DNA of 64,000 nucleotides from Eutreptiella sp. 'Long Island Sound 2002' (Eukaryota > Euglenozoa > Euglenophyceae > Eutreptiales > Eutreptiaceae), in NCBI GenBank assembly GCA_964036045.1, contig OZ038397.1, positions 19,283,742 through 19,347,741 on the forward strand. Direction: 5' to 3'. This document shows, in pieces, positions 1 through 64,000 of this stretch (the first letter of the stretch is position 1; each line of letters begins with the position of its first letter). The notes below the pieces were generated by a model. The model made no database searches. It saw only the letters and a program-made list of their open reading frames with translations, and had not been told where the DNA came from. The translations under genes and the position numbers were made by a program.

Positions 1-3000
1 CTCCCCCACCCGCCCCCGTACCCCGACCCCGTCTCCCGGGTCGGGCACCCCCTCTTCCACCTTCACTTCCAGCGGCACCTTCTCCGGCTCCCTCCTCCGC
101 ACCCCCACGCGGAGTCTCACACCGCCGACCCACACCTTCAGCGCCTCCTTCACGCCGCCCACCGCCTCCCTGTCCCCCACGGAGCTTGTCTCCCCCTCCC
201 CCACCACAACCCTCACAATCACCTCGAGCCTGCGCCTCAGCCCCACACCCACCTTCACCCGCACAGCCTCCCCCCCCACCGCCTCCCTGACCGCCAGTAC
301 CCACACCCACACCCGCACCACCACCCTCTCCGTCAGCCGGACCCCTCCCACCCCCTCCGTCAGCCGCGTCGCCACCCCAACAGCGTCCACGCTCAGCCGC
401 ACGCCCTCGCCCCCCAGCTCCAGCTTCACCCCGTCGCCGTCGCCAACCCGCTCCACCGCCACCCCGACCCCCTCCGCCCACTCTCCCACCGTCAGCGCCA
501 CCCTCTCGCAGTACCTCACCCGCAGTGCCCCCACGCGATCCGAGACCCCGAGCCCACCCACCCGGTCCCTCTCCCCGTCCCTTTCCCCGACGGCCACCAC
601 CCTGACCCCCTCCCGCACCGCCTCCGGCTCTCAGACCCCGTCCCCCCCGACCCTTCCCCCCACCGTCACTGTCTCCCTCACGTCCACCCCGTCCTGTCTC
701 ACCGCATCGCGCAGTACAGTGTCCCTCTCCCGCACCGGCTCCCCTTCCCCATCCCCTTCGGCCTCCCGCTCACGGAGCCTCACTACCACCCCGAGTCCGG
801 GGTCTCACACCCCGAGCCCCAGCCGCTCCGCCGCCCCGACCGCCACCCCCTCCCTCACCCCATCCGCCCCCTCCCGCACCGCCACGACCTGCAGCGCCAC
901 CCCCTCGCGCAATGACACCCGCACCCTCAGCTGCTCCCGCACCCTCACCCCCAGCGGCCCCACTGCCACCCCCAGCGGGCCCTCCCCCACGCAGACCTAT
1001 TCCCGCTCCCTCACCGTGTCCACCCGGACGCAGCCCGAGACCGTCACTCTGTCGATGTCCTTGACCTTCACCTTCAGCCTCACAATCAGCCGCTCCAGCA
1101 CATGGACCCCCTCCCCAGCCTCCGTCTCCAAGTCCGGCAGCCCCACGCCCAGCCCCTCCCCCCCGAGCCCCACCCCCAGCCCCCCCTCTGACTCCCACAC
1201 TGCCAGCCCCACGTGGAGCGGCACTCCTCCCAGCCCCACCTCAATGCTCACCCGCACCCCTTCCCTTCCCTCCGGCACCCCGAGTGCCTCAGGCACCCTC
1301 GACCGCACCCCGACCCCCTCTCTCACCCGCACCGCCTCCGCGAAGTCCTTCACCCCCAGCCCCTCCTTCACCCCCCTGGACACCCTGTCCATTACCTTCT
1401 CCGTCACGCCGTCCCCGACCCGCAGCGCCTCCCTCCCGTCGAAGAGTGTCACCGCGACCGTCTCGCGGACGCCCTCTCACACTTACTCCAACACGACCCA
1501 GTTCACCCCCAGCCCGACTGCCTCGCCCAGCCGCTCCTCCACCGGCTCCCTGTCCCCTTCACCCTCCCTCAGTCCCCCCTCCGTCAGCCCCTCCGCAAGC
1601 GCCAGCTTCAGCCCGACCCCCCCGGGGCCCTCACGCACCCTCACCGTCACCGACAGCGGTGCCACCCCCACCTCCATGACGCCCACAGCCACCAGCACCA
1701 TCACCCCCACCCCCTTCCCGACTTTTACCCCCCGGACCGTGTCCCCCACACGCAGTACCGCCACCCCCTCCCTCTCGCCCTCGATCACACTCACCGGCCC
1801 TGGCTCCTGCACCCCCTCCCCACCTTCCCGCTCCTTCACCCGCAGCACCACCCCCACCCCTCCCACCGGTAGTCCCACCTGCTCGTCTCCCACTCTGTCG
1901 CGCACGGAACCCGTCACGCCGTCCCCGTCCTTCACCCGCACCCACTCTCGCAGTGTGGCGTGCACCGTCACGCCCTCGCGCAGGTCTCGCACCCGATCGC
2001 CAACCCCCACCTCCACTGCAACCACCTCCTTCTCGCGCACCTTCAGTCAAACGTCCCTCTCCATCACCGGCACCGCCCCTGACTCCCCCACCCCCTCCGC
2101 GTCCTACTCGCCCTCGCACACGGGCTCCCCCACCCCGGCCTTCTCACCGACAAAGCCCACCGCCACTGGGTCACCCACTCCTCCCGGGTCCTCCACCTCC
2201 ACGCACAGCCCCAGCGCCACCCCGAGCACAACCCGCACCCCCTCCCCCGCCTCCCCGACCCGCACTTTCACCCCTTCGCCCAGCCACAGCCTCACACACA
2301 CGACCACCTTCTCCACCTCCCCCTCCCCCACCCCAACTTCGCCCCGCACCCCCTCACTGTCGCCGCCCACCCGCACCGAGAGCCTTTCCCTGTCGCCCAC
2401 CCCGGCGTGCACCGCATCCGGCAGCTGGACTTTCAGCGCCACCGCCACGCCCTCGGCCTCCGCCACGCTTACCCCGACCGCCCCCGAGACTTACACAGTC
2501 AGTACGCAGTCGCGGGTCCTCACCCCGACCCCCAGCGCCACGTGCTCCCCCCCGAGCCGCACCGCATCCACCGCCACGCCCGCCTCGAACACCTTCAGCC
2601 CCAGCCGCACGCCACTCCGCACCCCCACCCCCACGTTCACCCGCACCCAGACCCCTTCCGCCACCCAGCTCCGCAGTCCCAGTGGCACCGGCTCTCTGTC
2701 ATGTTCCATCTCAGGGACGGGCTCCCCCAGCCCATCGGCTGCGCGCAGCGGGACCCCGTCCACCTCTGCCTCCGCCACCCCCACCACCACCCGGACCCCC
2801 TCCTCCTCCCAGACCCGCAGCTTCACCTGGACGCACTCCCTCTCCCACACGGTCCCATCCCGATCCATCACCGTCACGTCCGAGACCCTCACGGTCACAG
2901 TCACTCCGTCCCCTGGGAGTGTCACCGACACCGCGTACTCCCCCTCGTCACCCACTGCTACCCCCGGGAGCCCCAGCCCCAGCCGCAGTGCCACTGAAAC

Positions 3001-6000
3001 CTCCGCCACCCTTACGCCTTCCGGCACCACCCGGTACACCGCTTCTCTGACCCGCACCCGCACACTCACCGTCAGTACCGCCACCCCGGGGTCCCTCAGC
3101 CTCACCCCCAGTCCGTCCACGTCTGCCTCCCCGTCCCTCACGGTCAACGCCTCTGCCTCCGGGACCGCAACCACAACCCCGACCCACAACTCCCGCACCG
3201 CCTCCCTCACCACCGCCTCCCGGTCCTACTCCCTCAGCCTCAGCCCCTCGCCAACAGCCCCCCCCTCCCCCCCGTCCTGCACCCCCTCCACCGTCACCCT
3301 CACCTACTCCCCAACGCCCATGGGGTCCCGCACCCTGACCACCAGCCCCAGCCCACCCACTCCAACCGCTGCACCCACCCGCACCCGTTCCTACTCCATG
3401 TCCGGCAGCTCCACACGCACCCCCAGCTGCAGCGCAAGCCCTTCGCCAAGCTACAACCGCACATTCACGCCAACCCAGACCCTGTCTCCCTCCAGCCTTG
3501 CCACACCGACTCCCACCTCCACCGCCACCTGCTCCATCAGTACTCGCTCCGCCTCGTCCTCCTGCACTGCCAGTCCTCGATCTCTGACTTGCAGCCCCAC
3601 GGTCACCTCCTCCCCCACTGGGACCCAATCCACTTTCACCGCCTCCCAGTCGCCCTCGGGCACCCCCTCCGTCTCCCCCTCCCCGCTCTCCGTCTCCCGC
3701 ACCGCCTCCACCGCCTCCTGCACCCCTTCGCTGAGCGCCTCTCTGTCCTTCTCCAGCGCAACGCCCAGCGCCAGCACCTCCGCCACGCAGTCCGCCACTG
3801 CGTCCACCGCCACGCCGGTCTCCGGCTCCCACACCCACAGCCCCACATGCTCCCAGTCCACGACCCCGACGCTCACACCCTCCGTCGCCCTGTCCCCAAC
3901 CCCCACCCCACCCTCCGCCTCCCACAGCGCCTCTCTGTCACCACCGTCAGGCACCATCACCCCCACCGTTTCGGTATGCCGCACCTTTTCTACCACAGAG
4001 TCCCCCCCTTCCGCGACCGTTACACGTGTCCGCACCCCGACTCCCACGCCCCCTTCGCCCAGCCCGTCAGCGAGCGTGACCCCCACCCCAACTTTGTCCC
4101 AGTCACCCTCCCGCACCGTCACCCCCACACGTCACGCCACCGGCTCCGGCTCCCGGAGCCGCTCCTTCACCGCGCCGTACAGCCCCAGCCTCACCCCCTC
4201 GTTCAGCTCGAGCCCCTCGCGCACGGACCCGCGCACCGCCACCCCCTCCCCCACCCCCATCCCGACCTTCTCCCCCTCCCACACATTCACCAAGACATTC
4301 ACGCCCACACCCACACGCACACCGACAGCCACCGTCTCGCCTTCTCCCGTCGGCACTGCCTCGCACACCTGCACCCCTTCCTTCACCTCCACACACTCCG
4401 CGAGCCGCAGCCCCCCCACCGGCAGCCTCAGCCGCTCCGCTTCCCGGACCCGCTCTGCAACTGCCCCTTCTGCCTCCCCCACCGGCACCCACAGCCACAC
4501 CCCGAGCCCTCCCTCCCCCACGCGCTCATCCCCCACGTGCAGCGCCCCGTGCACGGCCACTCCCTCCCTCAGCCCGAGCCCGTCGGCATCCCCCAGCCGA
4601 TCCTGCAGCCCAACGGCCTCCACAGCCACGGCCAGCAGCTCCCCGACGCCCGCCGCGACACTGACCCTCTCCGTCACGGCGTCGCTCTCCGGCACCGGCT
4701 CCCCCACGCCCACCTCCGCAACGCCCTCCGCCGCCTCCCTGTCCCCCACGCACACCCCCTCGCTGACCCACAGCCCCACCGCGACCCCCACGCCCACGCT
4801 CAACGCGACCCTCACGCAGTCCACCCGCTCGGCCTCGCCCTCCGGCCGCAGCCCATCCCCCACTGCCTCCCTCTCGCAGTCGCCCAGTACCCGGTCCCCG
4901 AGCGCCACGCCCTCCGCGACCGGCACCCTCACCGTCGTGCACAGCCCCAGTGTGTCCCGGACCGGGTCCGGCAGTACGACCCCGTCCCCCAGCCGCGACC
5001 GCACCCCAACCCCCAGCCCCGGGACGCGGTCGCGCTCCAGCAGCGTGACCACGACATGGACCCGCAGCCTCAGCCCCACGGGCACCCTCAGCTACACGTC
5101 CACCTTCACCTGCAGCCCCTCCCTCCGGTCCTGGACCCCCACGCGCTCCACCCCCACCACGAGCCCCACGCAGAATGCGACCGAGACGCAGACCGTCTCC
5201 CTCACGCCGCCCGTCTCCCTTTCGGCCACCGCCACCGCGACCCTCAGCCGCAGCCGCGTGCGCACCGCCAGCCCTGCCACCGACTCAAGCTCGCCGACGT
5301 TGTCCCTGAGTACCGCCTCCCTGACCGTGACGGGCACGGCTACACGCACCTCCACCTGCGACAGCACCCGCACCCGAACCCGCACCTTCAGCGGCAGCCC
5401 CAGTGCCTCGCGCACGCCCACGCAGACGACGCGAACCGCGACCCCCACAGACACGGGGCCCGTCTCCGCGTCTCTCTCGCCCTCGCGCACCGCCAGCGCC
5501 AGTGCCTCCGCGACGCCGTCCGGCTCCGGCACTCCCACGCCGGTGCCGTCCATCTCAGGCCCGACCACCACGCGCTCCCGGACGCCGTTGCAGTCGCCCT
5601 CCGCCACCGGGAGCCAGACCCTCTCCCTCACCGGGACCCCCACCCCCAGTTCCTCCCGCTCCGGGGTCCGCACCCCCACGACCTCCGGCACCCACTCCCT
5701 CAGCGCCAGCGTCTCGCTCAGCGCCACGCCCACGACGACGGGCGCCGCCAGCCCCAGCCCCTCCGGCACCCGCACGCCCACACCCTCCGGCACCCGCTCC
5801 TGCTCCACCAGCCCCTCTGCCGCGCCCAGCGCGACCCCTAGCGCCAGCCACAGCCCCACCCCCTCCGCCTCCCTCTCCTTCACCGCATCGTCCGCCACCG
5901 CGTCGGTGCGCTCCCGCTCCCCCGTCCCCACCCTCAGCCCCTCTCCTACACGCACCGTCACCTGGTCCTGCTCCTTCACTGGCACTTGCACCGCCAGCCC

Positions 6001-9000
6001 CTCCGGCAGCACCGCATGGACGCGGACGCTGTCGGCGTCCACCCCCAGCCCCACGGGCACAGGCTCGCCCACCGCCACCCCGCAGGGCAGCCCCTCGCGC
6101 TCCCGCACTCCCTCCGGCACCGTCTTCGGCACGGCCACGTCCTCCGCCACGGCCTCGCTCTCCGGCAGCCCGAGCCGAACCCGGAGTCCCAGCTTCAGCC
6201 TTACAGCGCTCCTCAGTGCTACCGCCGCCACCGTCACCGAGTCTCTCACGCGGCTCCACAGCCCCAGCGCGTCCGCGTCGCCCTCCCTGACGACAACGCG
6301 CACCGGGCCCACGCCGCAGCCCTCGCCCACCCCGTCCCGCACCCTCAGCCTCTCCGGCACTGGCAGCCCCACCCGCACTGCGACCTGCAGCGCGCGCGGC
6401 ACCGGCAGCCTCAGCAACAGCGCCAGTCGCTCTCCGACCGGGTCCCTGTCCACCGTCACGCGAACCCGCAGCCTCACACTGTCCCTGTCCGGGGCCACTC
6501 GCAGCCTGAGCACCGGCACTCCGACCACCACCCGCTCCGCCCCCGCGACCCGGACCCCGACCCTGACCGAGGCCCCGACCCTGACCCCCAGCGCCAGCCC
6601 CGGGCCCTCTGCCACCCCCTCCTACACGCCAACGGGCCCCACGCCCACGGCCGCTCCCACGCAGACCCGGTCCCACACCTTCACGCCGTCGCCACCCTCC
6701 ACCCCCAGCCCCTCGTTGTCCCGCCTGGAGAGCCCCAGCCCCTCCCGCTCCCCAACCGCCTCCACCCGCTCCCCCACACCCTCCGCCACGTGCTCGCCCC
6801 GCTCCCCCTCACAAACCGCCTCCACCGTGTCCCTCACGCCGCGCATCAGCCCGACGCTGACCGCGACGTCCACGTCACCGATGTCCCCGAGTCGCTCGCG
6901 CTCCCCCGGCAGCCGCTCTGCCAGCGCCACCCGCTCCACTGCCAGTCCCTCCGGGTCCCTCTCGCCGTCCCCGACCCGGAGCCCGAGCCCCAGCCCCTCA
7001 GACCTCCCCACGCCCACCCTCTCCGTCTCCCTCACCATTTCCACGCCCTCTGCCTCCCAGTCCCTCAGCCGCAGCCCCTCCCGGTCCGTCTCCCGCTCCA
7101 CCCTCACCGCCACCATGAGCCCCCCCAGCCCCACCCCCACGCGCTCCTGCTCCCCGACTCCCCGTGCGACCCCAACGGCCTCCGTCACCGCCACCCACTC
7201 GCTCTCGACCGTCACTGCCTCCCGCTCCCGCTCTCCGACCCAAACCGCCTCGTGCTCCCCCTCGTACTCCTCCGCGACCCGCAGCCCGGGGACGAGGCCC
7301 GCCACCGCCACCGCCTCCGCGACCTGTTCCCTCAGTCGGACGTGCAGCGCCTCTGCCACTGCCTCCCGCTCCCCCGGGCGGTCGGCCACGGCCTCGCCCT
7401 CGCCCTCGCCCTGCGGCACCCCCACGCCCTCCCGCACCCGCTCCGGCAGCGCCACTCCCTCGCTCACTCCCTCCGAAACCGCGTCCGCGCGCCTGAGTAC
7501 CACCCCCTCCGCCACCGCCACGGCCTCCGCCTCCTCCCTCTCCGGCAGCCCCTCCCCGTCCGGCAGCCCGAGCCTCACCGCCAGGCGCTCCGCCACCCCG
7601 TCTCCCTCCGGCACGCGGTCCGCCAGCGCGTCCCTCTCCCCCAGCGCCTCCCGCACCATCTCCACCGCCTCCGCGTCGCCTGCGCGCACCGCGTCCCCGA
7701 CGCGCAGCGACTCGCTCACCCTCTCGGGCTCCTCCGTCACGCTCTCCCGCAGCGCCAGCCCCTCCGCGACCCGTACCCCCACCACCAAACCCTCCACCAC
7801 CGCGACGGCGAGCCTGACGCTGACCCCCCCGCGCACCCCCACCCCCACCCAGACCCCCAGCCCCCCCTCCGCCTCCTACACCCCAACTCTCAGCACCTCC
7901 CTCTCCTCGAGCCCCAGCCCTTCGCCCCCCAGCCCCAGCCCCAGCCCCACCCAGAGCCCCACGTTCACATCCACACGCACATTCCTCCGCAGCCCGTCCC
8001 TCACAACCTCCTGGACCCCCACCCACACCCTCAGTCCGTCCCGCAACGCCACGCTGTCCCGCAGCCGCACCGCGACGCCCTCCCAGACGTGGTCGTGCTC
8101 CGGCACCCGCTCCACCGCCTCCTCCACGTCTTCCCCCTCCCCCTCCGCCCCCTCGGCCTCCCGCTCCCGCGCCGCCAGTCCGTCCTCCAGCGTATCCCGC
8201 AGCCGTTCCTTCTCCCTCTCCCTCTCGACCCCCTCCGCCAGCCCATCCACCAGCCAGACCCCTCCCACCCCCGCACTCACCCCATCCCCGACGCTCTCGC
8301 CGACCCCCTTCGGCACCCCCACCCCCTCCACCACCGAGAGTCTGAGCTCGACGCCCTCTCAAACCCCTACCACTGCCACCGCAAGCCCCACTCTGACCCC
8401 CACCTGCAGCGCATCGCCGTCCGCGTCCACCGTCAGCTGCACTGCGTCCCTGCCCTCCGCCTCCGTCTCCGTGACCCGCACATTGCCGCTCACTGGCAGC
8501 CCCAGCCACACTCCCACGAGCACTGCCACCCCCACCAGTACGCGTCCCGTCACGCTCTCCTGCTCGACACGCAGCCCCAGCGCCAGCGGCACCTGCACCG
8601 GGACCCGCATGCGCTCTCCCTCATTCTCACCAACCCCGTCCTGTACTCTCACACCGCCATACACTCCCACGCCCTCCAACTCTGCGACCCGCTCCCCCTC
8701 ACCCTCTCGCAGTACCCACACCGCCTCAGCATCCCTGAGCCACACCCCAACGGCCTCCCCCAGTGGCACCCTCAGCCCCCCCAGCCCCTCGATGTCCCCC
8801 CCCTCCGCCTCAGCCTCACCCTCCCCAACGCACGGGATCACCGGCTCGCCCTCCCCTCCCTCCCGCTCGCGCTCCCTCTCGCGCTCCCTCTCGCGTTCCA
8901 GCTCCGCCACGGCCACTGCCAGCCTGTCTTTCACCGGCTCCTCCTACACCCCGACCCTGACCCAATTCCCAACCTCGACCCTCACCGTCACGCGCTCCGT

Positions 9001-12000
9001 CTCTCCCACGCCCTCCAGCGCCTCCGCCTCCGCCTCCCTCACCGGCGTGGCCAGCCCCTCCGGGTCCATTTCCACCACCTCGTCCCTCTCCCTCTCCTCC
9101 CCGTCCTTCACCCCCAGCCAGACCGGGACCCCCACCCCCACGGAGGCCCCTACCCGCACCAGTTCCACGTCCCGGACCCCCAGCCCCACCCACACCCGCA
9201 TGCGAACCCTCAGTTTCAGCGCCTCCCGCAGCCTAAGTGCCTCCGGGACCGCCAGTACCCCCTCCGCCTCCGCCTCCCGCTCCCCGTCCCGGTCCACCGC
9301 CACCGCGACCGCCTCCCCGTCCCCACGCAGCGCCTCCGTCACAATCTCCACGTACACCGCCCCCGCGTCCATCACCCCCACATACTCCCCCACCGCCATC
9401 CCAACCCCCACGAAGTCCCGCACCCTCTCCTGCACCCACACCTTCTCCACAGTGTCGCTGTCGCGCTCCATGACCCCCTCCGCCTCTCCCTCGGCCTCGC
9501 TATCGCGCACGGCCTCCGTCTCCACGGCCACTGCGACGCCCACCCCCAGCAGCCACCGCACCGCGTCACCCGCGACACGATCGCATACCCCCTCACTGAC
9601 CGAGATCCCCTCCCCAAGCCCCACGCTGTCTCGCACTCCGCCGCACTCCTACACCCCGAGTCCCTCCTGCACGCCTAGTCCCACTGTCACCCACTCCGTC
9701 TCCTGCTCGCCCCCCAGCCACACCTCCTCCCTGACCCCCTCCCTCTCGCAAGGCCGCTCTGCCAGTCCGTCCTGCACGCTGTCCCCCACCGCAAGCCCCC
9801 CCTCCCTCTCCCCGTCCCTCAGTGCCCTCCTCACCCCGACCCCTTCGCCCTCCCGCTCCCTCTCCCTCAGCCCCACGGGCAGCCCCACGACCTCCGACAC
9901 CTGCACTCGCAGCACCTTCACTGTCACCCACTCCCAAACCGCCCCCTCGCGCTCTTTGTCCGGCTCCCGCACTGCGTCGCAGTCGTGCTCCACCCGGTCC
10001 CTCAGCCCAAGCCAAAGCGCCCCCTCCGTCTCCACCGCCCGGACCCCGACACCCTCCCGAACCCAGTCCCACAGCCTCAGTTACTCATCCACCCGTACCC
10101 CAACCGTCAGCACCACAGCGACTGCGTCGCGCACGCAAAGCTGCACGCCCTCTACCCGGAGCCTGTCCTGCTCCCGCACCCCCACCCCGACCGCCCCCTT
10201 CACGCCCTCCCCCTCCCCCTCACGGACCGCAAGCCCCACGCGCGGTTCCCAGACCTGCAGCTCCGTCTCGCGCACCCGCACGGCCTCCGCAACGCTGTCC
10301 CTCTCGGCCAGTACCATGACCGCGACACGGTCGCTTTCGAGCACCCCCTCTCCCACGCGCTACTTCACCCCCTCGCCGCCCACCCCCTCTCCGCCCTCCC
10401 TCACCCCCTCCTTCACCAATACCCCGTCGCTCAGCACCGCCTTCACCTTCACGGCCTCCTGCACCAACACCCCCACCCACTCTGTCTCCACCACGGCCTC
10501 AGCATCCAGCCGCACTGCCACCGACAGCCCGGCGCGTACGCCTTCGCCCCCTACCCAGTCCGGCTCCCGCAGCTTCTCCGCACTGGCCTCGCTCTCGCCC
10601 TCACGGACTCCAAGTGGCTCGCACTCCGGCAGCTGCACCGCCACTGCAACGTCCTCTTCCACGCCGCCCCTCACTGCCACCCCTTCTCTCACCGCCACCT
10701 GCTCTGTCTCGACCATCAGCGCCAGCCCCTCTCCATGCTTCACCGCCACAGTGTCCGACAGCGCCTCTCCCACGCGCTCCTGCAGCGTCTCCCCTTCCAC
10801 CACCCCCTCCGGCCTCGTCTCCAGCAGCGTCAGCCGTAGCCCCTCCGCTCCATCCCGGTCTCTGTCCCAGACCCAGTCTTGGAGCCCCGCCAGCTCCCCG
10901 TCACCAACACTGTCCCACACCCCCTCGGTTACCCACTCGCCCTCCCGCACCGCCAGTCCGTCCCGCACTCCGACCCAGACGCTCTCCAGCAGCCTCCTCG
11001 CCACGCCGACGCACTCCCGCACCCGGTCCCCGTCCGGGACCCTGTCCCCCCCTTCGCCCAGCCCCACCCCGACGGGTTCACGCAGCCCCACACCCACGGC
11101 GGCGGCCACGTCCACGGGTAGTGTCACTCGCACGGGGTCGTCGACACGCACCCCGTCCTCGACTCCCACCCGTTCCCCCACGCTCACGGCTGCTTTCAGC
11201 CCATCTGCCAGCGCCAGTGCCACGCGCTCTGAGTCCGGCCCCACCTGCACCCTCACCCCCTCCACTGCCTCTGTCTCCGTCACGATCAGCGAGGATGGCA
11301 GCCGGTCCGGCAGCTCAACCCGCACACTGTCTGGCACCCCGTCCCCATCCACCAGCCCAACGCGCAGCAGCACCTCAACGCCAACCGGTACCAGTACCGT
11401 CACGCAGTCGTCCTCCCCCTCGCTCTCTCACTCAGCCGTCATCACTGCCACCCGCAGCCCCACCGGCACCCTCTCTGGCGGCCCCACGTTCACCCCCAGC
11501 CCCTCGGTCTCGCACACCCACAGTCCACCCTCCCCCACCCACTCTTTCAGCGGCAGTCCCACCGTCGAGAGCACGCGGACGCTGTCCAACACCCGCAGTG
11601 CCACTGCCACGCCCTCCCCAACCGCCAGCCCCAGCGCGTGGCGCACCCCCTCCGGGTCCGCGAGCCCTACCGCGTCCCCGGCCTCCCGATCCCGCAGCGC
11701 ATCCCCCTCCCTCACATCCCTGACGACCACTGCGACGCCGTCGCAGGCGACGCGAAGCTGCAGCCGGACGCTGACCCCCACCGTCTCCTCCTACGCCTCC
11801 CCCAGCCCCTCCCGAACCCCCACCCCCACCCCCACCGCCGCACCCACGACCACTACCACGCCCTCCGCCAGCGCCTCTTGCTCCGTCTCACCCTCCCCCA
11901 GCGCCAGCCCCTCCTTCACGGCGGCGGTCACCCCCACCCCCACCCCCACCGTCAGTAGCTGCACCGCGTCGCGCTCCGCTCCCTCGCGCAGCGCAACCCC

Positions 12001-15000
12001 CACCGGCTCCCACACGCTGACGCCCACCCGACCTTTGTCCCCGAGCCCTCAAAGCCCCAGCGCCACGCGCACCCCCAGTACGCCGTCCCCGTCCCTCCCT
12101 TCCCTGTCCCGCAGTGCATCCTCCACGCGCTCCCCGTCAGCCACCCGCACCTTCACCCCATCACCCCAGTCCCGATCTGGCACGCAGAGCCTCGCTGCCT
12201 CCGCAACACTGAGCCCCGGTTCCGCCTCCCGCACGCGCTCCAGCGTGACCGTGACGCCCACGCCGAGCGTCACGCCACCCGTCTCCGTCTCCCGCACTTC
12301 CACGCAAACCCGCGCTGTGACTCTCAGCTCGTCTGAGACCTCCCTCACCGCCACCTCGACCCGTACCCCCTCACCATCGCGCAGCCCGACCCGTAGCCCA
12401 ACCGCCAGTCTCACGACCCAACCGACTACAACCGTCTCCTCCACCGTCTCCCACTCCACGTCCCTGAGTCTGACCTCCACTGTCTCCACGTGCACCGCCT
12501 CTCCCAGCCCCAGCGCCACGCCCACGCCCTCCATCAGCAGCTCCCCATCGCCCAGCCTCGTCCCCACCGGCTCCCTCAGCGCCACGTCCAGCGCCACCCC
12601 CACACCCTCGCCCTCCCGCCCCTCCCGCACCGCCAGCCCCTCCCCAACCCACTCGTCAACAGCCTCCTGCAGCTTCTCCGCGACGACCCTCACCCCCACC
12701 CACAGCCCCGGCAGCCCCTCCTTCACCCCGTCTTCCCCCACCCCCAGCCCCACCTGCAGCCCCTCGGACACGGCCGCGTGGTCCCCGTCCCACTCCCCCT
12801 CGGCCTCGATCACTCCAAGCCGCACGCCGACTTTCGCGGGCACCGGATCGCCCAGTTTCACCGGCAGTGGCACGCGCAGCCCCTCCCGCAGCCCCTCCCC
12901 TGCCTCCCACTCCCCCTCGCCGTCCCCTACGCCCTCTCCCTCGGGGACTCTGTCCCGCACAGCGCTCCGCACGCCCACCCACAGCGTCTCACAGTCGCGC
13001 ACGCCCACACCCACGTCCACCTCCTCCAAGACGTTCAGCACCACGCGGACTATGTCCCGGCCTCTGTCCCACTCCCCGTCCATCACCGGCCCCACGGGCA
13101 CCGCCACCCCCTCCAAGTCTGCCTCGACCCTCACCTGCAGCCGCAGTACCACCCCCTCCTCCCGCACCCTCAGCTCCGCGCTCACCGTCAGCCTCAGCCG
13201 CACGTTCTCAGTCCCCGGCACTCTGACCCCATCGGCAACCCCCAGCCGCGGCACCCGCACCCCCACCCCGTCCGGCACTACCCCCAGCCTCAGCCCCACC
13301 GCCAGCGTCACCCGCACCTGCAGCCCCTCCCGGACCGTCACCGGCAGTGCGGGCCCCAGCGCCACGCCGACCCGGACCCCCTCACCGCCCACCGCCTCCC
13401 CAACCGCGACCGGCCCGCGGAGCCTGAGCCCCAGCGGCACCGGCACCGCCTCCCTGTCTGCCTCCACCCGGTCCCTCACGGCCTCGTCCATGTCCTTCAG
13501 CGCCAGCCGGACCTTCAGCCTGAGCCGCACCCCCTCCGTGCCCTCCCACACGCCCTCGCCCACGGGCTCCTGGACGCTCTCCTCGACGGTGAGTCCCTCC
13601 CGCATCATTACCCTCAGCTGCACACGCACCATCACCGGCACGTCCACCGGCTCCCTCACCCCATCCACCGCCTCCTGCACCGCCACCGCCTCCTCCTCCG
13701 CCCGACTCACCCTCAGCGGCACCGTCACGCGCACTCTGTCGCCCAGCCCCAGCCACTCACAGTCCACCGCGCCGTCCCCGAGTGCCTCCCGCACCTTCAC
13801 CGCCACCCACAGCCCCCCTACGTCCTCCCGCTCCGCATCGGCCTCTACCCCCTCCGCCTCCGCAACCCCCTCCGCCTCCGTCTCCTCCACCGCGGCTGCC
13901 ACGTGCAGCGGCCCCACTGCCTCACTATCCCTCACATCCACGTCCACCCGCTCTCACACCACGGCCTCCAGTACCTCGTCCTCCAGCCCCAGTCCCTCTC
14001 CGTCTGGCACCCTCAGCATCAGCCCGACACACACACTGTCCTCTGCCCATACCCTGACTGCGTCGGGCAGCCCCACGCAGAGCCGCAGCCTGAGCCGCAG
14101 TACACGCACAGCCTCGTGCAGCAGCAGCCCCACACCCACGCCGTGCGCCACCACCACCCGCAGCACCAGCGCCTCCCACACCCCCTCTCCCCCCAGCCCC
14201 TCCCCGACCCCGTCCCCGGCGCGCTCGAGCACTGGTACCCCAACAGGCACCCGCACGTGGAGCCCCACGTGCAGCGCCACGTGCAGTGCCTCCCGAAGCC
14301 CCTCCCCGCCCACCCGCAGCGAGTCCGGCAGCCATAGCCCCTCGCTCAGCGCCTCACGGTCCCGCACCTGCTCCCCCACGCGGTCCCCCTCGCCCACACG
14401 ATCCCCCACACCCTCCCCAGCCCCCTCCCGCACCGCCTCACAGACCCTGACCCAGAGCCCCAGCCCTGCCTCGGCCTCGCACAGCCACACCCTCTCGCCC
14501 TCGCAGTCATGCACCACCCGCACGGCCTCTCTGACGCAGTCCGCCACCGCCTCTGCGTCTGCCTCTGAGACCCCCACCGATGCCCGTTCCCCCTCCCCCA
14601 GCCTCACCCTCAGCCACATCCGCAGCGACAGCCCCTCCCACACAGGGACCCCGAGCCTCAGCCGGGCCCCGAGCCCCACGCGCTCCCGGTCCGGCACGGC
14701 CTCGGGCTCGGCCACGCCTTCCCCCCCGTCCCCCTCGCCGACGCTCTCCCGCACCCGCAGTGCCTCCCTCAGCCCCAGCGGAACCCGCAGTACCGGCACC
14801 GCCTCGGCATCCCGCAGCCGGTCCCTGTCCCCCTCGTCCAGCCCCTCCATATCCGCAGTGGCGTCGCCCAGCGCGTCCCTCACTCTGTCCCTCAGTGCCT
14901 CGCGCACCACGTCCTCTACCCCCAGCCCCCCCACACCGACCGCCTCGCAGTCGCCCACGGGCCCCTCCCCAAGCCGCACCCCCACCCTCTCCCGCACAAC

Positions 15001-18000
15001 GGGCACCCTCACCGACTCCGCAACCGCCACCCGCTCCCGGACCCGCTCTGTGAAGAGCTTCTCGGCCTCGTCCACCGCCTCCTCCTGCACGCGGACGCGC
15101 AGCCGGACCTGCACCGGCACCGAGACCCACGGTTACAGCCCGACGCCCTCCCCCACCCGGACCGCAACGTTCAGCCTCTCCCCCTCGCGCAGTGCCTCCG
15201 CCTCGCTGCTGTCCTTCACCCTCTCCACTGCCACGAAGACCCCCACCCCGAGCCCCCCCACCGCCTCCCGGTCGCACAGCGCCCCCCGCACCGCGACCCC
15301 AACGCGCTCCCCGTCCGGCCCCACCCCGACCCTCACTCGCTCCGCGACGGTCAGCACCCTGACCTCCAGCGCCACCGTCAGCTCCCCCACCCTGAGCGCC
15401 ACCGCGTCCACCACCGTGTCCCGCACGCCCAGCCCCAGCCCCCACCCCACCGCCACACGCACCTGCACGTGCTCCGAGACCGGGTCCATCACCGGCACCA
15501 CCACCGCGTCGCCCACTCGTTCCACCCGCACCGCGTCGCCTTCGGAGTCCCGATCTCTCAGTGCCAGCCACACCCGCTCCTCCGCCACCGTCACCTTCAG
15601 CCCCAGTCGCAGCCGCAGCACAACGCCCCCCAAGTCTCCCAGTCCAACCCCGACCTGCTCTGCGCGCCCGACCGCATCCCCGAGCCGCAGTCCCTCGGGA
15701 ACCCCGACCCGCACGTCCGTCAGCGCCAGCACCACCATCAGCGCCACCGCGAGCGCGTCGCTGTCGCACTCCCTGTCCCGCTCCCCCAGCGCCACGCGGA
15801 CCGGCACGCCGTCCTGTGCCGTCTCCGCCTCCCCCTCCGCGACACCTTCGCCACCCCGGACCTCGTCCTCCTCCGCATCCGCCACACGCTCAACCCGCTC
15901 CCTGTCCCTGTCCCTCACGCAGGCGCCCACGCCCACGCCCACGCACACGACGACGGCCTCGTGCAGCGCTTCCGCTTCCCCGAGCTCAACGCGGTCGCCT
16001 GCCCGCACAGGCACCGGCACCTTCAGCGGCAGCGGCACGCGCAGCCCCAGCCCCACCGTCAGCGGGACCCCTTCGGCCACCTGCAGCCTCACCGCAAGCC
16101 CCCCAAGTGCCTCCGCATCCGCAACGGGAACACCCCTTCTCACCCGCACCCGGTCTCTGAGCCGTACGTCCAGCACCAGCCAATCTCCCACGCCCACACC
16201 ATCCCGCACTTTCACGCGCACATTCACCGGCACTTGCTCCCCCAGCGGCACGGGCTCCTCGGCCACTTGTACTGCCAGCGCTCATTCACCGACCCCGACC
16301 CTCACCGCCCCGGCATCTGATTCACCGTCGCTGTCCACTCGGAGTGCGACCGCCACCACCACCCCGACCGGCAGCCTCAGCCGTGCCATCACCTGCAGCC
16401 CCTCCGCATCCCACACCCCAACGAAGACCTCTACCCGCACAGCACATCCCACGGCAACCTCTAGTGTGTCTGTCAGTGGCACACCCACCCTCAGCCTCAG
16501 CCCCTCCGGCAGCACCTCGTTCAGCCCCGTACAGACCCTGACCCACAGCCCCACGCCGACCGTCCCGCTCACCCCCTCCCTCACCTCCACGGCCTCTGGG
16601 TCCCCTTCTGGGTCCATGTCACCTGCAGTGACCCCAACCCACAGTGCCACATGCTCGCCTCCGTCTCGCACGCCCTCGCCCTCTGCCACTGCCACCCAGA
16701 GCCGCAGCGTGACCCGCACCCCCACTCCGACTCTGACGTCCGCATCCCTCTCCCTTACCGCATCGGCTACCGGCACACCCTCCCCCGCCACCCTCAGTCG
16801 CAGCCTCAGTCATACCGCCATGGCCACTGGCACGCCCTCCCCCGCCACTCCATCCTGCAGCCGCAGTGCCTCTCCCAGTCCGTCCTACACCACCCTCTCC
16901 CCAACTGCCAGCCTCCCAAGCCCCAGCCCGACCTGCTCCGCGAGCCCCGTCCCGAGCCCCTCCGCCTCACGCTCATTCACCCGTACCTCGTCTCCCAGCG
17001 TCAGCCTGTCCTCCTCCTTCACCAACACTGTGTCCGCCACCGCCACCCCGAGCCAGGCCCCGACGCCCTCTCCTTCCCTCAGCCCCACCCCCACCCTCAG
17101 CCCAACCCCCTCCCCTGCCCCGACCCGCACCACAAGTCAGACCCGCAGCCGCACTCTCAGTAGTTCCTCAACGCTGTCCCCCGCGTCTCCGTCTGTGAGC
17201 CGCACTGCAACACCCTCGGCCTTCGTCTCCGGCACGGCCTCCACCTCAGCCACGCACACCGCCAGCGTCTCACGGCAGCCGTCGCCGACTGCGTCGTTGA
17301 GCCCCACTGCCACTCCCTCAGAGACCACCATGACCCTCAGCGGCAGCAGCAGTGCCACGCCCACCGCTTCCGGGAGCCTCAGCCCCTCGCGCACAGCCTC
17401 CGTCACGTACACCCCCACCGACTCTGGCAGCGCCACCGGCAGTTGCTCACCGTCCCTCACTCGCACCCTTGCCACGCCCTCCTCCCGGACCTACTCGGCC
17501 ACACGCACGCTCTCGATGCCGCGGACCTACAGCCCCAGCCCCCCCACCCCCTCCCGCAGCCGCTCCGCCTCACCCCCCACCCCGTTGCTCACCGTCTCCC
17601 CAACCGCCTCCCCTTCCTGCTCCCACACGACCACCCTCACCCCCACCCTCAGCCCCCCCTCCCAGACCGCCACCCCGACTCCCTCGTTCGTGTCCCCGAC
17701 GCAGAGCACCGCAACCGCGACCGCGAGCGCGTCGCTGACCCAGGTCCCGACCTCCACCTACAGCCCGAGCGGGACGCTGACGCAGTCCGAGACGCTCACG
17801 TCCCGCTCCCTGAGCCTCAGCCGCAGCGGCAGCCCCAGCCCCAGCCCCACCGCCTCGGTCCCGACCCCCAGCCTCTCCCCCAGTGCGCGCTCCCGCAGCC
17901 CCACACTGACATCCCTGACACGATCCTCCACCCGCACCCCGTCCCGGTCCACTGCCAGTGCGTCCCCAAGCCCCACCCGCAGCCCGACCCCCACGCTGTA

Positions 18001-21000
18001 CTTGAGCTTCACGAGGACCAGCACCGCCACGGCCACGCCCTCCAGCAGCCGCCCCCGCTCCCTCACCGCCTCCGCCTCGAACACGCCAACGCACAGCCAC
18101 ACCGCGTCCCCGAGCGACAGCACCTCCGTGTCCCGCACCGCGACCGCCCCGTCCGTGTCGGTCACGCCCACGCCGTCCCTGACCGGCACCTCCGCGTCCC
18201 CGACCCCCTCCGTCACCGGCACGCGCACCGCCTCTTCCAGCGGCAGCCGCGCTCCCACGACCACCTGTTCCACGACCGGCAGTCGCACCTTTTCCGGCAG
18301 CTGCTCCGTTGCGGTCAGCCCGTCCGCTTCCGGGACCCCGACACCGACCCCCTCAGTGACGTCCACCGCCTCCCTCTCGCAGATGCCGACCCGCACCCAC
18401 ACCAGCAGCGCATCCCTCAGCGGGTCCGGCAGCCCGACGCGCAGCACCCCCACCGCCACCCCACCGACCGCAACCGCCACCGGCAGCGTCTTCCTCACCA
18501 AAAGCGGCTCCCCCACCCCGACGCCCACCCCAACTCCTTCCCCCCGGTCCCGGACGTCCAGCTTCACGGCCTCCACGACCCCGTCCTCCTTGTCCCACAC
18601 CCCCAGCCCCACGCTCTCCCCTCCGACCGTCTCCCCCTCCCCCTCCCCGCCCTCCCCCTCAGGCTCCCGCACTTGCTTGCGCTCCCCGTCCACCAGCCGC
18701 TCCCCCTCGTTCTCGCCGTACGACACCCTGACCTCCACGGCCTCAGCCTCGGTCACAATGCCCCCGACCGCCACGTTCACGCCGACCGGCACAGTTCCCA
18801 GCGGCTCGCCCACCCCCAGCCCCTCCCGGTCACGCAGCCAGTCCCTCCCGCACACCTCATCCCCAACGCTGTCACGCACCCGCAGTCGGTCCTACTCTGC
18901 CACCGCCACTGACTCATGGTCCCTCACAGTGTCAGACTCCTTCACACACAGTGCCACCCGCTCTGCCTCCCCCTCCCTCACATGCCAGCCCACCGCATCC
19001 CCCACCGGCACCCATTCCCCCACCGGCACGCACACGCACCCCCGCAGCCCCAGTGCCACCCCCACGCCCACCCCCACTGCCTCTCTCACCCGCACCCCCA
19101 CGGGCTCCGTAGCCCGCACCCGGAGCGGTACCCACACCCCCTCCCTCACAACCACGTGCACCCCCCCAAGCCCCACCCCCACTGCCTCACAGCCCCGCAC
19201 GTCAACCATTACGCCGAGTGCCACGCCGTCCGGCTCTACAGCCCTGAGCCCCACGGGCTCTGCCTCGTCCCTGTCCGTCACTGCCACTCCACCGTCCGAA
19301 ACATTGACACGCACGCCCACCCGCACGTTCAGCCGCACCGCCTCGGGCTCTGCCACCGTGTCCCAGACGTCGTCCCACACCTCGACGCTCAGTGGCACTC
19401 CCTCCGCGACAGTGGCCGGCACCACCACCGCGAGCGTCACGCCGTCCGCTACACCCACAGCCCCGTCCCTGTCCCGGTCGTTCACGTCGACCGCGACGCC
19501 GACGCCGAGTGCCTCACCGTCTGCCGCGCCCACCGGCAGCGCTTCTGCAACCGCCTCGCAGAGTCGGTCCCTGTCCGGCCCGTCAGCCTCGGGCACCCCG
19601 ACGGCCTCCGCCTCCGCCACCGGCACCGCCCGGGGGTCGCCCACGCATACGCACACGCACTCAGCCTCGCTCTCGGTCTCCGCCACGCTGACCCCCACGC
19701 GAAGCCTGACGGCGTCTCCCAACAGCACTTGGACGCATTCCCACAGCCTCAGCCTCACTGCCTCGCTCTCCTCCACCCCGTCCCTCACCGCGTCGGCGCG
19801 ACGCACCGTGACCCGGTCCCTCTCGCAACGCGACACCGCCTCCGCCTCCGACTCGCGGACGGACTCCTGCACCGCCGGTGACAGCCCCAGCGCCACCGCA
19901 TCGCGGGCGCGCACGCCCACCGGCACCCGCACTATGACCCCCAGCCCCAGCGCTGACGTCACGCCGTCACCCAGCCGTTCTCCCACCCCAACCGCCTCCC
20001 CGTCCCCCACCGCGACCCGCACGTCCCGCAGTGCCTCCCTGACCCACACCATCTCGAAGCCCGCGTCCCCGTCCCCGTCCGCGTCCGGGTCCCTGACGTT
20101 CGTCGAGACCCCGACGCGCACGCGCACGTCCTCCGGGCTCCGCAGTGCCACCGCCACTCTCACCCGCACCCGCACCGCCTCCTGCTCCCGAGCCCTCACC
20201 CTCAGCCACTCCCGTCCTTCCCGGTCCGCCACCCCCACCTGCAGCTCCTCGCCATCCCTTACGGCAACCTCAACGCCGTCCCCTCCATCGTGCACCCCCT
20301 CTGCCAGCCTCTCGCGCACCCACAGCCTGAGTGGCACACATACCCCCCCCACAGCCTCTGCCACCACCTCCTGCAGCTGCACGCGTTCCCCCAGCCCCAC
20401 CCATTCCACCACCCCGAGCCGCACGGGCACGCGCACCCGCTCCTTCCTCGCCACCGCCAGCCCTGGCTCTCGCACCTCCTCTGCAACTCCATCCATCTCC
20501 GCCTCCCCGCCGTCCCGCACACCGACCAGCAGTCCCTCATGCTCCACCGCAACCCTCACTCCCTCACAATCCCAGACGTTCTCTATTTCCCTGACTCTGT
20601 CCCTCTCCTGCACCTCTTCTGCATCTCTCTCCGCATCAGCCAGCGCAACCCACACCGCATCCGACACCCCCACCCCCACTCACAGCTGCACGCCGCGGCT
20701 GAGCCGTAGCAGCAGCGGCACGGTGTCCGCCTCAGTCTCCCGCAGCCAATCTCTCAGCGCCTCGGTCGCCACCTGCACAGCCTCCACACCCTCCTGCTCC
20801 GCCACTCCGACTCCATCTGCCTCTCCCACCCCATCTGCGCAAAACACACCAACACGCAGCGCCTCCTCCAGCCCCACACCCGGCTCGCTGTCGCGGTCCA
20901 CCGTCACGTGCAGCCTGAGCCCCTCTGGCACGTGCACGCCCCCGCACACTTCCTCCTCGTCACTGACCCCATCGGCGTCGTGCACTCCCTCCACTGCCTC

Positions 21001-24000
21001 CCAGAGCACCACCCACACTCCCTCCTTCACCATATCTTCGACAAGTTCTCCAAGCCGCACCCTTTCTGCCACTTCCTCCACAACCTCCTCCCCCACCCTG
21101 TCCCGAACCTCCAGCACCTCGCTCGCCGCCAGTGCCACCGCCACAGCCTCCCTCAGCACGTCAGTCAGCTCCACTGCCGCAGCGTCAGGCAGCCCAACCC
21201 CCAGCCACTCAGGGACCGCCAGCCCTTGTGGCAGTCGCAGCCCCACGTGCACCGCGTCCCCCAGCCCCACTGCCACTTCGGCACCAACCCTCACCCGCTC
21301 TGCCACGCTCTCCTGCTCCAGTGCAACCCCCACCGTAACAAGGACCCCCACTGCCAGGTCCCCCTCATGTAGCCCCAGCGCAAGCCTGAGCACCAGCCCC
21401 TCGCTCTCGCGCACGGCCTCAACCGGCACGGCCTCGCATACGGGCCCTACTCCCTCGCCGGCTTCCGCCTCCCACACTCCCACCTGCAGTCCTTCCCTCA
21501 GCACCACCCTCCAATCCACCCTCACCTTGACCACCACTGCAACTGCCCCTTCAAATACCCCCAGCCCAAGTAAGACAACGTGCACCAAGACTGAATCTCC
21601 CTCCACCACTGCCACCTCAACCACCAGCGTATCACATTCTCTTGCACCATCCCCCACAACCAGCTGCACCACCACTCGCACCGCCATTAGATCCCCCAGC
21701 CCCTCAACCTCCGCCTCCGTCTCCTGCAGCCCGACGGTCCCCACAGGCTCCTTCTCCAACAGCCTCACCCCTTCTGCTACGCCATCGCCAAGCGGCAGCC
21801 TCTCCCCCACGCCATCCACCACCCCAAGCCCTCCCTCCGCATCGCCCACCACATCCCCCTCCCACAGTCTTCTGCCCTCGCGGACCCGCAGTGCCTCCCC
21901 AACCCCCACACCCTCCGCCACCGCCACCAGCCGCACCCGATCCCAATTCACAGCCACCGCCAGCCCCAGTGCCTATTTGACACCCACTGCCAGCCCCCCA
22001 ACGGCCTCTGCCACTGCTACCTCCTGCACCGCCTCCCTCAGCGCCACTGCCAGCAGCAGCGCCACCCTCAGTGCCCCTCGCACCGGTACCTCTAGCCCAA
22101 GCGCATCGGTGTCCTGCACGTCGGTGACCTGCATATTCTCCCCCTCCCAAAGCGTATCAGCCCCCAGCCCCTCCCTCTCTCGCTCTGCCTCCTCCAGCCC
22201 CTCTCCGTCAAAGACGCTCGACACGTCGGCGTCGCCCACGCCCTCCCACACCGCAACCCCGTCCCCAACCCCCGTCCTGACCCTCACGGAGTCGCTGACG
22301 CCCACGGCCACCGCCACGTGCTCCACCATCACCCGCTCCCTCGTGTCCCGCAGCCGCACCCTCAGCGCGTCCCGTCCGCCGTCCCCAAGCCACACGGCAT
22401 CACTGACCTCCTCCCGCTCTCCCACCCCCACCCACAGCCCGTCAGACACCGTCCCCTCCACGCGGACCGGCACTGTCACGCCATCGCGCACACCCACAGC
22501 CCCCTCGGCCAGTGCCACACGCACACCCCCAACCCCGAGCACCACCCCCACCGCCCCCAGCGCCAGCAGCAGCTCCAGCCCCTCCTGGAGCCCCAGCCGC
22601 TCGCCCTCCGTCAGCGCTACCCCAACAGCCAGCCGTTCCCCTTCCGCAACCCGCAGTCTGCCACGCACATCCTCCAACTCCCTCACGGTCACCCACACCC
22701 TTTCAGGCTCCAGCAGCCGCACGACCAGCCGCAGCACGACCCCCGCCGCCTCCGCGACCCACTCCGCGACCACAACCGCGTCGGTCACCGCCACCCCGAC
22801 CCGCTCTCCCCCGTCCGCCTCCCCAACGCCCACCTCCTGCACCCCCAGCGCCTCATGGTCCCGCAGTGCCACCGGGGCCCCCACTCGCACCTTCACTGGC
22901 TCCCCCACAGCCACGAGCACGCCGTCGGCCTCCACCGGCACCCGTTCTGGCACCCCCTCCCTCTCCCGAAGCGCCACCCTTTCCACCTCCGCAGGCCCTT
23001 CCACCAGCGCCTCCCGCACCCCCTCCGCCTCGCGCTCCCCCACCCCGACCCTGTCCCTCTCCCTATCCGCCACCACAACCGCCACCTTCACCTGCTCCCC
23101 GCCCACCCTGACCCCCACCGCCACGGTGACCCGTCCCGCCGGCGCGACGCGAACCCGCTCCCTGTCCGCCTCGCCCACCGACACTCCCACCGAAGTGCCC
23201 ACCCGCACCTTCTCCGCCAGCGGCACCCGCAGCGCCACGCCCCCGACCCCCACCACGACCCTCACGTCCCGCAGTGTCTCGTGCACTGCGTCTCCGTCCC
23301 TCTCCACCCTCACACGCTCACGCAGCCCATCCCCGTCCCCAAGCGCCTCCCGCAACCCAACCACCACCTTCACGCCCTCCCTCACCCCCTCCCTCTCGCG
23401 CTCCCTCAGCCGACGCTCCGCAAGCGCCTCTGCCACACGCACTGCCTCCCCGTCGACGTGCACCCGGTCCCCAACACCGACTCTGTCCACGGTCACCTCC
23501 ACTGCCAGCGCCAGCAACACCCGGTCCACCGCCACCCCGTGCACCCACACCCCCTCGCTGTCTCAGTCCCGCAGCCCCTCCTGCAGCCCCTCTGCCTCCC
23601 GCTCGACTGCCAGTCGCAGCACCAGCCCCTCCGCCACGCGCTCCTGCAGCAGGAGCCCCTCCGCCACGGCCTCCCCCGCCACAGCCTCGCCCACGTCGTC
23701 TGTCTCCCTCACGTTACCCTCCTCCGCCACCCCCAGCCCTACCAGAACGCGCAGCCTGAGCGCCACGCGCACGCCCCCCAGCCGCAGCCGCAGCCCCAAC
23801 CCCTCGCCCTCCCGGAGCCGCACGCGCTCTCCAAGCGGCAGCCCCACGCTCACGCAGAGCCTCTCCCGCACTGCCTCGCGCACTGTGGCCCCCACCGCCA
23901 CGTTCTCGAGCTCGGACACACCGTCGCCGTCGACCACGCGGACCCCGAGCCCCCAAAGCCGCTCCGACTCCACCTCCCGCTCGGCAACCCCCTCCCCCAC

Positions 24001-27000
24001 CGGCAGCCCCAGCCGCACCGGCAGCTTCAGCTGCAGCACTAGCCCCTCGGCGGGGCGCACCGACAGCGGCAGCAGGAGCCTCACACCGACGCCCTCCGGC
24101 ACAGAGTTGGTGTCGCTCAGCGCCACTTCATCGCCCTCCGCAACTGCCTCCCACACCGTCAGCGTCACCGCCACCGCGTCCGCGTCGCGCTCGGGTTCCC
24201 GGATCGGTAGTCAGTCCCGCTCGCGCAGCCCGACCCCCACGGCGACGGCCCTCCCCACCGTCACCGGCTCCGGCACCGGCTCCCCTACCCCCAGCGGCAC
24301 CGCAATCCTCTCCCTCAGCTGCTCCCTCACTCGCTCCGCCTCACCTCCCTCGGACTCACCCACTGCGTCCCTCTCCTTCTCCGCCACGGCCAGTCCCACA
24401 CGTACCCCCTCCACTTCCGGGTCCCCTTACCAGACCCTCTCTGCCTCCGGCACTCCGTCCCGCACGCCCAGCACCTCCGCCACCCCAAGCCCCAGCCCCT
24501 CGCCTCCCACCATCACCCCCACGTTCTCCGCCACTTCCACCTGCAGCTGCTCCCACAGCCGCAGTGCCAGCGGCTCCGCATCCCCCACCCCAACCCCCAG
24601 CGGCACGCCCTCCGTGTCCTGGTCCCTCTCGGGCCTCACGCGCTCCCATACCACGCGCAGCCAATCCCTCACCCTCACCTTCAGTACCTACACCCCCACC
24701 CGCGGCACCTGCACACCCTCCCCCCGATCCCCATCACTGTCCTCAGCAAGTCTGTCCCCCTCTCCCACCCCAAGCCCCTCTGGCACACTCTCCTCCTCGC
24801 CGTCCACGTCCCTCTCTGCCCGCCCCACAAGCACGCACACCTCCTCTGCCACGCGGTCCCCCACCCCCTCACTGTCTGGTTCTCGCACCCGGTCCATGTC
24901 ACAGACGTCCAGCGTGTCCCTCTCCCGAAGCGCCTCTGCGTCTACTCAGACGCCCGCCACACGGAGCGTCACCCGCTCCCTCTCCCGCAGCCCCTCCCGG
25001 TCACCCGCCAGCCTCTCTGGCTCCACCGTGACCCTATCAGCCTCATCCACTCCCAGCCTCACGGGCACCTGCAGCCCTGCATCCCCCAGCCCCACCCTCT
25101 CCTTCTCCCCCAGCCCCTCCCACACCGGCTCCCGCACTGAGACCTCCTTCCCTACCTCCTCTGCCACCTCCACCACCAGCCCTTCCCTCACGACCTCCTA
25201 CCAGCCCACCCCCTCGCCCCGTTCTCCCACACAGAGCTGGTCAGCCTCCTCCAGCACGTCTCAGACGCCGACCGCGACCGGCAGCCGCTCGATCTCCGCC
25301 ACGCGCACTGGCACCGCCCCTAGTCCCACCGGCTCCCTCACCGCCACCGCCACAACACCGAGCCGCAGCTGCTCCCAGTCGTGCACGCCTTCCGCCACGC
25401 CCTCCCTCTCGCGGACCCACAGCACTGGCACACGGTCGGCGTCGTCATCCCCGTCGGTCACGCGCAGCTGCACAGGCCCGCCCAGCCGCACGCCGACGCA
25501 GAGCCTGTCGCAAGTGCACAGCGCAACCTCCAGCCACTCCCCAACCCCCACAGCCTCCCGCACCTCCACCGCAGCGCACTCTCTGTCTGCCTCGCAGTCG
25601 CGCGCGCGTTCTGTGTCGCAGACCCTCACGCCGTCCCCTTCGGGGTCACTCACTGCTTCCGCTTCCCCAAGCCCCCCGAGCCGCAGCCCCAGCCGCACTG
25701 CCAGTCCCACGCCCTCCACGGTCTCCATTACCCCATCCCCCGCGACACCCACGGCCTCCCGCTCCGCATACGAGTCGCGCACCTTCACGTGCACCGCCAC
25801 CCCACAGCCCACCGTCTCCGCCTCCGCCACGCACACACCAACCCGCACCCCTGGCCGCTCCGCCACGCCCACCGCCACCGCGACCGCGTTGGCCACCCTG
25901 TCCGCCACCGCCTCGTCCCCCTCCGCGACCCCCACGGGCAGCAGGTCCCACAGCCGCAGCCGCACCCCGTCCCCCAAGCCCACCCTCACAACGAGCCACA
26001 CCGCGAGCCCCAGCCCCTCCGCCACCGTCACCCCCAGCCGCACCCGCTCCACCCTCTCCGCCACCGCGTCCACAACCCGCACCCTCTCCCTCAGCCGCCC
26101 CCCCGTGGCCACCCCAACGCCGACGGTGACGTCCTGCACCGCCACCGCGTCCCCAACGCTGAGCGCCTCCCTCGCCCCCACCCAGACCCACTCGGCCTCT
26201 TCCACCCGCACCCGCTCGGCCTCCCGCCGGGCCTCGCCCAGCGGAAGCCGCTCCGCCTCCCTGTCCCCAACCGCCTCCCTGTCCCACACCCCCTCACACA
26301 CCCGCAGCCCCACTCCCATGAGCCCCAGCTGCAGCAGCAAGACCCCGTCGCTGCGCTCGCTCTCGGCAACTCCGACCTCCCAGACCCCGACCATGAGCCT
26401 CCCCTCTGTCTCTCGCACGAGCAGCCGCACGAAGGACACCAGCCCCACCCCGAGCGCTGCCTCCTGCACCTGCACGAGCTTGACCCCGTCCCCCCCCACT
26501 GCAACCATCACCCCGTCCGTCTCCACGCCCTCCCGCTCGGGCCACTCGCAAACCCCGACAAAATCCACTGCCACCCACAGCCCCACATTCAGCCGTACCC
26601 ACACGCGCAGTCGAGGGACAGCCACCATCACTCCAACGTCCCTGACCCTCTCAAGGACTCTCACCAGCGGGACGCTCTCGCGCTCGGGTACCCTAACCGC
26701 AACGCCCACGTCCAGCCCTGCGTCCCAGACCCCCACGACCTCCCGCACGCCCTCTACCGTCACTGGCACCGCGTCCCTCTCCCCGACCGCGTCAGCCTCG
26801 CTTTGGGCCACGGGATCCCCCTCCGCGTCCTCCTCGCGGAGCCCCTCCCTTTCTTGCACGTCCACCCCGAGCTCCACCGCCACCCAGTCTCCTACCGCCA
26901 CAATCAGCCCCACATGCTCTCCTTTACCCACTCCAACTCTCTCCACGGCCACTGCCCACTCCGTTTCCTGCAGCTGCTCCATCAGCACCACCCACTCCCG

Positions 27001-30000
27001 GACTCCTACTGCAAGCCTGAGCCTGAGCGCCAGCGCCAGCCTTGCCCCCACCGTCAGCCCAAGCCAGTCCCCCTCTGCCACGGATTCACCCCCCTCTCCG
27101 AGCCGCACCGTGTCCAACACCTTCCTGCCCTCCATCACCATCACGACCACCCCCTCCGTGACGCGGGTCGCAACCGTGACGTTCACCGCATCCGCCTCCT
27201 CCTCCATGTCATCAACCTCCAGCGCCAGTCCCTCCCCCAGCTCCACCCATACATTGCCTCCCACTCTGACCCACTCCAGCACTCCGTCAAGCCCCACCGC
27301 AAGCCCCTCCCTCTCCCCCTCCCCCTCCCCGACTGCGACCCATTCTCTCTCCCCGTCCCCAACACCCACCTTCTCCCTTTCGCTCTCCCGGAGTCCCAGC
27401 CCCGCTCCCTCCTCGTCCCCGTCTCTGACCACCACCTTCTCTTGGTCCCCCTCAGCCCGTGTCTCTTCCTCGCCATCCCCGACCCCCTCGTCCTCCCTCT
27501 CCTCGACCATCAGTCTCTCCCTATCCTCCTCGGGCCCCTCCAATACGCCATCCTGCTCGCCGCCCTCGGAAACCGCGACTCCCTCTGCCTCCAAAGGCCT
27601 GTCCACCACTGCCACTGCATCCCTCACACCCTCACCCTCAAGCCTCACAACGTCAGTCACGTTCACCCTCTCCACGTACTTCACCATGACACACAGTCTG
27701 TCTGGCACTTCCTCTGCATCCCCGTCCCGTACCTTCTCCCGAACGCGCCCTGCGTCAGGCACCAACAGCCCCACTTGCAGCCCGACACCCACCTGCTCCC
27801 CCTCAGCCCCAAGCGACACCGCGAGCTTCTCTGCATCCGACACCTTCTCGCAGCCGCTCAGCTACTCTCTCTCTCCCACAGCCACGACCCTCACAGCCTC
27901 GGCCACCCTGACCTCCTCCGCCACGGCACCTACCCCCACCGCGTCTGGCACGCCGGCGATCACTTGCACCACCACCACCACCACCAGCCGGTCCCAAACC
28001 CCCTCCCCCGTGCCCACCTGCACACCCTCCGCATCGCACTCCCGCAGCGCCAGTCGCAGCCGCTCCGTCACGGCCACCGCATCCCCGGGCACCGCCACGC
28101 CGACCCTCTCCCCGGCCGCCACCCCCACAGCCTCGCCATCTGCCATGCGTACCCTCTCGAAACCCACCACGTCCAGCAGCCCCTCTGGCTCTCCCTCGGC
28201 CACCCTCAGCCCCTCCCTCAGCCCCTCCCTGAGCTCCGCCACCGCCTCTTTCACAGCCACGCCGTCTCGTTCCTGCTCCCGCAGCAACACCAACAGCCCT
28301 CGCTCCCCCTCGCCCTCTCCATCCGCCACCCCCTCGCTGCCGCGCACTCTCAGCCGCACTGTCTCGCTCGCGGTGTCTGGGAGCCCCACGCTGTCCGCTT
28401 CGCCCTCGGCCAGCACCTCCGCACGGTCTTCCCCTTCCGCGACGGCCTCGCCCTCCCCGCGTGCCTCCCACAGCCTCACCCGCTCTGAGTCGCGCTCCCT
28501 TACATCCCCTTCAGCCTCTTTGTCACACACCCACGGCCCCACCCGCAGCGCCACCCGGACTTACACCCCAAGCTCCACTCCGTCCCTCACCCCGACCCAC
28601 ACTCACACAGTCTCGCATCTACCCTCCGCCTCCCTGTCGCTCACCGCCCCGTCCCTCAGCCTCACTGACAGCCCCACGCCCACAAGCACCGCGGCAGGGT
28701 CCGCATCGCTCACACCCTCGCCGCCCTCGCTCACTCGCACCCCAACTTCACTGCCCACCCCCACCCCCACGGCTAGTGCCAGCGCCACTGCCACGCCCTC
28801 CCGCACCGGGACCACCCGCACGCCCAGCCCCACGCCCCGCAGTCGCTCCGTGTCGTCTGTAACGCTGAGGCTCAGCTCCACCCCCTCCGCCAGTCCCACC
28901 AGCACCTTCTCCCTCAGTCGCAGCCCCTCCCCCAGCGCATCCCCCACGCTGAGCTGGACCGCAGCCCCCACAGCACCGTCCCACAGCGCGACGCGCTCAT
29001 TGAGCAGCAGCGCGTCGCGCACACCCTCCACGGCCACTCTGTCCGCGACGCACTCCTGCACCCGCACCCGCACCCCGACGGCCTCCTTCCCCCTCTCCCC
29101 GTCCGCCACCCGCAGCTCCCAGGCCACGCAGACCTCGTCCCGCACCCTCAACGCCACGTGCACCCCCAGCCACTCCCCTTCCGGCACGCCGCACCCCTCG
29201 CCCTCTGCCACGCGGTCGGTATCCCCAAGCACCAGCCCCTCCCCCACGCCCTCGCGCACCAGATCCCCGTCCCCGGGCTCCATCAGCCCCTCACCCTCCC
29301 TCAGCCGCACCCCCACCGCGCGGCCCACGCTCTCTCTCACCCTCACGACCTCCCCGTCGCCCACCCTCACAACGGCCTCCCACACGCGTTCCCAGAGCCC
29401 GAGCGCCGCCCCCAGCGCCACCGCCACGCACTCACTCACGCGGTCTCCGAGTGCCAGCCCCGAGTCACGCTCCGAGACCGGCAGCCCCTCTCTGTCGTCG
29501 GTGACTGGCAGTCGATCCGGCACCGGCAGCCCCACACGCACCCCCACAGACGCACCGTCGTGCACCCGCTCCGCCACTCGCACACCCACCCCGACGTCCA
29601 CTTGCACTGCCAGTGCGTCCCCGTGCGCCTCGCACACCACCACCGGCACTCTGTCCTTTCCCCCGTCCTGCACCCGCACCGCCACCCACACCGCCACTCT
29701 GCAGCGCTCCCCCTCGGCCACGCAGTCCTCCCCGAACACCGTCACGGCCACAGCCACCAGCAGCCCCCTGCGCACCCGCTCCCCCACTGCCTCCACCACG
29801 CGCTCGTCTTCGCGAACACAGACCTGCAGCCCTGGCGCCTCGTCCACTTGCAGCCGCAGCAGCACCCTCTCCCCCACCGCAATACACACGCCCAGTGACT
29901 CCTCCTCGTGCACGCCCAGCCCCACCCCCTCTGCCAGCCCGAGCGGCACACAGACGCTGACCCCCACACAAAGCACGACCGTGCTGCCCCCTCCCTCCTA

Positions 30001-33000
30001 CGTATTCACCGCCAGTACCACGCCCTCCCACTCGGGCTCTTTCAGCGGCACCCCCGCTGCCTCTGCCACGCTGTCGTACTCCCTGACGACCTCCCCGTCC
30101 CGTTCTCGCAGCTGCACACGGACCTCATCGCCACCGCCCACGCTCTCCGCCTCGATCTCCTGGTCACCCACCTCAACTGCCACCCCCTCCGCCTCGCCCC
30201 TGCGCACCCCCAGCCACAGCGGCACTGCGTCCACCTCCGTCTCTGCCTCTGTCGCGCACTCCGCCTCCACATCCCGCACGCCCCCCTCCCCCTCCAGCAG
30301 CTACACCCCCACCCGCTCCTGCACTTACTCGCCCTCAGGTAGGCAAAGCTCCACCGCCTCCACGTCGCGCTCCCCCAGCCCCACCCCCACCGCCACCCCG
30401 CGGCCTCACCGCACCCTCTCCACAAGCCCCAGTGGCTCGGCAACTCGTACCCACAGCCTGAGCTCCAGTGCGCCATCCCTCACACGCAGCCTTGGGTGCA
30501 CTGCCTCCGCCTCAGCGACCGCCACCCCAAGCCTCAGCACCTTCTTGACCTCCACCCTGACTCCCTCCCCCAGCCCCACCGCGTCCACCGTCTCGACCAC
30601 CCTGACCCTGTCCGGTACCGCCAGCGCATCTACCCCGGCCTCTGCATCTGTGACCCCCAAGCACACCGCTTCTGTGTCCCCCGGCCGCACCCCCACCCCC
30701 ACCGACAGCCTTGGCCCCTCCCGCACGCAGTCCCTCACGTCCACTCTCACGCTATCTCCTGCGGAGTCGGCCTCGGCATCGCTGACCCGCTCCAGCGGCT
30801 CCCTCTCCGTATCCGCGAGCTCCACCTCCACGGGTCTCCCCACCCTCACCCACACCTCCTCCCTCTCCCCGACAACCCTCACCCCTGCCTCCCCCACGCT
30901 GTCCCTGACACCCACCTCCACCTCCTCAGCCTCGTCCGCGACCCTGAGCCACCCAACCACCAGCCCCACCGGCAGCCACAGCCCCATGCCCAGCCCCTCC
31001 TGCACCCCCTCAACCCACACCCACTCCCTCTCCCCCAGCCCCTCGTCCAGCCTCACCTCCACCCCATCCCACACCCCATCCCCCACGGCGTCCTCCCGCA
31101 TGTCTCGTTCCCGCACCTTCTCTGTCACCGCAACCCCCGCAACCCTCAGTCCCACGCCCAGTCCCTCGGCGTCCCCCAGCCGCACGGGCTCCCTCACCCA
31201 GAGCCCGACCCCCTCCCTCAGCGTCCGGGCCTCCCGCACGCCCACGGCCTCGTCGTTCTCCCGCACGCGGTCCCCCAGCCCGACAGCCTCGGGCAGTCCT
31301 ACCCCCACCGTCACGTGCAGCAGCAGCCGCACGCCGACGCACGGCACCACCTGCACGCCCACCTCCCGCTCGCACACCGCCTCCTTCGGCCTCAGCCGCA
31401 GCCCCACCCTCAGCCCCACCCGCACCCCCTCCGTGCCCTCGGCATCGCCATCCCTCACACCGTCCCCACCTCCGTCAGACAGCCCTTCGCCCAGCGCCAC
31501 GCTCTCCTGCACCGCCTCCCATACCACCTCCCCGTCAGCCTCGTCCGCTCCCACTTCGTCCCTCTCGCGCAGCCGCCAGCTCACACCCTCCGGCAGCCCG
31601 ACTGTCAGCCTCTCGACGTCGGCCAGCCCGAGCGGCTCTACCACGCTCTCCGGGGTCTTCACTTTCACCGCCAGTCCCCTCACCCCCTCCTGCACCCCCA
31701 CTCCGACCCGCAATCCCACGGACACCTGCACGCCATCGCCAAGCGCAAGCCTCCGCGACACGCACACGCACTCCCGCAGCGGCTCCATCGCTCCCTCCCG
31801 CACCCCCACGCCCAGCGCAACCTTCACACACACCGGCACAACGGCCCTCTCAGCCTCTGGCTCGGGCTCATGCACCGTCTCCCGAAGCGTCCACCTCAGC
31901 CTCAGCGCCACGCGGAGCGCCAGCGGCAGCGCAAGCGCTTCTCTCACGGCTGCGGCCACTGCCTCCACCAGCGTCACCCCCACCACCTCCGCCGGGCCCA
32001 CTCCTACCGGCAGCTGCAGCGCCACCTGCAGCGCCACCGCCTCAGCCCTGCCGTCCCTCACACGTGCCTCTGCCACAGCCTCGCCGTCAGCAACGGCCAC
32101 AGTCCGCCCCACGGCCACTTGGACCCACTCACCGACCACAAGCCACAGTGCCACTCGCTCCACAACCCACACCCTCAGTCCCTCTTCGTCGCCTTCCAAT
32201 GGGCTATCCGCCTCTGGGACTACGTCGCGCAGTCGCACAGGCTCCCCAACGCCTTCGACCACGCTCACTGCCAGCCTGCGGCGCACCCGGTCGTGCACTG
32301 CATCCCCCACTCGCACTGCCTCCCGCAGCTTGACCGCCACCGCCGGCCGTACCGACACCGCATCGGCCAGTTTCACGAGCTGGTCAGCCACCCCGAGCCC
32401 TACATACAGCTGCTCCGGTTGGGGAACCCCGACTCTCACTCCACCCACGCACACACTCAGCCACACCCACAGCGCATGCGACACCCCGACCCTCTCTGGT
32501 GCGTCGCCCACCGCGACGCTCACCACACAGTCTCCCTCCTGCAGTCGCACAGCCTCCACCGTCTCCTTGACGGGCAGCTTCACGGCCACTCTGAGCGCGA
32601 GCCCCAGCGCACGGCTGACCACCTCCGCGTCTTTGACCCAAAGCAACAGCCCCTCACTCTCAGCCTCGGCCTCGGGCAGCGTCACGTCCCGCCGCAGCCT
32701 TACCTCCACCGCCAGCCCCAGTGCTCTCAGCAGCCTCTCCAAGACCTGCTCCGTCTCTCAGGTAGTGACACCCACGGGCTCCTCCACCCACACTGCCACC
32801 GCCTCCACCACCGCCACCACACGAACCCCAAGCCCCTCCCCGTCGCTCATCACGGCCTCAGTCACCCCCACCTGCTCCTCCGTCACCACCAGCCTCACCA
32901 TCACGCGGTCTCCCCGCTCCCGCTCCCTCTCCCCCTCCACACGCTCGCTGTCAGCCACCATCAGCACCCTGACCCCCTCTGCTTCTCCCCTGAGCACGGC

Positions 33001-36000
33001 CACTGCAACCGCGTCCCGGACCCCCCTCGCCACCCGCAGCCCGTCTGCCACGTCCCTATCCACATCCGGCTCCTGGTCCCACAGCCCCACGCCCTCCCGG
33101 TCCCCGTCCCGCTCCCCGGTGGCGTCTATGACCCCCTCCCCCTCCGTGTCCACCACACACTCTGCCTCCGTATCCCCTCATCCCACAGCCACGTTCAGCT
33201 CCACGGGTTCTTCCACTGCCACTGTCACCCGTAGCCGTGCCTGCACGCCCTCGTGCACCGTATCACGCACCGCGACAGCGTCCCCGTCGGCCACAGCCAC
33301 AGGCACGCCTGCGCACAGCCCCACAGGCACGCTCCCGACACCCTCTCTCACAAGTACACTCGCCTCATCGCTGTCCCTCTCCGCGTCCCTGACTCAGAGC
33401 CCTAGTCCCCCCAGTCCCTCCTGCAGCGGCTCCGCCACCGCCAGCCCAACGCCCTCCCCAACCGCCGTCTGCAGCCGCAGCTCCACCGCCAGCCCCTCAG
33501 AGACCCCAAGCGTGTCATGGAGTGGGTCTCCGTCGGGGTCACCCACCACTCAGCCGACCCTCACCTTCAGCAGCACTGGCTCCCTCACAGCCAGCGCCAG
33601 CCACCCTTGCTCCTACACCAACTCCCGCACTGCGTCGGCCACCACCACCCGCTCTTCCCGATGGAGCAGCACCCTCTCCCGGTCCCTCTCCCGGTCCCTC
33701 TCCCCCGCCCGCAGCCGCACCGGCACCCCCACCCCCAGCAAAGCCCGTTCCGGCTCCGCCACCGCCTCCGCCACCCCCTCCCCGGCCCCCACGCCCACGC
33801 TCAGCGCCACCGGCTCCGATACCCCCAGTGCCACACACTCGGGGGTCTGGACGGTCTCGCGAAGCCTCAGCCCCAGTGCGACCCCCTCACTGTCCCGCAG
33901 TCCCTCCGCCACCCTCTCGGCCTCCCCCGCGGCCACTGCCTCCCGCAGCTCCTCCCCGTCCACATCCGCCTCCCCCAGTGGCACGGCCACCGTGTCCTAC
34001 AGCACTTCGCTCACGGACTCCGCCACGCGCACCTACTCACCCCCCATCAGCGGGACCACCAGCCCCACCCTCACCCGCACCCGCTCTGCCTCCCCGTCTG
34101 CGACGCCCACCCGCAGCCCCGGCCTAGCCCGCACCCGCTCCGCCTCCCCCACGCCCACTCCCTCACTGACCCGCACTGCCACCGCCTCGGCATCCCACTC
34201 AAGGGCCCTGTCCGTGACTCTCAGTCCCCCAACCGCGACCTTCTCCTGCTCACGCACCCCAACTACCGTCCCCACAGTCACGTACACCCCCAGCGCCACC
34301 GCCACGAGAAGCCCCCCCACGCGCAGCATCAGCACCACCGCCACGTGCACCGCCTCCCGCACGCCCACGGGCCGAAGTAGATCCCGGAGCCAGACACCCA
34401 CCGTGACGCGCTCCGCGACGCAGACTTCCGTGACCGAAACATCGTCGCCCACCCCCACTCCCCTCAGTCGCAGCGCGTCCCACACGCTCTCCTGCACCTG
34501 CGCCCCCACTACAACGTACACTCCGTCCCCCAGCACCTCCCACACCCTCTCAGCCTCTCCGTCGCCGAGCCCCTCTGCCCCCTCACGGTCCCGCACGCTG
34601 TCCCCCTCGGCCTCCCCGTCATGCTCCGCATCGCCACACCTCACACCCACCTCCTCTGGCAGCGGCACCGCCTCCACGTCCCGCAGCCTCAGCCCCTCCG
34701 CGCCGTCGCAGACGCCCTCCTCCTCTTTGACCCGCAGCTTCAGTACGGCCACCCGCACTGGCACCCGCAGCCCCCCCACCCCCACGTCCACAGCCACCGC
34801 TACGGCCTCTGCCTCCGTGTCACCGTCCACGGCCTCGTCTTCCCTCAGCCCCACTGTCTCCCTCACGCGCACGCGCTCGTGCAGCCCCAGCTCCACATGC
34901 AGCCCCCCGTCGGGCTCGTCAAGCCCCTCACCAACGCTGACCCGCACCGTCAGTCTCTCCACCTCCGCCACACGCTCCTCCTCCCACTCCACGTCTGCGT
35001 CCCGCAGCAAACCGCACACCAGCACGGGCACCGCCAGCCCACCCCCACCGACCCTGTCCGCCTCCACCAGCCGCTCGCACTCCGCGACGACCAGCCTCAC
35101 GCGAACAGACTCTCTCTCCGTCCTCGCCACCACCAGCGTCACTCCCACGCCCCCGAGCAGGACCCTGACTGCCACCCCATCGTCCACCGGTACCCTCACT
35201 GGCTCCCGCACCCCAGTCCCTACGGGAACCGGGAGCCGGAGCCCCACTGCCAGCCCCACAGCCTCCCGTGCACGGTCCGCTACACCATCCACCACCCCGA
35301 GCCCCACTGCGACCCCTCCCCACACCGCCTCGCGCACCGGCAGCCCCAGCCCCACGTGCACGCCCTCGCGACTACCCACGACGACCTTCACCCCCAGTGG
35401 CACGTGGAGCCGCACCTGCACCAGCTCTCCCAGTGCGAGCCCATCGCAGCCGTCGCGCTCGCCGTCGCGGTCGTCGTCGCACACCCTCAGCATGTTCCAA
35501 ACCGTCTCCGCCTCGCGGACCCCTTCCACGGCCCCCACCCAGACCCACAGCACCTCCGGCACACCGCCCTCCTTGTCCACAACCCCCACCCTGTCCTTCT
35601 CCGTGACGCGGAGTTCGGTCACCGCCAGCGCGTCCTGCTCCGTGTCCTCCGCGACCATCACCGTTTCGCCCCCCACCCTGACCCCCACCCCCTCTGCCAC
35701 ATCCCCCACCCCATCGCCGCAATCGCAGTCGCCTCCGTCCATGACCTTCAGCCACAGCCCCACCCTCACCTCCACCGTCTCCCGGTCCCTCAGCAGCACC
35801 GTCTCCGCCCCGTCCCACTCACCCTCTCCGTCCCCCGCGCCCACGCCAAGTGCCACATGCAGCGGGTCCACCTCTGCCGCCGCGAGCCCCAGCATCACCT
35901 CGACCCGTACGCTGTCCCCCTCCGTGACATCCACCCACAGCCACACCCGGACTCTCACTGCAACCCAGACCGCCAGCTCCAGTGCCACACGTGCCGCAAG

Positions 36001-39000
36001 CCCTCCCAGCGCCTCGACTACCGCGTCCCCATCCCCAACCGTCACCTGGAGCCAGAGCCTGCGCTCTGCCTCGGCCTCCACAGCGACTGTCACCCGCACC
36101 CTCTCCACAACTCGGACCGCCTCTGCATCCCCGGGCAGCGGATCGCCTTCCCTCACCCGCACACTGTCCCAATCGTCCGCGACAGTGTCCCGGACACCCT
36201 CTGCCACGTCGTCGCCCGCTTGCACTCGCACGCGCAGTTGCACCGTGACGCCGACCCAAACTCACACCAGCACCCCCACACCCACCCTGAGCCGCAACAC
36301 TTCCACCACAGCCTCGGCGTCCCACACACTCACACAGAGCCCGGGCTCCGGCACTCCGTCTCACAGTCAGACACCCAGCATCAGCTTCAGCATCACCAGC
36401 ACTGTAAGCCACTCCTGGTCTCGGAGCCTCAGCCGCTCCGCCTCGTGCTCATGCACTGCCACGCACTCCCGCTCCTGCTCCGCCTCCAGCACTGTGCCTG
36501 CCACGCTGTCCATGACTTCAAGCACCAGCCCCTCCCTCTCTCCTTCCCCTTCCTGCAGTGCCACACCAAGTCTGCCCTCCTTGTCCTACAGCCCTTCACC
36601 GCCAACATCCACGTTCTCGCCATCCTCCAGTACCTCCCCCTCCGCCACCAGCAGTTGCGCCCACAGCCACAGTCTCACGCAGTCCCACACGCAGTCCTGC
36701 ACACCCCAACCCAGTGCCACCCTCACCGCCTCTATGCCAACTGCCACGCCGTCGCTGTCCACCAGCCTCAGCCCTTCCTTCACCCCCACAGCCGCCCATA
36801 CCACGACGTTCAGCCGCACCGGCACCCAAAGTGTCACCGTGACCCCGACCTGCTCCATCGGTACCCGGACCCTCACCACTGCAACGCCCTCCACATACAC
36901 CCAATCCTACACCCCCAGCACCTCCCACTCCCGGCATTCCGGCACGCTTTCCCTCACTGCGTCGTACAGCCCATGCGCCTCCCACAGCCCGACTACCACC
37001 CCCAGCCCGACCCCGAGCCGCACGCTCAGCAAGACCTCGTCGTGCAGCCTCGCGAACAGCCGCACAGCGTCTGCATCCCAAAGCCGCACTGCGTCGCCGC
37101 CGACTGCACTCCCCACCCCAACGCCCACGCCAAGTTTCACCCGCACAGCCACGCGGTCCACACCGACCCAAGGCACCCGCTCTCAGACGCCATCCCCCCC
37201 CAGCCCTACGGTCACACGCACGACCCTCACCCGCACCCTCTCGCTCAGTCCCAGCGCCACCCCCACGTCCTCCCTTTCCCTGACCCTCTCCCCATCGGCG
37301 TCCCGGTCGCAGACCTCCTCCCCGACACGCACCGGCTCCGCCTCTCGCACGCCCACAGCCCCGGGCCCCAGCCGCACCTGCACCGCCTCCGCAAGCCCCA
37401 CCTTCACTCCCACACCCACCCGCAGCGCCACCTCCACCCCCTCCTACTCCTCCTCCGGCACTCGTTCTGCCACAACCCTCAGCCCTAGCCCCAGCCCCAC
37501 TGCCAGTGTCACCAGCAGCCGCACCCTCGGGCTCTCCTTGACACTCAGCTCCAGCCTCTCCACAAGCGGCACGAAGTCCATGGCAGAGACCCGCACGACA
37601 TCGAATTCCCTCAGTGCCTCTGCCACACCCTCGACGTCCGCCAGCCCCTCCGCCAGCCCCAGCACCACCTCCAGCGCGACACACACCTCCGCCTCCCTCA
37701 CCGCCACCGCATCGCGCTCGATCTCCGCCACCGGCACCGCCTCCGTCTCCGCCTCCGACACCGCCTCGCCCACCCGCACAGGCTCGCGCACCGCGACGCC
37801 CAGCGCCACGCCCTCCGGCAGCGCCGTTCGCACCGCCTCCGGCAGCCGCACAGCCACGTTGGCCCCGACACGGACCCGCACTGGGAGCTCCACCGCGACA
37901 TGCCTCGGCAGCCTCTCATCGACCACCACGCTGTCCCACTCCCAAAGCGGCACCCACAGCCCATCCCGCAGCAGCACTCGAACTCCCTCGCGCGGCGCTA
38001 CCGCGACCTTCACCACCTCCCGGTCACTGTCATTCTCGCGGTCGGAATCCGGCAGCGGCTCCGGCAGCCGGACTCCCGGCTACAGCCCGTCGCACACCTG
38101 GTCCGGCACCGGGATCCCCACGAGGACATGGTCCGCCAGTGGCAGCCTCACCCGCAGCCTCAGCGCAAGCCGCAGCAGCAGCCAGTCGCGGTCATCCACC
38201 CCCTCGACGACGCGGAGCGTCACGCATTCGGCCGCACAGTCCCGCACGGTTTCAGCCTCAGGCACCTGCAGCGTCTCAGCGGCGCTCTCGCCGTCCGCGT
38301 CGCGTACCGCGTCCGCCACTCTGTCCCACTCTGCCACTGCGACCCTCTCCCGGTCCCGCCCCACGGACACCCCCACCGCCTCCCCCACACACTCAGAGTC
38401 CCACTCCCACGTCCCCACACGAACCTTCTCGGCGTCCGGAAGTCTGAGTCCCTCAAGCTCCCCCCGCAGCGCCTCCCCCTCCTACACTTCCTCTCCGTCC
38501 TCGAGCCCCTCTGGAATCGCGAGCCCAACGTGTACCCCATCGACTACTGCCTCTCCTCCCACGGCTACCCCCAGCCCTTCTTGCTCGACTTCCCACACCC
38601 CCACTGCGTCGCGCAGGCGCTCGATCACCTCAACCCCCTCTCACACCACCACGGGCACCCCCTCGCTGTCCCTGTCCCACAGCGCCAGTCACGTCCCAAC
38701 CTCCTCACGCACCCACTCCCTGTCGTCCACGCGCTCGTCCTCCCTCTCGAGCGCAACCCTCACCCACACCCGCTCCGCCACCTGCAGCCCATCCACAACC
38801 CCCTCCCTATCCGCCGTGCCCTCCCCCTCCCTCAGCGGCTCCGGCACCCGCAGCTGCACCGCCACTCCCTCGGCCTCCGTCACGGCCACCCAAAGTCCCT
38901 CTGCCTCCACCGCCACGGTCTCGCAGTCTTCTTCAGGCAGCGCGTCTGGCAGCCTCACGGCCTCCTGCTTGGCAACCCCCAGCCACTCCCCAACCCCTGT

Positions 39001-42000
39001 CCTGACCCCCACTACGTCTCCCACCAGCTCCTGTAGCCACACCTGCAGCCGCAGCCCCTCCCTCACCCTCACTTCCATCTGCACCCCTACGGCCAGCCCA
39101 AGTCTGAGCACCCGTAGCCGCACGGCCTCCCTCACCCCCACCTCCTCCCTCTCCGAAACCCCCAGCACCAACGCTACCGACAGCCACTCCCCCTCCCCGT
39201 CCCGCACCCTCAGCCCCTCTGCCTCCGCGTCCCCCACCACCGGCTCGTGCTCCGCGTCCGCCACGCCCGCGAGCCACAGCCTGTCCCGGACCCCCAGCGG
39301 CTCGGCTCGGCGCACGCGCACGCCCAGCGCCACCGTCACGCGCTCCCGGTCGCTGCCCACCACCACCCCATCCCCCACCGCGTCCTGGACAGCGACCCCG
39401 ACCGCGTCCGCAACGGCCGCCCCAAGCCCTTCGAGGTCCCTGACACGGTCCGGCAGCGCAACCCCCACCTGCTCTTTGTCGAGCCGCACCGCGACTCTCA
39501 GCGACAGCCCATCGGTGTCGCGTTCCGTGACGTCCTGCACACGCTCCTTCACCACGACCGCCACGCCCTCCAGCACCCCGTCCCTGCTCTCCCCCACGTG
39601 CAGTACCCGTAGCTTGTCCCCGAGCCTTTCCCCCCGCTCCCCATCCTGGACCGGATCCGGTTCCCCCCACGCGACCACATCTCTCACCGTGTCCGGCACG
39701 GCGTCACCCTCCCTCACGGCATCCGGCACCGAAACCACCCTTTCCATCACCCGCACCCGCACCGCGACCCTCTCCGCATCCCTCTCTATGAACGAGACCC
39801 GCACCCCGTCTGCCTCTCCCACCCGCACGCCCAGCACCACCCATGCCCCCACGCAGACCCACACTGCGTCCACCACCCGCTCCGGCCCCTGCACTCGCTC
39901 CCAGAGCCTCACTCACAGCACCACCCCACCGTTCACCCGCTCCCTGACGGCCACCCTTTCTCTCCGCACCTGCAGCCCCTCCCCGTCCCTGTCCTCTGCC
40001 ACCCGCACAGGGACCAGCAGCCCCACGCTGCCCTCCCGCAGCGGCAGCCTATCGTCCACCCGCAGCCCCACCTCCACCCCGTCCATCTCCCGCACTCGCT
40101 CCTGCAGCCCGACTCCGTCTTCCACGTACTCGTCCCCCAGTGCCACACCCTCCCGATCCATGTCACCCACCTCCACGGGCACACGCACCGGCAGCACCAC
40201 ACGCACCCACTCCCAGTCCGCCGTCGCCACCGGCCCAGGGCCTACCCCCACCGCCACGTCCACCATCTCCATCTCCCGCACCGGAACCAGCACCCCATCG
40301 CCCACAGGCACGCCATCTCCCAGTCCCCCGAGCCCCACTGCCTCGCCCCCAACCCGCACCCCGTCGGCCACCCTGACCCTGTCCCCCTCCACAACCATCA
40401 GCCGCACCCTCACGCGCTCACTGTCGCACTCCTGCACCGCCACTGACCCCAGCCCCTCCGCCTCCGCCACCCATCTCACCCCCTCATCCGTTACCTGGTC
40501 CCTGTCACGGACTGCCTCCAGCGCCTCGCTCTCATGTGGCACCCGCAGCCCCAGCGCAACCCCTACACCCACGCGCTCAGGCACTCCAACGAGTACGGGC
40601 TCCCACACTTTGTCGCCTTCCGCCACATTCAGCCCGTCCACAAGCCGCACGTCCCGCACCCTCAGTCTCACACCCTCCGCCACTCCCTCCGGCTCCCACT
40701 CCCGGTCCCATAGCTCCTCCTCCTCCGCATCCCGCTCCGAGACAATGTCCACCGCGTCCACCAGCTACACGCAGTCGTCCCGCACCCTGACTGCGTCCGG
40801 CACCGCCTCCACACTGTCACGCAGCGTGTCGCCCTCCGCCTCTATGAGCCCATCCGCCCTCAGTCCCACGCCCACTGGCAGCTCGCTGACCCGCAGCCCC
40901 AGCCCTAGCCCCAGCCCTCGGACGGGGAGTCGGTCGCTGACCCCCTCCACCCCCACCGCCACCGCCTCCCAGTCTGTGACCCCCACCCCAAGCCCCGTGT
41001 CCAGGACCCCTACCTCGACCTTAGCCCACACAGTCTCAGTGTCGCAGACCCCCACCAGCGCGACGCCCAGCTACACCCGCACCCCATCCCTCACACACAC
41101 GTCGTCCCCCTCGGGCGGCACGGCCAGCCTTACCCGAACCACCTGCACCCGGACTGCCACGTCGTCCCTCTCGCCCACCCCAACGGGCTCGGTGCAGCTC
41201 AGCCGCACCCGCACCCACACGCCCTCCGGATCCCGCTCCGGCACTCCCACGGCGACTGTCACCGCCAGCTCCTGCACCGCCTCCGTCACCGTCCCCACTC
41301 TGACACCCACGCAGTCCCCGTCCACCCTCACAGCGACACACTCACCGACCCTATCCCCGGGCACGCACACCCGCAGCGCATCGCGCACCCCGACACTGTC
41401 GCGCACGCGGTCCCAGAGCGGGACCGCGACGTCCAGCGCGACCTCCACGCAGACCCCGACCCGGTCCGTCTCCGGCACCGGCTCCTGCTCTGCACCCCAA
41501 AGCCCCTCCCTCACGACCACCCCGACGCTCAGCCCCACAACCAGCGCCTCCTGCTCCACCCCCACACTCACCGCCTCCTTCTCGGACTCTCGGACAGTCC
41601 CCCCCACGGTCACCTTCACGGCGTCCGGCTCCACCTCCCGCACCCACTCCCTCACTGGCACTCATACCCCCAGCCCCCCATCCCCATCATCCAGCACCTC
41701 GGTGACCGGCAGCCCTTCCCCCACGCTGCCTTCACTCACCCCCACGGCCTCTCTCAACGTCACCATCACGCTCTCTCTCTCCACCTCCGCCACGCATTCA
41801 CGGACCCCGTCTCTCTCCCCTCGCTCAGGCACGCCCTCCCTGTCCGCATCCCTCTCCACTCCCAGCGCTTCTCCGTCACCGTCGCACAGCCCGACCCCCT
41901 CCATGTCGGTCTCCACTTCCCCTACGCCCTCCCCCACAGCATCCTCCATCACTGCGTCGCGCACTGTCTCTGTGACGCGAACACACTCTGTCTCGTACTC

Positions 42001-45000
42001 GGGCAGTACTCCTACCGTCTCCTGGACGACCTCCCAGTCGTGCAGCCCCGCTCTGACAGCCTCAGGCTCCCACTCTATGAGCGACACTGCGAGTACCTGT
42101 ACTCTGTCCCCCTCGGGCACCGGCACTCCAACCCCCACTTTGTTTGCATCGGGGACCTGCAGTCGCTCGCTCAGCCCCTCCTGCAGCACAACCGCCACCC
42201 CAACCGGTTCGGCCTCCACCTTCACCGCCTCCACGACAGCCACGGCCTCGGGCCCCGACAGCCCCACGGTGTCCTCCACCATCTCCCGCTCCCCGACCAG
42301 CCCCAGTTTGACGCCGCCGAGCTCGAGCCCCAGCGCTACTCCATCCCACTCCATCTCTCCGTCCCCGCCCACGGAGACCGGCTTCCGCACCGACACACGC
42401 AGTGCCAGTCGCACCACCATGACTGCGACGCCCAGTGGCACCACGAGCTTCAGCCGCACGATCACTCCCAGCCGCAGCCACACCCCGACCCCCTCGCACA
42501 CCCTCTCCCGAACGTCCTCGGGTACCACCACAGGCACCCGTTCCCGCAGCGGGACCAGCAGCGGGTCGTGCTCCGCATTGGCGACCCACACGCCGACCGG
42601 CACTCACTCCTACTCGCCCTCCGACTCCTTCTCGTGCAGCGTCACCTCAAGTGCGTCCCCCTCTATGAGCACGACCCACTCTGCCAGCGTCAGCCGCAGC
42701 CCACGCCGCAGCCCAAGCAACAGCCCCTCCCGCACCGCCTCTGCGTCCCGCTCCTACTCACCCTCTTCAACGGCCCCGTCTCCCTCGCCGTCCGTCACCC
42801 GCTCAGGCAGCCGTTCCGACGTCCTCAGCTCGTCGCCCTCCCTCTCCCTGTCGCACACTCTGTCTCCCTCAGCCCGCCCCACCGTCACCTTCAGCCGCAC
42901 ACGCGCCTCCCGCTCCAGGTCCTCCTCCGCGTCCCATTCCTCAACGCCCTCCCACAGCCTCAGCTTCTCCCGCAGCTTCACCGGCAGCGCGAGTGCGACC
43001 GCCAGCCGATCCTTCAGTCGCACGCGCACAAGCGCAACCGCGTCCCCCACGTCCAGCACCAGTGCCACACACACGTCCACCAGTTCGCTGAGCCCCACCA
43101 CCACCCGCTCCCGCAGCCCCACTCGCAGCGGTTCTGCCACCACATCCCGCACCCCGACCTCGTCCGCCCCCTCCCGGACGTCCACGCAGTCCACCGCTAC
43201 GGCCACTGTCACGCACGCCCCCACTGCCACTTTCTCCGCGTCTGGCTCCGTCTCCACGTCGGCGACCCGCTCTTGCACCCCCACGGCCACCCCCTCCCTA
43301 TCCGGCCCCACGCTGTCGACCAGCATCACCCACACGGACATCCCGACCGGCTCCCTCAGCACAAGCGCGTCTGCGTCCCGCAGCCCCAGCACAACCCACC
43401 GACCCACCCTCAGCGTCACCCACACACAGTCTTGCAGTGCCGAGCTCAGCCCCTCCCTCACCCCCACACCCTCGCCACTCAGTGCCTCCCTGTCCACCCG
43501 CACCCGCACAGTCACCCCCTCGGGCACCCCCACCTCCTCCTTCACCCGCACCGGCACGCCCTCCGTCAACGCCACCGGCAGCGGGACCGCCACTGCCACT
43601 CCTTCCCCGGCGAGCGCGAGCCTCACCCCGACCCCGACCGCAGGCAGCCCAACGCCCTCCACGCCCTCTGCGTCGGGGACCTCTTCCATGTCCACCGCAT
43701 CCTCCACCACCTCCCCGACCGTCACCGCGCGCCACACCACGACTCTGTCTCCTCCGACCGCCTCCCTCACTCCGACCTCCATCACCCCCACCGGGACCCC
43801 CGTCCCCACCCCCTCCCCCACGCCATCCCGTACCCGCACCCATACGTACACCGCGTCCTGGTCCCGGTCGCGCCTCAGCGCCTCGGCCTCTGCCACGGCC
43901 ACCTCCAGCTCCACGCAAACCCACTCCCGCTCGCTCACCGCCAGCAGCGTCTCCCGCACCCGCACCCTTTCCGCCAGCGCAAGCCCGACGGTCTCCCTCA
44001 CACATGTGCCCACGATGACGTACACCCGATCGGGCACCCGCAGCCCCACCAACAGCCTGTCCTCCAGCCGCAGCCCCACCCCCAGCCCCACGCTCTCGGG
44101 CTCGGCGTCTCGGTCATGCACCGCCACGCCAAGCGCCACAAGCCCCACCGGCACGCGCTGCAGCGGCACGGCCACCCCGTCTCGCACCGGCTCAGCCTCC
44201 CCGTTGTTCTCCGCCTCCCCCACCGCCACCGCGACCCGAAGCCTCAGCCGCAGCCCCCCCACCGCCACCCGCACCCGCTCCCTCAGCCCCACCCGCAGCC
44301 CCAGCGCGACCCCCTCCCCCTCCCGGACCCGCCCCACCGGCAGCCCAACCCCCAGTCCCTCGGACACCGGGTCGCCCACCCGCTCCCGCCTCGGCTCCGA
44401 CACCGGCAGCGCCTCCCACACGCGGACCGGCAGTCGCAGCGCCTCCCCCTCGCCCTCCCGATCCCAATCCCCTTCGCCCCCCTCCGCCAGCCCAACGCTG
44501 TCGTCCCTGACGCCGTCCCGCACGGGCAGCCCCAGCGGCACGCCCACGGGCTCGCCCTCCTGCAGCGCCTCCCCCTCCCTCAGCCCCCCCACCGTCACCC
44601 CCTCCACGCCCACCTCGTCCCGGTCCGCCTCGCCCTCGGGGAGCCTCACGCCGCGCCCCACGCGCACCTGGTCCGCCTCGCCGTCGCAGAGTGTCACCTC
44701 CCAGACCCCCAGCCGCACCCCAACCGGCCCCAGCGGAAGCCACACGCTCACGCACCCGCGCTCTGTCACCCGCTCTCTGACCTTCACTTGGAGCCCCGCC
44801 ACCCGCAGTCGGAGCCTGACCACCTGCACCCGCTCACCCACTGCGACCCCCACCGCCCCCACCGCCACCCACACCTGCAGCCCCTCCCCCGTGTCCGGGT
44901 CCCCGACGCTCTCCCCCTCCGCCACCACCACTGCCTCCGCCTTCCGCAGCACCACCTGCAGCCCCTCAGGGCCGTCCCTTACTCGCACCCCCAGCCAGAC

Positions 45001-48000
45001 CCTGGCCCCCACCGCCACTTGCAGCCGCTCCGGCTCCCGCTCCGTCTCCGCCCGCCCCACGGCCACGCGCACCCTCACGCCCTCCGGCCCCTCCCGCTCC
45101 GCCACGACCTGCACCCGCTCGGCGTCCGCGGGCTCCGCGTCCCGCACGGCCACGGCCACGCCCTCGCGCTCGGCCTCCGCGCCCTCCGGGTCGCGCACCG
45201 CAACCCTCACCGCCTCCTTCACGACCTCGTACACCCGGACATTCACGGCCACGGCCACGCTCACCCCCACCTTCGCCCCCACCGCCACATCGTCCCTGTC
45301 GGGCACTTGCTCCGTCACGTGCTCATGGACGCCTTCCCCGCGGACCCTGTCTGCCTCGCGCTCCATGAGCACAAGCCCGCTCAGCACCTGCTCCGTCACT
45401 GCGTCGTACACCCTCTCGCCATCGCAAACCTGGTCAGGAACCCTCAGCCCAACGGCCACGACCTCGCCCTCCCCCCCGTCCGGTACCCTCAGCGCCACCC
45501 CCCCTTCCACGTGCTCTTGCTCGGGCAGCGCTTCGCCTTCACCCACTCCTACCCACCTCCCGAGTCGCACTGCCACATCGTCGCTGACTTGCACACCCAC
45601 ACCCACACCCACACCCTCCTCGACCGCCACCGCCACCCGCCCTCGCTCCGCGACGCCGTCGCTGCGCTCCCCCTCGCCCTCGCGGTCGAACACCCGCACC
45701 CTCTCCCCAACCCCCTCCCTGTCCGAGTCCACGTCCTCGACCCGGGGCCGCTCCCTGTCGCGCAGCCCGACGCCCACCCGCAGCGGCAGCGCGTCGCGCG
45801 TCCCCACGCGCACTGCCACTGGCACCTCCTCCTCCTCTCGATCCCTGTCGTTGTCGTGGACCCTCTCTGTCTCTCCCCCCACCCTCACGCTGACGCCGCA
45901 GCCCACATCCACCGCCACGGCCACATCCACCCCCTCATGCACTCCATCCCTCTCCCCGTGGCACTCCCCCAGCCGCACCCCGACCCTCTCCTTCACGCGA
46001 CCGCTCACTGCCTCCGTCACGAGCCCCCAGACTTGCACTCATTCCCGCTCAACCGGCCGCACCCCTACACCCTCTGCCACCCCCTCTCCCTCCGTCTCCC
46101 ACACCCTCAGCTCCACCCGCCCCACTCTTTCCCCGTCCACCGCGACCCTCACAGTCACGCTCTCCCGGTCCGCCCCACGCACCTCAACGCCCTCCCGCGC
46201 CACCCGCTCCTCATCCATCACCCCCACCCAGACCTCCACCCCCAGCCCCTCCATGTCCTCCGCCACCCCCACGCACTCCTCTCCCTTGACCGCGACCCTC
46301 TCCTTCACCGCCCCCTTCTCGCCGTCATCGTCATGGACCTGCAGCCCGTCCCCATCCCCCCACGTCACCACGTCCGCCACGCCAACCGCCTCCGGTTCCG
46401 CGAGCCGGAGCCCCCGCTCACCCTCGCCCTCCCAGTCCCCCAGCCCCAGCCCCTCCCCCTTCCCGACCCGTACTCGGTCCCTCTCCACAACTGCTACCGG
46501 CACCGCCTCCGCGGCTGCGGTCCCCAGCCCCAGCGCCACCGTAACCCTGACCTATACCCTGAGCCTTTCCGCATCCCGCGCCACCGCATCCCGCAGCCCC
46601 ACCCCAACCCCCACCTTCTCCGCCACCAAAAGCCGCACCCCCATCCCGTCGTCCACTGACAGCCCCACGGCGTCCGCCTCCCCCACGGCCTCTACCTCAC
46701 CGACCCCCCCCACCCGCACCCGCACCCGCACCCGCCCCGCCTCCCCAACCGAAACCCGGACCCCCCCTTCGCAAACCCCGTCGCGGACCCCCACGCCCTC
46801 GTTGCCCACCCGAACCCGCACCGGGACCCCCACGCCCTCCGCCCTCCGCAGCCGCAGCGCCACCGCCTCCCCCTTTGCCACGCCATCGCTCTCGCCCCCG
46901 CCCTCCGCCTCGCCGACCCTGTCCCGTTCGCGCACGCCGCAGCCCACGGCGACGCCCACCGTCTCCCGCCCGTCCCCCAGCGCCAGCCCCTCCCGCAGCC
47001 ACAGCGTCAGCCCCAGCCCCAGCCTGTCCACCGCGACGCCCTCCCCGCCCTCTCCTTCACCAACCGCTTTCGCGCTCACCCTCTCCCCCACCCCATCCAA
47101 ACCCACTGACACCGCGACGCCGTCCACCAGCCCCTCCTTCACGTCCCAGAGCCAGGCCGCCACCCTGACGCAGTCGCCAACACCCACCGCCACCCACTCC
47201 CGCGTGCGCACGCGCTCCTGCACGGGCACCGGGTCCGGCCTGCGCAGTGCCTCCCGCTCCCGCACCGGCACCCTCACCCCCCCCTCGCCCACCCTCCTGC
47301 ACACCCGGACCCCCACCCGCAGCGCCTCGTACTCCGCAAACCTCACCGCAACGCGCTCCCGCTCCTCCACGTTCCCCTCCCCCTCCCCCACCCCCACGCT
47401 CCGGCACACCCCAACCCCCAGCCCCCCGTCCCCCACCCCGTCCCTCACCAGCTGCTCCCCCTCCGCGACCCTCTCCACCGCCTCCCGGTCCCCGTCGCCC
47501 TCCCAGCGCAGCCGGACCCCCACGCCGTCCCACAGCCACACCGCCTCCGCCCCCTCCCTCACGCGGTCCGTCAGCGGCACACCGGGCGCCACTGCCACCG
47601 CCACCCCAGAGCCCCCCACCCCCTCGTCCTGGTCCCGCTCCCTCAGCCCTGCCTCCCGGACCCAGTCCGGAACCGGCTCGGCGTCCGCCACCCTTAGCCC
47701 CCCCACCCGCAGCCGCCAGGACACCGGCTCCCCCACCGGCACTGCCTCGTACACCACCAGCGCCTCCCGCCCCCGCACCGGCAGCCGCACCGTCACCGGC
47801 ACCCACACCCACTCGCACACGCAGACCAGCACCGAGCCCCCCTCGTTCGTGTTCACCGTCACGCGCACGCCCCCCACCCCCACGCCGACGCCCACCCCCT
47901 CACGCGCCCCCACCCGCACTCGCACCGGCTCCCACACGCAGAGCCCTTCTTGGTCCGGGTCGGCATCGCCCACCGCGACGCCGTCCTGCACCGCCAGCCG

Positions 48001-50289
48001 CGACGCGGTCGCCACCCGGAGCCGCACGCGCACGCCCAGCGGCACGGCCAGCCACAGCCCCACGGCCACCGCCACCCCAACCCCCTCCGCCGCCCTGACG
48101 CCCACCGCCTCCGCCTCGGGCAGCCCGACCGCCTCGCGCTCCGGCACCGCGCTGGCCTCCCCCACCGCCTCCACGTGGTCCCTCACACGCACCGCCACCC
48201 GCAGCCCAAGCGCCCCGTCGCACTCCTTCACCCGCACCTCCTCGATCACAGTGACCCGCACCACCACCGTCAGCCTGTCCCCCTCCCCCCGGTCCGCCAC
48301 CGTCACCCGGACCTCCCCCTCCTTCACCGTCACATGGACCTCCCGCACGCACACGCACACGGCCTCGCCCCCCACCCGCACGAACGAGCCCACACCGTCC
48401 CCCACCGCCACCCCCCGCCCCACTTCCACCTTCACCCCGAGCCCGTCCTTCACCCCGAGCCCCACACACACCGTCACCTTCACGGTCTCCCCTCCCACCC
48501 CCGAGCCCACCGAGAAACCCACCCCCTCCACGTACTCCCGCAGCGGCAGCGCCACGCGCACCGCCACCGGCACCCGCACCGCGAACGCCACCCTCACCCT
48601 CACCTTCACCCTCTCCCCATCCGGCCCCACGGCCTCCACGTCTGCCACGGGCACCCCGTCCCCCTCGCCCACCCACACCTTCTCCCGCACCCCCACGGCC
48701 TCCACGTCCCCGTCTCAGACCTGCACATACACCTCCTCCGTGACGCCCCACGACCCCCCAAGCCCCAGCCTCACGGGCAGCGCAAGCCGGACAGCGACGG
48801 CACGGCCTTCCCCCACGTTCCTGGTCCCCACGCTCACCGGCACGCCCTCCCGCTCAGCCACTGCACCCCCCACCCCCACCCTCACAGACCCACAGTCCGT
48901 CTCCGTGACGCGCTCTCATGGCCGCACCCCAACCCGCTCCCTTACCCCGTCCCCGTCCATGACGCCGCTTCCGACCCGCACCTTCTCCGCCACCCGCAGC
49001 CCCCCCTCCCGCTCTGCAACCCCCACGTTCCCGCTCAGCGGCAGCGGCTCCCGGTCCCACTCCGCAACCGGCAGCCGGCCCCCCTCCGGCAGCCTCTCCC
49101 CCACGCGCTCCACGGCCACCGCGTCCCGGACGCCGAGCGGGCGCGCCACCGGCACCCCCACCGCCGGCGCCACCGGCACCGCCACGCCCACCGCGACCCG
49201 CCCCGTCCGCCGCACGGCCACCCCCACCGCCCTCGCCACCCGCTCCGCCACCACCGCCCTCTCCCGGTCCGGCACCCGCAGCCCCCCATCCCCCTCGCAG
49301 TCCCCCGGCGCCGGCCCCACGCCCTCCGCATCGGCCACCGCGTCCCCCAGCACCCCCGGCTCCCTTTCCCTTTCCGCGGCCCCCACTCCCTCAGCCTCCG
49401 CCCCAGCCACACCGACCCGCACCCCCACGCCCTCCCTCTCCCGCACCCCCACCGCCGCCCCCACCGCCACCGCCACGCGCTCCCCCTCCCCGACGCCCAC
49501 CGCCACGCGCAGCCCCGCGGCCTCCGGCTCCGCCACCGCCTCCGCGGTCGACACCCGGACGCAGACTCAGGAGCGCATCCTTGGCATCACCGCCACCGCC
49601 GCCCTCGACCCCACCGCCACTGCCGCCGTCACGGACACCGCCAGCGCCCTCGCGGCGCTCACCTGCACCGCGACCGACACCGCCAGCGCCACCCCGACGC
49701 ACCTGCGCGCGACGCACACCGTCACGCCCACTGCCACGGCCCTGCACGGCACGGCCACCCCCACCGTCGTGCCCACCGCGACCTTCACCGCCTCCGACAC
49801 CCTCTCAACCCTCACGGCCTCTCTGGTGGCCTGGCCCACGGACTCTGCGGTGCCGACCTTCACCGGCAGCAACAACAGCCTGACCCCCACGGCCCCGCCC
49901 CCCTCCTACAACCGGACCTCGACCTTCACCCCGTCCCCCGCGACGCCCAGTCCGAGCGCGAGCAGCGGGGCCACGCCGTCGCGCACGCGCACCCCCTCCG
50001 CGACCGCGTCCTGCGGCGGCAGCCGCACGGAGAGCGCCCCGGAGGGTGACAGCGCGACGCTCACGCCCATGCGGAGCGAGAGCGCGACGGAGGAGGTGTC
50101 GGCCACGGACTCGGGGGGCCTGCTCTACGCCTACGAAACGAACGTGGCGCCCGAGTACAACTGGTCCTTCGCGATCTCGTTCCCGGTCTTCGAGGAGGGG
50201 GCCGCGCTTGGGGCGTCCACGCAGTACATGATGGTGCCCTTGGGCCCTGTGCCAGGCAACGTGTACCAGTCGTCCTTGGCCGTAGGTCT
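1..50289 (+). CDS. Giant exon of a mucin-like Ser/Thr/Pro-rich membrane protein (5' end outside window)
   Basis: One reading frame (codons starting at base 2) is open from the left edge to a TAG at 50291-50293, about 16,760 codons. A GTG at 719 is only the first possible start in the window; the same protein pattern runs upstream of it, so the true start lies outside. Most of the chain alternates Ser/Thr with a variable residue, chiefly Pro, Ala, Leu, Arg, Gly or Val. Lys is very rare. The last 60 or so residues switch to an ordinary folded composition with Tyr, Trp and Phe. I end the exon at 50289, where CT is followed by GTAGGG: joining CT to the first G of the next exon makes a Leu codon and keeps the downstream frame open. 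Other donors in the same phase lie after 50262 and 50268. Surface or matrix location is inferred from composition and the downstream membrane helix. Confidence 0.88.
2..49549 (+). repeat. Alternating [Ser/Thr]-X low-complexity coding region
   Basis: Ser or Thr occupies nearly every second residue, so the DNA has a 6-bp rhythm, mostly TCC, AGC or ACC followed by a variable codon. The X position is dominated by Pro, Ala, Arg, Leu, Gly, Val and Phe, but Cys, His, Tyr, Trp, Gln, Asn and Asp also occur there. I saw no long exact tandem copies by eye; the stretches are diverged from one another. The alternation sometimes slips by one residue. Such a chain cannot form a globular core and would be extended, with many potential O-glycosylation or phosphorylation sites. 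SR-rich patches occur but are mixed with Thr/Pro and are not evidence for a splicing factor. Confidence 0.9.
49550..50110 (+). other. Thr/Ala-rich segment and acidic linker ending the rod
   Basis: Around 49569 an unusual GluArgIleLeuGly run interrupts the Ser/Pro pattern. Until about 49860 the chain is then dominated by Thr and Ala rather than Ser and Pro. A short Ser/Thr/Pro part follows, including an Asn-Ser-Leu and an Asn-Arg-Thr context near 49875-49915. Between about 50020 and 50110 the residues become acidic (GluSerAlaProGluGlyAsp, AlaThrGluGluVal). This looks like the boundary between the extended rod and the membrane-proximal folded region. Confidence 0.7.
50111..50289 (+). other. Start of the membrane-proximal folded region (end of giant exon)
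   Basis: Composition changes abruptly: the chain now contains YAYETNVAPEYNWSF, then Phe/Val/Ile-rich and Met/Val-rich stretches typical of beta strands. AsnTrpSer is a canonical N-glycosylation sequon. The segment probably folds together with residues from the next exons. I do not recognise a named domain. Codons still favour G/C at the third position, so this is the same gene and not a fusion artefact. Confidence 0.65.
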
Positions 50290-50578
50290 GTAGGGCAGAG
50301 GAGGGTCAGCAGCGGGGACCGCATCAGAAGGGGCCGCATCTATTTGAACCCCCCCCCCCCCCTCCTCAGCCGCCACGAAGGCAGGAGCCGCAGGCCATGA
50401 ATTGCCAAACTACAGCACTTTCTGGCCATTTTTGGCAGTTTTTGAGCCCTGGGCCCCCAACCCGCAGTGCCCGTTCCCGTGTGATTGCATTTCACACTCA
50501 TGGGTATCATCCACCAAAAATTTCGGCCCAATCCGAACCACCCAAATGGAATTCTCATGATTTTTTGCCATTTTGCTC

Positions 50579-50621
50579 CTGCTGCTTGCTGCTTGCTGCT
50601 GCTGCTGCTGCTGCTGCTGCT
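50579..50621 (+). repeat. CTG/GCT trinucleotide microsatellite
   Basis: About 40 bp of GCT/CTG units, first interrupted by TTG then uninterrupted for the last eight or so units. It lies in intron 1 and is not in a supported reading frame. Confidence 0.9.
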
Positions 50622-51137
50622 AGGAAGGGTAGCTCAACCGCAGGCCTTAAAGAGAATTACAACAGCTCACTGGTTACCTCAGCTCGGTAACCCTGATCCT
50701 AACCCTAATCTAATCCTTGGGCATATCCTTGATCTTCACAGGTACGGAACCCGTGGGGCCCGTCCGTCGCGCCTCCTCTGCGGGCATGCACCGCGAGCTC
50801 CTCCAAATTCAAATCGACACTGACCGGACCTGCCCTGGCAACCCTGAGTTCAGGTGTGCATCCTCCTCTTGATCCTGATATCTCCTCCAATCCTTTCAGG
50901 GCCCCGGGCATTGGAATCCGGCATGGTCAGTCAGGCCTTGTGCCAAAGCCCCCCCTTACACATGTCATGGAACCCATTCAGTCTCTGGTATGAGGTCCGA
51001 ATCTAGAAGGTTAGTTCCATGAATCCCATTAACTCCCAAAAAGTAAGGCTGTGACACTCACGCTGACGGCAGTCGCATTAGCTGAAGAAGTCTGATCCAC
51101 ACCCAGCACCGACCCCCCACCCCCCCAACACCAACAA

Positions 51138-51352
51138 CAGCACCCACACCCACACCCACACACCCCATACCCCACACCTACACCCACCCCCGTCCCCACA
51201 CCCAGACCCACACCCGCCCCCACACCCACACCCGCCCCCACACCCACACCCACACCCACACCCACACCCACACCCACACCCACACCCACACCCACACCCA
51301 CACCCACACCCACACCCACACCCCCACACACCCCCACCCCCACCCCCACATC
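51138..51352 (+). repeat. CCCACA hexanucleotide array
   Basis: Over 200 bp of CACCCA/CCCACA units, near perfect from about 51238 to 51321, with diverged units (CCCGCC, CCCAGA) at the left. It lies just upstream of the exon 2 acceptor and makes the pre-mRNA there strongly C-rich. It is not telomeric in sequence. Confidence 0.9.
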
Positions 51353-51377
51353 CATTTACTCCTCTGCCCCTGCCCAG

Positions 51378-51553
51378 GACTGGCTTGTATGAGACATGGC
51401 GGAACCCCAACGTGCGCGGTGAGTACCAACCCACTGCGAAGGACTGCGAGGACGCCTACATTGCTCAGTTGGCAGCAGGAAAAGTGAGGGTCATGAGCGA
51501 CGTGGTGACGGGGGCGTGCAAAGTGGACAACCTTCCGGTGTGTGTGCCAGTGG
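51378..51553 (+). CDS. Exon 2: extracellular segment with [11 protein letters not shown]
   Basis: Follows a good pyrimidine tract and CAG. With two bases carried from the giant exon the frame reads ThrGlyLeu then [18 protein letters not shown] and continues through a Cys-containing region to PVCVPVG, after which the frame stops at 51565. Amino-acid use is balanced and unlike the rod, with three Cys. The donor I prefer is after 51553 (GTGCCA), which gives phase 1 and fits exon 3; a donor after 51541 also fits. A consensus-like GTGAGT at 51419 could end the exon early, but the frame stays protein-like past it. No named domain is recognised; probably part of the ectodomain. Confidence 0.65.
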
Positions 51554-51914
51554 GTGCCAGCGGCTGATCAGTCAACTGCCGGTGGCTGTTAACTGGGTTG
51601 AGTGGTGTTTTGACTGACGGTGCTTGGTGGCTCACCGACAAGAAGCGGCCGCACCCGCCACGCGTCGCCACGCGACGACGGTTGCCCTTGAAGCGCCCGA
51701 CCTGCGCTGGGTCCGGGTTGATCCGACACAATAAAGTTGCCGCAGGTGCCACGGACGCCGACACCCGCCGACACTCGTGCCGGCAACCCCCGGCCGTGTT
51801 CGCCCACCCGCCGGGATGATGCCCACGGCCCACCCGCGGTCGGGTACCGCGCTCATCAGCCGGTTGCAGCCGGGCCCGGATGGAGTTCCGGGACGGGGAT
51901 TGGGGGGGGGGGGC

Positions 51915-52057
51915 GCGAACGCGGCAACGACACCAGCAGGAGCACCGGCCGCAGCGGCCGACAGAACGCAGCGACCCGACGCAACATGCGGAGGGAAGAA
52001 CGGATGACTGTCCAGGGCCCCGTACAGAAACAACAACCCGAGGGAATGTCACACGGG
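51915..52057 (+). repeat. Dispersed repeat, copy 1
   Basis: About 143 bp, roughly 94 percent identical by eye to the copies at 52926 and 63626. It starts GCGAACGCGG, passes through CCGGCCGCAGCGGCCGAC (a GGCCGC-rich imperfect palindrome) and ends AATGTCACACGGGG. It lacks the leading 35 bp of the other two copies and is flanked by G-runs on both sides (51902-51913 and from 52055). Confidence 0.85.
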
Positions 52058-52391
52058 GGGGGGATGACAGTGCCGTCGTCCAGGCAGATGCCGGCACACT
52101 GCCGCCCTTGGGCACCGCCCTGCTGCTGTCGGTGGGCCCTCGAACCGCCGTTGGCTAAGGCCCGGTCGCCGTTGGGTTTGTGCCCGTGACGGGGGGGGGC
52201 AATGGCCCTGCACAAGGCATGCGGTGGCAGGCCTGCCAGATCGTTCCGCGGCAGCCCATGCACGGGGGAGAGGGTCGGGGGCGAGGAAGGGGGAAGGAGG
52301 TCAGCAGATCTGACCAGCAGTTGTGGAAGGGGAGGGGGGGGGGCGGCTGTAGAGTGCACGGGTCTGTGTTTCTTGGTAAAAACCGCCCAGT

Positions 52392-52409
52392 CCAACCGCC
52401 GTCGGTTGG
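52392..52409. other. Perfect inverted repeat (hairpin) in the CAACCGCC motif family
   Basis: CCAACCG and CGGTTGG form a 7-bp perfect stem around a 4-base loop. A second, GC-only hairpin follows within 20 bp (CCGCC/GGCGG). Related CAACCGCC and CGGTTG words recur at about 52145, 53524-53600 and 54464-54550, so this is one member of a degenerate motif family in introns 2 and 3. Confidence 0.7.
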
Positions 52410-52871
52410 CCCGCAGCCGCCGTCGGCGGGCTCAGAACGGCCGTCATTAGCCTCCGTTTGATGCCACGTGAAGAGGCCACTGTGTTCTCGCTTCCTGCCG
52501 GAATATAGGGCCCCATGAGGGCGTCAGATAAGGACACGTGCTGAAACGTGTCCATGCCCCGCCGGTGGGTCCGATGCCCCTGTCTCTGCGCCCCCCCCCC
52601 CCCCTCCGGGAGGGGGGTTCCTCCTCCTGCCGCGACCGAACCGCGACGCGCGCAGGCCTTTGAAGGAACAAGGCTCCATAGTGCTTAAGGCGGCGGGGGG
52701 TTGGCGGAGCGGTTGTTCTACGTACCCCGGCAACCCCCTCTTTCGGGGATCGGACCCAACGTAATCGTGCGGACCGGGTCCCCCTGACACGTGGCGACAC
52801 AAAGGGGGCGGAATGCGGAGGTGAGTGGGCAGCAAAGACCGAGAAACGACCCCCTGCAACAACCAGCAAAA

Positions 52872-53104
52872 CTCCAGTACGCCAACTACTGGGCGCCGCT
52901 AACGCGCAAACGGCACATCCTGCCTCCAGCACAGCCCCAGCACACCAACCACTGGGCTCTGCGAACGCGGAAACGCCACCAGCAGGAGCACCGGCCGCAG
53001 CGGCCGACAGAACGCAGTGACCCGACGCAACATGCGAAGGGAAGAACGGGTGACTGTCCAGGGCCCCGGAAAGAAACAACAACCCGACGGAATGTCACAC
53101 AGGG
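52872..53104 (+). repeat. Dispersed repeat, copy 2, with partial internal duplication
   Basis: The full-length copy spans 52926-53104 (179 bp). Immediately upstream (52872-52918) is a diverged duplicate of its first 45 bp or so, with CCAGTACGCCAACTACTGGG against CCAGCACACCAACCACTGGG. The body matches copies 1 and 3 at about 94-95 percent. Confidence 0.85.
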
Positions 53105-54091
53105 CGCGGGCTAGAGCAGGCGACAGGCCAGTCCTAACCCCCTCTCCTCCTTCCCGCTCTTTCGCAGCAGCGTTCCGCCCTAATAGCCCCGTGCCCTCCT
53201 TGATGTAGTGCCCCCATCCCCAAACCACGTGGCACGCACACGCACACGCTGCCTCTGTCTTCAGGTTCCCGTCCAAGAGGTCGGAGTCTATGCGTTTTGC
53301 TTCCTTCAAGGTCTCGTTGTTCGAGGGCACTGGGCATAAACCCAACCTCAGCCCCGGCCCCACTCCCCATCCGCATCTGCATTGCCCCAGGGGTGAGAGG
53401 GAATATGGAAGGATAGGGCGGCTCGTGGGATGAGGAGGCTGTGTCGGGTCGTGGAGCAATGCAGATGCAGGGCGTCTCCCTTGAGGGACGTGTTTGGTTT
53501 TTTTTCGTCACAGAACGTCCGCCAACCGCCTGCTGCTGACGGCCAATGCCAGCTACTGGCGGTTGAACCCCAACCGCCGAGGGTCGCACCCAACGGCCGA
53601 CAATTGACGGTCAACCAATGACCAGTTCACGGTTGTTAGCAGGCGTCTCAGGGTATTCCAGGACTAGTATGGCAGTTTGGTACGCCCCCTGGTTTGCACT
53701 GTAATTTTTCTTTCGTGCTTGTCGGGCCTATTTACGTGGGGTGGTACCAGTTTTGGGCTGCAAAGAAACGGGGTATGCAATTGTATTTTTCGATTACGGA
53801 AGGCCCTGTGTCGACGGCTGTGGGGGAGTGTGGAGGGACGTAGGGTTGTGAAGCGTTGTGGAGTGGTGTACAAGCGTGCAGAATGCGGAGCATGGTGGTC
53901 ATGGAGCTATCCAGAGAGGTATAGCGGGATGTAGCGGGATGCAGAGGGTTGTGCAAGGTTGTGGACCGTTGGTAAACCGCATGCACCACCACAACGCACA
54001 CCGCACCATCCCGCACCATCCCACACCATATCGCACTGCGCAACATCACAGCCCGCGAGACCCCACCGCACTCACGCCCCATCATCCCCAG

Positions 54092-54266
54092 GCGACGTTT
54101 GGGCCGCTCTGCCGCAACCGGTGGTGGTTCACGGCCCGACGCAGAGCCTTGTCCTGGCTCCAAACGGCGACCTACTTCCCAACGGCACCGCCATTGTGGC
54201 GGGCTCTTCCTTTGGGATGCACGTCAAAGGATTTGGTCTCAATGCGCTGGACAGGGTCAGCCTGAG
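54092..54266 (+). CDS. Exon 3: first half of an Ig-like/beta-sandwich ectodomain
   Basis: The acceptor CCCCAG at 54091 is followed by a frame reading DVWAALPQPVVVHGP, then VLAPNGDLLPNGTAIV, then FGMHVKGFGLNALDRVSL. Hydrophobic residues alternate as in beta strands, and AsnGlyThr is an N-glycosylation sequon. The pattern F-x-V-x-G-x-GLN-x-x-D-x-V resembles the opening of beta-sandwich modules in protist cell-surface proteins (my recollection of such families, not a search result). The donor after 54266 is GTATGC, leaving phase 2. The exon is phase-compatible with exon 2 and exon 4. Confidence 0.78.
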
Positions 54267-54900
54267 GTATGCTGCGGAGCGCAGGGCCGCTGTCAGGGGC
54301 ACACTGCTTGGGCACAGGCAAGACCGCAGGCAGCGGCATCGGGTGTCATGGCCCTGGGATTTGAATGAGCTCTTAGACCCTGACAAAGCGGATAAGATCG
54401 ATCCTTTTCCTGCTTTGTGTGTGTGTTGAGAAGGGCCCGTACAGGACAACCCCGTTCTGGTACAACCGCCGTCCGCCACTGTCGGTTGTCTTCCCACTGC
54501 TGTGGGTTGTTTTCCGTTGTCGTCCAACCGCTGTCGCACGCGCGCCAGTGCCAACCGACCGGTCCCCAGTGCAGAGATCTCTGCCGCTGTGTGACCGAAG
54601 AGGTTTCTCCTCCCGTCGCTCCGGCATTTGCCGCTCGACTGCTGTGGAATACAGCCGGCGGAGTCCCCCGTCCCACGAGGCCTAGCTTGTGCTTGCCACC
54701 CCTTGGTCTTTTCCTGCTGCAGCCCCCCCAAATCGTCGAAGTTGCGTGGTCCAGCCGTCATCGTATAGGAAGCCTGATCAAGAGGTCTTGGGATCGAGCT
54801 CCGCTAACGGTGTCTCGCTGGCACGCAGAGGTCGCCCGTGGATTCCGCTTTTGGCGTGTACCATTCCCCTCGTTGCATCCCCTGTCCCGTTCCACCTCAG
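54267..54900 (+). other. Intron 3 (inferred)
   Basis: About 630 bp between donor GTATGC and acceptor TTCCACCTCAG. It contains more CAACCG/CGGTTG words (54464-54550). The stretch 54731-54840 is open in two frames, but the exon 4 frame is better explained by the acceptor at 54900, which has the right phase and a pyrimidine-rich tract. I see no separate gene. Confidence 0.55.
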
Positions 54901-55193
54901 CCAAGGCAGTTGCCCGGGATCCCAAATCGCCACCGTCGACACGCTTCGCTGGGTCTCCCCCAACGAATGGATCAACCAGACGATCGAGACCTTCACTGCC
55001 GGGGAGTTCCTGCTGACGCTCCCAGGCTACTACAAGGTCTGCCACCGCTGGTTGGGCCTCCGCCAGCTCGGAAGTCCGACCCGCGGTTGGACCTCCATTG
55101 GCACTGTGGAGGTGCGCGAGCGCACATTTAGCCCCAGCCCCAGCCCCAGTCCCAGTCACAGCCCGAGCCCACCACCCGACAACATTATCGCTG
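54901..55193 (+). CDS. Exon 4: second half of the beta-sandwich domain plus Ser-Pro stalk
   Basis: With the AG carried from exon 3 the frame reads SQGSCPGSQIATVDTLRW, then an AsnGlnThr sequon, FTAGEFLLTLPGYYKVCH, and a Trp-containing strand ending IGTVEVRE. The two Cys (in GSCPGS and YKVC) could form the domain disulfide. The arrangement G-x-Y-x-V-C followed by W-x-x-I-G-x-V-x-V closes the beta sandwich opened in exon 3. The exon then has a short Ser-Pro repeat (about 55130-55165), a miniature of the giant rod, and ends at donor GTATGC after 55193. A short stalk after a folded module fits a position close to the membrane. Confidence 0.82.
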
Positions 55194-55506
55194 GTATGCC
55201 CTTCTTCGACAGTGTGATCGGTGTGGGTCTAAGGGATAAAGCGGATGTGGTCGGTTTCCTTCCTTTTTGTGTGTGCACGTGTGTGCGCGCGTGTGTGTGT
55301 GTGAGTGTGTAGGAGTCAGTAGGGGTCAGGGAAGAATCAGTATACCCTGTACTACATTGCGTCTGCACTGACTCGTGCCGCACATTGCGCTGTTCCCAAC
55401 AGACCGAAAGACGTCTAGGACAGCTCTGCTGTTCCTGAGGAGTTTTCTTTCACCCGCTTTTCTTGCTTCGTTCTTGTCTCGCGGTTCTCTGTGTGTTGCC
55501 GAACAG
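55194..55506 (+). other. Intron 4 (inferred) with TG microsatellite
   Basis: Contains a TGTG/GCGC alternating tract at about 55268-55312, which is prone to Z-DNA. Acceptor GAACAG lies at 55506. The phases of exons 4 and 5 do not match directly, so an unseen micro-exon or a different splice site may lie here. Confidence 0.5.
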
Positions 55507-55657
55507 GAAATGTGTCGTGGTGGGGCACGCGCAGAAGTGGCTCCGTAACTGGGCACACTGGGAGGGCGACAGGTACACGTCGTGGACCCCAAACGGATGT
55601 GCAGATCTCAGGGCGTACGAGGTGGTTTGGAACGATGACTGGGAGGCGCTGGACGGG
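55507..55657 (+). CDS. Exon 5: Trp-rich extracellular segment
   Basis: The best frame (codons from 55508) reads KCVVVGHAQKWLRNWAHW, then TSWTPNGCADLRAYEVVW and EALDG. It is rich in Trp, with two Cys and balanced polar residues, which looks like real folded protein. The alternative frame that would match exon 4's phase is Arg/Thr/Gly-rich and less convincing. The donor GTGCGC after 55657 leaves phase 0, which fits exon 6 exactly. I do not recognise a named domain. The 5' junction is unresolved. Confidence 0.6.
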
Positions 55658-55687
55658 GTGCGCCGACAGAGCTGCCCAGGGGCAGGG

Positions 55688-55899
55688 TGTGTGTGTGTGT
55701 CCCCCCGGTGACGGGTGGTTCTTGCAGGTCACCAATCCCCGAATCGTCCTGGTGGTACAGGGGAACAACGGAACGAGGGCTGGCGGGGCTGGGCGGGGTG
55801 CGGGATTTGCTGAGGCACAGGCCCTGGCTGAACCTTGTTTTCCTGCTTGCAGGGGTGGACACGACAAGTGGACCGCCCCACCTGTTGGTGCCTGCCCGT
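55688..55899 (+). repeat. Duplicated segment, copy A (includes exons 6 and most of 7)
   Basis: About 210 bp starting in a GTGT tract, then CCCCCCGGTGACGGGTGG, an acceptor-like TTCTTGCAG, a stretch CGAATCGTCCTGGTGGT, a diverged middle, a second acceptor-like CTGCTTGCAG and GGGTGGACACGAC. The same order is found at 60025-60239. Confidence 0.85.
55728..55754 (+). CDS. Exon 6: short beta-strand exon (VTNPRIVLV)
   Basis: Acceptor TTCTTGCAG at 55727 is followed in phase 0 by VTNPRIVLV; the donor could be GTACAG at 55755. Only 27 bp, so boundaries are tentative. The frame also stays open without splicing to 56054, so exons 6 and 7 may instead be one exon. It joins exon 5 in phase and supports the exon 5 frame. 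Confidence 0.45.
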
Positions 55900-55904
55900 T
55901 GGTG
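55853..55904 (+). CDS. Exon 7: last extracellular segment before the membrane helix
   Basis: Acceptor TTTTCCTGCTTGCAG at 55852. In phase 0 the frame reads GWTRQVDRPTCWCLPVG with donor GTAGGC after 55904, leaving phase 1 and joining exon 8 without a stop. It has two Cys and two Trp and sits where the juxtamembrane region is expected. A read-through from exon 6 in another frame (ending ThrAlaProProValGly with a donor after that Gly's first base) is an alternative. Confidence 0.4.
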
Positions 55905-56029
55905 GTAGGCGTCCTCTGGTCCTCAGATTGCATGTCAGGCCTGCTGGCGCGGCCAGGGTGGATTGTCGTTACCATTCCTGCGGACCCGTCCCCTGACCTC
56001 TGCCCATCCGTCCCCCAACCCTCTCTCAG

Positions 56030-56160
56030 GGGCTGCGGACTTGATCGTAAATAATTTGGGCACAGCAATTCCGTTGCTGTCCATGGCTGCCATGTGCTGC
56101 TGTTGCCTGTGCTGCTTCATATTCATCTGGTGCCGAAGAAGGCGGCGACGGCAGATGCAG
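56030..56160 (+). CDS. Exon 8: transmembrane helix and stop-transfer arginines
   Basis: Acceptor CTCTCTCAG at 56029, donor GTATTC after 56160. The frame gives GAADLIVNNLGTAIPLL, then SMAAMCCCCLCCFIFIW, then CysArgArgArgArgArgArgGlnMetGln. That is about 24 hydrophobic residues with six Cys, immediately followed by six Arg: a textbook single-pass helix with cytoplasmic positive charges. It places the rod and exons 2-7 outside the cell (type I topology) and the later exons inside. The Cys cluster at the inner leaflet is a likely palmitoylation site (inference). Confidence 0.85.
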
Positions 56161-56538
56161 GTATTCGTGGACGAAACCATTGCTTGCCCACGTTGGGCCG
56201 CAGCTGGGGGTCAGCGTGTTGTGTGCGGGCTGTGGAGGTGTGAGGGCCGTGGGCCGTGCATTCATCGGTTGGAGGGCTGTTCAGGGTTGTGATGCTGAGA
56301 TACTGTTTGGCCTCTCAGTGAACCACACTCCTCGGGGGGCTAAAGTGGGTGCAAGAGAAGAGATGGAGCGGCAGGCCTGGGCTGTGCTGGGCTGGGCTGG
56401 ACTGGACTGGGCTGGTCCGAACCGAGCGAGCGGGGCATTGCTGGGCAAGCTGCGGGCCTGGGCTGGGCTGAGCTGGGCTGGGCTGGACAGGGCAGGGCCT
56501 ATCTAACCCCAAGACATCTTACATGGTGCATTCCACAG
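56161..56538 (+). other. Intron 8 (inferred) with GGGCT pentamer tract
   Basis: Contains about 120 bp (56373-56495) of GGGCT/GGACT pentamers. The acceptor is TTCCACAG at 56538. No coding segment is supported. Confidence 0.6.
56373..56495 (+). repeat. GGGCT pentanucleotide array
   Basis: Tandem GGGCTG/GGACTG units in two blocks separated by about 40 bp of non-repeat sequence. G-rich on the sense strand, so the intron RNA could form G-quadruplexes. Confidence 0.85.
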
Positions 56539-56713
56539 GATATGGTATGGTTGGATCCGATGGAGGCATCCCCGAACGCCCCCATCAACCCCCTGGAGGC
56601 CTACAACAAAGCGCAGAAGACCATCCCGGCCGAGCTCCGGGAGGCCCCCAAACCCATGATGCTCATCAAGCCTTTGTTCCAGTACGATCCTCTGGGGGCA
56701 AAGCCGGTGCCAG
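56539..56713 (+). CDS. Exon 9: start of the cytoplasmic tail
   Basis: Follows exon 8 in phase 0. It reads DMVWLDPMEASPNAPINP, then EAYNKAQKTIPAELREAP, then MMLIKPLFQYDPLGAKPV. Composition is soluble, with several Pro and charged residues and no hydrophobic run, as expected just inside the membrane. The donor after 56713 is GTCTGC (phase 1). The WLDP and IKP words foreshadow the WDPVIKP repeats of exon 12, hinting that the tail grew by duplication. Confidence 0.8.
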
Positions 56714-56919
56714 GTCTGCCACCCTTGTCCCATATGCACCCTCTTCACTCTTGAGCATCGACCACACTCCCCCTGAGAAGCGCATGCCGGGGTCTGCCCC
56801 CCCCCCCCCCCTCTACCTCTGCCTCTCGGTCGCTGCATGTTCGGGTTCTCAATGGGCTTTGACGGGCTGTTGGGGGTTGATCAGCGATGATTTATTATCA
56901 GTGATTGCGTTCGTTGCAG

Positions 56920-56989
56920 TTACGCGGCCTCCGAATTTACCGGTTCCAGAGCCCCGGATGGACGGCCCAATTAGTCAGGCTCCGGGCGG
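56920..56989 (+). CDS. Exon 10: Pro-rich tail segment
   Basis: Acceptor TTCGTTGCAG at 56919. With one base from exon 9 it reads VTRPPNLPVPEPRMDGP and ISQAPG, and the donor GTGAAA after 56989 leaves phase 2. The frame meets a stop directly beyond the donor, which supports the boundary. The segment is short and disordered. Confidence 0.65.
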
Positions 56990-57213
56990 GTGAAAAACTG
57001 CCCCAAGGGGGGGTGGGGGTCTTCTGTCAGGGGGGTTGTTTTTGGCCATTTTTTGGCAAATGTATTTCGCTATTTTTTTTTCATCAAAAGCGGGGGCAAA
57101 CGACCATTTTTCTGACCCATCTCAACGGCGCTGGGGGCAGGTAAGAGGCGGGGGAGGGGGTGCGCTTTTTATACGCGAGAGTGGAATGCCTCTCCCACTG
57201 CTCACGATTGCAG
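56990..57213 (+). other. Intron 10 (inferred)
   Basis: About 220 bp with T-runs and G-runs, ending in ACGATTGCAG. Nothing coding is seen. Confidence 0.5.
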
Positions 57214-57284
57214 GCGTGCTACCCCCTCGGCATCCACTCGCCTGCCAGCGCAGGCGGGCTTCACCATCCATCGTTCTCGGACCG
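57214..57284 (+). CDS. Exon 11: short linking tail exon
   Basis: Chosen mainly because it reconciles phases: exon 10 leaves phase 2 and exon 12 needs phase 1. The acceptor is CACGATTGCAG at 57213 and the donor is CCGGTACAC after 57284. The peptide reads RATPSASTRLPAQAGFTI then HRSRT, basic and Ser/Thr-rich like the rest of the tail. Confidence 0.5.
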
Positions 57285-57856
57285 GTACACTTGCAAGTGT
57301 TGGGGGATAGGGGTGGGCGATATGCCCCCTCGGCGGCGCACAGCAAAGGTGTATTTCCCGAAAGGACACATCACTACGGATAGAGCCTCCAGAAGGCTGG
57401 GGGGATGGAAAATGGCTCCAACGGGGGGAAGGGGTCGTCTGCGCCCCTTTTTCAAGCCCCCCACCCCCTCCAAGAGGAGGGGTGGGGCTCTTCTGTCAGG
57501 CCAGTACGGGGGCAGACGGCCTGCATGGGACCGACATGGGGACCAAGAACAGAAAAAAAAAATAAAATGGATTTTTGGAATCTCCCCCCCCCCCCTCTTT
57601 CATGAAGCACCTCAATCCACAAAAGCAGATCACCAAAAAGACATGGCACTGGACACACCGGTAGTACTCCGGTACTGCGATGGCCCTCTGGCCTTTGTGG
57701 AACACCCCCCTTCCAGCCGCCCTGTGCTCTACCCCTCTGCCCCCCCCCCTCTCTCTCTCTCGCCTATCTCTCTCTCTCTCTCTCTCGCCTCTCTCTCTCT
57801 CTCTCTCTCTCGCCTCTCTCTCGCCTCTCTCTCGCCTCTCTCTCTCTCTCTCTCTC

Positions 57857-57891
<35 letters not shown>

Positions 57892-57907
57892 CTCTCTCTC
57901 TCTCTCC

Positions 57908-57950
<43 letters not shown>

Positions 57951-58066
57951 CTATCTCTCTCTCTCTCTCTCTCGCCTCTCTCTCTCTCTCTCTCTCTCTC
58001 GCCTATCTCTCTCTCTCTCTCTCGCCTCTCTCTCGCCTCTCTCTCGCCTCTCTCTCTCTCTCTCTC

Positions 58067-58146
<80 letters not shown>

Positions 58147-58189
58147 CTCTCTCTCGCCTCTCTCTCGCCTCTCTCTGCCTCTCTCTCTC

Positions 58190-58235
<46 letters not shown>

Positions 58236-58353
58236 CCTATCTCGTATGCTATTCTTCGTCCTCTTTCTCTTCCTCTCCTCTCCTTTTTACTGCCCATCTC
58301 CCTGGCTCCCTCTCTGCCTCTCTCTCCATGAGGCTGCTCACGATCATTATTAG
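57285..58353 (+). other. Intron 11 (inferred) with long CT tract
   Basis: About 1.07 kb. The first half has C-runs and an A-run (57555-57566); the second half is dominated by the CT tract described separately. The acceptor is ATTATTAG at 58353. ORFs across the tract (Leu/Ser repeats on +, Arg/Glu repeats on -) are microsatellite artefacts. Confidence 0.65.
57743..58244 (+). repeat. Polypyrimidine CT/CTCTCGC microsatellite
   Basis: About 500 bp of CTCTCT blocks regularly punctuated by CGCCTCT and occasional CGCCTATCT. Pure pyrimidine except for the G and rare A. Long homopyrimidine mirror tracts can form triplex (H-DNA). It ends about 110 bp upstream of the exon 12 acceptor. Confidence 0.95.
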
Positions 58354-58704
58354 GGATGCTGCCCGACGACTCTGGAGACGAGGGCAAAGAAGACTTTTTC
58401 TGGGACCCTGTGATCAAGCCCATGAACCTCGATATGTCCACCATCGACATGGATTTCTCGTGGGACCCCGTCATTAAGCCCCCGAAAATGAACCCTGATT
58501 TGCTGTTTGCCAATGAGCAAGACGGACGCCCCGCGTCAACACAGAGAGGCACCCCATTCAAATCGGTCACTCCGATGTCGACAAAGAGGGGGAGCCCCTT
58601 GGTGTCGGAGGGCCCGACGATAAGTCCTCAGAAGCCGGCTACTCCGTTGGACGATCTGCTCCAGGACGAAGATATTTTCGTGCAGTTCGATGGCACCCGA
58701 TCCG
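58354..58704 (+). CDS. Exon 12: acidic tail exon with duplicated WDPVIKP
   Basis: With one base from exon 11 the frame reads GlyMetLeu then PDDSGDEGKEDFFWDPVIKP; WDPVIKP recurs some 20 residues later (DFSWDPVIKPPKMNPD). A Ser/Thr-Pro-rich basic part follows (TPFKSVTPMSTKRGSP), then an acidic end (LDDLLQDEDIFVQFDG). Possible Ser/Thr-Pro kinase sites are frequent. No enzymatic domain is seen. The donor after 58704 is GTACGT (phase 1), a strong match. The duplicated motif looks like a linear docking motif used twice (inference). Confidence 0.85.
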
Positions 58705-58925
58705 GTACGTCTCTGCGCAGGCTCGCGTTTGGTGTGCGTTTTACTTGTCGTTGTCGGTGGCGCTGTGGTGGTCGTGGCCTTTGTCTGTCTGTCTGTGTCT
58801 TCACGGGGCACGGGTCTCCATGGGCAGGTACCAGGGCTCTCAGGGCACGCATGCGGAGGTGGCATGGGCTCGGTCTGCGGGCATTGACCACTGGCTGCAC
58901 GTTTTGTCTTGTTTCTGTCCGGCAG

Positions 58926-58991
58926 ATGCCAAAGGCTTCGACACCGCCAGTGTGACTCCATCCGATGAGACGCAGTCTCGACTGTCCTCAG
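58926..58991 (+). CDS. Exon 13: short Ser/Thr-rich tail exon
   Basis: Acceptor TTTCTGTCCGGCAG at 58925, donor GTATGC after 58991. Phase 1 on both sides, reading DAKGFDTASVTPSDETQS and RLSS. Its composition continues the acidic Ser/Thr character of exon 12. Confidence 0.7.
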
Positions 58992-59776
58992 GTATGCGCT
59001 TGGGCGACGGCAATGCTTTCACACCACAACGCCTCCCCACTCCATGTCCCTTTGCTCTGCACCGCACCTGGAAATGACTCGCACCCGTGCGCCCTAGCGA
59101 ACGCCCTGCGGCATATGCCCCGAGGCTCTGCCTCGCTGCACTGCAGACCCCATACTCCCTGTCCCCAGCAGTCTGACATACAACCAACACCAACCCCACA
59201 CACCCACACACCCCATGTTACCTGCCCCGTTTCGCCCTGTCCCCACACGGAACATGCAACACCCCATTGTCCTGAACCTGTGGTATGCATGCGCACACAC
59301 GCACGCCATGCACTTACACCCGCAAACACACGTATGCACGCGCGCGTGCACACACACGCACGTACACACGTACACACACGCACGCACACACACACACATA
59401 CACGTACACACATACACACACACATACACGTACACACATACACACACACATACACGTAGACACACACACACACACACACACATACACGTACACACACACA
59501 CACATACACACACGCATACGCGTAGACACACACACACACACACACACACAGTCACTATTTGCATTGTGCTCAAATTGCTCGTGCTCGTGTTGCAGACCAG
59601 GGCTTGCCAGCAAACAGAGCACCCTGCGACAGGAGTTGAACCCTGCAGTTTGGCCATGATTGCAATGGAGTGCGTTGGCACACACACGTCCTGCACATGC
59701 ACATGCACGCGCCCCACACGCCTGCTCGCACCTGCGGAGGCCGAGCCAAACCGGTTTCGCCGTGTCGCTCTTACAG
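58992..59776 (+). other. Intron 13 (inferred) with CA tract
   Basis: About 785 bp; its middle is the CA-rich tract at 59334-59552. The acceptor is CGCTCTTACAG at 59776. Nothing coding is supported. Confidence 0.6.
59334..59552 (+). repeat. CA/CACGTA alternating purine-pyrimidine tract
   Basis: About 220 bp of ACACAC with frequent CGTA and CATA interruptions. A strict purine-pyrimidine alternation favours Z-DNA. It is the complement of the TG tracts downstream at 60021-60040 and 60379-60512. Confidence 0.95.
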
Positions 59777-59934
59777 CCAAAGGCAGCCGCAGGACTTCGA
59801 TAGGCAGCCGCACGTCAACGCGTGACAGTCTGTGGGACACGTCGTCCATGTACAAAGGACCGCGGCGGTCCCGGTGGTTGACGATGCAGGTGCAGAGGCC
59901 TGACGGGAAACCGTCCACTCCGAAAACCCCCAAA
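59777..59934 (+). CDS. Exon 14: basic Ser/Arg tail exon
   Basis: With one base from exon 13 the frame reads [18 protein letters not shown], then [18 protein letters not shown] and [12 protein letters not shown]. Strongly basic with Arg-Arg-x-Ser/Thr sites of the type used by basophilic kinases. The preferred donor is GTATGG after 59934; GTGCAG after 59889 gives the same phase 0 and cannot be excluded. Confidence 0.65.
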
Positions 59935-60024
59935 GTATGGGCGTGCCAGGGGCAGTCTCAGACCAAAGGGGGTGTGGCAAATGCAGGGCAGGGACACGCA
60001 TACGAACCGGTTGGAGTTTGTGGT

Positions 60025-60239
60025 GTGTGTGTGTGTGTGTCCCCCCGGTGACGGGTGGTTCTTGCAGGTTTCCAATCTCCGAATCGTCCTGGTGGTGCAA
60101 CGGGGACTGCGGGCGGGCAGGCAGCACCAGTGCTGGGCAAGGAGTGGGAATTGCTGCTGCACAGGCACTGGCTTTACTTTTTTCCTGCTTGCAGGGGTGG
60201 ACACGACACGTGGACCGCCCCACCCGTTGGTGCCTACCG
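60025..60239 (+). repeat. Duplicated segment, copy B (relic of exons 6-7)
   Basis: Matches 55688-55899 in order and sequence: GTGT tract, CCCCCCGGTGACGGGTGG, TTCTTGCAG, CGAATCGTCCTGGTGGT, diverged middle, CTGCTTGCAG, GGGTGGACACGAC. The flanks match closely, the middle less. It lies inside intron 14 and would not maintain the tail's reading frame, so it looks like a non-coding relic. Confidence 0.8.
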
Positions 60240-60378
60240 ACCGTATACTTGTTGTACCGCAGAAAGGCGCCTAGCCGCATGCCTTTCCACTGCTTCTTCT
60301 ACTTTCCTACGGCCTGACGAGATTCGTTAGCGACCAGTGCAGTGCTCTGTTTGTCACGCCTGTTCGTCTCGCTTCAAT

Positions 60379-60379
60379 C

Positions 60380-60411
<32 letters not shown>

Positions 60412-60512
60412 CCGTGTGTGTGTGTGTGTGTGTGGTCGTCGGTGCGTTGGTTTCTCTCAAAGAAGTGTGTGTGTGCGTGTGTGCGTGTGTGCGTGTGTGC
60501 GTGTGTGTGTGG
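60379..60512 (+). repeat. TG dinucleotide tracts
   Basis: Two TGTG blocks (about 60379-60434 and 60464-60512) separated by a 30-bp non-repeat segment. Complementary to the CA tract upstream of exon 14. Confidence 0.9.
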
Positions 60513-60560
60513 GTTTGGGTGTGGATCAAACCTTTGCTTAAGGGTGGTCCGACTGGACTG

Positions 60561-60712
60561 GGGGGGGGGGGTGGGTGGGTGGGTCCGTGGCCTGTGGGTG
60601 GGTGGGTTAGTTTGGTTTTGGGCAATTTGGCCCAACGTGCCTACTCCCCCCCAGGGGGGGGGTGGGGTCTGGGTGGGTGGGTGGGTGGGTGGGCAACTGG
60701 GTAGGGGCTGGG
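60561..60712 (+). repeat. G-rich GGGT array with a C/G-run palindrome
   Basis: GGGTGGGTGGGT blocks surround a palindromic run of 7 C then 9 G (about 60648-60664). A related block occurs at 62235-62345. Strong G-quadruplex potential in the sense RNA. Confidence 0.85.
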
Positions 60713-60781
60713 TAGGGCCTGACTCTCCCAAACTAACCGGGTAGCCAGGATGGACCAGACATTTTGCTGTATCCTGTGCAG

Positions 60782-60829
60782 GCTTCTGGTCCAGCGATGC
60801 TGCCAGAGGCCGCCCTTCACTTCAAGGAG
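60782..60829 (+). CDS. Exon 15: 16-codon tail exon (tentative)
   Basis: Acceptor CTGTGCAG at 60781, donor GTCACG after 60829, phase 0 at both ends, reading ASGPAMLPEAALHFKE. Kept because phase and splice sites agree with exons 14 and 16; skipping it would also preserve frame, so it may be alternative or absent. Confidence 0.42.
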
Positions 60830-61475
60830 GTCACGGTGCATCCCCCACGATGCATGCCCCTCTCTGCCCATTCCCTGTGCAGCAAAAAGGAGCCAGCACT
60901 AAGTTATGCCTGTTTGTCCTGCAGTCGTGTGTGGGTGGGTGCGTTCAGTTGGTTGACAGTGACAGGTGCCTTGCTTGTCCCATCTCGGGCTCTCTCTGAT
61001 GCTTCAAGTGGTTTGCTTCGCTCTGTTTTTTTTTGGTGTCTGTTGGGCCAGTTCTATTTATGGCCTCCAGTCAGTCATGCTTCCTTGCTTGTGAGTGAGT
61101 TGTCGTTGTCAGAGAGATTGGGGGGGTGTCAGAGAAACACGGTCAGCGTCCTTTTTTTTCTTGTGCCCGACGCTGGATGCTGCACCCCCACAGCATCCAC
61201 CCTCCTGCAGGTGGGTACCCTGGTGGCAGCGCAGGTTAACCCCTGTGCAGCCCTCTCAGGCAGAGCTGCGTTGCCACCAGGGTATCACAGAGCACGCGTC
61301 AGCGGCCACCTGCAGGGGATGTTTCAGGGTGCCTGTGGCATCTGCCCCACCTCTGCCTGGGAGGGCAGCAAGTTATCTCTCTTTTTTCTTACGACTGTAC
61401 GACTTTTTATACATGCTGCTCGCTGCCCACCTGAATGTCATCCCTGTTGACCACTTCTGTGTCTTCTTACAGAGC

Positions 61476-61892
61476 ATGCCCCCCAAAGAGGTTTGTGTTT
61501 GTGGTGCCCTGGTTGGTTCAGGCAATGCCATGCGTGAGCATCTGAAGAGTGCTGACCATCGAAAGAGGTTGGCTGCAAAGCAGAGTTCACGCCCTCTGGC
61601 ATCTGTCAAGAATTTTTTCGTTGCCAAGGCTAGTGAGAACTGTGTATCATCATCTTCTTCTTCTTCTTCTTCATCATCATCATCATCATCATCATCATCT
61701 GCTGCAGTGCGTCCTCCGGCTATTGCATCTGTTGATCATCAGCCAGACAGCGCATCGCCTCCCTGTTCCCAGGGTAGTGAATCGAGTCAGCCTAGGCCGC
61801 CTGTTGCTGTTGCTGTGGAGCCTGCTGTTGAGCCTGATAAAAAAAAACAGATGGCAGCCTGTACAAAGTACTTGAGCAGAGCGCTGCTGTAA
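61476..61892 (+). CDS. Small zinc-finger-like ORF, probably transposon-derived
   Basis: 138 codons from ATG (61476) to TAA, preceded by an acceptor-like TCTTCTTACAG. Residues 1-35 read MPPKEVCVCGALVGSGNAMR then EHLKSADHRKR: a compact Cys-x-Cys...His-x5-His metal-binding pattern followed by basic residues, as in BED or C2H2 fingers at the N-terminus of DNA transposases. Next comes SVKNFF, close to a PCNA-interacting peptide in which the usual Gln is replaced. A run of about 18 Ser (TCT/TCA microsatellite, 61648-61700) and a Pro/Ser/Val linker follow. No catalytic domain is present, so it is a truncated or domesticated N-terminus. Its stop forbids it as an internal exon of the giant gene, though it could be an alternative last exon since the acceptor is in phase 0. 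Confidence 0.5.
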   Translation: MPPKEVCVCGALVGSGNAMREHLKSADHRKRLAAKQSSRPLASVKNFFVAKASENCVSSSSSSSSSSSSSSSSSSAAVRPPAIASVDHQPDSASPPCSQGSESSQPRPPVAVAVEPAVEPDKKKQMAACTKYLSRALL

Positions 61893-61920
61893 CAGCTGGT
61901 GGTCCAGTGGTAAAACCCTG
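61834..61920 (+). repeat. tRNA-like duplicated repeat, copy 1 (partial)
   Basis: Begins CTGATAAAAAAAAAC, runs through GCAGCCTGTACAAAGTACTTG to GCTGGTGGTCCAGTGGTAAAACC. It overlaps the last codons of the zinc-finger ORF. It has the A-box-like TGGTCCAGTGG (61900-61910) but no clear B box after it. Nearly identical to 62028-62112. Confidence 0.8.
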
Positions 61921-62027
61921 TGCACAGTACTGGAGCTTTGGGATGACAGCAGATGGGCCAGTGGTTCACACCGTGCATGCAAGTTGTATTGCTGTTTCCT
62001 GTGTTTCCAGGTGCAAAGACATTTCTT

Positions 62028-62156
62028 CTGATAAAAAAAACAGATGGCAGCCTGTACAAAGTACTTGAGCAGAGCGCTGCTGGAAAGGCTGGTGGTCCAG
62101 TGGTAAAACCCTGGACTGTGATCTAGAAGGCGTGGGTTCAAACCCAGAGTCCGGCA
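62028..62156 (+). repeat. tRNA-like duplicated repeat, copy 2, with pol III A and B boxes
   Basis: The first 85 bp repeat copy 1. The tRNA-like part (62088-62156) has an A-box-like TGGTCCAGTGG (62093-62103) and a B-box-like GGGTTCAAACCC (62134-62145) about 30 bp apart. GCTGG at its start can pair with CCGGC near its end. The anticodon arm (around GACTGTGATC) and the T stem do not pair cleanly and the total of about 69 bases is short, so I do not call a functional tRNA. A tRNA-derived SINE-like element or decayed tRNA is most likely. Confidence 0.5.
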
Positions 62157-62234
62157 CTCTCAAATTTTAGGTCCCTGATGCTGTGGCAAAATTTTCAGTA
62201 TGCAATTGACTGACATATGATGCAGGCTGAACTA

Positions 62235-62378
62235 ACCCCCCCCCGGACTGGGGGACCCCCCCCCCTACTGGGGGAGTAGGGGGGGGTCTGGGTGGGTGGG
62301 TGGGTGGGTCAGCTTGGGTGGGTGGGTGGTTTGGCCAGTCCTGAGGCAGCCCCAAAATGACCCCCCCCCCCCCCCTCC
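62235..62378 (+). repeat. C/G homopolymers and GGGT array, second block
   Basis: Alternating C-runs and G-runs (about 62237-62288), then GGGTCTGGGTGGGTGGGTG-type repeats to about 62333, then a C18 run (62359-62376). Resembles 60561-60712, including the GGGGGGGTCTGGGTGGGTGG core. Confidence 0.85.
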
Positions 62379-62468
62379 AGTTGCTAAGCAAAGGTATGGT
62401 GTGGATGCCCGTGGGTCGACTGTCTTGCTGCCCCGTATGTCATTTCACGCGGACGGCCATGTGTGTTG

Positions 62469-62550
62469 GGTACGAAGTAACGGTACAGAGTACCAGTACA
62501 GAGTACTGGTACTAAGTGACAGTACAGAGTGATAGATAGACTAATGGTAC
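62469..62550 (+). repeat. GTACAGAGT 13-bp tandem repeat
   Basis: Four to five degenerate 13-bp units with core GTACAGAGT, some followed by ACCA or ACTG so that units are partly palindromic (GTACTGGTAC). Located 140 bp upstream of exon 16 in intron 15. Confidence 0.75.
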
Positions 62551-62688
62551 ATTGGCATTGCAGATTGATAGTACGGCTTGGTAGTGCACAGTGAGAGGTC
62601 TGCGGAGGACAAAGCCCGGCATTGCTGGTGTGTGCTGCCGTCCGGCGCCCAGAGCCTTCGCCGTCGCATTCCCCCGCGCTCGCCGCAG

Positions 62689-63466
62689 GTTTTCCCGCGC
62701 CCCACACCCGCGCCCGCGACACCCGCGGTCATGGGCCCCGAAAACCCCTTCAGCCGCACTCAGTCCTGGCTGCACCGCCCGTCGTGGCTGCCCGAGCCAT
62801 CCGCCAAGGCCCCGCGCACGCGCACGGCCCTGGACCCGCCGCGCGTGCCGCAGTCCATCGTCTCGTCCCGCGCGGTCTCCGGCACCGCCACCCCCGCCCC
62901 CGCCCCCGTCCGGTTCCTGCCTCCGATGGCGCAGCGCACGGCCGACGGGACGATGGTCATGGCGCCGTTCCAGGTGCGCATGGGCCCGCCGGGGATGCCG
63001 GGGATCCCGGCGGTCCCGGTGCAGCCCCAGAACCCGTCGACCCTGACCCGCATGCCCAGCGACCGCAGGCCCACCGGGAGGCGAGGCAGGCCCGATAGCC
63101 GGCAGTCGCCAAGTGAGCGCCGGCCGACGGGCAGGCGCGGGGCCATGCAGGACCCGGCGGACGGCGAGCAGCCCCTGGACCCCGACGCCATCGACATTAT
63201 GCAGGTGCACGCGGCGGACGAGGACGGACAGTGGTCCGATCCGAACGAGTCGGAGAGTAGCGCGGGGTCGAGCACGGCGCCGGGCCCAGCGGAGCCGGCC
63301 CCGGCGCCGTCGCCGGTGGGGCCCCTGCCGCCGTCGACTCCGGTGGCGCCGCCCCCCGCGGCGGGAGCGGAGACGACCTCATCAGCGTCACCGCCGTCCT
63401 CTGCAGACGGGCCCTCCCGAGGGGCGTCTGCGGAACCCATGCTGCCTGTTGGTCCCGTTGATGGAG
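62689..63466 (+). CDS. Exon 16: Pro/Arg-rich cytoplasmic tail exon (gene continues right)
   Basis: Acceptor CGCTCGCCGCAG at 62688, phase 0; donor GTTTGT after 63466, phase 1; 259 codons. The first part is Pro-rich (VFPRPTPAPATPAVMGP, then WLHRPSWLPEPSAKAP). The middle has a direct repeat of SDRRPTGRRG and SERRPTGRRG (about 63058-63144). An acidic Asp/Glu stretch follows (DPDAIDIMQVHAADEDGQW), then Ser/Ala/Pro-rich disorder. Third codon positions are strongly G/C. No enzymatic domain. The basic repeats may be phosphorylation or binding sites (inference). An ATG at 62731 could start a separate gene, but phase continuity with upstream exons favours one gene. Confidence 0.72.
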
Positions 63467-64000
63467 GTTTGTGCGGGTGCGGGTGACGTTGTACGGAGGG
63501 TCTCCAACGTGCCTCTACTGGGAATTCGGGGCGGTTGATGCAACACCCTCAAAGTGTGCATCACGTGTGTATCCCGAACCAGAACAGTGTGTACGCTGTG
63601 AAACATTTCTATCTTCGAGACACAACCAGCACAGCCCCGGCACACCAAACCACTGGGCTCCGCGAACGCGGAAACGACACCAGCGGGAGCACCGGCCGCA
63701 GCGGCCGACAGAACGCAGCGACCCGACGCAACATGCGAAGGGACGAACGGGTGACTGTCCAGGGCCCCGTAAAGGAGCAACAACCCGACGGAATGTCACA
63801 CAGGGGGGGGGGGGGGGGGCGAGGAAGAGCCGAGCAGAGGGCGGACAGGGGGTGAACAGGGTAGGGCACGTCGAGACGCGTCCTCCAACGCACTCACAAC
63901 GCTGGTCTCCAGGCCACGGTCTGCAAGAGTAGTCTTGGGCGGCTTCAGTGTCCCCTGCGTGCACCGCCCAATGCACCGCCCCGCAGTGTGTGCGGGGGGG
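63467..64000 (+). other. Start of intron 16 (inferred), running off the window
   Basis: After donor GTTTGT there is no supported coding segment. It contains dispersed repeat copy 3 and a 17-base G run (63803-63819); the last 180 bp show nothing recognisable. Confidence 0.5.
63626..63804 (+). repeat. Dispersed repeat, copy 3
   Basis: 179 bp, full-length like copy 2, from CCAGCACAGCCCC to AATGTCACACAGGG, followed directly by a 17-base G run. Differs from copy 2 at only a few positions. Confidence 0.88.

What the first reader, a model, noticed from the sequence alone, without database searches (positions are those of the whole stretch)
2..50289. A single uninterrupted coding exon of more than 50 kb
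One frame is open for about 16,760 codons and is still open at the left edge. The continuous pattern, the switch to a folded composition just before a splice donor, and the phase-compatible downstream exons argue that it is a real exon. It is far longer than the giant exon of human MUC16 (about 20 kb, from memory) and may be one of the longest exons known.
Basis: partly seen in the sequence, partly recalled or inferred. Interest (0 to 1): 0.93.

Follow-up and report, generated by a model that had tools for sequence, protein, structure and literature searches.

The report
Giant exon of surface rod protein
A eukaryote of unknown identity carries one gene segment of about 57,000 DNA letters that spells a single enormous, repetitive rod, probably anchored on the cell surface, and it is one of a family of such giants, several with rods of nearly the same length.

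Summary
Frame +1 is open from base 2 to the TAG at 50291-50293 (16,763 codons); the other forward frames hold 201 and 50 stops. The window lies in a 2.28-Gb assembly: the exon begins at a predicted acceptor 6,988 bp left of the window and is 57,273 bp long. Eleven or twelve GT-AG introns follow in phase; the tail encodes two Ig-like domains, one membrane helix and a cytoplasmic part. A protein from a short public contig matches the spliced tail (E 3e-58), and paralogs carry it without introns. Six family members have open frames of 17,963-20,727 codons. A copy on C16 aligns collinearly and in frame over about 29 kb. So this is a real exon of a type-I membrane protein with a 19,032-residue (Ser/Thr)-X rod, not the longest of its family. 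Five rods agree in length within 1.6% (CV), while sampled rod pieces of other members no longer align: a hint of a length-setting role, against which stand one rod 12% shorter and several far shorter open frames. Organism, transcription, N-terminus and function are unproven.

The parts
1..50285 (+). Giant exon (window part of a 57,273-bp exon, C20:19276754-19334026): (S/T)-X alternating rod, 19,032 residues in all, then the start of the first Ig-like domain (SGGLLYAYETN...)
   Evidence: no stop in 16,763 codons; predicted acceptor at window -6987; collinear in-frame C16 paralog
50742..50853 (+). exon 2: first half of Ig-like domain 1, continued
   Evidence: phase 1 in, 2 out, no stop; its Cys-Pro pair aligns with CPD in three of five paralogs
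51378..51537 (+). exon 3: Ig-like domain 1 ([16 protein letters not shown]); the donor could also be after 51543 or 51549, same frame
   Evidence: aligned with paralogs; C16 match
   Evidence: aligned with P0001
54092..54266 (+). exon 5: end of Ig-like domain 1 and start of domain 2 (DVWAALPQPVVVHGP)
   Evidence: P0001 alignment E 3e-58
54901..55193 (+). exon 6: Ig-like domain 2 and Ser-Pro stalk
   Evidence: P0001 alignment
56030..56160 (+). exon 7: transmembrane helix (LLSMAAMCCCCLCCFIFIW) followed by CRRRRRR
   Evidence: the only segment of the 902-residue tail with a 19-residue Kyte-Doolittle mean >=1.6, peak 2.46; aligned with P0001
56539..56713 (+). exon 8: cytoplasmic tail (DMVWLDPMEASPNAPINPLEAY)
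   Evidence: P0001 and C16 alignments
58354..58704 (+). exon 9: cytoplasmic tail (WDPVIKP motifs)
   Evidence: paralog and P0001 alignments
58926..58991 (+). exon 10: cytoplasmic tail; falls in a gap of P0001
   Evidence: phase only
59777..59934 (+). exon 11: cytoplasmic tail ([10 protein letters not shown]...RSRWLTMQ)
   Evidence: P0001 and C16 alignments
60782..60829 (+). exon 12: doubtful short exon; exon 11 joins exon 13 in frame without it
   Evidence: phase only; no clear counterpart in the paralog alignment; the P0001 alignment ends before it
62689..63466 (+). exon 13: cytoplasmic tail with the conserved QSWLHRPSWLP motif; the gene goes on beyond it, its stop was not found
   Evidence: C16 match

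Best explanation
The window holds most of a real, very large eukaryotic gene. One 57,273-bp exon encodes a 19,032-residue rod in which Ser or Thr takes roughly every second place. It is followed by two Ig-like domains, a Ser-Pro stalk, one membrane helix with an Arg-rich stop-transfer sequence and a cytoplasmic tail: a type-I membrane protein with a micrometre-scale extracellular rod. Supported by sequence: the open frame, splice sites at both ends of the exon (predicted, not seen in RNA), the splice-consistent tail, the family, and constraint on frame and alternation. Inferred: the protein is exported (no signal peptide was found), the rod is O-glycosylated at many of its 9,557 Ser/Thr, which holds it extended, the tail ties it to the cell cortex, and the rod builds a surface coat or hair. 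If extended it would be about 4.8 um (0.25 nm per residue, recalled for mucins) to 6.9 um (0.36 nm) long. The near-equal rod lengths of five members suggest that length itself is selected (a ruler).
For: Open frame and controls. Alternation: 62.2% of rod residues lie in strictly alternating S/T-X runs of 10 or more, against a mean of 1.1% in 50 shuffles; longest run 85 against 18. Ser is written with TCN 3,516 and AGY 1,609 times: two codon families that one base change does not connect. Gene model with 12 GT-AG introns and 0 stops. P0001, a protein from a 4,261-base ENA contig, E 3e-58 to the spliced tail. Paralogs: matches at 31 and 33 places in two searches, with rod end and tail in one frame in C7, C9a, C6, C20b and C9b. 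C16 versus C20 rods: one collinear alignment of 10,182 columns at 47.6% identity, against 35-37% for the 11 off-register ones; 20,840 of 22,223 blastn columns in the same frame; codon-position identities 0.698/0.705/0.596; 17 of 17 collinear exact 16-mers in frame; dN/dS 0.575, off-register 0.71-0.74; tail 0.42 over 594 codons. Rod: pI 12.0, 1,287 K+R against 179 D+E, 1.89 MDa unmodified, highest 19-residue hydropathy 1.19.
Against: No transcript or protein data. No start codon, signal peptide or N-terminal exon was established: a comparison of 25 kb upstream with the C16 upstream region gave only chance-like matches. In the nucleotide alignment of the two rods only 136 of 456 gaps are multiples of three, no more than chance; I put this down to noisy gap placement at ~64% identity, since 94% of columns stay in frame. 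Omega of 0.575 is mild and partly compositional. Glycosylation, extension, cytoskeletal attachment and ruler function are inference. Against a strict ruler: C20b is about 12% shorter (<=16,833), six other members have open frames of 3,007-6,251 codons and further ones less, among them C1, whose tail is 50% identical to that of C7.
Confidence: 0.83

Rival explanations
1. The open frame is a by-product of C-rich low-complexity DNA or of a mis-assembled repeat and is not a gene.
For: The exon is 50-57% C in 2-kb steps, and TRF lists 105 rows of short arrays in the window, rows overlapping.
Against: Markov controls give on average 79-87 stops per frame; only 4 of 377 sampled windows have a tandem copy above 70%; a diverged copy on C16 keeps the same frame; the conserved tail is in phase with the rod.
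Confidence: 0.02
2. The exon is cut by unrecognised introns, so that the mature rod is much shorter than 19,000 residues.
For: No RNA data here; the tail of this gene does have introns; several relatives have much shorter open frames.
Against: The open frame and the high S/T content run through the whole exon; in the C16/C20 protein alignment (9,812 codon pairs) the longest of 197 gaps is 11 residues, so neither copy has a private intron there; five other members are open for 17,963-20,727 codons.
Confidence: 0.1
3. The rod is not a glycosylated coat but an unmodified polycation (pI about 12) that binds mineral, ice or nucleic acid at or outside the cell surface.
For: 1,287 K+R against 179 D+E in the rod and regularly spaced Ser/Thr.
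Against: The membrane anchor and Ig-like domains fit a surface coat; Ser/Thr at half of all positions suits O-glycosylation; no ice- or mineral-binding family was found in the tail. The rod itself was not tested for such families.
Confidence: 0.12
4. The locus is a decaying pseudogene copy of a functional giant.
For: Omega between the two copies is not low (0.575 in the rod, 0.42 in the tail); no start codon found.
Against: No stop in 19,113 codons while the C16 copy differs at dS of about 0.8; splice sites intact.
Confidence: 0.03

Closest known systems
MST3 (the central protein of Chlamydomonas mastigonemes; passages of PMC11015965 seen)
   Same: A single giant rod-like surface protein, N-terminus distal, anchored by its membrane part, with a long intracellular C-terminus (1,600 residues in MST3); rod sheathed by dense O-glycans.
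Membrane-tethered mucins such as human MUC16 (recalled, not fetched)
   Same: Ser/Thr/Pro-rich extracellular rod largely in one giant exon, one membrane helix, cytoplasmic tail.
Giant ORFs of Omnitrophota, e.g. 39,678 residues in V. archaeovorus LiM (passages of PMC10066038 seen)
   Same: Single open frames of tens of kilobases or more for proteins proposed to form a cell coat.
   Different: Bacterial, 42 predicted membrane helices; here a gene with introns and a 19,032-residue S/T-X rod.
PKZILLA giant synthases of Prymnesium (named in passages of PMC12300183; sizes recalled only)
   Same: Giant single-gene proteins of a microbial eukaryote.
   Different: Modular enzymes; here no enzyme domain was found in the tail.

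Membership tests
Membrane-tethered mucin (MUC16-like) | long Ser/Thr/Pro-rich extracellular region | tested here: met
   S 26.9%, T 23.3%, P 14.2% of 19,032 residues; extracellular position inferred
Membrane-tethered mucin (MUC16-like) | near-identical tandem repeats through the rod | tested here: not met
   4 of 377 sampled windows, all in the first 600 bp of the exon
Membrane-tethered mucin (MUC16-like) | SEA domain next to the membrane | tested here: not met
   no SEA match listed at E<=1 in the spliced tail, in the Ig regions of two paralogs or in P0001; two beta-sandwiches predicted instead
Membrane-tethered mucin (MUC16-like) | single membrane helix with cytoplasmic tail | tested here: met
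   one segment above the hydropathy threshold in the C20 tail; the best segment of P0001 and of five paralogs is at the same place with Arg behind it
Membrane-tethered mucin (MUC16-like) | dense O-glycosylation | not testable with these tools
   needs mass spectrometry
MST3 mastigoneme core protein | PKD2-like multi-helix domain | tested here: not met
   one membrane helix in the tail as far as read; no Pfam PKD match at E<=1
MST3 mastigoneme core protein | poly(hydroxy)proline helices | tested here: not met
   Pro 14.2% of the rod, 28.6% of the X places
MST3 mastigoneme core protein | location on cilia and assembly with MST1 | not testable with these tools
   organism unknown
Known Pfam or PDB family | sequence match of the tail | tested here: not met
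   best Pfam hit Hemotin 17.3 bits, cut-off 27; no PDB sequence at E<=10 for the 291-residue Ig part
Ig-like fold | beta-sandwich fold of the membrane-proximal domains | tested here: inconclusive

The most novel reading that the evidence does not exclude
A family of single-exon surface proteins whose rods are held near 19,000 residues by selection while their sequence turns over beyond recognition: a genetically encoded molecular ruler that sets the height of a several-micrometre surface coat or hair, with the alternation of Ser/Thr as its only fixed grammar.
Probability: 0.22. Interest if true: 0.92.

Novelty: new variant of a known kind. Interest (0 to 1): 0.84.

Why it matters
It supports, from sequence alone, coding exons of 57 to about 61 kb in a eukaryote, and a multi-copy family of them rather than a single freak. 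That makes questions testable about how a cell transcribes, splices, exports and modifies a ~2-MDa rod, and how reading frame is kept in 19,000 degenerate codons. If the length conservation holds with more members, it is a clean case of selection on the length of a probably disordered protein independent of its sequence. Gene finders and short-read assemblies may miss such genes: the public protein search, which scored only candidates near the query's length, found one fragment of this family.

Tried and rejected
A 750-residue rod piece: nothing at E<=1e-5 among 7,992 scored, which for low-complexity sequence is no evidence of absence. Viral contigs: no relative of the tail; a pattern from the intron repeat was in neither viral nor genome contigs; phage records had no match to one intron stretch. 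No tRNA and no Rfam family at gathering score in the window.

N-terminus: ORFs upstream of the exon were compared with the C16 upstream region; only weak matches, rejected. An ATG at -13445 with a signal-like start was looked at: none of the donor hexamers scanned followed it in the next 330 bases, so I do not claim it; three other hydrophobic ATG starts between -30 kb and -7 kb were listed and not pursued. A first 12-exon model missed exon 4 and was replaced. The gene's stop was sought in 21 kb to the right with three paralog tails: no match.

Are rods of other members collinear with this one? Three pieces (C7 middle, C9a middle, C7 end; about 2,000 residues each) scored against 500-residue steps of the C20 rod: the expected place ranked 4, 8 and 19 of 35; against the C16 rod 11 of 16, 10 of 16 and 15 of 17. 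C7 middle against C9a middle scored 1,987: above the two other C7/C9a pairings (1,897 and 1,913), below the means of either against C20 windows (2,050 and 2,104). True C16/C20 pair: 3,527 against 2,199-2,303 off-register.

Organism: TTAGGG repeats at C20:1 and the end of C6, 2 of 6 contig-end pieces examined; neither of two recalled spliced-leader sequences occurs with up to 4 errors in the C20 (204 kb) and C16 (60 kb) stretches. Identification by 18S did not complete. No lineage is claimed.

Full report
What is there. Frame +1 of the window is open for 16,763 codons, from base 2 to a TAG at 50291-50293. The other forward frames carry 201 and 50 stops over the same stretch and the reverse frames 246, 83 and 744; Markov sequences of four orders carry on average about 79-87 stops per frame and never stay open beyond 1,820 codons. 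The codon positions differ sharply (position 2: 65% C, 5% A). The window is G000:C20:19283742-19347741 of a 2.28-Gb assembly of 2,205 contigs. Reading 120 kb to the left, the frame ends at a stop codon that begins 7,052 bases before the window, and 61 bases inside the frame a pyrimidine-rich acceptor opens the rod. In front of it lie about 3 kb of a G-rich array (GGTTGTGGAGGGCTGTGGAGGG and variants). The exon is therefore 57,273 bp, of which the window shows 50,285. Both ends are predicted from sequence; no RNA was seen.

The protein. The rod of 19,032 residues is 26.9% Ser, 23.3% Thr, 14.2% Pro, 9.1% Ala and 6.6% Arg; acidic residues are rare (179 D+E against 1,287 K+R; pI about 12; 1.89 MDa without sugars). 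Ser/Thr alternates with other residues: 62.2% of the rod lies in strictly alternating runs of 10 or more, against a mean of 1.1% after shuffling. In an extended chain this would put the hydroxyl residues on one face (inference). Apart from its first 600 bp the exon is not a tandem array (4 of 377 sampled windows above 70%).

The family. Two tail searches of the genome listed 31 and 33 matches (several are exons of one gene, and the tool calls its counts of large families lower bounds). Six loci have open frames of 17,963-20,727 codons: the window (19,113), C16:36196530 (19,542), C7:10418184 (20,053), C9:19581563 (19,868, 'C9a'), C20:10835318 (17,963, 'C20b') and C6:129692970 (20,727). Six more have 3,007-6,251: C9:54229360 ('C9b'), C9:33923333, C1:20919173, C24:25576736, C16:4938109 and C14:38498347; the others listed have at most 1,598. 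In C7, C9a, C6 and C20b the tail with its membrane helix runs in one frame to a stop; in C9b and C1 it does so as far as read. In C16 it is split much like ours. So the exon of the window is not the longest open stretch of its family. For C7 and C9a the interior of the rod was read only in three pieces of about 6 kb, each open in exactly one forward frame; for C7, C9a, C6 and C20b the rest relies on the search tool's open-frame count.

Coding constraint. The C16 rod was read for 10,027 codons of the frame. Its best protein alignment to the C20 rod is collinear: 10,182 columns, 47.6% identity, against 35-37% in the 11 other, off-register alignments. Blastn, which knows no frame, puts 20,840 of 22,223 columns (in its four HSPs above 700 columns) in the same frame, with identity 0.698, 0.705 and 0.596 at codon positions 1, 2 and 3; of exact 16-mers, 17 of 17 collinear and 1,136 of 1,138 others are in frame. 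dN/dS is 0.459/0.798 = 0.575 in the rod against 0.71-0.74 in three off-register controls, and 0.385/0.918 = 0.42 in 594 tail codons. Of 9,812 aligned codons, 4,455 are Ser/Thr in both, 4,339 in neither and 1,018 in one only; where both are Ser/Thr the letter is the same in 75%, where neither is, in 35%. Selection thus appears to act on the alternation more than on the letters, though a two-letter class agrees more often by chance. Against this reading: only 136 of 456 nucleotide gaps are multiples of three, and only 35 of 197 gaps in the protein alignment are of even length, so gaps do not visibly respect the two-residue period.

Length. Rods of five members measure 19,032, 19,465, 18,734, at most 18,862 and 19,309 residues: mean 19,080, CV 1.6% (non-rod ends of three members were trimmed by eye, C9a was not trimmed at its start). 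Left out of that count was C20b (at most 16,833); with it the CV is about 5% (hand arithmetic). The choice of the five is post hoc, and C1, whose tail is 50% identical to that of C7, has an open frame of only 5,248 codons for a reason I did not resolve. Yet three ~2,000-residue pieces of C7 and C9a rods showed no clear collinearity with the C20 or C16 rod, nor C7 with C9a at the expected overlap, although the tails of C7 and C9a are 57% identical. Similar length without similar order is what a length requirement would leave; slower change of length than of sequence by chance is the alternative, and only more rods can decide.

Mechanism. Most likely the protein is exported, O-glycosylated along the rod, which keeps it extended (4.8-6.9 um if extended), held by one helix, and tied inside by its tail. 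The nearest worked example is MST3 of the Chlamydomonas mastigoneme, a single giant glycosylated core protein anchored by a membrane domain (passages of PMC11015965). It may work like that or like a tethered mucin, but fails defining features of both (see Membership tests). Giant ORFs thought to coat cells are known in bacteria (39,678 residues; passages of PMC10066038). A survey of proteins above 5,000 residues (passages of PMC11573180 found by a few words) showed no such rod in what I saw.

In print. I saw no description of this family in the listings of nine paper searches.

Noticed in passing
window about -10,000 to -7,050 (near C20:19273742-19276690): About 3 kb of a G-rich tandem array (GGTTGTGGAGGGCTGTGGAGGG and variants) lies directly in front of the giant exon's acceptor, presumably in the intron.
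   Followed up: no
51901-52064, 52947-53110, 63648-63811: Three copies of a 164-nt interspersed repeat in or beside introns (86% and 94% identity to the reference copy); translations of other stretches upstream, and upstream of C7 and C6, show similar peptides by eye, so it is probably a mobile element.
   Followed up: partly
55687-55759 with 60027-60099; 55838-55896 with 60180-60238: Two paired 95% repeats at nearly the same spacing (4,340 and 4,342 bases): a duplicated element in two introns.
   Followed up: no
C7, C9a, C6, C20b, C9b versus C20 and C16: Two gene architectures in one family: tails without introns and tails with about 12; retro-copying or intron gain could explain it.
   Followed up: no
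first 600 bp of the giant exon (window -6987 to about -6390); C16 from about 36255050 downward: Both rods start with fresh tandem copies (best shift 96 nt in C20; a unit of about 36 residues in C16 by eye), and in C20 such copies were found nowhere else in the exon, as if the rod grew at that end. C16 was not scanned further.
   Followed up: partly
L032 (C6:129632200-129635700): The C6 exon seems to start with a non-rod segment ending YNLTLVVTNGVGNTARTVWLDLDIP, which by eye recalls a PKD-type strand pattern; Pfam gave no match above cut-off.
   Followed up: partly
61472-61890: A frame with a Cys/His pattern (CVCGALVGSGNAMREHLKSADHRKR) in the last intron, by eye like a zinc finger of a mobile element; Pfam gave no such match.
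   Followed up: no
57749-58233 and 59349-59550: Long (CT)n and (CA)n microsatellites in introns of the gene.
   Followed up: no
C20:1-400 and end of C6: TTAGGG telomere repeats, so the assembly reaches some chromosome ends; four other contig-end pieces had none in three-fold form.
   Followed up: yes
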